Assembly: GCA_907163375.1 (NCBI GenBank)
Contig: CAJQUW010005335.1
Span: 124,001-188,000 of the forward strand
DNA length: 64,000 nucleotides
Reading direction: 5' to 3'
Origin: Prostheceraeus crozeri
Taxonomy: Eukaryota; Platyhelminthes; Polycladida; Euryleptidae
Shown piece after piece: positions 1 to 64,000 of the stretch (position 1 is its first letter; every line of letters starts with the position of its first letter). The position numbers and the translations under genes were made by a program. Under the pieces are notes generated by a model. The model was given only the letters and a program-made list of their open reading frames with translations. It did no database searches and was not told the DNA's origin.

Positions 1-2382
1 ATTTTTCCTAACAAAGTTGCTACTTTATTACTTAATTATGTAACAAACATGATTCAAGGTTTTCAGTGAATCTATGTAATTTCTGTATTGCAACAGAAAA
101 CTGAAATCCTGTAGTTAATACTCAAAGTTGTTTTAACCTGAGTTCTACTTTCATTCATCTTTAAAAAGGGATTTCAGAATTCATGGATTTACCTGAGGTG
201 CGTCACACAAACTTGCGTTACACCAAATAATAACCACCTTATCAACCAAGACATTTGAACGAATGTTAGTTAATTAATTTGATTGACTTGTATTCCGAGC
301 TCGAAAAATATTTGAAATAATTAGATAAATTCTGTGTTCGCATCGCATATTGTTTTTTTTCGATAGACGATGAATCTCAGAAGCCCTATTTATCGATTAA
401 AGTATTTTGCTGAATTAATTTGCGATCCCTGCTTTCAATTGTATTCAACAATTCTATTTGTGACTTGTACTTTTTGCTTTGTTGACATTTGAAGATAATA
501 AGATAATAACATAATGAAGATGAGAGTCTCTACTCCTCATACTGAGAGTTTGGACGGTGCTGACTTATCCAGATGTTAGTTGGAGCGCTGTTGCACTTCT
601 AGTCGCATGTCCTTCTTGCCGACTTCCACTGATACTCCTGAGGTTCGACCTCTAGACCAAAAGGTTGCTAGGCCAGTCACTTGCTCAATGTGCCACGAAG
701 ACCACGGCATATGAAACTTGTTTACCAACTTATGAGTGCATTTCTCTTGCTTGATTGTTCAAAAATTTCAACATACTGTTTATTTTCATTTCTACACAGT
801 CTGTGATTCGAATGTATTATGCAGTATATTCTTTTTTCATGTAAATTGCAAATATTTTCATTCCCAGCATCTATTAATGCATGACACTTGTCTGTTTTCT
901 CAAAATCATCGATGTCAACTTGCAACAGTTCATCTTAACATTATTCTTAAAATCTGAATTTCTGAGAGCTGGAATGATGTTTTCACACTTGAGTTTGAAA
1001 TTTTTTGACTTATATTTACAAGTCATAAGATACTTAACCTGCTAGAAGGATGTTTAATCCTCGACAATCCTATTTGCGTGGGAAGGCAAACAGTGAAAAT
1101 CTCAGATCTCTCTCTGGAACCTGAGCTTCATCATACCATTCCATTGATCAATGTTTGCTTCAGTTTGAACTCTTCGTAGTATCTTCATAAAATGTTTTCT
1201 TATCGATCATGATATAACGCTACTAAATGTCTTTTAAGTTCAGCGATGAAAATAACGTGCTAGTACCTACAGAGTTTTACAAATGACATCAAAGAGGTTG
1301 CTTCATCTTTTATGAGCTTACGAACTTTCATTTCATGGAGAGAAAATTCTCGTTGCAAATTTTGTGACATTGTTAATTAAAAAATAGAGAATTTGGTCAA
1401 ATCATATAATTTGATTGTTGAAATTCGTAGAAACTCGTTCTGCTTGACAAGTATTCTATTTCTCGTTAACATTAAGACTATGAGGAAGTTGATTAATTCA
1501 ATATTTGTTAATTCGTCAGTTACTCAGAAGCCTCTTCCTTAGCCGAACGTACAATCTCTCATTTGTGCCATCGTTCGAAAACTTAGAAGTCTTATCTAAT
1601 TAGGAGGTAGATCTACTTATCTGCTTGCTTGTTGTGACATAGCGAAGGCTAATGGCTTCATGGGATGAAGTGACAGCTAATTTGCCTTCTTTTATGCGAA
1701 TTTCAGATATACACCAAAAGTTCACACGTATTCACTATGCATTCATGCAGTCGTTAATATTACGATCCAATTTTATCTCAGGAAAGGGCACGAATCTAAA
1801 ATCCAAGATTTGTGGATTTGAAGGGTTTGCGTGTCATCAAAAATTCCCAAATATATTATTTTCCCATGTAATCACTCATTTTCTTGAATGTCAATCGATG
1901 TAATACTATATTATTGTATTCGTACATGAACATTTATTAATCTGCATTTATTCTTGTAGCTTCACAATAGTATTAAAACAGAAAAATGAATTTCATTACT
2001 ATTTGAATGCAGTTTGTAGGACAGCGTAGGAGTTTTTTTAGGTGAAGCAGTCTGTTATTACTCTGTCAATGTAATTTCATGTTGGCATTAAACATGGTTG
2101 CAATTATGACCCCAATCTACATGCAATTGGCAACGTTGTCCATATGCGTGAATGCTGAGGTCGATAGAGTCAAATATTGCTCACGTCAAAATTTGGTGGC
2201 AAAATTCAAACAGGAAATATCTCAAATTTTGTGATAAAGTGATAAAGATAGTTTAAATAAGTGTCCTGATAATTTTTGAGCGGTGGAATAACATATCTGG
2301 TCAATATTTGAAAATACCGGGAATCGCCCAGGAATTCGAAGCTTGAAATCTGGTTGCCACCCTGTATATATATATGTACATA
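1..2382. other. AT-rich noncoding flank
   Basis: No supported gene. Short open frames at 736-957 and 1652-1903 have no recognisable domain and no codon bias. Near its right end, at 2352-2366, lies GGTTGCCACCCTGTA, which resembles the terminal sequence of a DNA transposon, but no partner end was found, so it is at most a relic. Confidence 0.6.
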
Positions 2383-2390
2383 GATACAGA

Positions 2391-4077
2391 CAGAGTTGGA
2401 AAAGTCGGAATTGGAATTAATTCCGATCCGGAATTAATTCCATTTTTAGTCGGAATAGGAATTGGAATTGACGATATTTAAATCTACTGGGATTGGAATT
2501 GGAATTGACCTTGATAAACCTCAATTCTACTTTTTCGACAGACCTGTGATAAATCTATTTGTTCAAAAATTGAAATCACAGTACTCGGCCGCTGTGTTAA
2601 CTGCTTGCAGAGATAAGAGAGAGAGAGATAGATCGACAGAGGTAGTTTCATTCTATTGTCGAATAAAGGGAATTTTTTGTGACTTCGATGGGCCTACAGC
2701 CCCGGACCATGTTATTTCAGCGATTAAGCAGACAATGAGAAGACAATCATCTTTGTTCAGCCTGTTATTTAGTTATTTATCAAGCAAGATAATTAATCAA
2801 GATAAAGCAATTGTTGAATTTAGTTCTTGATAGGATAAGCACAAAAATTGGAGATTAACTTAATTGTTGTACACACGAAAAACAATTGGTTTGGAAAGAG
2901 GAAAATTAACACTCCATTGAAGGGCAGCAACCCTGTCAGTTCAAATCATAATATAGACAGTGTCAACAAATTATTCTAATAATTAATTATTCAATTACAT
3001 GAACAATTATTCAACTTCCAATCACAATAATTAGCAATACTAATTTTTAAGACTATAGTTATATAGATGAGATGCGCAACAATAAAAGAATAACTTTACA
3101 CTTATAGTTCACTTCTAAATGTTGAATTCACTTCAAGTCGATCGGACTCACTTATACCAAAATAATATCATAAATATCAGTGTCACTTCTACCGTCAATC
3201 TTCAATCGCGCTCGCTGAGATGTGTTGCCGTATACGCTGCTGTGTTGTTGTTCGCTGGCAGGCAGTTGTTGTTGTTACTTCTGTAGTTAAGTTGCACCGC
3301 GAGAGCCCGGAGTTCTTCTAACAGCTACTGAAGATGTCGTATGTGTTGTTGTTGCTAGTTGTTGTTGTGTCAATTTCTCATCGTTTCTAATTTACACAAA
3401 TTTTTGAGACTTGACGATAAAGCCACTCTTCATTCTTTTGAAAATTGAAAGAGTTTCCTTTAATCACTGCTTGACCCGACCACATTTCGTTCTTATCACG
3501 GAACTTTTAATCTCCTTTTTTTAAAATGGACCATTAATCAGTTTTCATGATATGATTTTTATTGTCGCTTTTTCTTTCATCAACAATCACGTTATTCGCA
3601 CACTGAATTTCTTCTGTCAGTTTGTTAATAGATTTATTCGCATCTAATCTCATCTCATCTCTCTCTCTCTCTCTCAGCGCTTGATTCTTTGCTGACCGTT
3701 AACTTTCTTTTCTTTTTTTCACGAGATTGAATATCTCGTTTACGAAACGAAAATGGTGTAGGCTGACCGGTTACATATATACATGTACACAAGAAATATG
3801 AACTATGAACATGAAAACGCACATAGGAACGACGCAGGGAACGGCACACAGGAACAACGAGGATAGGATAAGGGCACATGGGTTAGACTGAAACGAACAA
3901 ACGTTAGATACATTAACATAAGACACTATACGCGACATGCACTTATCGGAATTGAATCTTATTATGGAATTGGAATTGAATTGAACTGTTTCGACTGGAA
4001 TTGGATTTGGAATTTAAAATTCTGCTCCGGAATTGGAATTGGATTTAAAAAATTTCAGTGGAATTTTTCCAGCTCTG
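2391..4077. mobile_element. hAT-like non-autonomous transposon, 1.69 kb
   Basis: The ends are inverted: CAGAGTTGGAAAAG at 2391 and the complement of CAGAGCTGGAAAAA ending at 4077. They are flanked by 8-bp near-identical direct repeats, gatacaga (2383-2390) and gatataga (4078-4085). A CAG-type terminus with 8-bp duplications is the hallmark of hAT elements. Both subterminal regions (about 2410-2505 and 3950-4055) are dense in GGAATTGG-type motifs, likely transposase-binding repeats. The interior has TTG/CAA triplet runs near 3240-3370 and a CT run at 3651-3677. A 122-codon frame at 2462-2830 shows no transposase signature, so mobility would need a transposase in trans. Confidence 0.75.
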
Positions 4078-4187
4078 GATATAGATACTATTCGCCATTG
4101 ACCAGTAAGAACTTTATTGACTTCGACCAGAGAAACTTTTATTGACCTTGTCTTCTAAGATTGATAAGAAAGTACATATATATATAT

Positions 4188-4267
4188 ATAATAAAAGTTA
4201 TAAGTTCTTCAATACGTAACTATAAGTACTTATAGTTACGTATTGAAGAACTTTTAACTTTTATTAT
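4188..4267. repeat. 80-bp near-perfect palindrome
   Basis: The axis lies between 4227 and 4228 (AGT|ACT). The inner 25 bp of each arm are perfect and the arms extend to 4188/4267 with about one mismatch. It sits in AT-rich DNA after a TA microsatellite (4177-4190), and could extrude as a cruciform or be a tiny foldback element. Confidence 0.85.
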
Positions 4268-4329
4268 GTTTATATTTAATAGCTCTATTTAATAATATTG
4301 AGCACTTTGATAACCATTTCTTCAATCAA

Positions 4330-4340
4330 AAAAAAATATG

Positions 4341-4374
<34 letters not shown>
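4330..4374. repeat. (TA)n(TG)n microsatellite
   Basis: An A-run followed by alternating TA and then TG dinucleotides, visible directly in the sequence. Confidence 0.9.
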
Positions 4375-7300
4375 CACTCCGTTGCATGGGATGTTAACAA
4401 TATTACCTTGGACAGACTGGGGACTAACTCAAGAATAGGTTGACGCTCCATAGACATACACCAAACATCCTGCTCAAGCCCAACAACGAGTCAGTAAACA
4501 TAGCTGTCTGTGCGAAGGACCATCCCGTCAAGTTCAAGGCTATGCCGTTTTTTCAGTTTTCTTGAAATGCCACTAGACAAATAAGAGAGGCAAAAGAAAG
4601 CTATCTTATTTTCAAATTCAAACCTTTGTTGAGCTCTTTCTCATTTCTATAGACATTTTGGTAATTTTATCGTCAGCTGTCGAATAGAGTAAGTAGCCTA
4701 TATTAAGCAAAGTAGCAACGCAGCATTTATTAAATCCCCAATGTGTATACTGCTTCGATTTCATTAAATGAACTTGATTTGAGACCCGCTACCACATGTG
4801 AGTTATACAAATTTTTGCATTTCTGGAGAAATGTACCCGAATTTGAATGATTATGATGGCAATACAGAAGAAAGGCATTTTACAAATCCTCCATGTCCTC
4901 CATCCTTCATGACAACCTTGGGAAAGTAATATAGTTTGTTAAATTAACAATGCGATGGATTGCCACTACTTTAATTCTAATACTTACTAATTCTAATTTC
5001 ACACTCCTAGATATATTTCAAACATTGCACCACTAACTTCTATGATGAATTGAATATTTTTGCTTAGACTAAAAATAAAGCACTATCTTAAAAAAAAAAT
5101 CTCATAATGGAATGAAACATGCTTGAAGAGAAAATATAGCACTACTTTCAAATGGCAAACATGCTTTAAATCAGATAGTGCTATATTCTCATACTTAAAG
5201 AAAATATCCTCGTATTAAGGCATTTGAAATAAGTACTGTCTAATACCTATTGATCAGTGAAAGCTTTCTACAATAAGTTCAATAAAATGAGATGACAATG
5301 CATGTTAGAAAAACCTTGGTGCAGAATTTTAATGTTAGAATGATTTATGGTCACACTACTGATATCAATAAGGCTACTTCCTCTCTTTACATGAAAAAAA
5401 ATTATGCCTATGTTCCCTGAAAACTGCGTGCATTCTGTCAAAGTAAAGTGAGTGAGCCAAAATTCATCGACCACGTGTTGTGAAATTCAATTTGTTGTGC
5501 TATGAAATAGTGCGGTCGCTGGTTTTGAAAAGCCTTTATCTTCATTTGTTTAAGTTCATTATCTTTTCTTTGTTCTTCAACATGTCGAATGGCTTGATCG
5601 ATCGAATGATGCAGGATAGAGAAGCAAGCACTTGGGAAATTGGTTTTTGAATATTCTGACTGGAATGCTCGTCGAATGCTGTCGTCACCCTACTTATCCG
5701 CTCAGATGTTGAGTTCAGGAAAGTTCAGTGACAGAGAAGGAATTCGCAAAAATAAGTCATGTTTACTATTCAACAATATCGTGTTTCGTACCATAATCAA
5801 AGCGACTCCTATTTGTGTTTCAACTGCTTTGTTTGCATTGTTGTCAGCAGACTGACTTCCTGATTACTCCAAATCACAGAGGAAAAGTCAATGAGTGGAA
5901 AATCAATCAACATCCACATTAACTTCACTTTTCTTTTGTTATTCGCGCTCCAAAATTGTCCTCTCGATAGTCCGTCCAATTGTCCAGCCAATGTATATTT
6001 TAACCCGCCACAAATTGCAATAGTTTCAAGACTGGGTTTATCTTGTAGAGAAAAAAATCCCTTATCAGCATATCAAAAATCTAGGAAAATCTAGTTAGTG
6101 GAACACATTGAACTTCCCACTTGAAGTCACGAGTCTGTTCGAAATTTAAATACACGCTTACTCCAATGAAGTCGCAGAGACAGATCTGTATAAAATGAAG
6201 CGTTGTAGCTTTGTCTCACTAACTGCACATACCTTCCACATGACTCTCACCAATATCAGCTATGTTTTCTGGATTATGTCCTTTCAAGCGGCTAGATTTC
6301 TCAGTAGCTAGTTCAACAATACCTGAAACTGTCTGCAGATGCAAGCGGATGCAGATTCCTACAAGTTAAGCCACAAATTTGCGAGTTGTACCATGAATAA
6401 ACGACTACTTTCTGCACCTACCGTCTTGTGAAAACGCACAGCTGTTCAAGCCGCTAGGTCGAAAACGCGCTGATGCACCCTTGTCTTGTAGATAACTTTC
6501 CTATGTACCTGTAGGGTGGAAGTTAGGACACAATTTTTTTCATTTTTTCCATCAATAAGCGTAGCATTTTGCAAATACTGTCACGTGAATATGTATAGAA
6601 ATTTAAGCATCTCTATCAAAAACACACTCCGCACACTTATAATCTAATACAAATTCTGAAGTACCTGCAGATGTAAATTGATGCAAATTTGCCTATGGCA
6701 AGGGAAAAATCGGAGTGTATTTCTATTACTGAAACATCCATCATAAAATTACTTCAGTACGAAAACGCACAGACTGGTCGTATTTGAATCAAATTACGGC
6801 TTCTGCAAGAGAAATCTGAACAGACTAAGAGGATTATGACATGTGCAAACTCAATTTTCATCTAGAGACTTAAGCGTCTATGCGTTTTCATGAGAGAGTG
6901 GTTGCTGAAGAGGATGTTTTGGTGATAGAAATACACTCCGAAAAAAATCCACCCAAGGCGCGAAACCACACTGGTGAGATCAGTGCTCCGATTCGGCCCG
7001 AATTCGGACCGATTGCCTTCAATATAGTCATCAAACTCGAAAATTTACAAGTGAATTAATACTAAAAGCTTATCTGTTAGCTATATATATGTATATATAG
7101 TCTATATTGGCTTGCAACAAACATCTCGTTGGAGAAAAGAGCGAGGAGACTGACAACAACATTTTCCAGAAAATCACATCAAACTTTCTCATGCATTCAG
7201 ACATTCTGTGTGGATCCGGTCAAGTAATGGTGAATCCGATCTGCGCTCTTCTGAAATGCGAGCGTCAAGTGTGCCTTCAGCAATCTTCCTGACGTTACTG

Positions 7301-8120
7301 AAAAGCATCGAAGTGCGAAACATCGAATCCAAACTATTGCTGCTCTTGGTCGACCTCATAGAAGCACAGTCAGAACTAACATTCTAGCAGTATCACTAAT
7401 CCATGGAGGTGTGCACAGATGGACTGTTAGTTGGTCTTGGCTGCTGCATATATGTATTTAGAGAGCCAATTATCGATTGATTATCATTGATTGAGGACCC
7501 ATTAAGAACATGCTCTTAACTGTAACATATTTTCAATAACAATAGGTCCTTTAACAATTCGATGCACCGTGTCGTTTGAGCTACTAAATAAAAGAAGGTT
7601 TCCTTGTGCATAATATAAGGTGCAAGCAATCTTTTGAATTTTTTCTGTTCTCAAGCGAGGCCTGCTCAGTACGAACCTTTCGCTGCCAAAGCGCTTCTGA
7701 TCAATCGTAAAGAAAGAAGATCGTAAGCTTCCTAAGGCCGGAGACACAGGATCAGCCATAAAGTCACAAATGGCATTCCTATGCATGCACTTCAATTATA
7801 GCTGGTTCTTAGAATAATTAGCAAGGCGTAAGTCATCAGCCATGCGCCGCCTTCAATCACACTGCCTCACGGAAAAGCCATCAGTAATGGCCTATAGCTT
7901 AAGCATTACGGCTTACGGCTTATGGATGGATCGTGGAATATATCTTATGACTCATCTTGCGCGCCTCCGGCCAAAAGTGTAATTCAAAGATAAATGCATG
8001 ATCAATAATGCGCTTGTTTTTGTTTCTAGATGCACATGAAGCGGCCGATTACATTTCGATAATTTGCGAAATAAAGCTGGCCTTCTGAAAGTACTGGAGC
8101 ATGATGCCATTGCTTCAATA
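4375..8120. other. Noncoding stretch, nothing recognised
   Basis: Only short frames with no domain signal (for example 5640-5855, 7107-7292 and, on the minus strand, 7502-7795). A few locally repeated phrases such as CTGCAGATG (near 6335 and 6666) occur. No RNA gene or intact transposon was seen. Confidence 0.5.
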
Positions 8121-8180
8121 CAGGGGTCGGCAACCTTCTGCCCGCGGCTCTATTTCAAACTTGCCTACCCCGTGCGACTC
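8121..8180 (+). mobile_element. hAT terminal relic
   Basis: CAGGGGTCGGCAACCTTC at 8121, followed by GCCCGCGGCTC, strongly resembles the conserved end of many hAT elements. No matching inverted end was found within the next few hundred bases, so this is probably a solo or decayed end. Confidence 0.4.
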
Positions 8181-8715
8181 ACGAAGAGTACAGCAATTTG
8201 CTTACTTCTCCGTTTTCCACCCTCTTCCACGTTGATCGGAATCATATGGATGGTGCTTTCTGATAGTGCGCCTCCCCCTCTGCTGATCACATATTATTGC
8301 TGGATTTCGGTGCAGAGCTCAGAGATCATCGGACACGACCTCTGACCATGTTTTCCTTGTTCTTAGTGGCAACCTCTTAGACCGCTTTCACGCAGAATAA
8401 GGCGTCTTCCATCTTCCATGTCACTTGCCTTTTTGCACATTCTTCATAAGGCGTGATGAGAGGATTTTCATCTGCCGTCTTCCGCCTTACATCGCCCATC
8501 TTCCATCTTCCACGGACCACAATGGCAATCCATTTCCGATACAGTCATAGCTATTTTTACTATTAACCGTTGCTATGACTACTGTCTCAGCTCTTATCTT
8601 CCTCATCTTTGTCCTCGTCTGACATGGTGAGCAAAGAGCTGTTTTTCTGACACACAGCTTCTCTTCGCAAATCACAGTTCCCTACATCTTCTCTCAGACG
8701 TCACTTCACGTTGTT

Positions 8716-8946
8716 CTAATTTTGGAACAGTCTCGCGTCTGATTCCTGATGGCTGATGGAGATGAACTTCATCGAGTTATTTTCGTCTCTTCTCACAATG
8801 TGTCTAGACCACAGTAACTTTCCTCTTCGCAGAACATCGGAAATTCCTTCTAGCTTCAGCTTCCTCCTTAGACCTTCACTCCGTTGTCCATCGATAAACC
8901 ACACATCACACTTTCTTTTATCCAGTGCTTTTTCTGTTCTTTCCAT
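8716..8946 (-). pseudogene. Decayed non-LTR retrotransposon C-terminal fragment
   Basis: The minus-strand frame reads DGQRSEGLRRKL followed by ISDVLRRGKLLWSRHIVRRDE. This is the characteristic C-terminal region (Arg-rich 'RRG.L.W.GHV.R.D' pattern) of endonuclease/reverse-transcriptase LINEs that are abundant in marine invertebrates. The same region, better preserved, lies 200-1000 bp away on the same strand (9133-9955). Upstream the frame loses similarity. It is a 5'-truncated, mutated copy with no expected function. Confidence 0.55.
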
Positions 8947-9132
8947 CTTAATGTTCGGATAGTCTGAGCTGCAAACAGTATTCGCTTCATTAGTTCAGTG
9001 AATTGCTTTCAAAAGTCAATGAAGATCCGTTTTGTCATGATTACTGCTTCTGCGGTTGCTGCTCGCGAGAAGGTTGAACTTGATCCAATGGCCCGTGGGA
9101 TGATTGAGGTTGCCGACACCTGCTTCAGTCCA

Positions 9133-9955
9133 TCATACGTTTAACGTCCCCTTTTCCGCCGTTGGCTGGGTTGGACGGTTCCCTCCGATGGCAGTTCTCC
9201 ATCTTCCACGATCCTTGCAGAGATCCTCGCAGAGACCCAATCTCCTGCAATCCCCACGAACAGTTTCTTCCCAGGTGGTACGAGGTCGACCTCTGATCTT
9301 CCGTCCTGGTATTTCGATCTTCCACACCTTCTTTACCCAATCTTCATGTGGCTTCCGAACTACATGGCCATACCATCGCAGTCGCCTTCTTCTCATGGCT
9401 TCTTCTACTCCAACCAAGTCAAGCCTTTGGAGGAGCTCTTCGCTGGAGATTCGATCTCGAAGGGAAACACCACAAAGCCACCTGACCATTCTTCTTTCGG
9501 CTCTTACCATCTTCATTTTGTTTTCTGTCTTCATGGCCCATGTCTCACTGCCGTACAACATTCTGCTCCTCACACAGGCTTCGTAAACCTTCCCCTTCAT
9601 CCAGAGAGGTGTCCCTCTTGAAGCCAGGAATGGTAACAGCTCGTGGAATCGCTTCCAGCCACAACGTATGCGCGTAGACACAGCTGCATCCGCACCACCA
9701 CCGCCATCCAACATGTCCCCAAGATAGCAGAACCTGTTCACCACTTCGTAACGCTGCCCTGCCACATCCACTTCTATTCCGTCACCCATCTTCGTTGCTG
9801 ATGATATGTCACCTTTACATCGTTTGCATGCAAATCCCCTTGCGGTAGCTGATGTTATGCGTCCTTTCACGCCACTACATCTCTTGTGTATCCATCTACC
9901 GCAGTCCGTGCATCTTATGGAATTTGCACCAACTCCTTTGTTGCACACACCACAT
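9133..9955 (-). pseudogene. 5'-truncated LINE: 3' end of reverse-transcriptase ORF
   Basis: A 271-codon minus-strand frame (ATG at 9948, stop at 9133). In order it shows a Cys/His zinc-binding segment (CTDCGRWIHKRCSG, with CKRCKG after it), then NRFCYLGDMLDGGGG, the segment ACVRSRMLYGSETW, and MRRRRLRWYGHVVRKP. This order is typical of the region after the palm domain in LINE ORF2 proteins. Endonuclease, YxDD palm and 5' part are all absent, as expected for truncation during target-primed reverse transcription. The open frame over 816 bp suggests a fairly young insertion. No poly(A) or microsatellite tail is obvious at the 3' side near 9100. Clade assignment is uncertain. Confidence 0.8.
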
Positions 9956-10830
9956 TAGATGAACACTTCATCAGTAGATGAAGGAATTACTTTTTGGTTG
10001 AAATAGGAAGACCAACATACAAGGCCACTACCCAATCTACCAGTTTATATTTTGAGTTGAAAGAAATTTGATTTTATGATTAGTTAAATTTAGTCATCGA
10101 ATTTTGAATTTCACCTCTTGTCGTTGACGTTAGCATAAGATTGATGCTAGTTTCATACTAGCTGGTTCGGAATGACAAATGTGTACAAGTATGATAGTTT
10201 CTTAGATAATGCAAACATTCTCAATTGCGCCATGAACTGTCCTTCAGTAGTGTCTTTCAGTAAACACTCATTCGGTTTCAAATTGTAGATCGACAATTTC
10301 AGGAATTCAACTGTTGATACAGACAAAATAAACTCAATAGTTTTCGTAAAACACGAATGCTTCATTTCGAATTGAGAGCATTTTTTACCTCAGTATCACG
10401 AGAAAGAAATTTTCTTCATCTCAAGCATGTTGATGATTTGTTTACGTGAGCTTAAGGCGTTAGATAAGTTCATTCGATACTCATATGTCCAATTTGCATG
10501 TGTACCCATACATTCTGTTTCTGATAGTGATCTGAGGTGATGAAGCGTTTGCTGGGGAAGTACTATAGTACATTCGTGCTCTTTGGAAGAAAACAGTTGA
10601 TGTATTTAAACTGTAAGGCTGCAACTTCAAAACTCTTGTGCGTTGATTTGATATGCATGAAGTAAGACGAAATAGCATCACTTGGGTGTATGGGATAGGC
10701 AGACGTATTTTATTATAGCGCACAGAAATGAGTGAGCACATATACCAGATTACACATTTCAATGCCTTTGGCTTTCACGAGCTCCAAATGATATTTCTGT
10801 GCGCATTGTTCGTGGCACCTTCATACAAAA
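9956..10830. other. Noncoding stretch, nothing recognised
   Basis: Only short frames on either strand (minus 10153-10365 and 10481-10762) without domain signals. Confidence 0.5.
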
Positions 10831-10837
10831 TGGTTTA

Positions 10838-10935
10838 CCAGCAGGGGAATCGAACCCAGTCCTCGAATTCCCAGCGCGGCAGGAAGGTCACCAAGACAAG
10901 CGATGCACACCCTCCACGATCAGCCTAGGAACAAA
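10838..10935 (-). repeat. tRNA-like / SINE relic
   Basis: On the minus strand, 10857-10844 reads GGGTTCGATTCCCC, a near-perfect RNA polymerase III B box (T-arm). About 30-60 bp upstream is TGTCTTGGTGACC, which could be a decayed A box. A cloverleaf could not be completed, so a tRNA-derived SINE head or tRNA pseudogene is more likely than a working tRNA. Confidence 0.35.
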
Positions 10936-10944
10936 TATAGCATT

Positions 10945-13183
10945 GTAATTCAATGATTCTGTTTTCACGAGATTGAAGATTTATTTATGTGCCTTGAAAA
11001 ATGTTGAATTATTCTGTTTTCGATTTTCCGACGTCGCTCAGAAAACACTAAAGCATCGTAATCGCGATTTGGCAGCATAAATTGAGATAAGAGCTTTGAA
11101 AGAAAGTGTTCAGAAAAAAATTTCACATCTTAAATATCTGAAATGATGTATTTTTACTGATTCCAATACGCATCTCTTAGCCTAAATGTGGTAGTTCATG
11201 TCATTCATTGTATGCAAACCTGGAGGCGTAGTGGGAGTGCGGGGTTTCCAATTTTCCAGGATTTAAAGCACTTAAAAATTCTGGAGATCAGTTACAGAAT
11301 CATCTCTTATTTTCACTTCAATCAGGGAAGTGATTAAATTTCGCAAGGAGATTCACTAATTGATTTTCAGTTGAGTTAGAATGACTTCGTCACTCACTCA
11401 AGAGTGATGAAATCACTTGAAATCTTCCTCGAGTTGTTTCTAATCAGTTCAATTATACAGCCTATCCTTCAAAAATAGTGTTTTCTAAACTCTTGATGTT
11501 TCTTTAATTTGATGCAGTCTTTTTTTGGCATGAGACTATTATTAATGTATGATTACAATCACACTTATGAACATCATGTACAAAGTAAGATATTTTGAGA
11601 TTATTAAGAGTAAAACAATTGAATAATAATTAATTTAAAATGACAACAGAAACCATTGCTTCTGGAAGATTTAATTTATTCCCATATTTCGCCTACACAT
11701 GCCGCATGAAAAGATATGAAGATAATCTTATACATTCGTGCGGATTTCAAAGCTCAAGGAAACGATGTAAATTTGCTCCTTCGGTTTTTGCTGTAGTCGT
11801 TTTTTTGCTTTTGATGTGGAAATTTTTAGAGAATTGAGGATTGGATGTAATTGCCGATCTATTCGCTTCGCGAAGTCGTTCTACCTCTTAAATTGACCTG
11901 CATTTACCTCAAGAATGAACAGCATTATAGAAAAGTGCCATTTTTCGGAACCGCCTTGACAGAGTTCCTTCGTTTAGTACATTTTTCATAAAAATCAGTA
12001 TAATTTCTTAACGGCAGCAGGTTAAGGGTCGAAATATAACTTTTTGTGGATTGTATGAAGTATTTTTTGAGACTTGAGCATGTGAGACTGAATCAAAATA
12101 TAAATCTGACAAACAAAGTTGGTCGATTTTTTCCCGAATGTTGAAACCATGCAATGTATTTATTCATACATTTTTAACTTATGATTGACTCGACCTGGTT
12201 TGTGTGTGTGGAAGCTAAATTAGTCCTCCGAAGAGCTACCAAAATTATGAGAACTTATGAGAATCCCAGATCAGTCTCCGCAAGGAGTGTACGATTTGTT
12301 TTGATTTCTAGTACAAATTTGCTTCGATGAGGGATGGGGAGGATTCTGTTGCATTCTTAATACAATTATTGACGGTATTTATTGATATCAAAGAATGAAG
12401 ACATTCGAACAGTTCAAGGTTGTTGAACTTATCTCGCGAGGTTGCCATATAAGGGAATAAAACTTGAGAAATTATCGAGAATTGGCAGCAGCTTTGAAAA
12501 ACTTGAACGCTTCTCATCGGACATGTTGTTTAATTCAGTTAAGAAGAAAACTTCTTTTAATTTTTTTAATCAAAATAGATCGGCGAAGTAAGTGCTATTT
12601 TTCATCTTCTATTCTATGAAATAGATAAAAAATGAATTTCGAGATTAATTATTTGCGCTGATAACATCTGGACAGCAGAATTGAGTTTGAAGCCTGAATA
12701 CCCACGGCACACAATCAACTTTTCAACAGATATTAGCCTCCTTGTTGAAAGCGAATTAGGTCAATTGTAGTAAAATAAATGATTATCAACACTTACTATC
12801 AAAAACCTTTTTCAAAGTGCACATGAGAATAGTAGTTGCAATAATATTGCTTTGGAAATAGAGCCGAATACGCAGTGGACAGTGGCTGCTTTGTTTTTCT
12901 TCAAAACCTATTTTCCCTGGCTATTTTTTTCCTTTTGAGCTCTGGAAACCCGGGGCCATCCAGGGAGCCCCTTCTGATTTCAATGTTTCTTAATGTTTCA
13001 AAGATTTGATCGTTCCCAAAATTACTGAGAGCACAGCTGGCGCATGCTCGCTCCCACTGGTGGTATCAGGTTTTGCCAACTCGATCATCTTATTATTGTA
13101 AATAGAAGTTTTGAATTAAATTATACTTTCAAAAAAAAATTTTGTGTATCTGTCGGAAATTGTTGGTAGGAAAACGTCGACAG
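10945..13183. other. Noncoding stretch, nothing recognised
   Basis: AT-rich; the small frames at 11640-11837 (+) and 12308-12517 (-) have no support. No repeats with clear boundaries were seen. Confidence 0.5.
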
Positions 13184-13189
13184 ACAATA

Positions 13190-13894
13190 AGTCCGGCAAC
13201 CAGAACGAGTTTCTGCAGGGAAAGAGACTGAAAATGAGACTTTTCCAGAATTACACCCTATGCCTACTACAGATCCGTGCGTCTGCCGATTTCTAGTTAC
13301 TTCCTCTCTTGTCAGACACGATCAAAGAAAACGTCAATTCCATGGGACGCCGATTGGAGTTTTTGGTAAAAATGAAATTTTCTGTGTTTTCTCTGATTAA
13401 GCGAAAAGCACTAAGCTCAAAGTCATAATTTTTGACATGGAATATCTTCAGGTCATTTCTTATCATGTTCATGAACCCCTGTATTTGAAGCTAAACACAT
13501 TCTGATTTGGCAAGTCCCCGTAAGGTTGACAAACTCAAGCATTTTGAGCAATTTAATCTACATCTAACAACATTCTCGCATACAACGCCGATCACAAGCC
13601 TGATAATAACACATGCACATCACAGGAAATGACCTGTAGACTTCATGTAAAAGAATATGACTCTAGACTTAGTATTTTTCGCTTAATCATCGGAGATAAT
13701 TAATAATCATTTTAACCAAAAACTTCAATCTGCGTCCCATTGGATTAACTTTCTTTGATCGTGTCTGACAACAAGAGGAACCAAGTAGAACTCGGCAGAC
13801 GCTCAGATTCCTAGGAGGCAAAGGGGGCACATCATTGTGTGAAAGTCTCATTTTCGACCTCGTTCCCTGCAGAAACTCGATCTGGCTGCCGGAG
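13190..13894. mobile_element. Long-TIR MITE (copy 1)
   Basis: The two ends are inverted copies over more than 200 bp. Left: GTCCGGCAACCAGAACGAG then TTTCTGCAGGG. Right: CCCTGCAGAAACTCG then CTGGCTGCCGGAGT. Both contain a GAGACTTTTCCAG/GAAAGTCTCATTTT segment and a TTGTCAGACACGATCAAAG segment. TA dinucleotides abut both ends, which suggests a Tc1/mariner-type TA duplication. No coding capacity. A second copy lies at 50507-51111. Confidence 0.7.
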
Positions 13895-15106
13895 TATACA
13901 TCGGGAGTACGCTTCAGCGCAGTGAGAGAGTCAATCCCTGCTAAATACAACTCAAACGGAAATGTTTGAAAATGTGTAAATAATAAATAGTCTTTTACTA
14001 TCTCTTGCATTTTTGAGTAGAAAAACACAGAATCCGCTCATCCAAATAAATGAATGCATCAAATCTAATGTGAGGCATGACAATTTGTCCATTTTTTGAC
14101 TTGGGGTCTAGTGTTTGTAGCATAAAACTGACAGTATTGCTTATAAAGAAATTCTATTTGATCATAACTTCATATATGTTGTTCCATCAACAATTTGAAT
14201 TGACTAGGATGCTCAATTTTGCAAGAAATTGACAAATATTCTCGATTTTCAAGAATTAACTTTTTAAGGATCAAAATTTTGATGTTCTCATGTGCTAAAT
14301 TTCATAAAATTTGGTTGTCAGAAATACGTTCATTTCACAAAAAATGAAAGTCACAAAAAAGCTATTATAGTAGTATAGTAGTTGCTAGTAGCTACTATGT
14401 AACTACAATATTAGCTGTATTTAAAAGCTATTAGCATATAGTAGTTTCTAACAATATCAAAGAATGTCTAGAAGCTCCAGGACGGTTAATTGACATTTGG
14501 TGCACACCTAATAAAAATCGAATTGACGTACTCCTATTTTCAGCCTATGCTTTTCAATAATATTATACCTACATGTGAATGCATTTTACTAAGTTAATTA
14601 GCTATCTATCTAGCTATATCTAGCCTATCTACTTGTCAATTGACTTCGCAAAATGTATTTTCAATTTAAATATTTTTCCATTCTACTTGTTAAATGGACG
14701 AATTTTTGGGCATGCATTGGTGGTTCAAATATGAAGGTGCTAAAACGTTATACGCCAACTAACAGGTCAAAATACATGTACATTAGGTTAAAAAATTTTA
14801 CTCTGTGAAGTATATCCTCTGAGCAATACAATGAAATCAATGCATATTATTGTATTAATTAGCAGGGGGAAACCACTGCTACTGCAAATGCGTTCAGAAA
14901 TGCAAATTATTAAGTCGCAAATCAAGATTTACGAAAAATTTTGTTAATCTTGCTCAGCGAATGAATTCCGTCCAACTGAAGCTGTCAGAATTGTCGCTTT
15001 AATTTATCCTAGTATTTAATGGTATTTGCTATCCTAACGCTCGTGCACCTGGTTCTCCTTACCAATGGATAAAGACGATCAGGTCTGCCACTCATCATAC
15101 TGTATC
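13895..15106. other. Noncoding flank up to the giant element
   Basis: AT-rich. A cluster of short inverted TAGTAG/CTACTA motifs lies at 14370-14450 and CTAT-rich repeats at 14600-14640. Nothing else was recognised. The last bases before the element are CTGTAT. Confidence 0.5.
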
Positions 15107-15340
15107 AGTAGTAAGGAAGTGACAAACACCAGATAGCGCAAGATGGCCGCCATCGCTGACTCCCCCCCTCCCCCTCCCCTCCCCCCCTCCCCGCCCCCTC
15201 CCCTCCCCCTCCCCTCCCCCTCCCCTCCCCCTCCCCCCCCTCTGGAACGGCAGAGTGTCGTGGTCGGCCGCCGTGGTGCTTTGGGTCTGAGTGTCGTGGT
15301 GGACTTGGGCGACCGCCAGGATTAGTGTTGAGGCTATAGT
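15107..15340. repeat. Left tip of the terminal inverted repeat with C-tract
   Basis: Starts AGTAGTAAGG, an AGT doublet reminiscent of the short terminal repeats of Polintons, then a unique segment, then an almost pure C/T tract (about 15164-15241) made of CCCCT and CCCCCT units. The complementary strand carries many runs of four or more G, enough for G-quadruplexes. The right tip has a shorter tract (about 41013-41041). The 60-codon proline-rich frame here is low-complexity sequence and not a gene. Confidence 0.8.
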
Positions 15341-15599
15341 GTGTGATGTTTTTCGTGCTGAATGTTGGGTTGTAAAATGGGTTGTTTCGAGTGGAAGGAG
15401 TGGTCGGATGAGAAAACGGAGGTCGGATTCGTGTTCAGCGTGAAATTCTGCATCGGTAGGGTGAGTTTCAAGGCAATCGGTGAGTAAAAATTTTCAACAT
15501 TTTTCGAAAAACGACAGAGTTAGAATTTGGGACGTTTTGGTGTGTAGCGTCCAAACGAAGCATCGGATGAGAAAACGGAGGCCAGATTCGGAATCTACG

Positions 15600-18540
15600 T
15601 GAAATTTTGGGTTAGGAAGGATGTTTCCAGCGAAATCGGAGAGAAAAAATTTTCACTGACGTCCCCCCCCCCTCTGGACAGCTTGCTTCGATTTTGGCTT
15701 CTAGTGGACGGATTTTGTCGTGCGATAGCTCGTTTGAAAGCTAAGAGTGAGACAAATTCAGTGAAAGAATCGGCTTGTTCCTATCTGTCTTCGTTCAAAA
15801 GTTAGAGCGGTTACAAGATTTTAGGTCGGAGCTCGCTTACCTGAAAAAATCCTAAGTGTCAGAGTGACTTTGTATGGGTAAAATTTTGAAAATTTTCCAA
15901 AGTGTGGAATTTCGACCTGGGACCGTCACCAAAACATTTTTCATCAAATTCTGAAATTTCACTGACCTCCCCCCCCCTCTGGACAGCTTGCTTCGATTTT
16001 GGCTTCTAGTGGACGGATTTTGTCGTGCGATAGCTCGTTTGAAAGCTAAGAGTGAGACAAGTTCAGTGAAAGAATCGGCTTGTTCCTATCTGTCTTCGTT
16101 CAAAAGTTAGAGCGGTTACAAGATTTTAGGTCGGAGCTCGCTTACCTGAAAAAATCCTAAGTGTCAGAGTGACTTTGTATGGGTAAAATTTTGAAAATTT
16201 TCCAAAGTGTGGAATTTCGACCTGGGACCGTCACCAAAACATTTTTCATCAAATTCTGAAATTTCACTGACCTCCCCCCCCCTCTGGACAGCTTGCTTCG
16301 ATTTTGGCTTCCAGTGGATGGATTTTGTCGTGCGATAGCTCGTTTGAAAGCTAAGAGTGAGACAAGTTCAGTGAAAGAATCGGCTTGTTCCTATCTGTCT
16401 TCGTTCAAAAGTTAGAGCGGTTACAAGATTTTAGGTCGGAGCTCGCTTACCTGAAAAAATCCTAAGTGTCAGAGTGACTTTGTATGGGTAAAATTTTGAA
16501 AATTTTCCAAAGTGTGGAATTTCGACCTGGGACCGTCACCAAAACATTTTTCATCAAATTCTGAAATTTCACTGACCTCCCCCCCCCTCTGGACAGCTTG
16601 CTTCGATTTTGGCTTCCAGTGGATGGATTTTGTCGTGCGATAGCTCGTTTGAAAGCTAAGAGTGAGACAAGTTCAGTGAAAGAATCGGCTTGTTCCTATC
16701 TGTCTTCGTTCAAAAGTTAGAGCGGTTACAAGATTTTAGGTCGGAGCTCGCTTACCTGAAAAAATCCTAAGTGTCAGAGTGACTTTGTATGGGTAAAATT
16801 TTGAAAATTTTCCAAAGTGTGGAATTTCGACCTGGGACCGTCACCAAAACATTTTTCATCAAATTCTGAAATTTCACTGACCTCCCCCCCCCTCTGGACA
16901 GCTTGCTTCGATTTTGGCTTCCAGTGGATGGATTTTGTCGTGCGATAGCTCGTTTGAAAGCTAAGAGTGAGACAAGTTCAGTGAAAGAATCGGCTTGTTC
17001 CTATCTGTCTTCGTTCAAAAGTTAGAGCGGTTACAAGATTTTAGGTCGGAGCTCGCTTACCTGAAAAAATCCTAAGTGTCAGAGTGACTTTGTATGGGTA
17101 AAATTTTGAAAATTTTCCAAAGTGTGGAATTTCGACCTGGGACCGTCACCAAAACATTTTTCATCAAATTCTGAAATTTCACTGACCTCCCCCCCCTCTG
17201 GACAGCTTGCTTCGATTTTGGCTTCCAGTGGATGGATTTTGTCGTGCGATAGCTCGTTTGAAAGCTAAGAGTGAGACAAGTTCAGTGAAAGAATCGGCTT
17301 GTTCCTATCTGTCTTCGTTCAAAAGTTAGAGCGGTTACAAGATTTTAGGTCGGAGCTCGCTTACCTGAAAAAATCCTAAGTGTCAGAGTGACTTTGTATG
17401 GGTAAAATTTTGAAAATTTTCCAAAGTGTGGAATTTCGACCTGGGACCGTCACCAAAACATTTTTCATCAAATTCTGAAATTTCACTGACCTCCCCCCCT
17501 CTGGACAGCTTGCTTCGATTTTGGCTTCCAGTGGATGGATTTTGTCGTGCGATAGCTCGTTTGAAAGCTAAGAGTGAGACAAATTCAGTGAAAGAATCGG
17601 CTTGTTCCTATCTGTCTTCGTTCAAAAGTTAGAGCGGTTACAAGATTTTAGGTCGGAGCTCGCTTACCTGAAAAAATCCTAAGTGTCAGAGTGACTTTGT
17701 ATGGGTAAAATTTTGAAAATTTTCCAAAGTGTGGAATTTCGACCTGGGACCGTCACCAAAACATTTTTCATCAAATTCTGAAATTTCACTGACCTCCCCC
17801 CCCTCTGGACAGCTTGCTTCGATTTTGGCTTCCAGTGGATGGATTTTGTCGTGCGATAGCTCGTTTGAAAGCTAAGAGTGAGACAAGTTCAGTGAAAGAA
17901 TCGGCTTGTTCCTATCTGTCTTCGTTCAAAAGTTAGAGCGGTTACAAGATTTTAGGTCGGAGCTCGCTTACCTGAAAAAATCCTAAGTGTCAGAGTGACT
18001 TTGTATGGGTAAAATTTTGAAAATTTTCCAAAGTGTGGAATTTCGACCTGGGACCGTCACCAAAACATTTTTCATCAAATTCTGAAATTTCACTGACCTC
18101 CCCCCCCTCTGGACAGCTTGCTTCGATTTTGGCTTCCAGTGGATGGATTTTGTCGTGCGATAGCTCGTTTGAAAGCTAAGAGTGAGACAAGTTCAGTGAA
18201 AGAATCGGCTTGTTCCTATCTGTCTTCGTTCAAAAGTTAGAGCGGTTACAAGATTTTAGGTCGGAGCTCGCTTACCTGAAAAAATCCTAAGTGTCAGAGT
18301 GACTTTGTATGGGTAAAATTTTGAAAATTTTCCAAAGTGTGGAATTTCGACCTGGGACCGTCACCAAAACATTTTTCATCAAATTCTGAAATTTCACTGA
18401 CCTCCCCCCCTCTGGACAGCTTGCTTCGATTTTGGCTTCCAGTGGATGGATTTTGTCGTGCGATAGCTCGTTTGAAAGCTAAGAGTGAGACAAATTCAGT
18501 GAAAGAATCGGCTTGTTCCTATCTGTCTTCGTTTAGATGT
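15600..18540. repeat. Left terminal array: ten ~304-bp units
   Basis: The phrase TCTGGACAGCTTGCTTCG recurs at 15673, 15978, 16283, 16588, 16893, 17197, 17500, 17804, 18108 and 18411, a spacing of 303-305 bp. Most length change is in the C-run before it (6-10 C). Units are near identical. The outermost unit is preceded, and the innermost followed, by a different spacer rich in AAAACGACAGAGTTAGAATT (15340-15660 and 18541-18780). Open frames in the array (for example 18337-19047) are by-products of the repeat. Confidence 0.9.
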
Positions 18541-18949
18541 GAGACGCCATTTAAGATTTTGGGACATTGGCGAAAAACGACAGGGTTAGAATTTGGGACG
18601 TTTTGGGCTGTAGCTTCAAAACGAAGCATCGGATGGGAAAACGGATTTCAGATTTGGAATCAGCGTCAAATTCTTTATCTGTATGGTGAGTTTCATGTCA
18701 ATCGGAGAGTTTCAAGTCAATCGGAGAGAAAAATTTTCAACATTTTTCGAAAAAACGACAGAGTTAGAATTTTTGCGATGGCTGCCTACTGTAGAGCCAA
18801 AAAGAAGCATCGGATGGGAAAACGGAGGCCAGATTCGGATTCAGCGTCAAATTCTACATGGAAATGGTGTATTTCCAGCTCAATCGGAGCACTAGAACCG
18901 GAGATAGACGGGATTTTTAGTGTTTGGATGATGGGTATTACGTCATCAG

Positions 18950-19020
18950 CTGATCGTCACACACTATATAAGCTGGGAACCGACGGAGACTTGTCATTTA
19001 GAGGAGAACGATTGTCAGAG
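18950..19020 (+). promoter_or_regulatory. TATA/Inr promoter and noncoding first exon of the coiled-coil gene
   Basis: TATATAAG starts at 18965. A TCATTT initiator has its A at 18996, exactly 31 bp downstream. Exon 1 would be about 18996-19020, ending in CAGAG followed by a GTAGGT donor at 19021. A TACGTCA (CRE-like) motif at about 18939 lies upstream. The acceptor CGCTTCAG ends at 20050, two bases before the AATG of the coding exon. The same TATA-31-Inr spacing occurs in the polymerase promoter. Inferred from sequence only. Confidence 0.65.
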
Positions 19021-20050
19021 GTAGGTCGTCTCTCTGAGCTCCGATGATAGCTTCGGACATTCCAAATTCCAAGTTTCTGTAAGAAACCGACTTAGAAAAT
19101 TTCATTGCTGATATCAGCTAAGCCGTCAGACTTAGAGGTTCGCCAGGAGATGGCCTTCGTCTCCAGGCCATAAAAGACTCCAAAACTTTAAAGGCTTGTA
19201 ACTTTGCTTCTACAAGTCCGTTTGACTTGATTCAAAAAAGGTTCGGTCGCTATTGACCTGCCCTAAGTGATGGACTACTTATAAAATTTTATAAGTAGTG
19301 CTAAAAAGTTGAAAAATTTAAATTCACTATTTTTGGAGGTTTTCTGGGGTTTTCGACCCTGCTGAAGTCAATGAAAGCATTTTTAATGATGTCTGAGCCA
19401 GTCTTCTCATGGTATAAGCGGCTTTTCACTGAAAGCGGGCAAGACATGGAGAGTTTTGCTGTAATATTCCACTGACAGGGTGTTCCTTCGGGACGGCGGA
19501 CGATGCCGTAGTGATAAGTGTGGCAAGGGAATGTGTCATATTTAAGACCGTAACCGCTGGGGCAACTCATGTTGGGCATTTGACACAGCTCTCAACGTAG
19601 CACTTTGAACGCCAATCGGTTGAGTCTTAGCTATCTTGTCATGGGTGGCCTCTAAACATCTCCATTGCAAAACGCTGGTGAATCAAGCACTCTACGGCTT
19701 GCTATCAAGCTGATCAAAGCAATAACTTGGGATGTTTCCTCAAGGTTTTCAAGTATGCTAAGTTCAAATCTGATATCATGTTTCAAATTTAACTAAGTCT
19801 AAGGCAGCTTTGAGGGGTTAGATCCCAGCTACTGTTCACTACCTTTGACTCGGCGTTGCTGTTACCACTTCGGGGCAGTGACAATGATGTCTTCAGCTGT
19901 AAATAGCGGGTATCGGGGAAGATCTCTCACTTCCCTAGTGATCAGTACAAGGCCTTCGGGCTGTCGACGGGATCGAGTGCCACTCACTACACTCAAATCT
20001 ATCATTCCTCACTAAGTGTAAAAATCATTGTTTTCCGTTTTTCGCTTCAG
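19021..20050 (+). other. Probable 5'-UTR intron of the coiled-coil gene, with 26-bp palindrome
   Basis: Bounded by GTAGGT at 19021 and CTTCAG at 20045-20050. It holds a perfect 26-bp palindrome at 19274-19299 (centre AAAATTTT). A 92-codon minus-strand frame at 19301-19579 begins MPNMSCPSGYG and has five Cys. It differs between arms by one Pro/Ser change and has no recognised domain, so I do not call it as a gene. Similar palindromic AT-rich sites can serve as operators or replication sites, but nothing shows this here. Confidence 0.5.
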
Positions 20051-20052
20051 AA

Positions 20053-21225
20053 ATGCCGAAATACAATAATATGAAGACCAGTTTCAAACTGTGTCAATGC
20101 CGGAAGGTATTCCGAGCTGACGCCTTCAAAAAGCACGCTTGTACTAACAAGAAACAGATAGGGGTCGCTCGCTACTATTGCGGAGTCCACAAAGTCAGTC
20201 GCTTAAGTGAGCGGCTGGAGGATTGGCACTCACAACACAGCGAGTGTCAAACAGGCGAAGTAGGCGAAGAAGAACGGAGTTCACTCTTCGCCACTGAGCT
20301 CCGTTCTTTAGAGCTACAATCTGCCAACGAGCAAGAACGGAGTTCACTCTTCACCACTGAGGCCACTGAGCTACAATCCGCCATTGAAGCGATTGCCGCT
20401 GTATCCTCGCTTAGTAGCGAGAGTTCGCTGACCAGCAGCGATAGTGAGGAGGAGGAGGGAGAGCTACAGTCGCAACTTATCAAGGACGTCGACCTCGATC
20501 GCGAGACCCCTACAGCCGTAACTGTGAGTGGAATTGCAACACAATGTCGCAATTTTGTCAAGCGCCCGCCGGTGATTGCCGAACGGGATAGATTAAAGAA
20601 AGAGGCGGAGAAGTTGAAGGAGGAGGCCTTCTCATACAAGGCAAAGTATGAGGACCTAAAGAACGTGGCCGGAGAGATGAAGAAGGTGAAGGAGAGATTA
20701 AGCGAGCGGGATGGCGAGTTGGAGCAGGAGAGGCTCAAGACTCTCGAGGGGAAAGCCAGAGAAGAGGCTTTGCTAGCAGAGAGGGAAAGTAGGGAGAAGG
20801 AGATACGAAGGTTGAAGGAGGAAGTGGAGAGACTCCGTGTGCAGATGGCTAAGGTTGTCGAGACGAACCACGAGCTGCACCGTTCGGCGCAGCTGGTGGA
20901 TCGCGATCGAAGGGTGCGTTCCAGTCGTCTGCACATCCCTATTAGAAAGGGGAGAGTAGCAGAAACTCCTCTCTTGTACGAGCGTGGAAGAGGGGAGAAA
21001 TGCTACTCTCGGGTGAAGAAAGGGGTGGAGTGTCTACACTTCACCTTCGATCATCGTGATCCGATCTCGAATTTCCTTTATGAGGAAGCGTCCGAGAAGA
21101 TCTGTAAGTAAAAATGACTAAATTGATATGTAAGATGATAACTCACTACTTCTTTCTTTACAGACATCCAAGAGAAGCGACCACCCGCCCCGTTGCCGGA
21201 GCCGCAGTCGAAACAACAAGCCTGA
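20053..21225 (+). CDS. Zinc-finger / coiled-coil protein, left copy (two coding exons)
   Basis: Coding exon 1 is 20053-21103, then a GTAAGT intron 21104-21163 ending TTTACAG, then exon 2 21164-21225 with stop TGA at 21223; splicing keeps the frame (a TAC codon is formed) and adds a Pro/Gln-rich tail. Unspliced, the frame would stop 8 bases into the intron. The N-terminus has CxC (C14, C16) with HxC (H28, C30) and a second Cys/His group (C43, H46, H59, H62, C65), both zinc-binding candidates. Residues about 70-110 hold a repeated ERSSLF/TEL unit. Residues about 176-285 are a highly charged heptad-rich coiled coil. No family was recognised. A DNA-binding or scaffold role is possible but is inference. 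Promoter and 5'-UTR intron lie upstream. Exon 2 overlaps the 3' end of the 216-aa gene on the other strand. The right-arm twin is at 35088-36260. Confidence 0.8.
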
Positions 21226-21827
21226 GTCCCTACCACACACCCCGAGAACGAACCATCGGCTCTCTTAAGGGCCACCATGGGGCAAGACATGATAGAACCT
21301 CCTCGCGGTTTGCCCTGGGCAGTCTTCGGACTGGCGAATACTATCATTAAGTTGAATCTGCTATCAGTCAACTTGAACGTCGCAAATGAAGTTCGGTGTA
21401 ATACTTCCTTTCGACGGGCGTTCCTGTAAAGGGCGGCGGTGAAACCCGTAGCTATGTATACCGCAAGGGACATTCGGCAATGGTCAATCTTGTTAAACCT
21501 CTCTGCGTCATGTTTGCAAGTGATTGCCTCTGTCTCAACGTAGTATGCATTCGCGCCAGGGCGACATTTAGCCAACTGTCGAAGGTTGCCTAAAACTTTC
21601 CATTGCATACGTTATGAGAACCATGAGTTCTACCTGTCTCTATCAATGAGACGAATTGATGAATGGAATGAAATGGGAGGACACTCACGCGCCACACGCA
21701 ACATAACACACTTCTCTCTTCCGTAGTCTAACAAGCTCTTTACACATGGATCGCAGTCGATTGCTATCCCTGTATCAGAAGTGTAAGCTATCTTAATTTT
21801 ATCTAACACTATTTCATCTACCATCAT
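21078..21827 (-). CDS. Unknown 216-aa protein, left copy (two exons)
   Basis: Exon 1 is 21827-21689 (ATG ATG GTA GAT). A donor GTGAGT begins at 21688, and the intron of 99 bp ends TTTTAG at 21590. Exon 2 runs 21589-21078. The 651-nt product keeps frame. Without splicing the two parts are separated by stops. The protein is Cys-rich: CDPC near residue 26, then scattered Cys, then a CC-x2-C group followed by a Gly-rich stretch near residues 180-195. No transmembrane helix is clear and no family was recognised. It lies head-to-tail behind the 151-aa gene (about 147 bp between) and is convergent with, and overlaps, the last exon of the coiled-coil gene. The right twin is at 34486-35235. Confidence 0.65.
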
Positions 21828-21974
21828 CGCCCATATGAAATGTTATAAGATTTACAAGTTAGACTAAGCGTGCTACTATTTCCAAATGAAAAAGTATACA
21901 TGGTTAAATCATCCACTGAAGCCCCATTCAAGTAAGTCAGTATGAAAGCAAAGATAATACGAAATGAACATTTA

Positions 21975-22430
21975 TTATGGCATGTATTTCAAAAGGTCTT
22001 CATCGTCAATATCGTCCCAGAGTCTGGCTTCACATAGATAACAAAAACAGTTCAGTTGCTTTAATCGTTCTTCCACTGCAAGCCTCACTTTATCAATATA
22101 CTCCCACTCTGCCATAGTTCGTGGCTGGGAGTTAGGGGTGTACCACTCCCATAATTGGTGGAGGAATTTCGTGCTGGTGATCTCCATCACATCGTCAGTA
22201 TCGTACTGGAGATACTTCCACCTCACGCCTGTTAAGTCGGGACACTCCTTCTCACATACACTCTCCTCTTCCTCGTCCGCTGGTAATGATAACTTTCGTA
22301 TATTGTCCAGTCGGTACACCTTCTCCACCTTCACCTTTCTTGGTGCATTTGGTGTAACGAGCACCTTTGCTGATGTGCATGGAGAGGAGAACTCCAATGC
22401 GGTATTTGGTGTTGTTGGAGGACTTGTCAT
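21975..22430 (-). CDS. Unknown 151-aa acidic protein, left copy
   Basis: A single frame of 151 codons. The N-terminal 45 residues are Ser/Thr/Pro-rich and probably disordered, followed by an acidic EEEE patch (about residue 54) and a more ordered C-terminal half rich in Trp (WEWY, WEYID) with a CFCYLC cysteine cluster near residue 130. No family recognised. A small nucleic-acid or polymerase partner is only a guess. It is divergent from the polymerase gene, about 225 bp between start codons, and the shared region contains an inverted CCAAT box. On its own side it has a TATACTTT-type element (22487-22494, minus strand). An AATAAA overlaps its stop codon (21971-21976). The arms differ by one Val/Ala change. 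The right twin is at 33883-34338. Confidence 0.75.
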   Translation of the reverse strand: MTSPPTTPNTALEFSSPCTSAKVLVTPNAPRKVKVEKVYRLDNIRKLSLPADEEEESVCEKECPDLTGVRWKYLQYDTDDVMEITSTKFLHQLWEWYTPNSQPRTMAEWEYIDKVRLAVEERLKQLNCFCYLCEARLWDDIDDEDLLKYMP

Positions 22431-22486
22431 GTTGTCTTTGAAATGCTGACTTTGAATAATGATAACTTTAACATTTTTCTAATTCT

Positions 22487-22655
22487 AAAGTATACACAAG
22501 CAGCCAATCAGAATGAACATCCAATGAATGAAGAGAATGAAAGTATATAAGCAAAGTGACATTCATATCATTTCATTTAATCTGTGAATCATACAAGTGA
22601 CGAACGCACGATCTCTCTCTTTGACTATTATTCTGTCTGATCATATTTCATTAAA
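22487..22655 (+). promoter_or_regulatory. Divergent promoter: CCAAT box, TATA and Inr of the polymerase gene
   Basis: AGCCAATCAG at 22502-22511 is a textbook CCAAT (NF-Y) box. TATATAA lies at 22544-22550 and a TCATTT initiator has its A at 22575, 31 bp from the TATA start, the same geometry as the promoter at 18965. Toward the 151-aa gene the minus strand carries TATACTTT (22494-22487), with a TCATTA about 34 bp downstream. The 5'-UTR of the polymerase mRNA would be about 80 nt. Confidence 0.65.
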
Positions 22656-25600
22656 ATGGTAAGTTAAAGATTTCCTCTCTCATCTCCCTCAAACGTGTGA
22701 CTAATAGCATCTTCCTCAATTTCAGGCATCAACTTCATCACCAACGCCCTCTCTTCTCGAGGAAAGTTTAGAGTTATTGAGTCAAGGTAGGTTGTAACAC
22801 TACACTGAGGCTTGAACAGAGATGATAGAATGATTTCTCTTTCAGGTGATGCGAGTTCCAGCTCAGAACTGTCGCGATATGGTAACGAGTGGGAATGTGC
22901 TGACTGTGGGCACATCTTCACGAGGAAATGGGATCTCACCCGACACATCAAGCGAGGTGTTTGTCGACCTAAGCCGGCATCAATCTCCGAAGGTAGGGAT
23001 GATTCTGTTAACGATGTCTCCTTTTCTTGCGACTTGTGCATTCAGTCTTTCGAGACACGTTTTGAACTATCTTCGCACAGACTTCAACATACACACACGA
23101 ACGATACCTACACCAACGGTACCTCCTCTATCCGACTCACTGAGGTGTCCATAAATAATTTAGTGAGGAACTACCAGATGGACTCCTCAGAAACCATTGC
23201 TAACTTTGAGGAATGGTTTCATCAAAATTCATCATTGATAGAAGCGGTCTTCAACAATTTAGACAATTTTAGGATGAAGGCGCTCATCTATCTTAAAATA
23301 AAATATGTAAAAATCGACCACCATACTGGACAAATAATAGAGAGGTTAGAGTTTCACATACCCTCCTCTCCTGCAACCGAGGTTGTAGACTATGAGTCTT
23401 GGATAAATTTTCACATCCAAGGATTAAAATTAAATATTGATAAATTTAACGAGCGCGATAGCGGTCTCATTTTTGACGGCATTGAGTCCGCCTTATTTAA
23501 AATCAGTCTATTAGGAAATCATAGTGGTCGAGGCTCCTTTAAACTTCCAAAAAATTTAAAAAACAAAACAGCAGTCATCAATGTCGATTGCGAATCGCAA
23601 TGTTTTAAATATGCTGTCCTCTCCATTCTCCACTATAATGACATCAATGCGAATCGAAATCGCACATATAGCTATAGGCAGTGGGAGAATGAATTAAACT
23701 TCGATGACTGTAATAGTGACGATATGAAAATTAAAGATATAGAAAAATTTGAAAAATTGAACAACATTAAAATAGTTCTCCATGTTTGGGAAAAAGGATT
23801 GAAGGGTGTGCGCTACAACTCGCGTTCGAGTTGTTATGAACGTACAGTAAACCTGTTATTAGTAAAACAGGATGATAGTGAGGAATGGCACTACTGCGGT
23901 ATTCCCAAAATCTCTCGCTTATACCACCACTTAGAAAACTCGAGTAGAGAGTTATATTACTGCGACAGATGTATTCGCCACTTTAGGAGGAAAACTAAAT
24001 TTGAAACTCATTATGAGTGGTGTAAGCGAGGTAAACTGCAAATGGAACGCATGCCCAAAGATAAGGAGTTTTCATATAGAGAGAATGGTGATGAACTAAG
24101 TCCTCTTCGTGTCATCTATGCTGACATCGAATGCTATATCGATGATAACATCCATCGACCAGCAGCCATTTCCTGCTATGAAGTATGGCATGATCACTTT
24201 AGGAGTAGGCAAAATAAAATGCGCGTCTGGCAAGGTGAGGATTGTATTTACCAATTCCTACAATTCCTCGAACAGGCTGTAAAATTTCAACAAAAGTATG
24301 ATGGTGAACTCTATCGCAGATCATTGCATATGACAGCAGATGATCAAGCAAAATTTGATAGTTGCAACGTTTGCCCCAAATGTAGGAAAACATTTGACGA
24401 TGATAAGATTAAGAAAGTGCGCGACCATGATCACATCACTGGTAAATTTAGAAACGCACTCTGTTCAAAATGTAATTTTTCGCTGAGGATGAAGCGGCGT
24501 ACATTACCCGTCATTTTCCATAATTTCAAGGGCTACGACAGCCATATGATAATAAAAGGAGGTTTAGGTCAAATGAAAGAGTGGAAGCTTGATGTAATAG
24601 CGCAAACGAGAGAGAAGTTTATGGCCATGACAGCAAAAGTGCCTGTCGATAAAACTAAAGAAAATAAGACGGTCTATTTTGATATAAAATTTTTAGATTC
24701 CTACCAATTTATGACTGCATCACTGGCCTCTCTCGTGCAAAATCTAAAGTCTCTTCCACTAACACAAAATCTTAAGAAACAATATCCAAATCTAACCGAT
24801 GAAGTCATCACACGGAAAGGAGTCTTTCCATATGCATATTTTGATGCAATTAGTAAACTCGGCGAGACTTCTCTTCCGCCCATAGATAAATTTAAAAATG
24901 ATTTGACCGGTGCAGAATGTAAGACCGAAGATTATGATCATGCACAAGATGCATGGATAAAATTTGACTGCCATACATTTGGTGAATATATGATTGCCTA
25001 CCTTAAGTTAGATGTATTTTTGCTGGCTGATGTATTTCAGGAGTTTCGACGAGTGGCATTAGAAGAAGATAAGTTAGATCCCGTCCACTTTGTCAGTCTG
25101 CCAGCCATGTCATTTAAGTCTGCTTTTAAAATGACTGGTGAGACCATTCATCTCTTACAAGATCCAGAGATGTATAATTTATTTGAGCGAGGAATTCGCG
25201 GTGGTCTCACATTTGTAAATAAACATAGGTTAAAATCAAAAATAGTAGGCAATGACCAGACTCATCTGAAGTATTATGACCAAAATAATTTGTATGGTAG
25301 TTCATTATCCAAACCGCTACCTCACTCTGAGTTTAGCTGGTTAGATGATAGTGAAATTCAACATTTCTCCAACCCTTCCAACATACTAGCAATTCCAGAT
25401 GAAGGTGATTGGGGATATTATTTTGAGATAGATCTAATCTATCCAAATAATATTAAACATAAAACCGTGGATTTTCCACTCGCACCCGAATCAGGTGAAG
25501 TGACCAAAGATATGTTTTCCGACTTTATGAAACAATTTCATAAAGATTTAGAATCATGCGGTCAACCCGACTATAAGCCTTGCCGCAAACTTTTACTCAC

Positions 25601-26627
25601 CCAGTATGATAAAGAAAACTATCTAGTCCACTTTAGCATCTTAAAATTTTATTTAGAAATGGGTATGATTTTAAAAAGAGTTCACCGCATTATTAAATTT
25701 AGACAGAAAGCCTTCCTCAAACCATATATTGATAGCAACAGCCAGAAACGTGCACTAGCCCAAAATAATTTTGAAAAAGATTTTTATAAATATAAGAACA
25801 ACAGTCTATTTGGTAAGACGATGGAGGATGTTAGAAAGCGCGTAAACTACAAACTAGTTAATGATGATCAAAAGTATCACAAATTGGTCTCATCACCTAT
25901 ATTCATCGATAGAGACATTATCGATGAGGACCTTATAGGTGTTAAAATGATAAAATCTGAAGTTGAGTTGTGCAAACCCATCTATATTGGTCAAGCTGTA
26001 CTAGATTACTCTAAGCTTGAAATGTACCAACTCTTTTATAAAATACTAAAACCATGTCCTCTCGTAAAAGAGGTTCGTTTGTTGGGTGGTGATACAGATA
26101 GTTTCTTCTTAGGTATTACCACTCAAAAAGATTTAAATTTCAATGAAGTAGGAAAATCTTTAGAAAGATATTTTGATACATCAAATTATCCTGCTGATCA
26201 TCCACTCTACTCCATCAAAAATAAGGCAAAACTTGGCTGCTTTAAGGATGAGACAGCAGGGAAGGAGATAGCTGAAATGATTCTCCTCCGTCCAAAAATG
26301 TACAGTATGAAATTAAAGGATAGCGACGATAGCATTAAGCGCGCTAAAGGCATATCAAAATCCATTGTGCAAAATATGAAACATAAGAATTTCAGGAAAG
26401 CCTATAGAAATAAAAATATAACGTTTGTCAATATGACAATCTTAAAATCTAAGTCGCATGAGATCAAAACTCATACTTTTAGGAAACGGGCGCTTTCAGC
26501 ATGGGAGGATAAAAGGTGCTGGCTAGAACACAACATATCTCTTCCACATGGACATCCTGACACAAACATACCACCACCCAAAAGAATTAAACTCACACTA
26601 CCACATTCAGGAGACGTCTTAGCATAA
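22656..26627 (+). CDS. Protein-primed family B DNA polymerase fusion, left copy (three exons, ~1281 aa)
   Basis: Exon 1 is just an ATG (22656-22658) followed by GTAAGT; exon 2 is 22726-22786; exon 3 is 22846-26627. Introns are 67 and 59 bp with TTTCAG/TTTCAG acceptors. The ATG at 22812 in the long open frame lies inside intron 2. Domains (spliced numbering): Cys/His finger about 39-61, C2H2 finger about 83-103, papain/OTU-like segment with C274 and H370 (CFKYAV...WHYCGI), third finger about 394-415, exonuclease I DIE at 448-450, HNH/endonuclease VII-like zinc segment about 531-565 (CPKC, DHDHITGKFR), Exo II HNFKGYD (D586), Exo III YLKLD (D744), polymerase A YDQNNLYG (D833), B NNSLFGK (about 1007), C GDTDS (D1104, D1106), KMY about 1172. 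All catalytic positions are kept. The family copies linear DNA from a terminal protein; which protein serves as primer here is not visible. It is convergent with the next gene. The right twin is 29686-33657. Confidence 0.9.
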
Positions 26628-26932
26628 TCATCCTTAACTTAGTATTTTGATGTTGATTTCTGTAGATAAACATTGTTGTTTTATGTATCGCATGAGATTG
26701 TTTTTTCCTTGTGAATATGTGTCCACATCTGTACATTCCCCATGTGATGACTTTTCCACTGAAAGACATTTTTCCTATCCCTGTATATTTCCACCCTTCA
26801 CGAAGTAAAAAGACTTTTTGTATATAACAATGTTTATTGAAGTGCGCTCATGTATATATTTTCAGTGGATGTTGTATAAAGTCTATTGCTTCACATTCAT
26901 GTACATATTTCAATAAATGTTGTATAAAGACT
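26628..26932. terminator. Convergent 3' ends with interleaved polyadenylation signals (left)
   Basis: AATAAA on the plus strand at 26912-26917 suits the polymerase transcript, and AATAAA on the minus strand at 26838-26833 suits the module-protein transcript, so the two mRNAs would overlap by roughly 75 nt. A GTTGTATAAAG phrase occurs twice (near 26873 and 26919). The mirror region is 29381-29685. Confidence 0.5.
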
Positions 26933-28222
26933 TCACTTTGTTTTCCGAAACACTAACGTTATGAGGGATTTAGTATCTTTCACATGGATGCACTCTTGTA
27001 AACCATTGGTAATTTTGATAGCAATAGAGGGTATAGTTTGTTTGACGACGGGATGATAGAAAATAGATTCAAACATCTTCTCGACTATTCCATATGAAGC
27101 GTCTTTATCATGAATGAAATCACGTAAAATGTATTCTTTTTTCTCACCAACAGAAATAGGTAGAATCAAATCACTTTGAATGTAAAGGTGCTGTTCATGT
27201 TTATCAAGTGTCATTGGTGTTTCTATACCAATCGTATGCGCAGCAGCAAACACAGTTTGTAGCATTGAAAAACCAAAGAGTTTTTTCAAATTTTTACTCA
27301 ATTGACATTGAATGTCATCACCCAGTTTCAGAACAACGCGTTGATTTTCAATTGAAAACGAAATGTGGTGTGTCTTTGCATCATATTTACTTTTCATCAC
27401 ATGCTTCAACTTCTGTTGTATATAAGGATTTACTACATGAATGAAGCTTTCAACTGTATGATATAGACGCGGCATTATATTGATAGCAACTTTAGATTCT
27501 TCATAAGACTGGTAAATTTTCTTGATGCGATCGCCATAGATGTCCACCCACCATTCATCATTAACTGAATCAGCTTTAGTGTGATATTCATGAGAACCAT
27601 ACACCACACCGCTTCCAATAATAGGCGTATAATGTCTTACAAAATGACGCAAGGTTGGAGAGAAATAAACTGTAAGTTTGTCATTATATTTCTGAATAAC
27701 CAACTTATTTTTGTCCGCCATAATTTTCTCTCCATACTTCTTACCCACAGTCTCATTCCATCGTTTTACTAACTCAATAAGTGATAAAGGTTGAACACCG
27801 CGCTTTTTCAAAATGATGCGTTCTTCGCATTCTACAACATCTTCATCAAATATTTTAAATCTATAATGAAATTTGTTGATTCGAGTTGAATAAACTTTTT
27901 TAACATTTGCAGTAGCAATTGACGTTAGATGTAGTCCATGACCAAAACCAAGATGTGGATAGAATTCACTATCCAACCTCAGCGTAAGACCTTTAGTAAA
28001 AGAATGAAAGCGGAGGAACTGTCTCCCACTCCAATGATAGATAGTAAACTCATAAGCTTTCTGATTTTTATTCTTCATGATGGAAGTATTACCACTGTTG
28101 AATGCCTTAATAATTTTCTCATTCCCAAATGGCTCATAAGAATCTGATTTTATCTGAATCCATTCATAGTTCCACTTTCCATCTGATGTTAAATTGTATG
28201 GGAACTGAAATGCATTATTCAT
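26933..28222 (-). CDS. Three-module protein, left copy (429 aa, N-terminus in the spacer)
   Basis: I chose the ATG at 28222 because the frame upstream of it runs into the inverted copy of the other arm and so cannot be native. The first 48 residues lie in the single-copy spacer. The rest shows three divergent modules, each ending in a similar short strand: LDSEFYPHLGF, FSPTLRHFVRH and LSKNLKKLFGF. Before the last two are similar I/L-V-x2-(W/V)N segments and beta-rich stretches. From memory, similar '...LS..L..LLGF' proteins accompany PolB elements in invertebrate genomes, but I cannot name the family; a virion or fibre-like role is a guess. It lacks its own promoter because the palindrome junction is 5-6 bp upstream of the ATG. 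It differs from the right copy by an Asp/Asn change. It may itself be N-terminally truncated. Confidence 0.7.
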   Translation of the reverse strand: MNNAFQFPYNLTSDGKWNYEWIQIKSDSYEPFGNEKIIKAFNSGNTSIMKNKNQKAYEFTIYHWSGRQFLRFHSFTKGLTLRLDSEFYPHLGFGHGLHLTSIATANVKKVYSTRINKFHYRFKIFDEDVVECEERIILKKRGVQPLSLIELVKRWNETVGKKYGEKIMADKNKLVIQKYNDKLTVYFSPTLRHFVRHYTPIIGSGVVYGSHEYHTKADSVNDEWWVDIYGDRIKKIYQSYEESKVAINIMPRLYHTVESFIHVVNPYIQQKLKHVMKSKYDAKTHHISFSIENQRVVLKLGDDIQCQLSKNLKKLFGFSMLQTVFAAAHTIGIETPMTLDKHEQHLYIQSDLILPISVGEKKEYILRDFIHDKDASYGIVEKMFESIFYHPVVKQTIPSIAIKITNGLQECIHVKDTKSLITLVFRKTK

Positions 28223-28227
28223 CGTTA
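28086..28227. other. Single-copy spacer at the palindrome axis
   Basis: Arm identity stops after ATGATGGAA on both sides (left to about 28085, right from about 28228). The ~142 bp between are not palindromic. They read in frame with the left (minus) copy of the module protein and not with the right copy, where an in-frame TAA lies near 28190. The spacer therefore belongs to the original gene and marks where the arm was turned back. Confidence 0.85.
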
Positions 28228-28234
28228 TTCCATC

Positions 28235-29380
28235 ATGAAGAATAAAAATCAGAAAGCTTATGAGTTTACTATCTATCATTGGAGTGGGAGACAGTTCCTC
28301 CGCTTTCATTCTTTTACTAAAGGTCTTACGCTGAGGTTGGATAGTGAATTCTATCCACATCTTGGTTTTGGTCATGGACTACATCTAACGTCAATTGCTA
28401 CTGCAAATGTTAAAAAAGTTTATTCAACTCGAATCAACAAATTTCATTATAGATTTAAAATATTTGATGAAGATGTTGTAGAATGCGAAGAACGCATCAT
28501 TTTGAAAAAGCGCGGTGTTCAACCTTTATCACTTATTGAGTTAGTAAAACGATGGAATGAGACTGTGGGTAAGAAGTATGGAGAGAAAATTATGGCGGAC
28601 AAAAATAAGTTGGTTATTCAGAAATATAATGACAAACTTACAGTTTATTTCTCTCCAACCTTGCGTCATTTTGTAAGACATTATACGCCTATTATTGGAA
28701 GCGGTGTGGTGTATGGTTCTCATGAATATCACACTAAAGCTGATTCAGTTAATGATGAATGGTGGGTGGACATCTATGGCGATCGCATCAAGAAAATTTA
28801 CCAGTCTTATGAAGAATCTAAAGTTGCTATCAATATAATGCCGCGTCTATATCATACAGTTGAAAGCTTCATTCATGTAGTAAATCCTTATATACAACAG
28901 AAGTTGAAGCATGTGATGAAAAGTAAATATAATGCAAAGACACACCACATTTCGTTTTCAATTGAAAATCAACGCGTTGTTCTGAAACTGGGTGATGACA
29001 TTCAATGTCAATTGAGTAAAAATTTGAAAAAACTCTTTGGTTTTTCAATGCTACAAACTGTGTTTGCTGCTGCGCATACGATTGGTATAGAAACACCAAT
29101 GACACTTGATAAACATGAACAGCACCTTTACATTCAAAGTGATTTGATTCTACCTATTTCTGTTGGTGAGAAAAAAGAATACATTTTACGTGATTTCATT
29201 CATGATAAAGACGCTTCATATGGAATAGTCGAGAAGATGTTTGAATCTATTTTCTATCATCCCGTCGTCAAACAAACTATACCCTCTATTGCTATCAAAA
29301 TTACCAATGGTTTACAAGAGTGCATCCATGTGAAAGATACTAAATCCCTCATAACGTTAGTGTTTCGGAAAACAAAGTGA
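28235..29380 (+). pseudogene. Three-module protein, right copy (5'-truncated, 381 codons)
   Basis: Identical to the left copy at 26933-28078 apart from at least one Asn/Asp change, but the 48 N-terminal residues are missing, since they exist only in the spacer in the other orientation. The frame can begin at an internal Met at 28235; upstream it is open for a short way and then meets a TAA near 28190. It retains all three modules. No promoter can be assigned. Either a shortened protein or a dead copy; I favour the latter. Confidence 0.65.
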
Positions 29381-29685
29381 AGTCTTTATACAACATTTAT
29401 TGAAATATGTACATGAATGTGAAGCAATAGACTTTATACAACATCCACTGAAAATATATACATGAGCGCACTTCAATAAACATTGTTATATACAAAAAGT
29501 CTTTTTACTTCGTGAAGGGTGGAAATATACAGGGATAGGAAAAATGTCTTTCAGTGGAAAAGTCATCACATGGGGAATGTACAGATGTGGACACATATTC
29601 ACAAGGAAAAAACAATCTCATGCGATACATAAAACAACAATGTTTATCTACAGAAATCAACATCAAAATACTAAGTTAAGGATGA
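29381..29685. terminator. Convergent 3' ends with interleaved polyadenylation signals (right)
   Basis: Mirror of 26628-26932: AATAAA on the plus strand at 29475-29480 for the module gene and on the minus strand at 29401-29396 for the polymerase gene. Confidence 0.5.
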
Positions 29686-32600
29686 TTATGCTAAGACGTC
29701 TCCTGAATGTGGTAGTGTGAGTTTAATTCTTTTGGGTGGTGGTATGTTTGTGTCAGGATGTCCATGTGGAAGAGATATGTTGTGTTCTAGCCAGCACCTT
29801 TTATCCTCCCATGCTGAAAGCGCCCGTTTCCTAAAAGTATGAGTTTTGATCTCATGCGACTTAGATTTTAAGATTGTCATATTGACAAACGTTATATTTT
29901 TATTTCTATAGGCTTTCCTGAAATTCTTATGTTTCATATTTTGCACAATGGATTTTGATATGCCTTTAGCGCGCTTAATGCTATCGTCGCTATCCTTTAA
30001 TTTCATACTGTACATTTTTGGACGGAGGAGAATCATTTCAGCTATCTCCTTCCCTGCTGTCTCATCCTTAAAGCAGCCAAGTTTTGCCTTATTTTTGATG
30101 GAGTAGAGTGGATGATCAGCAGGATAATTTGATGTATCAAAATATCTTTCTAAAGATTTTCCTACTTCATTGAAATTTAAATCTTTTTGAGTGGTAATAC
30201 CTAAGAAGAAACTATCTGTATCACCACCCAACAAACGAACCTCTTTTACGAGAGGACATGGTTTTAGTATTTTATAAAAGAGTTGGTACATTTCAAGCTT
30301 AGAGTAATCTAGTACAGCTTGACCAATATAGATGGGTTTGCACAACTCAACTTCAGATTTTATCATTTTAACACCTATAAGGTCCTCATCGATAATGTCT
30401 CTATCGATGAATAGAGGTGATGAGACCAATTTGTGATACTTTTGATCATCATTAACTAGTTTGTAGTTTACGCGCTTTCTAACATCCTCCATCGTCTTAC
30501 CAAATAGACTGTTGTTCTTATATTTATAAAAATCTTTTTCAAAATTATTTTGGGCTAGTGCACGTTTCTGGCTGTTGCTATCAATATATGGTTTGAGGAA
30601 GGCTTTCTGTCTAAATTTAATAATGCGGTGAACTCTTTTTAAAATCATACCCATTTCTAAATAAAATTTTAAGATGCTAAAGTGGACTAGATAGTTTTCT
30701 TTATCATACTGGGTGAGTAAAAGTTTGCGGCAAGGCTTATAGTCGGGTTGACCGCATGATTCTAAATCTTTATGAAATTGTTTCATAAAGTCGGAAAACA
30801 TATCTTTGGTCACTTCACCTGATTCGGGTGCGAGTGGAAAATCCACGGTTTTATGTTTAATATTATTTGGATAGATTAGATCTATCTCAAAATAATATCC
30901 CCAATCACCTTCATCTGGAATTGCTAGTATGTTGGAAGGGTTGGAGAAATGTTGAATTTCACTATCATCTAACCAGCTAAACTCAGAGTGAGGTAGCGGT
31001 TTGGATAATGAACTACCATACAAATTATTTTGGTCATAATACTTCAGATGAGTCTGGTCATTGCCTACTATTTTTGATTTTAACCTATGTTTATTTACAA
31101 ATGTGAGACCACCGCGAATTCCTCGCTCAAATAAATTATACATCTCTGGATCTTGTAAGAGATGAATGGTCTCACCAGTCATTTTAAAAGCAGACTTAAA
31201 TGACATGGCTGGCAGACTGACAAAGTGGACGGGATCTAACTTATCTTCTTCTAATGCCACTCGTCGAAACTCCTGAAATACATCAGCCAGCAAAAATACA
31301 TCTAACTTAAGGTAGGCAATCATATATTCACCAAATGTATGGCAGTCAAATTTTATCCATGCATCTTGTGCATGATCATAATCTTCGGTCTTACATTCTG
31401 CACCGGTCAAATCATTTTTAAATTTATCTATGGGCGGAAGAGAAGTCTCGCCGAGTTTACTAATTGCATCAAAATATGCATATGGAAAGACTCCTTTCCG
31501 TGTGATGACTTCATCGGTTAGATTTGGATATTGTTTCTTAAGATTTTGTGTTAGTGGAAGAGACTTTAGATTTTGCACGAGAGAGGCCAGTGATGCAGTC
31601 ATAAATTGGTAGGAATCTAAAAATTTTATATCAAAATAGACCGTCTTATTTTCTTTAGTTTTATCGACAGGCACTTTTGCTGTCATGGCCATAAACTTCT
31701 CTCTCGTTTGCGCTATTACATCAAGCTTCCACTCTTTCATTTGACCTAAACCTCCTTTTATTATCATATGGCTGTCGTAGCCCTTGAAATTATGGAAAAT
31801 GACGGGTAATGTACGCCGCTTCATCCTCAGCGAAAAATTACATTTTGAACAGAGTGCGTTTCTAAATTTACCAGTGATGTGATCATGGTCGCGCACTTTC
31901 TTAATCTTATCATCGTCAAATGTTTTCCTACATTTGGGGCAAACGTTGCAACTATCAAATTTTGCTTGATCATCTGCTGTCATATGCAATGATCTGCGAT
32001 AGAGTTCACCATCATACTTTTGTTGAAATTTTACAGCCTGTTCGAGGAATTGTAGGAATTGGTAAATACAATCCTCACCTTGCCAGACGCGCATTTTATT
32101 TTGCCTACTCCTAAAGTGATCATGCCATACTTCATAGCAGGAAATGGCTGCTGGTCGATGGATGTTATCATCGATATAGCATTCGATGTCAGCATAGATG
32201 ACACGAAGAGGACTTAGTTCATCACCATTCTCTCTATATGAAAACTCCTTATCTTTGGGCATGCGTTCCATTTGCAGTTTACCTCGCTTACACCACTCAT
32301 AATGAGTTTCAAATTTAGTTTTCCTCCTAAAGTGGCGAATACATCTGTCGCAGTAATATAACTCTCTACTCGAGTTTTCTAAGTGGTGGTATAAGCGAGA
32401 GATTTTGGGAATACCGCAGTAGTGCCATTCCTCACTATCATCCTGTTTTACTAATAACAGGTTTACTGTACGTTCATAACAACTCGAACGCGAGTTGTAG
32501 CGCACACCCTTCAATCCTTTTTCCCAAACATGGAGAACTATTTTAATGTTGTTCAATTTTTCAAATTTTTCTATATCTTTAATTTTCATATCGTCACTAT

Positions 32601-33657
32601 TACAGTCATCGAAGTTTAATTCATTCTCCCACTGCCTATAGCTATATGTGCGATTTCGATTCGCATTGATGTCATTATAGTGGAGAATGGAGAGGACAGC
32701 ATATTTAAAACATTGCGATTCGCAATCGACATTGATGACTGCTGTTTTGTTTTTTAAATTTTTTGGAAGTTTAAAGGAGCCTCGACCACTATGATTTCCT
32801 AATAGACTGATTTTAAATAAGGCGGACTCAATGCCGTCAAAAATGAGACCGCTATCGCGCTCGTTAAATTTATCAATATTTAATTTTAATCCTTGGATGT
32901 GAAAATTTATCCAAGACTCATAGTCTACAACCTCGGTTGCAGGAGAGGAGGGTATGTGAAACTCTAACCTCTCTATTATTTGTCCAGTATGGTGGTCGAT
33001 TTTTACATATTTTATTTTAAGATAGATGAGCGCCTTCATCCTAAAATTGTCTAAATTGTTGAAGAGCGCTTCTATCAATGATGAATTTTGATGAAACCAT
33101 TCCTCAAAGTTAGCAATGGTTTCTGAGGAGTCCATCTGGTAGTTCCTCACTAAATTATTTATGGACACCTCAGTGAGTCGGATAGAGGAGGTACCGTTGG
33201 TGTAGGTATCGTTCGTGTGTGTATGTTGAAGTCTGTGCGAAGATAGTTCAAAACGTGTCTCGAAAGACTGAATGCACAAGTCGCAAGAAAAGGAGACATC
33301 GTTAACAGAATCATCCCTACCTTCGGAGATTGATGCCGGCTTAGGTCGACAAACACCTCGCTTGATGTGTCGGGTGAGATCCCATTTCCTCGTGAAGATG
33401 TGCCCACAGTCAGCACATTCCCACTCGTTGCCATATCGCGACAGTTCTGAGCTGGAACTCGCATCACCTGAAAGAGAAATCATTCTATCATCTCTGTTCA
33501 AGCCTCAGTGTAGTGTTACAACCTACCTTGACTCAATAACTCTAAACTTTCCTCGAGAAGAGAGGGCGTTGGTGATGAAGTTGATGCCTGAAATTGAGGA
33601 AGATGCTATTAGTCACACGTTTGAGGGAGATGAGAGAGGAAATCTTTAACTTACCAT
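29686..33657 (-). CDS. Protein-primed family B DNA polymerase fusion, right copy
   Basis: Mirror of the left copy. Exon 1 (ATG) 33657-33655, exon 2 33587-33527, exon 3 33467-29686, with the same GTAAGT/GTAGGT donors and TTTCAG acceptors. All exonuclease (DIE, HNFKGYD, YLKLD) and polymerase (NNLYG, NNSLFGK, GDTDS) motifs are intact. Differences from the left copy that I noticed: Leu for Val in the EA(V/L)FNN segment, Leu for Ile in the SSP(I/L)FID segment, and one silent GGC/GGT change near the N-terminus. Both copies look functional, so neither arm is obviously a decaying duplicate. Confidence 0.9.
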
Positions 33658-33826
33658 TTTAATGAAATATGATCAGACAGAATAATAGTCAAAGAGAGAG
33701 ATCGTGCGTTCGTCACTTGTATGATTCACAGATTAAATGAAATGATATGAATGTCACTTTGCTTATATACTTTCATTCTCTTCATTCATTGGATGTTCAT
33801 TCTGATTGGCTGCTTGTGTATACTTT
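33658..33826 (-). promoter_or_regulatory. Divergent promoter of the polymerase gene (right)
   Basis: Mirror of 22487-22655: TATA at 33769-33763, initiator A at 33738, CCAAT box at 33811-33802. TATACTTT at 33819-33826 (+) serves the 151-aa gene. Confidence 0.65.
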
Positions 33827-33882
33827 AGAATTAGAAAAATGTTAAAGTTATCATTATTCAAAGTCAGCATTTCAAAGACAAC

Positions 33883-34338
33883 ATGACAAGTCCTCCAACA
33901 ACACCAAATACCGCATTGGAGTTCTCCTCTCCATGCACATCAGCAAAGGTGCTCGTTACACCAAATGCACCAAGAAAGGCGAAGGTGGAGAAGGTGTACC
34001 GACTGGACAATATACGAAAGTTATCATTACCAGCGGACGAGGAAGAGGAGAGTGTATGTGAGAAGGAGTGTCCCGACTTAACAGGCGTGAGGTGGAAGTA
34101 TCTCCAGTACGATACTGACGATGTGATGGAGATCACCAGCACGAAATTCCTCCACCAATTATGGGAGTGGTACACCCCTAACTCCCAGCCACGAACTATG
34201 GCAGAGTGGGAGTATATTGATAAAGTGAGGCTTGCAGTGGAAGAACGATTAAAGCAACTGAACTGTTTTTGTTATCTATGTGAAGCCAGACTCTGGGACG
34301 ATATTGACGATGAAGACCTTTTGAAATACATGCCATAA
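33883..34338 (+). CDS. Unknown 151-aa acidic protein, right copy
   Basis: Mirror of 21975-22430. Same Ser/Thr/Pro-rich N-terminus, EEEE patch, Trp-rich C-terminal half and CFCYLC cluster; Ala replaces Val in the APRK(V/A)KVEK segment. AATAAA at 34337-34342 overlaps the stop codon. Upstream, TATACTTT (33819) and TCATTA (33851) form a plausible core promoter. Confidence 0.75.
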   Translation: MTSPPTTPNTALEFSSPCTSAKVLVTPNAPRKAKVEKVYRLDNIRKLSLPADEEEESVCEKECPDLTGVRWKYLQYDTDDVMEITSTKFLHQLWEWYTPNSQPRTMAEWEYIDKVRLAVEERLKQLNCFCYLCEARLWDDIDDEDLLKYMP

Positions 34339-34485
34339 TAAATGTTTATTTCGTATTATCTTTGCTTTCATACTGACTTACTTGAATGGGGCTTCAGTGG
34401 ATGATTTAACCATGTATACTTTTTCATTTGGAAATAGTAGCACGCTTAGTCTAACTTGTAAATCTTATAACATTTCATATGGGCG

Positions 34486-35235
34486 ATGATGGTAGATGAA
34501 ATAGTGTTAGATAAAATTAAGATAGCTTACACTTCTGATACAGGGATAGCAATCGACTGCGATCCATGTGTAAAGAGCTTGTTAGACTACGGAAGAGAGA
34601 AGTGTGTTATGTTGCGTGTGGCGCGTGAGTGTCCTCCCATTTCATTCCATTCATCAATTCGTCTCATTGATAGAGACAGGTAGAACTCATGGTTCTCATA
34701 ACGTATGCAATGGAAAGTTTTAGGCAACCTTCGACAGTTGGCTAAATGTCGCCCTGGCGCGAATGCATACTACGTTGAGACAGAGGCAATCACTTGCAAA
34801 CATGACGCAGAGAGGTTTAACAAGATTGACCATTGCCGAATGTCCCTTGCGGTATACATAGCTACGGGTTTCACCGCCGCCCTTTACAGGAACGCCCGTC
34901 GAAAGGAAGTATTACACCGAACTTCATTTGCGACGTTCAAGTTGACTGATAGCAGATTCAACTTAATGATAGTATTCGCCAGTCCGAAGACTGCCCAGGG
35001 CAAACCGCGAGGAGGTTCTATCATGTCTTGCCCCATGGTGGCCCTTAAGAGAGCCGATGGTTCGTTCTCGGGGTGTGTGGTAGGGACTCAGGCTTGTTGT
35101 TTCGACTGCGGCTCCGGCAACGGGGCGGGTGGTCGCTTCTCTTGGATGTCTGTAAAGAAAGAAGTAGTGAGTTATCATCTTACATATCAATTTAGTCATT
35201 TTTACTTACAGATCTTCTCGGACGCTTCCTCATAA
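34486..35235 (+). CDS. Unknown 216-aa protein, right copy (two exons)
   Basis: Exon 1 34486-34624, GTGAGT donor at 34625, intron 99 bp, TTTTAG acceptor ending 34723, exon 2 34724-35235. An alternative acceptor, GAGACAG ending at 34679, would run into a TAG after 14 codons, which supports the chosen one. Cys-rich, with a Gly-rich stretch near the C-terminus; family unknown. A GTATACTTTTT element at 34414-34424 resembles the TATACTTT of the 151-aa gene. Confidence 0.65.
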
Positions 35236-36260
35236 AGGAAATTCGAGATCGGATCACGATGATCGAAGGTGAAGTGTAGACACTCCACCCCTTTCTTCAC
35301 CCGAGAGTAGCATTTCTCCCCTCTTCCACGCTCGTACAAGAGAGGAGTTTCTGCTACTCTCCCCTTTCTAATAGGGATGTGCAGACGACTGGAACGCACC
35401 CTTCGATCGCGATCCACCAGCTGCGCCGAACGGTGCAGCTCGTGGTTCGTCTCGACAACCTTAGCCATCTGCACACGGAGTCTCTCCACTTCCTCCTTCA
35501 ACCTTCGTATCTCCTTCTCCCTACTTTCCCTCTCTGCTAGCAAAGCCTCTTCTCTGGCTTTCCCCTCGAGAGTCTTGAGCCTCTCCTGCTCCAACTCGCC
35601 ATCCCGCTCGCTTAATCTCTCCTTCACCTTCTTCATCTCTCCGGCCACGTTCTTTAGGTCCTCATACTTTGCCTTGTATGAGAAGGCCTCCTCCTTCAAC
35701 TTCTCCGCCTCTTTCTTTAATCTATCCCGTTCGGCAATCACCGGCGGGCGCTTGACAAAATTGCGACATTGTGTTGCAATTCCACTCACAGTTACGGCTG
35801 TAGGGGTCTCGCGATCGAGGTCGACGTCCTTGATAAGTTGCGACTGTAGCTCTCCCTCCTCCTCCTCACTATCGCTGCTGGTCAGCGAACTCTCGCTACT
35901 AAGCGAGGATACAGCGGCAATCGCTTCAATGGCGGATTGTAGCTCAGTGGCCTCAGTGGTGAAGAGTGAACTCCGTTCTTGCTCGTTGGCAGATTGTAGC
36001 TCTAAAGAACGGAGCTCAGTGGCGAAGAGTGAACTCCGTTCTTCTTCGCCTACTTCGCCTGTTTGACACTCGCTGTGTTGTGAGTGCCAATCCTCCAGCC
36101 GCTCACTTAAGCGACTGACTTTGTGGACTCCGCAATAGTAGCGAGCGACCCCTATCTGTTTCTTGTTAGTACAAGCGTGCTTTTTGAAGGCGTCAGCTCG
36201 GAATACCTTCCGGCATTGACACAGTTTGAAACTGGTCTTCATATTATTGTATTTCGGCAT
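35088..36260 (-). CDS. Zinc-finger / coiled-coil protein, right copy (two coding exons)
   Basis: Mirror of 20053-21225: exon 1 36260-35210, intron 35209-35150 (GTAAGT...TTTACAG), exon 2 35149-35088. Over the first 352 codons it is identical to the left copy, including both Cys/His groups and the coiled coil. Exon 2 overlaps the 3' part of the 216-aa gene on the plus strand. Confidence 0.8.
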
Positions 36261-36262
36261 TT

Positions 36263-37292
36263 CTGAAGCGAAAAACGGAAAACAATGATTTTTACACTTA
36301 GTGAGGAATGATAGATTTGAGTGTAGTGAGTGGCACTCGATCCCGTCGACAGCCCGAAGGCCTTGTACTGATCACTAGGGAAGTGAGAGATCTTCCCCGA
36401 TACCCGCTATTTACAGCTGAAGACATCATTGTCACTGCCCCGAAGTGGTAACAGCAACGCCGAGTCAAAGGTAGTGAACAGTAGCTGGGATCTAACCCCT
36501 CAAAGCTGCCTTAGACTTATTTAAATTTGAAACATGATATCAGATTTGAACTTAGCATACTTGAAAACCTTGAGGAAACATCCCAAGTTATTGCTTTGAT
36601 CAGCTTGATAGCAAGCCGTAGAGTGCTTGATTCACCAGCGTTTTGCAATGGAGATGTTTAGAGGCCACCCATGACAAGATAGCTAAGACTCAACCGATTG
36701 GCGTTCAAAGTGCTACGTTGAGAGCTGTGTCAAATGCCCAACATGAGTTGCCCCAGCGGTTACGGTCTTAAATATGACACATTCCCTTGCCACACTTATC
36801 ACTACGGCATCGTCCGCCGTCCCGAAGGAACACCCTGTCAGTGGAATATTACAGCAAAACTCTCCATGTCTTGCTCGCTTTCAGTGAAAAGCCGCTTATA
36901 CCATGAGAAGACTGGCTCAGACATCATTAAAAATGCTTTCATTGACTTCAGCAGGGTCGAAAACCCCAGAAAACCTCCAAAAATAGTGAATTTAAATTTT
37001 TCAACTTTTTAGCACTACTTATAAAATTTTATAAGTAGTCCATCACTTAGGGCAGGTCAATAGCGACCGAACCTTTTTTGAATCAAGTCAAACGGACTTG
37101 TAGAAGCAAAGTTACAAGCCTTTAAAGTTTTGGAGTCTTTTATGGCCTGGAGACGAAGGCCATCTCCTGGCGAACCTCTAAGTCTGACGGCTTAGCTGAT
37201 ATCAGCAATGAAATTTTCTAAGTCGGTTTCTTACAGAAACTTGGAATTTGGAATGTCCGAAGCTATCATCGGAGCTCAGAGAGACGACCTAC
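36263..37292 (-). other. Probable 5'-UTR intron of the right coiled-coil gene
   Basis: Mirror of 19021-20050 with the 26-bp palindrome at 37014-37039. A single G/T difference from the left arm is visible near 36520, and one Pro/Ser codon difference in the uncalled 92-codon frame 36734-37012. Confidence 0.5.
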
Positions 37293-37363
37293 CTCTGACA
37301 ATCGTTCTCCTCTAAATGACAAGTCTCCGTCGGTTCCCAGCTTATATAGTGTGTGACGATCAG
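37293..37363 (-). promoter_or_regulatory. TATA/Inr promoter of the right coiled-coil gene
   Basis: Mirror of 18950-19020: TATATAAG starting at 37348 (minus) and initiator A at 37317, 31 bp apart. Confidence 0.65.
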
Positions 37364-37772
37364 CTGATGACGTAATACCCATCATCCAAACACTAAAAAT
37401 CCCGTCTATCTCCGGTTCTAGTGCTCCGATTGAGCTGGAAATACACTATTTCCATGTAGAATTTGACGCTGAATCAGAATCTGGCCTCCGTTTTCCCATC
37501 CGATGCTTCGTTTTGGCTCTACAGTAGGCAGCCATCGCAAAAATTCTAACTCTGTCGTTTTTCCGAAAAATGTTGAAAATTTTTCTCTCCGATTGACTTG
37601 AAACTCTCCGATTGACATGAAACTCACCATACAGATAAAGAATTTGACGCTGATTCCAAATCTGAAATCCGTTTTCCCATCCGATGCTTCGTTTTGAAGC
37701 TACAGCCCAAAACGTCCCAAATTCTAACTCTGTCGTTTTTCGCCAATGTCCCAAAATCTTAAATGGCGTCTC

Positions 37773-40700
37773 ACATCTAAACGAAGACAGATAGGAACAA
37801 GCCGATTCTTTCACTGAATTTGTCTCACTCTTAGCTTTCAAACGAGCTATCGCACGACAAAATCCATCCACTGGAAGCCAAAATCGAAGCAAGCTGTCCA
37901 GAGGGGGGGGGAGGTCAGTGAAATTTCAGAATTTGATGAAAAATGTTTTGGTGACGGTCCCAGGTCGAAATTCCACACTTTGGAAAATTTTCAAAATTTT
38001 ACCCATACAAAGTCACTCTGACACTTAGGATTTTTTCAGGTAAGCGAGCTCCGACCTAAAATCTTGTAACCGCTCTAACTTTTGAACGAAGACAGATAGG
38101 AACAAGCCGATTCTTTCACTGAACTTGTCTCACTCTTAGCTTTCAAACGAGCTATCGCACGACAAAATCCATCCACTGGAAGCCAAAATCGAAGCAAGCT
38201 GTCCAGAGGGGGGGGGGAGGTCAGTGAAATTTCAGAATTTGATGAAAAATGTTTTGGTGACGGTCCCAGGTCGAAATTCCACACTTTGGAAAATTTTCAA
38301 AATTTTACCCATACAAAGTCACTCTGACACTTAGGATTTTTTCAGGTAAGCGAGCTCCGACCTAAAATCTTGTAACCGCTCTAACTTTTGAACGAAGACA
38401 GATAGGAACAAGCCGATTCTTTCACTGAACTTGTCTCACTCTTAGCTTTCAAACGAGCTATCGCACGACAAAATCCATCCACTGGAAGCCAAAATCGAAG
38501 CAAGCTGTCCAGAGGGGGGGGGACGTCAGTGAAAATTTTTTCTCTCCGATTTCGCTGGAAACATCCTTCCTAACCCAAAATTTCACGTAGATTCCGAATC
38601 TGGCCTCCGTTTTCTCATCCGATGCTTCGTTTGGGCGCTACACACCAAAACGTCCCAAATTCTAACTCTGTCGTTTTTTCGAAAAATGTTGAAAATTTTT
38701 CTCTCCGATTGACTTGAAACTCACCATACAGATAAAGAATTTGACGCTGATTCCAAATCTGAAATCCGTTTTCCAATCCGATGCTTCGTTTTGAAGCTAC
38801 AGCCCAAAACGTCCCAAATTCTAACTCTGTCGTTTTTCGCCAATGTCCCAAAATCTTAAATGGCGTCTCACATCTAAACGAAGACAGATAGGAACAAGCC
38901 GATTCTTTCACTGAATTTGTCTCACTCTTAGCTTTCAAACGAGCTATCGCACGACAAAATCCATCCACTGGAAGCCAAAATCGAAGCAAGCTGTCCAGAG
39001 GGGGGGGGGAGGTCAGTGAAATTTCAGAATTTGATGAAAAATGTTTTGGTGACGGTCCCAGGTCGAAATTCCACACTTTGGAAAATTTTCAAAATTTTAC
39101 CCATACAAAGTCACTCTGACACTTAGGATTTTTTCAGGTAAGCGAGCTCCGACCTAAAATCTTGTAACCGCTCTAACTTTTGAACGAAGACAGATAGGAA
39201 CAAGCCGATTCTTTCACTGAACTTGTCTCACTCTTAGCTTTCAAACGAGCTATCGCACGACAAAATCCGTCCACTAGAAGCCAAAATCGAAGCAAGCTGT
39301 CCAGAGGGGGGGGGAGGTCAGTGAAATTTCAGAATTTGATGAAAAATGTTTTGGTGACGGTCCCAGGTCGAAATTCCACACTTTGGAAAATTTTCAAAAT
39401 TTTACCCATACAAAGTCACTCTGACACTTAGGATTTTTTCAGGTAAGCGAGCTCCGACCTAAAATCTTGTAACCGCTCTAACTTTTGAACGAAGACAGAT
39501 AGGAACAAGCCGATTCTTTCACTGAACTTGTCTCACTCTTAGCTTTCAAACGAGCTATCGCACGACAAAATCCATCCACTGGAAGCCAAAATCGAAGCAA
39601 GCTGTCCAGAGGGGGGGGGGACGTCAGTGAAAATTTTTTCTCTCCGATTTCGCTGGAAACATCCTTCCTAACCCAAAATTTCACGTAGATTCCGAATCTG
39701 GCCTCCGTTTTCTCATCCGATGCTTCGTTTGGGCGCTACACACCAAAACGTCCCAAATTCTAACTCTGTCGTTTTTTCGAAAAATGTTGAAAATTTTTTC
39801 TCTCCGATTGACTTGAAACTCACCATACAGATAAAGAATTTCACGCTGATTCCAAATCTGAAATCCGTTTTCCAATCCGAGCCTTCGTTTTGAAGCTACA
39901 GCCCAAAACGTCCCAAATTCTAACTCTGTCGTTTTTCGCCAATGTCCCAAAATCTTAAATGGCGTCTCACATCTAAACGAAGACAGATAGGAACAAGCCG
40001 ATTCTTTCACTGAATTTGTCTCACTCTTAGCTTTCAAACGAGCTATCGCACGACAAAATCCGTCCACTAGAAGCCAAAATCGAAGCAAGCTGTCCAGAGG
40101 GGGGGGGGACGTCAGTGAAAATTTTTTCTCTCCGATTTCGCTGGAAACATCCTTCCTAACCCAAAATTTCACGTAGATTCCGAATCTGGCCTCCGTTTTC
40201 TCATCCGATGCTTCGTTTGGGCGCTACACACCAAACGTCCCAAATTCTAACTCTGTCGTTTTTTCGAAAAATGTTGAAAATTTTTTCTCTCCGATTGACT
40301 TGAAACTCACCATACAGATAAAGAATTTCACGCTGATTCCAAATCTGAAATCCGTTTTCCAATCCGAGCCTTCGTTTTGAAGCTACAGCCCAAAACGTCC
40401 AAATTCTAACTCTGTCGTTTTTCGCCAATGTCCCAAAATCTTAAATGGCGTCTCACATCTAAACGAAGACAGATAGGAACAAGCCGATTCTTTCACTGAA
40501 TTTGTCTCACTCTTAGCTTTCAAACGAGCTATTGCACGACAAAATCCGTCCACTAGAAGCCAAAATCGAAGCAAGCTGTCCAGAGGGGGGGGGACGTCAG
40601 TGAAAATTTTTTCTCTCCGATTTCGCTGGAAACATCCTTCCTAACCCAAAATTTCACGTAGATTCCGAATCTGGCCTCCGTTTTCTCATCCGATGCTTCG

Positions 40701-40860
40701 TTTGGACGCTACACACCAAAACGTCCCAAATTCTAACTCTGTCGTTTTTCGAAAAATGTTGAAAATTTTTACTCACGATTGCCTTGAAACTCACCCTACC
40801 GATGCAGAATTTCACGCTGAACACGAATCCGACCTCCGTTTTCTCATCCGACCACTCCTT
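37773..40860. repeat. Right terminal array: eight units of two lengths
   Basis: The phrase TCCAGAGGGGG recurs at about 37897, 38202, 38508, 38994, 39300, 39604, 40093 and 40579: spacings 305, 306, 486, 306, 304, 489 and 486. The long spacings contain an extra spacer (about 38522-38880, 39613-39970 and 40100-40460) with the TTTCGCTGGAAACATCC and CTCTGTCGTTTTT phrases. In the left arm this spacer type occurs only at the two edges of the array. Arm homology in strict register stops near 37782 (left 18531). Confidence 0.9.
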
Positions 40861-41095
40861 CCACTCGAAACAACCCATTTTACAACCCAACATTCAGCAC
40901 GAAAAACATCACACACTATAGCCTCAACACTAATCCTGGCGGTCGCCCAAGTCCACCACGACACTCAGACCCAAAGCACCACGGCGGCCGACCACGACAC
41001 TCTGCCGTTCCAGAGGGGGGGAGGGGAGGGGGAGGGGGGGAGTCAGCGATGGCGGCCATCTTGCGCTATCTGGTGTTTGTCACTTCCTTACTACT
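40861..41095. repeat. Right tip of the terminal inverted repeat with G-tract
   Basis: Complement of the left tip, ending CTTACTACT. The G-tract at about 41013-41041 is shorter than its left partner. Outside, GTCATTGAAG is unrelated to the left flank. Confidence 0.8.
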
Positions 41096-43345
41096 GTCAT
41101 TGAAGCATCCTTAGCAGATACTTGATAGTATGCTGATGGTCCTATTGGATCTCTTAGTAGCTGAAACCAATGACTGCCCCGGACAAAATAATTGTTTAGG
41201 CCTACATAATGCTGAACAATCTCAAATGCTTTCATTTCTTGGTTTTCCTTATTTGAGTAGATATTATGGATAACCGAAGTGTCGCCAACTCTAACGTGAT
41301 TTTGGAGTCGAGGCAGTAAGAGAATCATTTTTTCGACAAGAGTTTCGAAATATAGGAACTTATTTTTATTTCAGTGATAGCGATTTCACAGTAAACAGCA
41401 ACGACAAGCTGTGTAAAGCACGCCTTTGATTGAGTTTGCATATTCACATTTTCGCCAAATACTTCTGAAATGTGAAGGAAAGCTTTCATGATGAAGCTCT
41501 GACTCGCGACTTCGGCAGGAATTGTTTAGAGCAACTCATAAGCTACATTTGAAAGAAGGATATTTTTGCATATCTTGACATCATATAGCGACATCGTAAA
41601 GAAATCGTTACAGCATTAATTTCTAAGAAAGGGTTATTGTGTTGAACTGGTCATCATAGATTATTTCTAATTACAACAGTCTAAAATACTTACCACCGTT
41701 TTCATAGAAAATTTGCCGATATTCATATAGGCGGCCTTAAAAAGGGTTAATGAGTTGCATAATGACTAACACCTATACCAGTCGACAATTGCCATACATA
41801 CGCATATCTAACATATCTAACCAGGTGTATCCCATGTGCACATCCATCTAAGAATTATCGTGGCAATTAAACACAAATGCATTTGGATCAATAAAATGAC
41901 ATTCATCTCGAAAAAAATGATTTAATACAAAATGCATTGGATTATAGTGAAGATCAAACGATGCTGCATGTTCAATACGAAGAGGATACATATAGACTTT
42001 ACACTAGAGTCTCAATACTACAAACCGCACATAATATGTCAATGAAAACAGTCAGATGCAGTCAGTAAGTACTAGAAGCATGAATAGTGAAATTAAAACA
42101 ATTAACTTAGAATTCATGCGAAATGTCTCAGCTGAGAACCGTCTGTTGACAAATCATATTCAGAATAGTTACTTCTTGTGAACATTTTACTAATGATATC
42201 CCTTCCTTTTTCAAGTAGCATTCAATCAACCTGTTCATCAATGCAATTACGACTTAGACAGGTAAATAGGGTTTGAATGTTGCAACTTCAAATCCTTCTA
42301 TTCATTCAAAGAAAACAATTAACTTAGCGTGGCTATTGTCAATTTAATGCTTAAGCAATTTTTGACTTTAGACCTTGTCAAAAACGCTGTACTGCATATA
42401 AGGCGATCATAATTGCTATAAGCATTACAAATTAGCTTTCTGAAGTTGTAAAATTACAATCAGTGACGTATAATTTGCATCCCGAATGAATAAGGAAAAT
42501 GTGAGCTTTCAAACGGTAGTTAATGTATTGAGAGTGTCCTAATGTCATGAATCACGTGCTAAAATTGCAGCGTGACCAAGTGCCAGTGAATTGAAGTGCA
42601 GTAGTTTACTTTCCGAAGATGAATAGCGGAGCATGCCAATCATCAAAAATGAATTTAATTGCGTACAAAAACAAACTTACAGAAACGTTTGCAGGACGTT
42701 TGACCTTGTCATCTATTGTAAGATAGTTACGTAACATTGATGATTTTGTATAACGACAAAAGCGAGTGACCTCAATAACTATCAGGATGAGAATGCGATG
42801 AAGAAAACAAGAAAATGAATAATGGATATGTTCGTCAAGGTTCTTATTAACCTTGAATTATTACATTTTATCTTCTGTACTCATTTAATATTTACTTTGC
42901 GTGAGTAGCGAACAATAAGGAGAGGAAGAATGACTTGAAAAGTAAATTTATAAAAGTAGAAAAAACACAGAACTCAGATGAATGAAATGTCACTGAAGCG
43001 CTCCGACTGAACAATAAATGAGTCATGTAATGTAGTGAGATGATATTTTGGAGGCTGAAATTCAAAAATATTCATAAGACTTTGAAAATTCGGAAAAATC
43101 TATTCTGTACATTGAAGTAAGGAAAAAGAGCCGTTTAAAATCGTATTTAAGAAATATCACAAGCGAGTCGTGACGACTTTTCAAGCTGGACCCGGATACT
43201 AAAGCGAATGATCAACAAGCATGAAAGACTGATGACACTGCATTCTACATTCACCAAAGCAGTAAGCTTCAATGCATCGTCTACGAAGAAAAATTGTGAG
43301 GTCAAAAAGCATTGCATTCTGCATTGTCTAGGTAAATATCCATTA
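41096..43345. other. Noncoding right flank, nothing recognised
   Basis: AT-rich; short frames only (minus 41080-41328 and 43147-43383). No repeat with clear ends. Confidence 0.5.
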
Positions 43346-44757
43346 TAGGGGCGTACCAAAAGTTCGTGACGTTTGATTACCATGGTTTTAATTCGACTTT
43401 TTTCTTTTATCGTTCATCGTTATCATGTTGTATCAATCATGTGCATTGCCTATGAAGTATTGTCGGTTGATCGGTAACCTATAGAGACACGAAATGAAGC
43501 CGGTAAGCAGTGAAGCAGTTTTCCTTTTGTCAGCATGACGGACTTCACAAATCGTAAATGGAGATCTTGTCTGCTCTTTCTGTCCAAGGAACGGGAAACA
43601 CCAACCCGATCGGCTGAGCGTCTAAAAACAGTCTTCTAGACAATGCTCCTGCAAGAGCGACCATCAAGCAAATGTTCCCAGAGGGACGGAAGTCATTGGA
43701 AGACGCTGGGCGCTGTGGCCATCCACCCAGACAAGCCAGCGAAGAAAATGAAGATTTTGTTTGGCAGCTGATCCAGTCTGACAGACGCCCAACATTTGAT
43801 GAACTGGAGGAAAAGTCTCGCCAGCTGTCGCATGGGACTCTTGAGCGCATCTTCCATGACCGCCTTGAGTTCTCCAAGGTCTCGGCTCGTTTGGTGCCAA
43901 GGCTGCTGACTGCACAACAGAAAGGCGCTCGGGTCATCAACTCCTCTATTGTTCTTGGTCTTCTGGAAGACCATGACGAAGGGTTTTGGAGCAGATTCAT
44001 CACGGTTGATGGAACTCCGCTGCCAAACTTCTTGCCATAAAATAGACGAAAAGAAAAATGAATGCAATGGATAATGCGAGGTGAGCAGCCACTGGATCAC
44101 GCCGAGACAGCATCTTCTGCAGGCAAGTTCCAGGTGCCAGTCTTATGAGATTGCGAAGGTGTGATTCATGTTGACTACTGCCCTCCTGATCACACACTAA
44201 ACCCCGAATACTACAGCAGCCCCTCACAGATCGTGCGCAAGCTTTTTGCCGTAAAATAGACAGGAAAAGATTTCGCGACGTCCTTCATGTCTGCAGCATA
44301 ACGCGAGGGACCAAGGAGCGAAAACGATGACCACAATCAAGCAGCTGAAGTGGCTGCTGCTTCCTCGCCCACTATATTCCCTTAACTTGACCTCTACTGA
44401 CTTTCATCTCATCGGTCCGATGAAGTAGGCAATCGGGGGTATTCGATTCAATGGTGAAAGAGATAAAGAAAGCACCGAAAGCTTCATTCGGGAAATTTCT
44501 GCAGGATTGGCTTGAAGAAAGAATGAAGAAACTTGAGAAGAGATGGGAAAAGTGTATTGAAATTTAAGGTGACCAGATCGAAAAAAGAGTTTTGGTATGG
44601 TTTTAATGCTAACAATAAATATTTGTGCAACTGGAAGTTAAATGTTTTTCTTGTGAAATGCAACTGTCAGAACTATAAGAAATAATATTTAGATATGCAC
44701 TTGCGCCAAAATGGGCGTCTATAGATAGGAGAGACAAACGTCACGAACTTCTACTAT
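43346..44757 (+). mobile_element. mariner-family transposon relic
   Basis: The ends are imperfect inverted repeats that share AAGTTCGTGACGTTTG (left about 43360; right as complement about 44735-44751), each beginning near TATAG. Length of about 1.4 kb matches mariners. It encloses a decayed transposase (43535-44567). Confidence 0.75.
43535..44567 (+). pseudogene. Decayed mariner transposase
   Basis: Starts at ATG 43535. The frame is broken before 43672, then runs open to 44040 with SLEDAGRCGHPP, the helix-turn-helix-like region, and KVSARLVPRLLTAQQKGAR, all typical of mariner. The first catalytic Asp survives in ITVDGT. Later pieces in other frames match VIHVDY (second Asp) and TDFHLIGPMK (third Asp), then a WEKCIE C-terminus. 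Several frameshifts and stops separate these, so no active enzyme can be made. Confidence 0.75.
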
Positions 44758-44759
44758 AA

Positions 44760-47700
44760 GTTTAAAAGCTCAATGGACAGAAATGGGATGATTGATGATT
44801 AAGTGAAGTGTGATGTATAATTTAGGCGATTGTGGTGTCATCCTAAACTGCTATTCTTTTTTACTTGTGATAAAGTTGCCTCCACATTATGATAGACAAA
44901 GCAATAAAAAGTAGAAATCATCATGAGAATCTATGCCAACCACATGAAAAAGAAAGCATGTCGACAATGTGGAAGCCGATTTGTGTTGAAAATCATTTGA
45001 TGGAATGTGTTGGCGAAGATTTGCATACATTCATCATACTGTACAGTCACAGAATTAGATTCATCTACGCGCGCTTCGGTTTCCTAGAAAGGAAGAATTG
45101 TATGTAACCTTAATATTGAAATGGCACATCACCGAATTAGAAAACTTGCTCCTTCTCGAATGGATAATTCGTGTATCGCTTGCTATTGGAAATGGCAAAC
45201 AATAAGTTGTCAGCAGAGGACAGTAGAGCCAGTGAGAGATGCGTGCGTGCTGTGATGTCACGTCGCACACACCAAAACACACATCGATACGTGGCTTCGA
45301 TTCAATGTATTCACTATAAATAAAGTGAGCAAAGCCGAGGAGAGGATGTGAAAACATCAAGTGAACTATGTAATTTTCGTACGCCTGCTACTTTCTTTAA
45401 TAATGATCGGAAGGGTCAACATTATGGAGAAAACTTGTGGGCAATGATCTGAATTCTTCGAATCTGAAGGAATTGTGGCAATCGTAGCACTTTGCTTGAA
45501 CTCACATTAATCCGCAAGCGACGCACGACTTTTTTTTCCTATCTCTAAGGTATTAGGAATTCCTTTTTGCCCACTTAATAGGTTCCTCGATGTACCGTCA
45601 ATTTCGTATTAATCACACTTCTAGCAAACCGAAGCAGATAAACAAAATATTTAATTCTGTGTGTACAGTATATAAATGAACTTTGTAAATAAATCAAATC
45701 TTGGATGCACAGACGTTTAATGCAGTGTTCTGCAAACTCGCTTTTTCCGGCCGCTTTGACTCGCTCCAAAAATTTGGGCTTTGCGGCCTGAAGGGGGCCT
45801 GATTTAATAGTTCCTATTGCTTTCATTTCAATCAATCCAAACTTAAAGTCAACTATACAAGTCGACTCGTCAACGGTTACACTTGTAAAGGATTCTGCGA
45901 ATACCACACTGACGCATTGAAGACTATCACACACTAGTTTTGAATAAGTTCACAAGTTTGGTGTGCACGCCATCTTCAACAGTGCCATCGTCTCTACAAA
46001 ATACAAAGGTAATTGGCCGATGTGAATACGGGTTGTTTGGGCAGCGTGCGTTCCGCAGTCAGTTTCATTGACTATCTTGTCCGCAGTTTCTTCGATTCGT
46101 TGCTTGACTAATCACGATAAAAATGCGAACCATAATTTCAGGCGCATTCAGCACATTGATATTCTTTTTGCGATCAATTATAATTCGATCGCTCAATCAA
46201 CAATTGTTTTCTATCTGATAATTACTTAACTCCAATAAAATCTTTTTGTTTGTTTAAAATCTAATAAATAATATATATAAATTAGGGGATCCGATGATTA
46301 AATGATGCAAATAAACTATCAATTTAATACTACTATATGTGTACAGAGAATGATAATTCTAAAATGCGGCTTGAGCGAAAAATATTTAGTGGAACTTGGC
46401 CGGAAAGGGTTCAAAGTTTGCGAAATCTTGGTTTAATGCTTAATTTGAATCACTCAATTTTGCTACAAAATTTGAGCACATGTTAAATTCGTTTCATTAT
46501 TGGCCAGAATGGAAAGTGCTTTTTCTTCTTTGGTCCAAATTCAGCAGTCACAGCCGAGTACGGACGGGCGCGATTCCGAATATTTTGACATTTTCTCAAA
46601 TTCAGTGATGAGAAGTTTACAGTGAGTCTGGGTGATATATTTTCTCTATTTCTAGATCGCTAGTTTCATTACAAATTCGATAACTCCCTTCAAAATTGCA
46701 GCCTTAGCCTATTCAGACATCAAAATTATTTTTACTTATTAATTAATGCCATACTCTATATGTAAATGTTGTAGAGTACAGCATTACACACCAGAACACT
46801 GAAAAAGTCGTAAGCAAGGGATGAGAGTCTATTATATAGAATTTACTGTTTAATATATTATGAAGTACTGCTCACCGATTGCACGCCACACTGAAGAATC
46901 CTCATCGATACAACATACCGGGTGTTTCAAAAGTTTTTGTACAATGCATTTACGATGATTTCTCAAACTAAGCTAAAATGTTGTGCATAGATACATTTGA
47001 AATCAAGAGTGAAGTGTGAGTTTTTTTTGAAGATCATTCTCATCATTTTGATTCTGATGCGTGTATGACACCTGTACGAATTTAACTTAATATTCTGCAC
47101 TCATTGCCGATTAAGCATCGCATGCCTACGAGTTTAGGTCATTGAGCCATAAGGCTTGTTGCAAGAAGTTATATGTATTTTAGTTACACTACAATCGCTC
47201 TTGAATGAGCAGACTTATACTGGCCTAGAGGCTAAAAGTCAATTTGACAAAGTACTAGGCTGCATGTAGGCTGCACCTAACGATAGCTATGCGTAGGTGT
47301 ATAGGATAGGTTACCTGCAGCATTAGGCCATAGGACTACTAGCGACTCACCGATTCGGTTTATTCTTTCGATACACCTAAAATCAATCCTCTGAATCATT
47401 CTTTTCAAACTTTTCATTTTCAAGCTTAGAGTTTTGTCTCATTTAGGTGTGTCTGCATATAGGAGGCCTCAGCCTATAAATATCAAAATGGGATTTAGAA
47501 CTAAACTTGCTTCAAAGCTACTTGGTGATTCTGAAACGATATCATAACTGTCAAAAGCTCGTGGGTATCCCATGGGTAAATAAAAAAAAACTTTCCGCGT
47601 GATGGGATGTGCTTGGGAATTGAAAAGTTGGCGCATGGAAAACCCTAGAAATAACCAATCTCGTAGAAGTCAGAGGCCTGCTAAAGGCAGATGATCTTTC

Positions 47701-48271
47701 AAAACTGTAGGACTATGTGTCTGAACGCGCTGCGGTGCATGCATCTTACATCTACATGAAGCCCCTGTTGATAAAAGCCTCCCAGTAATCAATAACAAAT
47801 TTGATGAAGATCTTGTGGACCACAGGATGTCCGAACAAAAAATAAATCCACCCTAATGGTTAAAAATATTAATTCTACACTCCTCTTCCTTAAAAGGAAA
47901 ATATGCTCGTACATAAAGTCAACAGCCACTCTAAAAAGGGCTACAACAATCACCAGTCTGAATAATCTAAAATCATTAACATTCAGAGGTGATAAATTGT
48001 TTTTCATGGGAAGCATTTTCAGCAATTAAGGGTTAAACTCCGGGCGATATCCCGAGCTATTGGAACAATAATGATGTCCTATACCAAGATGGATTCTTCA
48101 AACTCAATAATTCAATGTGAAAATCAATGTAAATCACTATCACGCTCTGGTGGTTTTGGAGTCCATTTGCGGTGCTACTGTCAAGTAGTTGAATAAACAA
48201 AACGTGACTTTTCCTCGAGTAGCACAGTCGCAACAAATGCCTACGTCAAACGTAGGGTGTGAGAGTCAGTT
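44760..48271. other. Noncoding stretch with a possible transposon end
   Basis: No gene supported. CCGGGTGTTTCAAAAGTTT at 46919 resembles the end of a Tc1/mariner-like element, but no inverted partner was seen. A run of short frames (45061-45360, 45575-45934 and 47789-48025, all minus) has no domain signal. Confidence 0.5.
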
Positions 48272-49046
48272 CCCTGTGGGAACGCATCTTGCTAATATCA
48301 ACAGATTATCTGGCGAGGTAGCGATTTTGTGGATAATTTTTTAAAGGTTCATTTTCGTGTAAAAACTATCTCCGCATGTGAAAATGGTCATCATTTATCC
48401 AAAAACATGTGTAAAATTAAAAAACGACAGGTGGCGAAAAAGTTGCTATAATTAGTTGGTAGATATTTTTTTACTAATGCGAGCTGATTTTTCGCCAACC
48501 GGCGAAATCGTGGATATTGTAGCAACTAATTAGTGGTAAGTAGTAATGTTCGTATATTACCTTCACATGAAAATATATTGTATACTAAGTCTGATCTGAT
48601 AAAAAGGGATCTTTTTTTAATTCACGAAGGCTTAAACTAAAAAAAGTATTTATCTTCCATAAATGTCGCAGTAAATACTATGATCTTATTCAAATATTTG
48701 TCATTGTTGTAAATTATTGAATGTCAAGAGATGTTATGAAAATCGATATATGCGGATTCTCTATATTCCTATCATTATCAAAGAATGATAGTCTGCACTT
48801 ATTTCTTAGATAGATTAGCCATATGTGGGGGATAGTGAGGAGGTGAGGGAGAGAATAGAGCCTCGGCTGTAGAGGCGGATTACTAAAGAAAATAAGAGAG
48901 AAAGTCAAAAGTAAAAGGTGACATATAGAGCGCGAATTGTCGCCGGCGAACTTCGCCAGCGAATATCCCGCAAATATGACTGAACTTAAGCATGATATTC
49001 TGCAGCTGACATTCGCCAGTTTTTCGCAAGATTCGTTCCCACAGGG
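48272..49046. mobile_element. 775-bp inverted-repeat element (CCCTGTGGGAACG ends)
   Basis: Left end CCCTGTGGGAACGCATCTTG; right end CAAGATTCGTTCCCACAGGG. Terminal identity is about 20 bp with one mismatch, and both ends contain GCGA/CGCC-rich motifs (TCTGGCGAGG left, ATTCGCCAG right). The centre (48470-48540) has a further inverted pair around CGCCAACCGGCG. Only a TT is shared at the flanks, so the superfamily is unclear. Confidence 0.6.
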
Positions 49047-49177
49047 TTGAAATGACATACGTTGCATCATGTCCTCTTAAAGCCTTTAGATTTTGATAAA
49101 AATTCAGATTTCATCAGAAAATAGTCACTGTCACCTCAATCAGAGAGCAAATGTTACTCTCATTAGGTGTCTTTTAA

Positions 49178-50143
49178 CCCTCAGAGACCTGAGGGGGGTC
49201 CAGTGGACCCCGGAGCCACATTTGTCTATTTCATTTTTTACGCTGACGATATGTCAACCACTCAAGCCCATACAAAATCATCATTTCTGACAGTGAATCT
49301 GCATGTGTTATTTCATTTCAATTGAATCAGTAGAAGTATGCCAGATAGGCCAAGGGGGTCCACTGGACCCCCCTCAGGTCTCAGGGGGTGTAGAGATTCC
49401 ATCACAAAATTTTTGTAATTAGATGAAAAATGATTTCGAACATGTCCACGATGGTGTTTAAAGAGTGAAAGTCATTTATTCATTGTTTGCATCATGCTCG
49501 TAGATGTGCAATGTGTTGGAAGATCGCAAAATGTGAATATTTTGCTTTCGCATATGATCTCGCGTGAGTGGTTGGCCTATATGAACAACTCAACATAAAT
49601 CGATGTCCGAAATGAAAGCTATCATTATATTCATAGTTGAGGACCAAAAACTGATTGATGACAAACTTTTCACAGCAGTAATGATAAGTTTGAGATCTCC
49701 ACAGTTGTTTTTTGGTTCTAGAAGTACAGCAATTTTGACTCATGTTAGGTCTATTTCTGATAGCTTTGGATACATTTGAAGGAATGTACAAATGGAAAGG
49801 ATTAGCTGCATGAATTAAATCAATTTCATCAAAATCAACTATCTGAGGCTTTATGGTGACATAAAATATCGTAAAGCCGCCTCCTAGTACAAATGTTGCT
49901 GTACTAAATGTGGTTGACTTACAAAAACACCATATTTTCGCACGTGTTTACTGAGAAGGCTGAAAGTCACTCAAGGGATTCGTTATACCGACCTGCTACA
50001 CGCAAACATCATTGTTTTGCTTAAAATCAACTTTCCTAATGTTTTGATATCGATTTAAGCAGGTAAACTAAGAATATGTTAAAGGGGTCCACTGGACCCC
50101 CCTCAGGTCTCAGAGGGTGCGAAAAAGCTCAGGTCTCTGAGGG
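49178..50143. mobile_element. piggyBac-type MITE, 966 bp
   Basis: Both ends abut TTAA (49174-49177 and 50144-50147). Termini are CCCTCAGAGACCTGAG and its complement. Subterminal palindromes GGGGTCCAGTGGACCCC (49195) and GGGGTCCACTGGACCCC occur near both ends (49350 and 50085). TTAA duplication with CCC...GGG termini is diagnostic of piggyBac. No transposase frame. Confidence 0.85.
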
Positions 50144-50506
50144 TTAATAATGCTGCAGAAAGGCTCTCAATAAACTAACGAATGCTTCCTATGAGTTATT
50201 GAAACTATTGTTATGTCCACTTGCAAAATCTCTCGTCGCAACTTTTGACTTCAACGCAAGGGGCACACCCAAAACTTGCTGACATTTCTTGAATTTTTTT
50301 CCGATGGATTCGTCAAATACTGACAAAAGGGATGTACATAGATTGCTGTCATCCTTGATGAAGTGCTCTACTGTTGCGACTTTTTAAAGGATTACAACTT
50401 TCTGAAGATAATCTACAATTTGTCCTACTAAACATCTGTAAATCTAGTAATATGCACTCCAATATTTGGCATTTGATCAACATTCATTGATGATAAGGAA
50501 TTTTTC

Positions 50507-51111
50507 AGGACGGCAGCATGTACCGGTAGTTTCTGTAGGGAATGAGGCCAAAAATGAGACTTTTCCAGAGGGATATGCATCCTATGCCACCACGAATCTG
50601 CGGGTCTGCTGAGTTCTACCGGTTTCCACTTCTTGTCAGAGAGGAGCAAAGAGGAGCACATGCAAATCCAAAGGGTAGAGAAGATTGAAGTTTTTTGGTA
50701 AAACTGAGCACTTCTGCATTTTCTCTGAAGGTATGGCATGTCTTCAGGTTATCCAATGATTGCAATCATGTGTTCATGTACCTTTGTCTATGACCTAAAA
50801 CACATCTAGATTTACTCTAACAAGCAAATTTATACCGGCAATGAAATTAATCAAATGTTTAATTAACTTTGAAATATTCAAACACATTTTCGCACAAGTC
50901 AGCGATCAGAAATCTTTGTTTGCATGATGAGAGACACGAATGAATGGCTCTAGACTTAGAACTCCTTAATTAGAGAAAACACTGACAAGACGAGGAACTA
51001 GGTGGAACTCGCCAAACACTCATTTGCGCAATAGTTGCAGATTTACATAATTCTGTGAAAGTCTACTTTTCGCACTCGCTCTTTGCAGAAGCTCGTGTTG
51101 GCGACCGGACT
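50507..51111. mobile_element. Long-TIR MITE (copy 2)
   Basis: Ends match copy 1 at 13190-13894: TAGTTTCTGTAGGGAATGAG, GAGACTTTTCCAGAG and TTGTCAGAGAGGAGCAAAG on the left, and CTTTGCAGAAGCTCG then GCGACCGGACTATA on the right, inverted. The right end abuts TATA. No coding capacity; more diverged than copy 1. Confidence 0.65.
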
Positions 51112-52225
51112 ATAACTGGAAAGTCTTTCAAGTGATTATCTTGCATTAAATTGAATTATTGAAAAGAGTCGATCACAAAACATAAAATTCTACAAATTAT
51201 CTTGCATTTTCTTCATTGCTACATCTTCATATGTTCAGTTGGTACGTGATCAAGTTCGATAAGTGGAAAAGCAAGCAAATGTAATTCATTCGCGCCAATT
51301 CCAACCTTAAGTCTGTATTAACCGGACAATTGAGAGGTCATTACCGATTTAATTGTTCACTGAATTTTCCAAACGATCGCAAGTAAGGATAAGTCGATTC
51401 AAGTTTCAAATGACAATCTACCTAATACCATCTTAATATCTCGCGTAAACGTGTTCTCTTTGATGAAAAGACGAAAGCATTTAAAAGGTCGTGACAAGAT
51501 ACTCTTGTAAATTGCATTAGAGAATTGATAAGTGCTTACATTTGCAATTAATGATTCTTCCGTTTATCAGGATTAAATAGACTTTTTGTGAATTGTGACA
51601 TTTAGTGCTGCAAGCAACTGTTGTCTGAAATTATTAAACAAGGCAAATCGAAAGGATCAGAGCTGATACTACTTCGTTCTATTATGTCAATAATACGTGA
51701 CTGTCTGTGCATCGTCATGTCCCACGATTTTTCATTAGATATGATTATGAAAAATCTGCGTGAAAAGCATCTTGAAATCTTAAAAACTATCACCAATTCT
51801 CTTCTGGTCCACTTGATGAGATACTTGCTGTTCTTCGGACATCAAGTTTTTGGTTTAAATGAAGTGTGATGTAGATGAAGCCAATTTTACGGGTAAATAG
51901 ATGACTTTACGATGAATCTATTCACGGTGAAGGAGATTTTTTATCGCTTTTTCGTTTGTCTATATCGATAATGGAAAAAGCTCACAATGGGAAACCTCTA
52001 ATAATACCAGAGAGGAATGACACTAAAATTATACATCAATCTTCTAGAAAAAGTTTAATGAATTGTTTCAATGCAACTTTTTAAAAATGCATGTGTAGTA
52101 CTGTTTTAAAATAGACGTTTCCAATAAATTTACAGAAAGCTTTCAGAAAAGTAAACTCGCATCTTAGTCCTCTAATTACTGTGTTATCGCTTTCTCCAAT
52201 ACTTCTCTTCTTCATCCACTGGACC
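51112..52225. other. Noncoding stretch, nothing recognised
   Basis: The overlapping frames at 51602-51796 (-) and 51621-51869 (+) are mirror shadows with no domain signal. Confidence 0.5.
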
Positions 52226-52229
52226 AGGA

Positions 52230-53410
52230 GTTGGAACCGGCATAGTTTTTGGCGGCCTGTGTATTCAAAACCGGTCGGTCGGTGGGCGGCTTGCTATAAA
52301 CCGACCGGTCGAGATTGGACGGTGGCTCTATCCCGGTTGGTTAAGGCTTTGATCGTCAGACATTGTTTGGTCAACTTATGCTATCAGACATTATTCAATT
52401 TCCACATAGCATGCATGAATGTTAGCCCTAGGTCGGTACTCCTTCCAAGCGATTACAATACAATATTACACAATTCAGTTAGTCACACTTGATATCATGT
52501 TTTGTGTGATGAGCAGTAATACTCGTTGCAGTTGTAGCAGGCCTACTTTATAATTTATGAATATGTTATTAACGGCAGTTTCAAAGTCAATCAAACACAA
52601 ACAAGTTGAAAACAGATAATGAAAATAATGACCCAAACGGGCATTGATGTCATCTTGATGCAACAATAATATATGCGTTTATCTATATCTTGCCGCCTCC
52701 ACAAGAAAGCTTTCAGCGGTCGACTAATTCTAAGTACCAATATAATAAAAGATTTTATAGCGAAAAGTTCCGAGATGAACAATTTGATAACTGACTGTGT
52801 TGATGTTACGAAATGCTTTGTCTGTGACATGCTAACTTGATTTAAAGTGATTCATTGGAGTGATTTACTTCTTCACTTGTGAGAGCAGCTACTCGCATTT
52901 GCTGCACTAACGTGCAGTTAGCTAATCAAGCAAATGTTGGGGTAGTAGACCATCAGGTTGCATGGAAATCCATTGCTCATTGCATCTCTAAGCCCACCTT
53001 GTTGCATAAACTATCCCATGTAGTGAAATTATTCAAGATCTGGAATAATTTTATAAAAGATAATTTGAGGAATACACAATGCTTCCAAAATTGATACAGG
53101 CTAGAATATATGATTCTGGAAACTTTATTTGAGATCAAGTAGGGTTTGAACTGCATGTATAAGTTGTCGGCAATCACTTTTTTGACTGTTAAAAGAGCAG
53201 TTCGCAATATTTATATCACAAGGCATACATGTAGATACTCTCAAATTATGTTACATTTACATGTTCTTAATGTTGTAATGATTGACAAAGCAATTCATTT
53301 TAGACTGAATGTTGTCAGCGGTCGACATGGGTCTAATTAAATTAAGCGACCGGCCGGTATTCAAAATTTGCGGCCGGCGTTACTACAACCTGCCGGCCGG
53401 TTACAGACTG
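52230..53410. repeat. Region bounded by CCGG-rich palindromic clusters
   Basis: CCGGTCGGTCGG and CCGACCGGTCG lie at 52270-52310, and CCGGCCGG clusters at 53346-53405. Both clusters carry GTATTCAAAA, and AGCGGTCGAC occurs near 52717 and 53320. These GC islands stand out in AT-rich DNA and may be the ends of a decayed transposon, but no clean terminal inverted repeat could be aligned. Confidence 0.35.
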
Positions 53411-55240
53411 CAGTCAAAGCAGTGACATTTGGCAGTGACCGACAACCAATTTTGGAATATTTATAGGTACTATAGGGCGAAGTATTACAACTCGCTTACT
53501 ACTTTTTTCAATCAGATTTTGACGCAAATCTGAGGATGATGAGAGCTAAATACCCAATGATGTAGAAGAATATTTGATATTAGAGGAAAACACTATTTTA
53601 TCCAAAAATGAAGAATGTTACAACGTTTTCTCAAACTGATTGAACCTAACTCGATTTGCTTTCATTTCAAATGATGGCAGGCTATAGAAGCCAGCAGACT
53701 GGATGAAAAAACGGCGGTCAGCTGGTAGAAAAAGTTGGACTGACTTGTCGTTTGCAAGAAACCCCTAAAGATGTCCTTTCTGTTCTTTTTACCTGCTTTG
53801 TTACGAGTAAAGCTCTGGATAATTACATACGTCAATCCTAGGTGTACTAATACAAAATGCGATTGCGCTTACAGTTAATTAATTTATACAGTTAATTTAC
53901 AGTTATGATATCACTCTGTATTTCTCCTCCTAGAGACCAGGAAAATGACTGGTGCACAGTATATCTGGTATAGGACCTCTGGATCAGGAAAATGCATCTG
54001 GCAAGGCGATCTAGAATGTCTGAAGATTAAGTTGTTTTTGCATACTAGTGCTGACACATTCCGAAAGACATTTGCCGTCTTTTTATAGACCCACATGCCG
54101 TTGTTTGGTTTATTTCGATCAGCATTGAGTGCCGGTATGTAAGCATAAAAATGTAATGAATGGGGTCAAACCACGAGTTGGTTGCACCGAAGTAAAATTT
54201 CAAATCACTTTCAGACGAATTATGCCGATGACCGTGATATAATATACATGTATAGTCTAAAGTTCAGACGTATGCTAGCTAAAGATCTGAAATATGTTTG
54301 CATAGAATGATGACAAAGGGTGGTCTAAAAACTATTATATAGGTTTCAATTATGCCCCTATTTTATGAGCTGTGTGCTTCAATGCATTTTGTACATGAAA
54401 ATGTCAATATTAAGTTGAAAAATCGTTTGAGATGCTAGGAGATTTCACATTAGTCAATGTATCTGAAAGACAACTTTCTGTCAACGTTAATTATGACTCT
54501 TTAGAAAATATTGAATTTCTGTATTAGAATGTCGCGAGCGTTACCTAAAATATAGAGTAAGTTTTTTCCCTCGGAGCCAAGAATGATTAGCCATTTTATA
54601 CTACCAAAGATCATCGACTTTCCATGAATGCTGATCAGTGTGATAATCAACAAAGTTATTCTAAGTCTACTTCCTGGTCAATCAATTTAATGTCTGTCGC
54701 GAGCGTTACCATCACATGTACTAGCGACTTTAATTTCGATCTCGAGAATCAATATTCATGAAATACCGATATCTCGAGATCTCCAATTCGATATTACAAG
54801 TAGGCCTATATCAGATCTGACCAATTAATCAGGAAGTGTAATTAATTACAGACAACTGCAATTTACTGTACAGCAGTCTAATTGCTGGCATAATTGCAAT
54901 TATCTAGTTTTATTTTTTATTGAAATTAAGATAGCAGTACCAATGGACTATATTAGTGGGGGTGATAACTCTAAAACCGTGCAAATTGAGGGTAGAGGGC
55001 CAGATTCTTGCCTATATCTTAATTTTCATCCTGTGAACAATTCCTGATATGTATCTCTTTCTGAATTTCTGCATTTACTTCTCCCTGAAATACATTACAC
55101 CAATGGGATTTCGCACAGACTTTAATGACTAAAAATAATTCTAGTGTTTAAATGCGGAAGCAAGGGTGGATGTTTCGTCATAGTTACGCAGTACACAAGT
55201 ATTTCAAAATTTACCAGCTGAAAATAGTAGTGGCAAAAAT
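53411..55240. other. Noncoding stretch with a repeated 16-mer
   Basis: TGTCGCGAGCGTTACC occurs twice in direct orientation, about 54527 and 54692. Nothing else recognised. Confidence 0.45.
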
Positions 55241-55500
55241 CTATGGCAATGGCTATGACGTCGGCTGAACCGGTACAAGTTTGGTCTCCTGGCTATTACA
55301 CCGGCTGATCCATTACAATATTCTTCTATCTATATTATCACGCATCGTATTTCTCAGCTATATCAGATAACAGAATCATTCAATGTAACAAGAAAAAGGT
55401 CTTTGTATCAGAAAGTGACTAGGCTCGCCTCTTTGTCTTTCATCGCCTTACATAGTTTTGCTTCACTTTCTAATTTTTTGAGAAATTTAGTGGTTTCTGA
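55240..55500. repeat. Dispersed repeat, copy 1
   Basis: Shares ordered phrases with 63765-64000 in the same orientation: TGGCTATTACAC, CCGGTACAA, CATTCAATGT and GACTCGC-like segments. The two copies bracket the satellite region. Confidence 0.45.
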
Positions 55501-55709
55501 AAAGAACTAAATAGATTTCTAGGCGACAAACGACTAATATAACAAAATCTCAATTTTCAAGTGCTTTATTTGCTGTTGATAATTTTATCTTTTTTTTATT
55601 TGAGGCAATCAGCATTACCTGGGGCTCGTTTCATCAAATAAATTAGTGCTCTATCTCAGTATGGAAAATGTTTTGCGTTTCATAAAATAAATTTAAAGCA
55701 GTGATTTAA

Positions 55710-55817
55710 ACAGTCGAAATTCGCAGCGCTTCACAAAACCGCATATTAAGCAGTGATTTATATAAGTCCCACACTGCTTAATATATGACTTTGTGAAACG
55801 CTGTTAATTTCGACTGC
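55710..55817. repeat. Imperfect foldback sequence
   Basis: CAGTCGAAATTCGCAGCG then CATATTAAGCAGTG on the left pairs with CACTGCTTAATATATG then CGCTGTTAATTTCGACTG on the right, loop about 15 nt. Probably a decayed MITE. Confidence 0.65.
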
Positions 55818-56427
55818 CTAATCAGTATTATAGAGCAGTCTGCAGAGTCTTCACAAAGAAGTATCAGCAGTGGTCGAAATTTGAAAATATGGAAATTCAC
55901 TGATAGAAATGTGAAAATTTTTATCACAAGATGTGAATGATCGTCGAGAAAGTTATGGAAACTTAAAATATCGGAGAAATTACTGCAAATATAACTTCAA
56001 AATAGAAAAATGGCTTTTGATTTTCAATTCTATTGTCAGTAGTAAACTATTTGTGAGAAGGGCACATTTGCAAGCTATCTTTTGAAAATTTCTTCATTTG
56101 AAAAGTGGCAATGCTGTGAATAAGAAACGTCCGGAAACAACAAAATTATAGTGGATTGATTTGAAGGTTTCAGTTTCTTTCGCGTAATGAGTTATGGAAG
56201 AATTTCGTCATTCAAAGTAATGTCATGAAATCATTTCAATATTAGAAGACCTTGAGATATTGATACATCGACAACAGCTAGCAAAAGACATGTAGATTCT
56301 CAAATACTCTCTAAATTTGTAGTCGCACAATTGACTGCCGGAAACATTTTCCACTCATGATTTTTTTACCACCTAAATAAATGCAGCCATCCGAGAGTCT
56401 AAAGCAAAACGAATCTCATGCGCTTTA

Positions 56428-57600
56428 ATCGAATTTCAAATCTTCAAAAACAAAGGTAGTCACAACTCACATTTTTCATTGCCGAAAATTCTGTAGAGCT
56501 ACAGCAATGCTCCACGGTACCTCTATCACCTTCACATCAAGTTTCATCAAAATCCAAACAGTTCCCTGTCCTGCAGAGAATTTATAAGCTAAAAAATAAC
56601 AGCCTGCGCAACTGATTTTCAAATTTTCAAAAACACAGCTAGTCACAACTACTGTTCCTCGATGCAGACAATTCCGTAGAGCTACACCAACGTTCTATGG
56701 CATCTCACTCACATTTGAGTCAATTTTCATCAAAAGCCATGCATTGCTTTGTCCTACAGGGCCTACATAAGATGACCTCTTCAATCGAATTTCAAATCTT
56801 CAAAAACAAAGGTAGTCACAACTCACATTTTTCATTGCCGAAAATTCTGTAGAGCTACAGCAATGCTCCATGGTACCTCTATCACCTTCACATCAAGTTT
56901 CATCAAAATCCAAACAGTGCCCTGTCCTGCAGAGAATTTATAAGCTAAAAATAACAGCCTGCGCAACTGATTTTCAAATTTTCAAAAACACAGCTAGTCA
57001 CAACTACTGTTCCTCGATGCAGACAATTCCGTAGAGCTACACCAACGTTCTATGGCATCTCACTCACATTTGAGTCAATTTTCATCAAAAGCCATGCATT
57101 GCTTTGTCCTACAGGGCCTACACAAGATGACCTCTTCAATCGAATTTCAAATCTTCAAAAACAAAGGTAGTCACAACTCACATTTTTCATTGCCGAAAAT
57201 TCTGTAGAGCTACAGCAATGCTCCATGGTACCTCTATCACCTTCACATCAAGTTTCATCAAAATCCAAACAGTGCCCTGTCCTGCAGAGAATTTATAAGC
57301 TAAAAATAACAGCCTGCGCAACTGATTTTCAAATTTTCAAAAACACAGCTAGTCACAACTACTGTTCCTCGATGCAGACAATTCCGTAGAGCTACACCAA
57401 CGTTCTATGGCATCTCACTCACATTTGAGTCAATTTTCATCAAAAGCCATGCATTGCTTTGTCCTACAGGGCCTACACAAGATGACCTCTTCAATCGAAT
57501 TTCAAATCTTCAAAAACAAAGGTAGTCACAGCTCACATTTTTCATTGCCGAAAATTCTGTAAAACTTCACCAACGTTCTATGGCATCTCGATCATATTTA
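56428..57600. repeat. Dimeric higher-order satellite, ~355 bp x 3 plus partial
   Basis: GAATTTCAAATCTTC recurs at 56431, 56787, 57142 and 57497 (spacing 356, 355, 355). Each unit holds two related halves of about 180 bp, one with TTGCCGAAAATTCTGTAGAG and one with TCGATGCAGACAATTCCGTA. The two halves differ strongly, while successive dimers are nearly identical, as in higher-order satellite repeats. Confidence 0.85.
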
Positions 57601-57752
57601 CATCACGTCTCGTTGAAATGGCCTACTGATTGAAAGTCTGCCGTTTTCAGACACACTGCCTGCCACAACTCCTTCGCATCTTTGCGGACTTTTTCTGCTG
57701 CATGATATGCATTCTGTAGTGAGGTCAGATGCGACCACCCGTTTTTGTTGAG

Positions 57753-57819
57753 TGGGACCCACTACGTAGGGGAGGAAGGATAATTTTTTTATACTTCCTC
57801 CTGTACGTAGTGGGTCCCA
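57753..57819. repeat. 26-bp-arm hairpin
   Basis: TGGGACCCACTACGTAGG on the left pairs with TACGTAGTGGGTCCCA on the right; about 26-bp arms with two mismatches around a short AT-rich loop. Confidence 0.8.
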
Positions 57820-58189
57820 TTTAATTTCCCATTGTATTTCCGAAAATTCAAATTGTTGAAAATAATCAAAATAAGTTTTAGTCTTGTGATGTAATTCTAC
57901 AAAAAAGAGCACCAACATGGCACCGGAACCTATGAAAAATGACATCAGGAAAAGAGCAAAAATGTTTGGAAGATGCCAAGAAGACTTCATTCAGAATAGT
58001 GCTCACTGAAAACTAGGTTTTCTACATAGTTGTGCGATCTTTAATAGTACATTTTCCCAAAGCCACCCTCTAAAACCATACTCTCCAAAAATGAGTTTCA
58101 TACCGTGTTATACACGAGCTTGCACAGTAGAGTTAGCAAAAAAGTATTTCAATCCGTCTGTTTAAATAATACACTATCAATTCAGTTTT

Positions 58190-59740
58190 CAGCATGCCTC
58201 ATCGTTGAAAAAAAAGATACACAGCACCTTTAAAACGTCAAGAAAAACATGAGTGATTCTGGCTCAATTGCAAGCAAAGCCTGCCCACACTTTCACATGA
58301 CGATTCTCGAAGCGGCACTACAAAAACGGCAACCAACCGGTGACTCTGACAAGAAAAACAATTCATGCAATCATGGAATGTTTTCTGTCAATGTTTGTGT
58401 CGTGCAATCATCGAACCAATTTTGAAACTTTTACATATTGTCTTCGTAACACAGCTTCATGACGTCAGCAAGACATTTGTTACCCTAGCTGAATTGCAAC
58501 CAAAGTCTGTCCACACCTTCTTATGATAATACTCGATAGGGTGCTACAACGCAACAAGCAACGGACAGCAAGGACCTGTGAAACAACTCATGCAATCATC
58601 GGACTTTTCCATCATCTCTCGAATTTCACGTCATTTTCTTCGCAACATGATTTCACATTGTCAAGAAAAACATTAGTGATTCCGCTTCAATTGCAACCAA
58701 AATCTGTTCATACCCTCTCATAATAATACTCGATAGGGTGCTACAACGCAACAAGCAACGGACAGCAATGACCTGAGAAACAACTCATGCAATCATCTTA
58801 ATTTTCCATCATCTCTCGAATTTCACGTCATTTTCTTCGCAACATGACTTCACATCGTCAAGAAAAACCTTGATGATTCTGTCTCAGTTGCAACCAATCT
58901 GTCCACACCTTCTTATCACCATTCTCTGCAAACTTTGACTTTGCAAACCAACATCCAACCGGCGACTCTGACCTGAGAAGCAATTCATGCAATCATCGGA
59001 ATTTTCCATCATCTCTCGAATTTTTTTCACGTCGTTTTCTTCGCATCAGGAATGCAACTTCATGGTTTCAGTAAAACATTAGTGATTCCGCTTCAATTGC
59101 AACCAATCTGTCCACACCTTCTTATCACCATTCTCTAAACGACTTTGCAAACCAACATCCAACCGGCAACTCTGACCTGAGAAACAACTTATGCAATCAT
59201 TGGAATTTTCCATCATCTCTCGAATTTTTTTTCACGTCGTTTTCTTCGCATCAGGAATGCAACTTCATGGTTTCAGTAAAACATTAGTGATTCCGCTTCT
59301 TTTGCAACCAATCTGTCCACACCTTCTTATCACCATTCTCTAAACGACTTTGCAAACCAACATCCAACCGGCAACTCTGACCTGAGAAACAAATCATGCA
59401 ATCATTGGAATTTTCCATCATCTCTCGAATTTCACGTCGTTTTCTTCGCATCATTACTTCACATTGTCAAGAAAAACCTTGATGATTCTGGCTCAGTTGC
59501 AAACAATCTGTACACACCTTCTCATGATAATACTCCACAGGGTGCAACAACGTAACACGCAGCAGACAGCAATGACCTGAGAAACAACTCATGCAATCAT
59601 CGGAATTTTCCATCATCTCTCGAAATTAACGTCATTTTCTTTGCAACACAACTTCACAACGTCGGCAAAACATAAATGATCCTGCTTCACTTGCAACCAA
59701 AATAGGTCCACACCTTCTCATGATCATTCTTAGGAGCACG
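58190..59740. repeat. Degenerate tandem array, ~195-225 bp x 7
   Basis: TGCAATCAT recurs at about 58366, 58591, 58788, 58988, 59192, 59397 and 59592. Each unit also carries TTTTCCATCATCTCTCGAA, a CGTCATTTTCTTCGCA phrase and TCTGTCCACACCTTCT. Units are unequally diverged. Confidence 0.85.
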
Positions 59741-59744
59741 CCCG

Positions 59745-60065
59745 TTATCTACATTCATATACTGGAGCCCGACCGATGACAAAAATTGGACGCTCGAAGG
59801 ACACCCGTAGTCTGAATTCATGCACTCACGCACTCTACTCCGGTTGTCTAAATTCTTGCCTTGGACACCTGATTCAGACATCGGGCGTGTTCAGGCGCAC
59901 AAATGTATACCTTCAGTGTGCTCCGGCGTATGAATTTAGACATCGGGTGCGCTCAGTCGTGTGAATTCTGAACTCGAGCGGGTGTACTTGTGCGTGCTCG
60001 GTCGCATGAATCTAGACCGCGGCGGGCTTGCTCGTGCTTGTGAATCTAGGCCTCGGGCATTGATT
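59745..60065. repeat. Degenerate short tandem repeat with GGGCG/CTCGG motifs
   Basis: Repeats of the type TGAATTTAGACATCGGG then CG(T/C)GCTC(A/G)GTCG every 38-50 bp. Small frames here are by-products. Confidence 0.6.
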
Positions 60066-60399
60066 AGTGTGATCAAACACAGAAAAAGTTATGGGAATGC
60101 AAGAAACATACATCAATCCATCATATCTACAAAATCCGAATCGATAGCTCTGCTCATGACGGTCATCCCACACAATTTCATCTGTATTCACTCAAATATT
60201 TAAACTGCGGATATCTCTACAAAGGAAGATTTCTATGAGAGTTGTCACTATATATCAATGCACATGTATATTCACACGAATCTGTGGATACTCACCTGAT
60301 CCAAACCTCTTGATCATCTTTTTCATTGCTCATTTCAATTCGAAATCTCAGAATTCAAGTGCTACATGTCGCCTATTAGTCAGGGAGTTGTGTGGGTAA

Positions 60400-61515
60400 G
60401 CTTAGTTGTGATTGAGGCAGGATCGTCAAAGTTTTGGCCACCGCTGTGACTGCCATTTTCAGATGCAGATCCACAATTGAAATGATGGTGTGAGTATAGA
60501 TCTACACTGTACTGGACCAAGTACTTTATCTCGGAGAAGTGGTTCTCAAGCTAGAGTTATCCCTTGCTCTTGTGTTTTGAAACGCTACGGAGAATGATAC
60601 TGAGGTTTTGGGCAACTCCGGTATTGATTGAGTCAGTAGGCCTACTAACAAAGTTTTTTGGCTGACAGCGTGAAGATATGATCGAAAACAATTTTTTGTA
60701 AAAATGGTGAAAATGTGTGATGATTGCGTGAAATTTTCTCCGGCCAGATTTGCCGGTTAACGCTTGTGTTTTGATACTCTGGAGATAAAATTGTGAATGT
60801 ATGGGGTAAGTTTGGTTTCAATTGAGGCAAATTCGCAAAGTATTCGCTGTAGATGTAAAGTTGTTCTTGAAAATTATAGTTTTGTAGAATTGGTGAAAAC
60901 GTGTGATGATAGCATGCAGTGCATGTCAGGCCTGAGTTGTGCTGTTGTCTTTTGATGTGCTCTGCAGAATGATAGTGATTGGTTGCAGTTGAGACAATAC
61001 TATCAACGTTTTGACTGACAGTGTAAAGAATTGTGCGAAAAATACAATTTTTGCAGAATTGGTAAAGGCGTGCGTTGATTGCGCGAGGTGCTTCCCATGG
61101 CTGGCTGATGCCAGTTTGGTTCGAATTGAGGCAGCATTGACAAGGCCTTTGGGTGTCGCTGCACTGCCATTTTCAGATACAGATCCACAACTGAAACTGT
61201 AGCCGGAAATGCATCCATCCGACCAAGCACTTTTACTCGTAGAACCGCTTTTCCGCCCAGAGTTCCCATTTTCCTCTGCATTGTGAAACGCTCTACTGAA
61301 TGACACTGAGAAGATGTGAGACAAGTTTGATTGTGATTGAGGTATTTCTGTCTGTGTACACAGACCAGCTATGTTGTTAAAGATATTCTTGTCATATTGG
61401 TGAAGGCTTGCTTAGAATGCGTGAAGTGAGCTGTATATATATAGGTTGGTGGTGATTGAAGCAGTATTGACAATTTTTTGCCTGACACAGGAGGTTCATG
61501 GTCATCTGTGGGGAA
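60400..61515. repeat. Degenerate tandem array, left part
   Basis: Loose repeats of GATTGAGGCA, GTTTT(T/G)G(C/A)CTGACAG, TTGGTGAAAACGTGTGATGA and TGCGTGAAAT every 150-250 bp. The same phrases resume at 63500-63690, beyond the LINE. Confidence 0.6.
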
Positions 61516-61621
61516 AAATTATTAAAAGTGAACTCCTTTTAGTAGGACGAACGTTTTCATAAAGTACGGTAGGCAAAATATGCATGCATGCTCATATACA
61601 AAGCCAACGTTTCTCGCAGTC

Positions 61622-61674
61622 TCTGTCAACTTCAAGTTGCAGTAGAAAAACTACTGCACCCTGAAGCTGACAGA
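61622..61674. repeat. Imperfect hairpin at the LINE 5' side
   Basis: TCTGTCA-a-CTTCA-agt-TGCAGTAG pairs with CTACTGCA-ccc-TGAAG-c-TGACAGA around an AAAAA loop. Confidence 0.8.
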
Positions 61675-61697
61675 CTGTCGAAACTTAGACCTTATGT

Positions 61698-63344
61698 TTG
61701 ACTTACCTTACTTTATTGAAACATTGCTCAAACTTCTCGGCAGATCCTCAACAGCTTGATCAGTATTTTAGTGATAGTACGCTGAATTCAGCAGGGAATT
61801 TATCCATGGATGATATTGAATTTGATCTTTCTGAAATTGTTGCAGTTATTGCCAAACTACCGTCTTCATCAACTTTGGATTCTGACGGATTATCATATTT
61901 GCATGTAAAGAATGGTGGAATCTTCCTTGCCTCCAAACTTTGTGATTTTTTTCGACTTTCAATGTCACAGGGACGCATTCCTGACTCTTGGAAGAAAGTC
62001 ATCATTACACCTGTCCATAAGAGTGGTTTAAAAGAAAATTTCGATAATTATAGACCGATTGGCGTTACATCTTGTGTAAGTCGAATAATGGAGAGGATAA
62101 TTTCAACAGATATTGTCAACTTCCTTACAAAGCAGAATATGATTAATTTTTTCTCAACATGGTTTTCTACCAGGTGCTTCTGTCGAGACAGCTGGAGTGT
62201 TATTCTATAATTATCTTCTCAAGAATCTTGACCTCTCAAAAGGTGTTGATGTCATTTCCTTGGACTTTTCGAAGCGTTTGAGAAAGTTCCTCATACATTG
62301 TTACTTCGAAAACTCAAGCATTATTGTCTGAATGATAGTATTGTCAGGTGGATTTCAGACTTCCTAAAAGACCGCAAACAGCAAGTTCGGGTTCGTAGCT
62401 CCCTTTCATCATACAAAGATATTCGTAGTGGTATTATACAAGGATCTGTGTTGGGTCCCATCTTGTTTGTCTTGTTTGTCAATGATCTTGATGAAGTTAT
62501 CTTGAGCTCAGAAATGATTAAATATGCAGACGATGTCAAATTATATGTGGCTTACGATCGTCATCGTGATACTTTGACACAACATTGGACATCTTTACAA
62601 GATGACGTTAATCGTGTTTTTGAATGGTCGCTCCGGAATAGACTTCCATTGAACAGCAGCAAGTGTAAATCTATTTCTTTTGGTGAAAGTGCTTCCCATC
62701 TCTACTATTTACACGATAATCCTATTATTGATACTTCCGTGATTCGTGATCTTGGACTCACCTTGCATTCTCCTTTCAGTTGGAATTACCACATTGGTGA
62801 AATTATAACCAAAGCTAATCGTACACTTGGTATGATCAAACGTGTATTCTTACTGAAAGATCGTGATACTTCAATTTTACTGTATAAAAGTTATGTGAGG
62901 TCTATCTTGGAATTTTCATCGATAGTATGGTCCCCTCATCAAAAATACTTATCTGAGGAAATCGAAAAAGTTCAAAGGCGGTTTTCGCGTTTCTTCGTTG
63001 ACTTAAGAAATCTTACCTATCGTGATCGCCTACATCGACTCCAATTGTATTCTCTTAGATCCCGCCGTATTCGCTACAAGCTCATATTTTTATATAAAAT
63101 ATTGAACAACATGGTTAATGTCTCTTTCGAACAACTTTTTTCTTATTCGCCGAGCAGATGTACCCGAGGTAACAATTATAAGATTCACCCAAAGCTGTGC
63201 CGTACAAAAGTGTATTTCCATTTCTTTTCCAACGACGTTGTTTCACACTGGAATCAATTAACAGATGAGGAGATTGAAGTTCCAAGCATTACTTCTTTTA
63301 AACGAAGTATTGATACATATTTCCGCCGAAATGATGTATGGTAA
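61698..63344 (+). pseudogene. LINE reverse transcriptase, frameshifted
   Basis: The first open part (61698-62210) has the N-terminal RT region with HKSGLKENFDNYRPIG and SRIMERII. The second (62298-63344) carries IQGSVLGPILFVLFVNDL and the catalytic KYADDVKLY motif, then the C-terminal region to a stop at 63344. Two frameshifts lie between, one near 62150 (before the F-L-P-G motif) and one near 62270 in the LDFSK motif that holds the first catalytic Asp. No endonuclease is present, so it is also 5'-truncated. The Jockey/CR1-like clade is suggested by the motif wording; exact clade uncertain. Confidence 0.8.
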
Positions 63345-63478
63345 CTTTTTCGTTCCATCCATGCCTGCCCTTAAAGGGCCATTGTATTTGTCACCCATAA
63401 ACAGATCAAAAAAGAATGTTGTGTATCTTATGTAAATTTGCCAAATACAAATTATTATTATTATTATTATTATTATTC
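63345..63478 (+). other. LINE 3' UTR with (ATT)n tail
   Basis: After the stop come about 106 bp ending TTGCCAAATACAA and then an (ATT) run at 63451-63477, a microsatellite tail typical of CR1/Jockey-group LINEs. It marks the 3' end of the insertion. Confidence 0.75.
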
Positions 63479-63479
63479 A

Positions 63480-63760
63480 TTCTGCTAAGGGAAGTTGACG
63501 TCTTATATTTCTCCACACAAATGAGTATTGGCAAATTTGACTGTCGGTGTGCTGTAAAGTGATAATCTTTTTTGTAAAATTGGTGAAAACATGTAGTTAT
63601 TGCGTAAAATGTTTCTCAGGACAGATTTGTCCGTTGGGTGTTGCTGTTTGAAGCGATCTAGAGAATGACACTAAGAAGGGATGCACCAACATTTTAAGCG
63701 AAATTATCTATAATTTGAATGCTTTGGGTATTGACTGATTTATTCAGTGAACTTTTTTAT
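63480..63760. repeat. Degenerate tandem array, right part
   Basis: Continues the array of 60400-61515 (TTGGTGAAAACATGTAG, TTGCGTAAAATG, TTTGTCCGTTGGG, AGAATGACACTAAGAAG). Confidence 0.55.
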
Positions 63761-63764
63761 TAGG

Positions 63765-64000
63765 CAGTGGCTATTACACGCGGTATTGAAGCCGGTACAA
63801 AAGTTTTCCAAATCTATCAACACGCCTCATATTTACTAGCTACAAGCATGACTGCAGATCATTCAATGTGACAAAAAAATTGCGTCAGAATGTGTCTGGA
63901 CTCGCTGCTTGTCTTGCTTAGCCTTGCTTGGTTTATCCTCGTCTTCGATGTTTTCTGAGATACTTAGTGATTTCTTTAGCGAAGCAAACTTATTTCTCTA
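63765..64000. repeat. Dispersed repeat, copy 2
   Basis: Direct-orientation relative of 55240-55500; runs off the window end. Confidence 0.45.

Follow-up and report, generated by a model that had tools for sequence, protein, structure and literature searches.

A palindromic Maverick/Polinton copy in the genome of Prostheceraeus crozeri and its probable origin as a snapback derivative

The 64,000-nucleotide stretch of Prostheceraeus crozeri DNA analysed here (contig CAJQUW010005335.1, positions 124,001 to 188,000; hereafter the window) contains a 25,989-bp palindromic element, which, judged from its sequence, is probably a snapback (fold-back) derivative of a putatively protein-primed, highly amplified Maverick/Polinton that was mobilised in trans. 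The copy is a Maverick/Polinton derivative and is incomplete, lacking both the integrase half and the 6-bp target duplication.

Layout and genes of the window copy

From tip to tip the element occupies positions 15107..41095; its tip AGTAGTAAGG... begins at 15107 and the complement ends at 41095. Self-BLAST of the window recovered the arms at 17781-28085 and 38538-28228 as a single inverted pair of 10,311 columns with 99.81% identity and 14 mismatches, flanking a 142-bp loop in the assembly. The first-pass annotation had described a head-to-head palindrome in which every gene occurs twice, with mirror coordinates that sum to 56313, complementary tips and flanks unrelated to each other, and this description is largely borne out: a 1271-aa polymerase-type ORF and several smaller ORFs are each present in two copies, the inner arm ends sum to 56313, the tips have 84 exact bases in common (15106-15189 and 41096-41013, a run that exceeds the element by one base, the extra C being flank), and the outside flanks are indeed unrelated. 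The terminal arrays, by contrast, are not mirror images: the left one (15651..18533, plus strand) consists of 9.5 units of 305 bp, whereas the right one (37780..40820, minus strand) consists of 2.5 + 2.5 units of about 305 bp plus 2.7 units of 488 bp. The left arm (15107..28085, plus strand) has all four sublineage alleles 22333A, 22883T, 26513A and 27800G; the right arm (28228..41095, minus strand) is an inverted copy of it, and differences private to one arm are found at 21966, 23247 and 25899 (left) and at 27382 (right). Lineage-informative alleles are not the same in both arms, and the window locus is therefore not one clean dimer.

The largest ORF of each arm (22812..26627, plus strand, and 29686..33501, minus strand; 1271 aa each, the second copy being open as well) appears to encode a family-B-type DNA polymerase. 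Its motifs were read by eye from the sequence, and we take them to be those of the exonuclease and polymerase domains; on this basis the enzyme is putatively protein-primed. It has a C2H2 finger at the N-terminus, and residues 520-558 form an endonuclease-VII (HNH) domain. This ORF matched none of the polymerase models of Pfam and NCBIfam and no PDB polymerase; the PDB sequence searches returned zinc fingers and one chance match at best, the PHROGs search yielded nothing beyond endonuclease VII, and no relative was found among viral contigs. The remaining ORFs are a 352-aa ORF (20053..21111, plus strand; 35202..36260, minus strand), which looks coiled-coil-like by eye and has no significant Pfam match, a 151-aa ORF (21975..22430, minus strand; 33883..34338, plus strand) and a 381-aa fragment next to the axis, whose left copy (26933..28078, minus strand) is truncated at its N-terminus by the junction and whose right copy (28235..29380, plus strand) begins at an internal Met. 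The fragment has a paralogue of 476 aa in the normal element, to which it is 23% identical, and single-sequence structure prediction gave no usable fold for it (pLDDT 32). Neither arm of the window contains an integrase ORF, in agreement with the earlier description of two polymerases and an absent integrase.

The parent element and the axis junction

Mavericks/Polintons are described as elements that combine a protein-primed PolB with a retroviral-like integrase (PMC6431247). The parent element, a Maverick that numbers thousands of copies in the P. crozeri genome, matches this group in its terminal inverted repeats, its integrase core with chromodomain, its length of 23.7-23.8 kb (unbroken copies, measured in the two with ends read) and its 6-bp target duplication, whereas in the window copy one half is doubled in inverted orientation and the integrase/capsid half is absent. 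The duplication is exact in 15 of the 17 normal copies tested (the C1191 pair was left out, as its flank lies beyond the contig end); C674 is mismatched at one of the six bases and C12465 has no duplication, which indicates that chimeric ends do occur in the assembly or the genome. In the normal copy, the terminal array at one end is homologous to that at the other. At C12465, C10515 and partly at C2605 (L075) the sequence passes the axis unbroken and continues as the remainder of an ordinary Maverick, and the furthest-read copy carries beyond it an integrase (rve and chromo) together with capsid-, ATPase- and protease-like genes. In the normal element L031, to which a further copy (L033) is 99.9% identical over 5.5 kb, a 406-aa protein matches PF00665 (E=1.3e-10) and Chromo (E=6.4e-07), both above cut-off, while all protease and ATPase candidates fall below the cut-offs (Peptidase_C48, 19.2 bits with a cut-off of 20.7; Peptidase_C5, E=0.045; Pox_A32, E=0.026). 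The candidate capsid proteins of 427 and 476 aa have no significant match in Pfam, nor has the former in NCBIfam; by their position they are candidates for the double jelly-roll major capsid protein and the penton.

L031 and the window are 100% identical up to position 28237, where L031 continues and the window turns back. The loop (28086..28227, plus strand) is colinear with L031 (0/142 differences), and it is enclosed by an exact 10-bp inverted repeat placed precisely at the junction, with its left half CATGATGGAA (28076..28085, plus strand) at the fold-back and its right half TTCCATCATG (28228..28237, plus strand) forming the last bases in common with the normal element, which then enters its integrase/capsid half. 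This comparison marks the axis as a fold-back junction located at an inverted repeat of 10 bp in the normal element. The repeat as such is not unusual: the region 18900-28237 contains 8 ten-base inverted hits (six sites), while 100 block shuffles gave 2.42 on average and 11 at most, and the folded strand is not more stable than shuffled sequences (z -0.59; 51 of 200 shuffles at least as stable). Each window arm differs from the normal copies L011 and L014 at 3 of 6774 sites, and the window palindrome is thus derived from a normal element. The first-pass annotation had proposed to count palindromic versus linear copies and had held that the inverted repeat has taken over the element as a family of its own. 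The count, now carried out at the junction, gave 3 palindromic junctions versus 5,680 unbroken axis sequences genome-wide, and the intact copies read past the axis are normal Mavericks, which contradicts that view.

Further palindromic loci and the flanks of the window copy

The window's junction is found at two other loci, C8023 (palindrome at 68566-88632) and C3249 (54035-75883), which are about 1.5-2.5% divergent from the window and are bounded by perfect 6-bp duplications, TACGTC and AGTACC, respectively; two of the three loci having this junction are thus duplicated at the target, whereas the window copy, with flanks TGTATC and GTCATT, is not. At C8023 both polymerases are full length and without stop. 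Its arms differ from each other at 14 of 6171 sites; from 13 of the 28 normal copies they are separated by 165-188 differences in 6420-6681 sites (arm 1) and by 149-170 in 6167-6171 sites (arm 2). Identity between the C8023 arms is 99.8% near the axis and 97.2-99.1% farther out, and about 850 bp are absent from the right arm, which indicates that the outer parts have their own history. At C3249 the arms are mirror images at the axis and the ends, while the stretches read in between (part only) differ. In the window and at C8023, one end of the element is present as an inverted repeat around a short loop with the same terminus at both ends, which is the arrangement of a snapback; at C3249 it is seen at the axis and the ends only.

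All four arms of C8023 and C3249 have 27923T and 27969T, which are absent from the window and from 27 readable normal copies (of 28, L024 being unreadable there), and the two loci have the loop alleles 28133T and 28213T in common in a comparison with the window and one normal copy only. The common junction and the private alleles favour a single palindrome that moved to two sites; for the window junction to coincide with this older one, the element would have to have folded back at the 10-bp repeat a second time or to have recombined. The duplications at both loci are as expected if palindromic DNA had been integrated by a helper integrase, and they may also be compatible with palindrome formation in place.

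The flanks of the window copy derive from two insertion sites. Flank A (14741..15106, plus strand) lies in an interspersed repeat whose copies are 85-91% identical among the 40 scored; in the three copies read, the repeat runs on beyond the insertion point. A search for the right-hand side of this insertion that allowed up to 3 mismatches gave 0 places, a result limited by the variation of the repeat between copies. Flank B (41096..42095, plus strand) has a 96% copy at C9936, where the 577 bases adjoining the junction contain no element sequence and the sequence on the far side does not resemble flank A. At the mirror positions of 27800, 26513, 22883 and 22333, the right arm has the left-arm sublineage alleles at 28513 and 29800 and those of the other lineage at 33430 and 33980; it changes lineage within the zone 29800..33430, that is, 1.6-5.3 kb from the axis. 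The absent duplication, the two-site flanks and the lineage switch together indicate that the outer right part was either recombined or misjoined, and the chances of a real recombination and of an artefact are about even.

Possible origin of the palindromes and similar systems

In the snapback origin that we consider probable, the element would replicate as free linear DNA by strand displacement, using its own protein-primed polymerase. A 3' end halting near window position 28237 would fold back via the 10-bp inverted repeat, prime on itself and copy to the tip, leaving the 142-bp loop, a process proposed from the junction seen in the window. Opened in the next round, the hairpin would become a linear palindrome that ends on both sides in the same functional tip and has two polymerase genes but no integrase, and the integrase of complete elements would insert such palindromes with the standard 6-bp duplication, as two loci suggest. 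The outer right arm and right flank of the window, which the sequence assigns to a different insertion, might then have been acquired by ectopic recombination or break-induced copying or be due to misassembly.

Since the two ends of a normal copy have the terminal array in common, a palindrome could also arise inside an integrated copy with the duplication kept. After a break in an integrated normal Maverick, the broken end would have used the 10-bp repeat to fold back, extended outward along its own half and been rejoined to the chromosome either via its own opposite terminal array, which keeps the duplication, or via another element, which would give the window copy. The homologous terminal arrays would permit this, and the right arm of the window, which keeps the left-arm alleles near the axis and then shows the lineage switch and a foreign flank, resembles the product of break-induced copying with a template switch; the divergence of the C8023 arms away from the axis (97.2-99.1% versus 99.8%) may point in the same direction. 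As C8023 and C3249 have not only the junction but also private alleles in common, we nevertheless regard an origin after insertion as rather unlikely. Less plausible still is an artefact of library or assembly, either a fold-back chimera or a misjoin, which thousands of near-identical copies would favour: although the window copy joins two insertion sites without a duplication, and the normal copy C12465 likewise has none, the same junction is present at three loci, two of which are about 1.5-2.5% off the window and have exact duplications, and the window arms have private differences. A pure library chimera at all loci is excluded by the target duplications at C8023 and C3249. The distinct family of the first-pass annotation, whose autonomous normal form would be a palindrome with two polymerases, could draw on the junction common to three loci and the insertion duplications at two of them, but it appears highly improbable given that the junction is palindromic in only 3 of the 5,683 occurrences of the axis, that the window arms are 3 of 6774 sites away from L011 and L014, and that no integrase is encoded; a polymerase-only palindromic family is ruled out by the copy count.

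Foldback elements such as FB and Galileo have long inverted repeats with terminal tandem arrays. They use different transposases, whereas the parent here has an rve integrase and a family-B-type polymerase, and a foldback-type transposon is thus ruled out. In adenoviruses, protein-primed strand displacement yields left-end palindromic defective genomes, which are free viral DNA, in contrast to the chromosomal insertions of the Maverick palindromes. The hairpin plasmid of yeast is reportedly derived from a protein-primed killer plasmid, a linear replicon said to give hairpin and palindromic deletion derivatives; it is cytoplasmic and non-integrated, whereas the Maverick palindromes are chromosomal. 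For protein-primed copying of Mavericks as linear DNA the evidence so far is, to our knowledge, gene content, their replication cycle never having been observed. The yeast plasmid (Kikuchi et al. 1985) is cited in PMC4443254, the account in PMC8097293 gives Maverick particles as not observed so far, and no palindromic Maverick is described among the titles and openings of abstracts listed in our literature search.

Fold-back junctions require a 3' end that can anneal to its own strand, and a target duplication around an inserted palindrome requires that such a molecule existed free before integration; palindromic copies would thus provide a countable and datable record of the replication intermediate and of the assistance that complete elements give in trans. 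Mirror-image copies with insertion marks hint that the Maverick copies itself as free linear DNA. We tentatively suggest that Mavericks might replicate in this form with single-stranded intermediates and repeatedly shed snapbacks of both halves, the polymerase side as well as the integrase/capsid side, which would be integrated, and perhaps packaged, in trans, in the manner of the defective-interfering genomes of AAV. If this is true, palindromic insertions are chromosomal fossils of the Maverick replication cycle. The snapback genomes of AAV are described in PMC8235507 as 5'-SBG and 3'-SBG, in which the left or right half is self-complementary, with one terminus and a symmetric or looped form. 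AAV is a parvovirus with Rep whose snapbacks were seen as molecules in virus particles, whereas the Maverick palindromes are chromosomal insertions known from the assembly. Common to both is that either half occurs in mirror-image form: the fourth palindromic locus, C167, whose right end is off the contig and which was hence outside the duplication count, has the opposite, integrase-side half of the element in palindromic form, with arms 99.3% identical over 846 columns and a junction that sits at an imperfect inverted repeat.

Layout of the palindrome and its fold-back axis

The palindromic element extends from tip to tip over window positions 15107-41095, as delimited by its tip sequences, which agree exactly over 84 bases, one of them a flanking base. 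Self-comparison of the window pairs 17781-28085 with 38538-28228 in inverted orientation at 99.81% identity over 10,311 columns, with 142 bp between the arms; the terminal tandem arrays of the two arms are alike but are not mirror images of each other. Each arm encodes a polymerase-type ORF of 1271 aa pointing toward the axis, ORFs of 352 aa and 151 aa, and a 381-aa ORF that starts at the axis. Profile searches of the 1271-aa ORF against polymerase family models gave no match; when it is read by eye, exonuclease and polymerase motifs of the family B type appear to be present. An endonuclease VII (HNH) domain lies inside this ORF (22812-26624 in the left arm) at residues 520-558, between exonuclease motifs one and two of the family-B-type polymerase.

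The axis is a fold-back junction. The window and the normal sequence, that of unbroken copies running past the axis, follow an identical course up to 28237; the final ten bases that they share, 28228-28237, repeat 28076-28085 in reverse complement. Beyond 28237 the window turns back along its own arm. The junction truncates the 381-aa ORF, whose frame in the normal copy stays open for up to 139 residues further upstream. Its product and a 476-aa protein of the normal element are paralogues with 23% identity, and neither (window 28235-29377; L031:1377-2804, in the normal copy at contig C12465) showed a family match; the pair within one element perhaps represents two penton-like or minor capsid proteins. 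Since six comparable sites, the 10-bp repeat among them, lie within 9.3 kb and the stability of the folded strand at the axis is not above the usual, fold-back at this repeat is plausible, yet not predicted by strength.

The parent Maverick and its abundance

The genome comprises 2.05 Gb in 14,165 contigs, with the window at C4432:124001-188000. Of 37,391 candidates in the polymerase search 37 were scored, the window's own two arms included. All of these 37 ORFs are open and nearly identical to one another, and among them only the window's two form a head-to-head pair. The normal copy at C12465 (23,821 bp) matches the window at 100% up to 28237 and continues for about 12 kb, encoding the 476-aa protein, a protease-like protein, a 427-aa capsid candidate, a basic 152-aa protein, an integrase with a chromodomain, an ATPase-like protein and other ORFs, followed by a terminal array and the tip. 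A second normal copy at C10515 (23,688 bp) is 99.9% identical to it over the 5.5 kb compared, and pieces on C1527 and C2605 likewise agree. These copies are Mavericks, as judged by integrase, terminal repeats and a 6-bp target duplication. Assignments of polymerase, capsid, protease and ATPase are weaker, lying below cut-offs or being made by eye and by gene position.

Across the whole genome, the unbroken axis occurs 5,680 times (38-base pattern, up to 2 mismatches) and the palindromic junction three times, in the window, C3249 and C8023 (44-base pattern, up to 2 mismatches), a search that sees this axis only, so that palindromes with a different axis escape it. Element tips number 1,615 at up to 1 mismatch. 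If all 5,680 axis matches were full-length copies of 23.7 kb, they would make up roughly 6-7% of the genome. This would be a large Maverick burst, and the near-identity of the 37 scored polymerases suggests that it is also recent.

A palindrome of the other half was found among 100 listed of the 5,680 unbroken-axis places, where two such places on C167 lie 636 bp apart in divergent orientation. As read over 1.8 kb at the axis and another 3 kb at the left end of the palindrome, C167:373300-375100 holds the integrase/capsid side of the same Maverick in palindromic form. The arms are 99.3% identical over 846 columns, the loop measures 108 bp and the junction falls in a short inverted repeat that is imperfect; the left tip has decayed, and the contig stops before the right end. 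In layout, the palindromic element works like the snapback genomes of AAV, both left and right (PMC8235507).

Mavericks are thought to replicate by protein priming. Palindromic derivatives are also known from yeast linear plasmids and adenoviruses, both of which replicate in this way, and these derivatives resemble the layout of the element. Among the titles and abstracts listed in the literature searched, with most subscription papers outside its reach, none described a palindromic or snapback Maverick.

Target duplications and the origin of the palindromes

An exact 6-bp duplication flanks 15 of 17 normal copies tested. Sixteen tip pairs were picked for two intact tips among 100 tips listed of 1,615: the first batch of ten, one dropped because its flank was off the contig, gave 9 out of 9, and the second 5 out of 6, the sixth (C674) being off by one base. 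The remaining two are the copies read first; C10515 has the duplication and C12465 does not. The latter (C12465:663604-687424, flanked by TATGGT and AATGCT) is structurally normal, and either inter-element recombination or misassembly would account for its ends.

Two palindromes are flanked by exact duplications, TACGTC at C8023 and AGTACC at C3249, and the integrase therefore seems to have accepted palindromic DNA with two identical tips as a substrate. As the palindrome encodes no integrase, complete copies would then have had to provide it. The main rival is formation in place, with the duplication retained via the homologous terminal arrays.

The two arms of C8023 differ from each other at 14 of 6171 sites, versus about 2.4-2.9% from normal copies (13 with counts); their identity is 99.8% near the axis and 97.2-99.1% farther out, and the right arm lacks about 850 bp. 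C8023 and C3249 have private alleles in common, in the loop as well as on each of the four arms, although the normals compared were the best-scoring ones and older normals may carry these alleles. They are absent from the window arms, each of which differs from the normal copies L011 and L014 at 3 of 6774 sites, and the window loop is that of L031. The 10-bp repeat must thus have served for fold-back on two or more occasions, unless recombination carried the junction into young sequence. In C3249, read at the axis, both ends and some inner stretches, axis and ends mirror each other and the inner stretches are unlike: the left arm holds foreign sequence with an open frame, the right arm a different open frame of 377 aa (C3249:72800-74173), in sequence that matches neither the window nor the loci L031/L032. 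The arms of C3249 are mosaic.

The window copy as a composite

The window copy is flanked by TGTATC on the left and GTCATT on the right. Alleles 22333A, 22883T and 26513A (left-arm positions) occur together in 7 of 30 loci compared, the window left arm included, and these seven also carry 27800G where readable (the normal copy L024 is unreadable there); the right arm has the two axis-near alleles and lacks the two farther out. The left flank, ending at 15106, stops inside a repeat whose continuation in the three copies read is unlike the right flank. A copy of the right flank, which starts at 41096, lies at C9936 with 96% identity; there the junction carries no element, and its other side is unlike the left flank. 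One switch to another element between 29800 and 33430 would explain alleles, flanks and missing duplication alike, whether by real recombination or by misassembly, which are indistinguishable here. The flanks also contain a PHD-finger ORF (9136-9948; E=2.4e-05), tandem arrays at 56423-57605 and 58492-59730 with units of 355 bp and 205 bp, and a reverse-transcriptase fragment (62298-63341; PF00078, E=1.6e-12).
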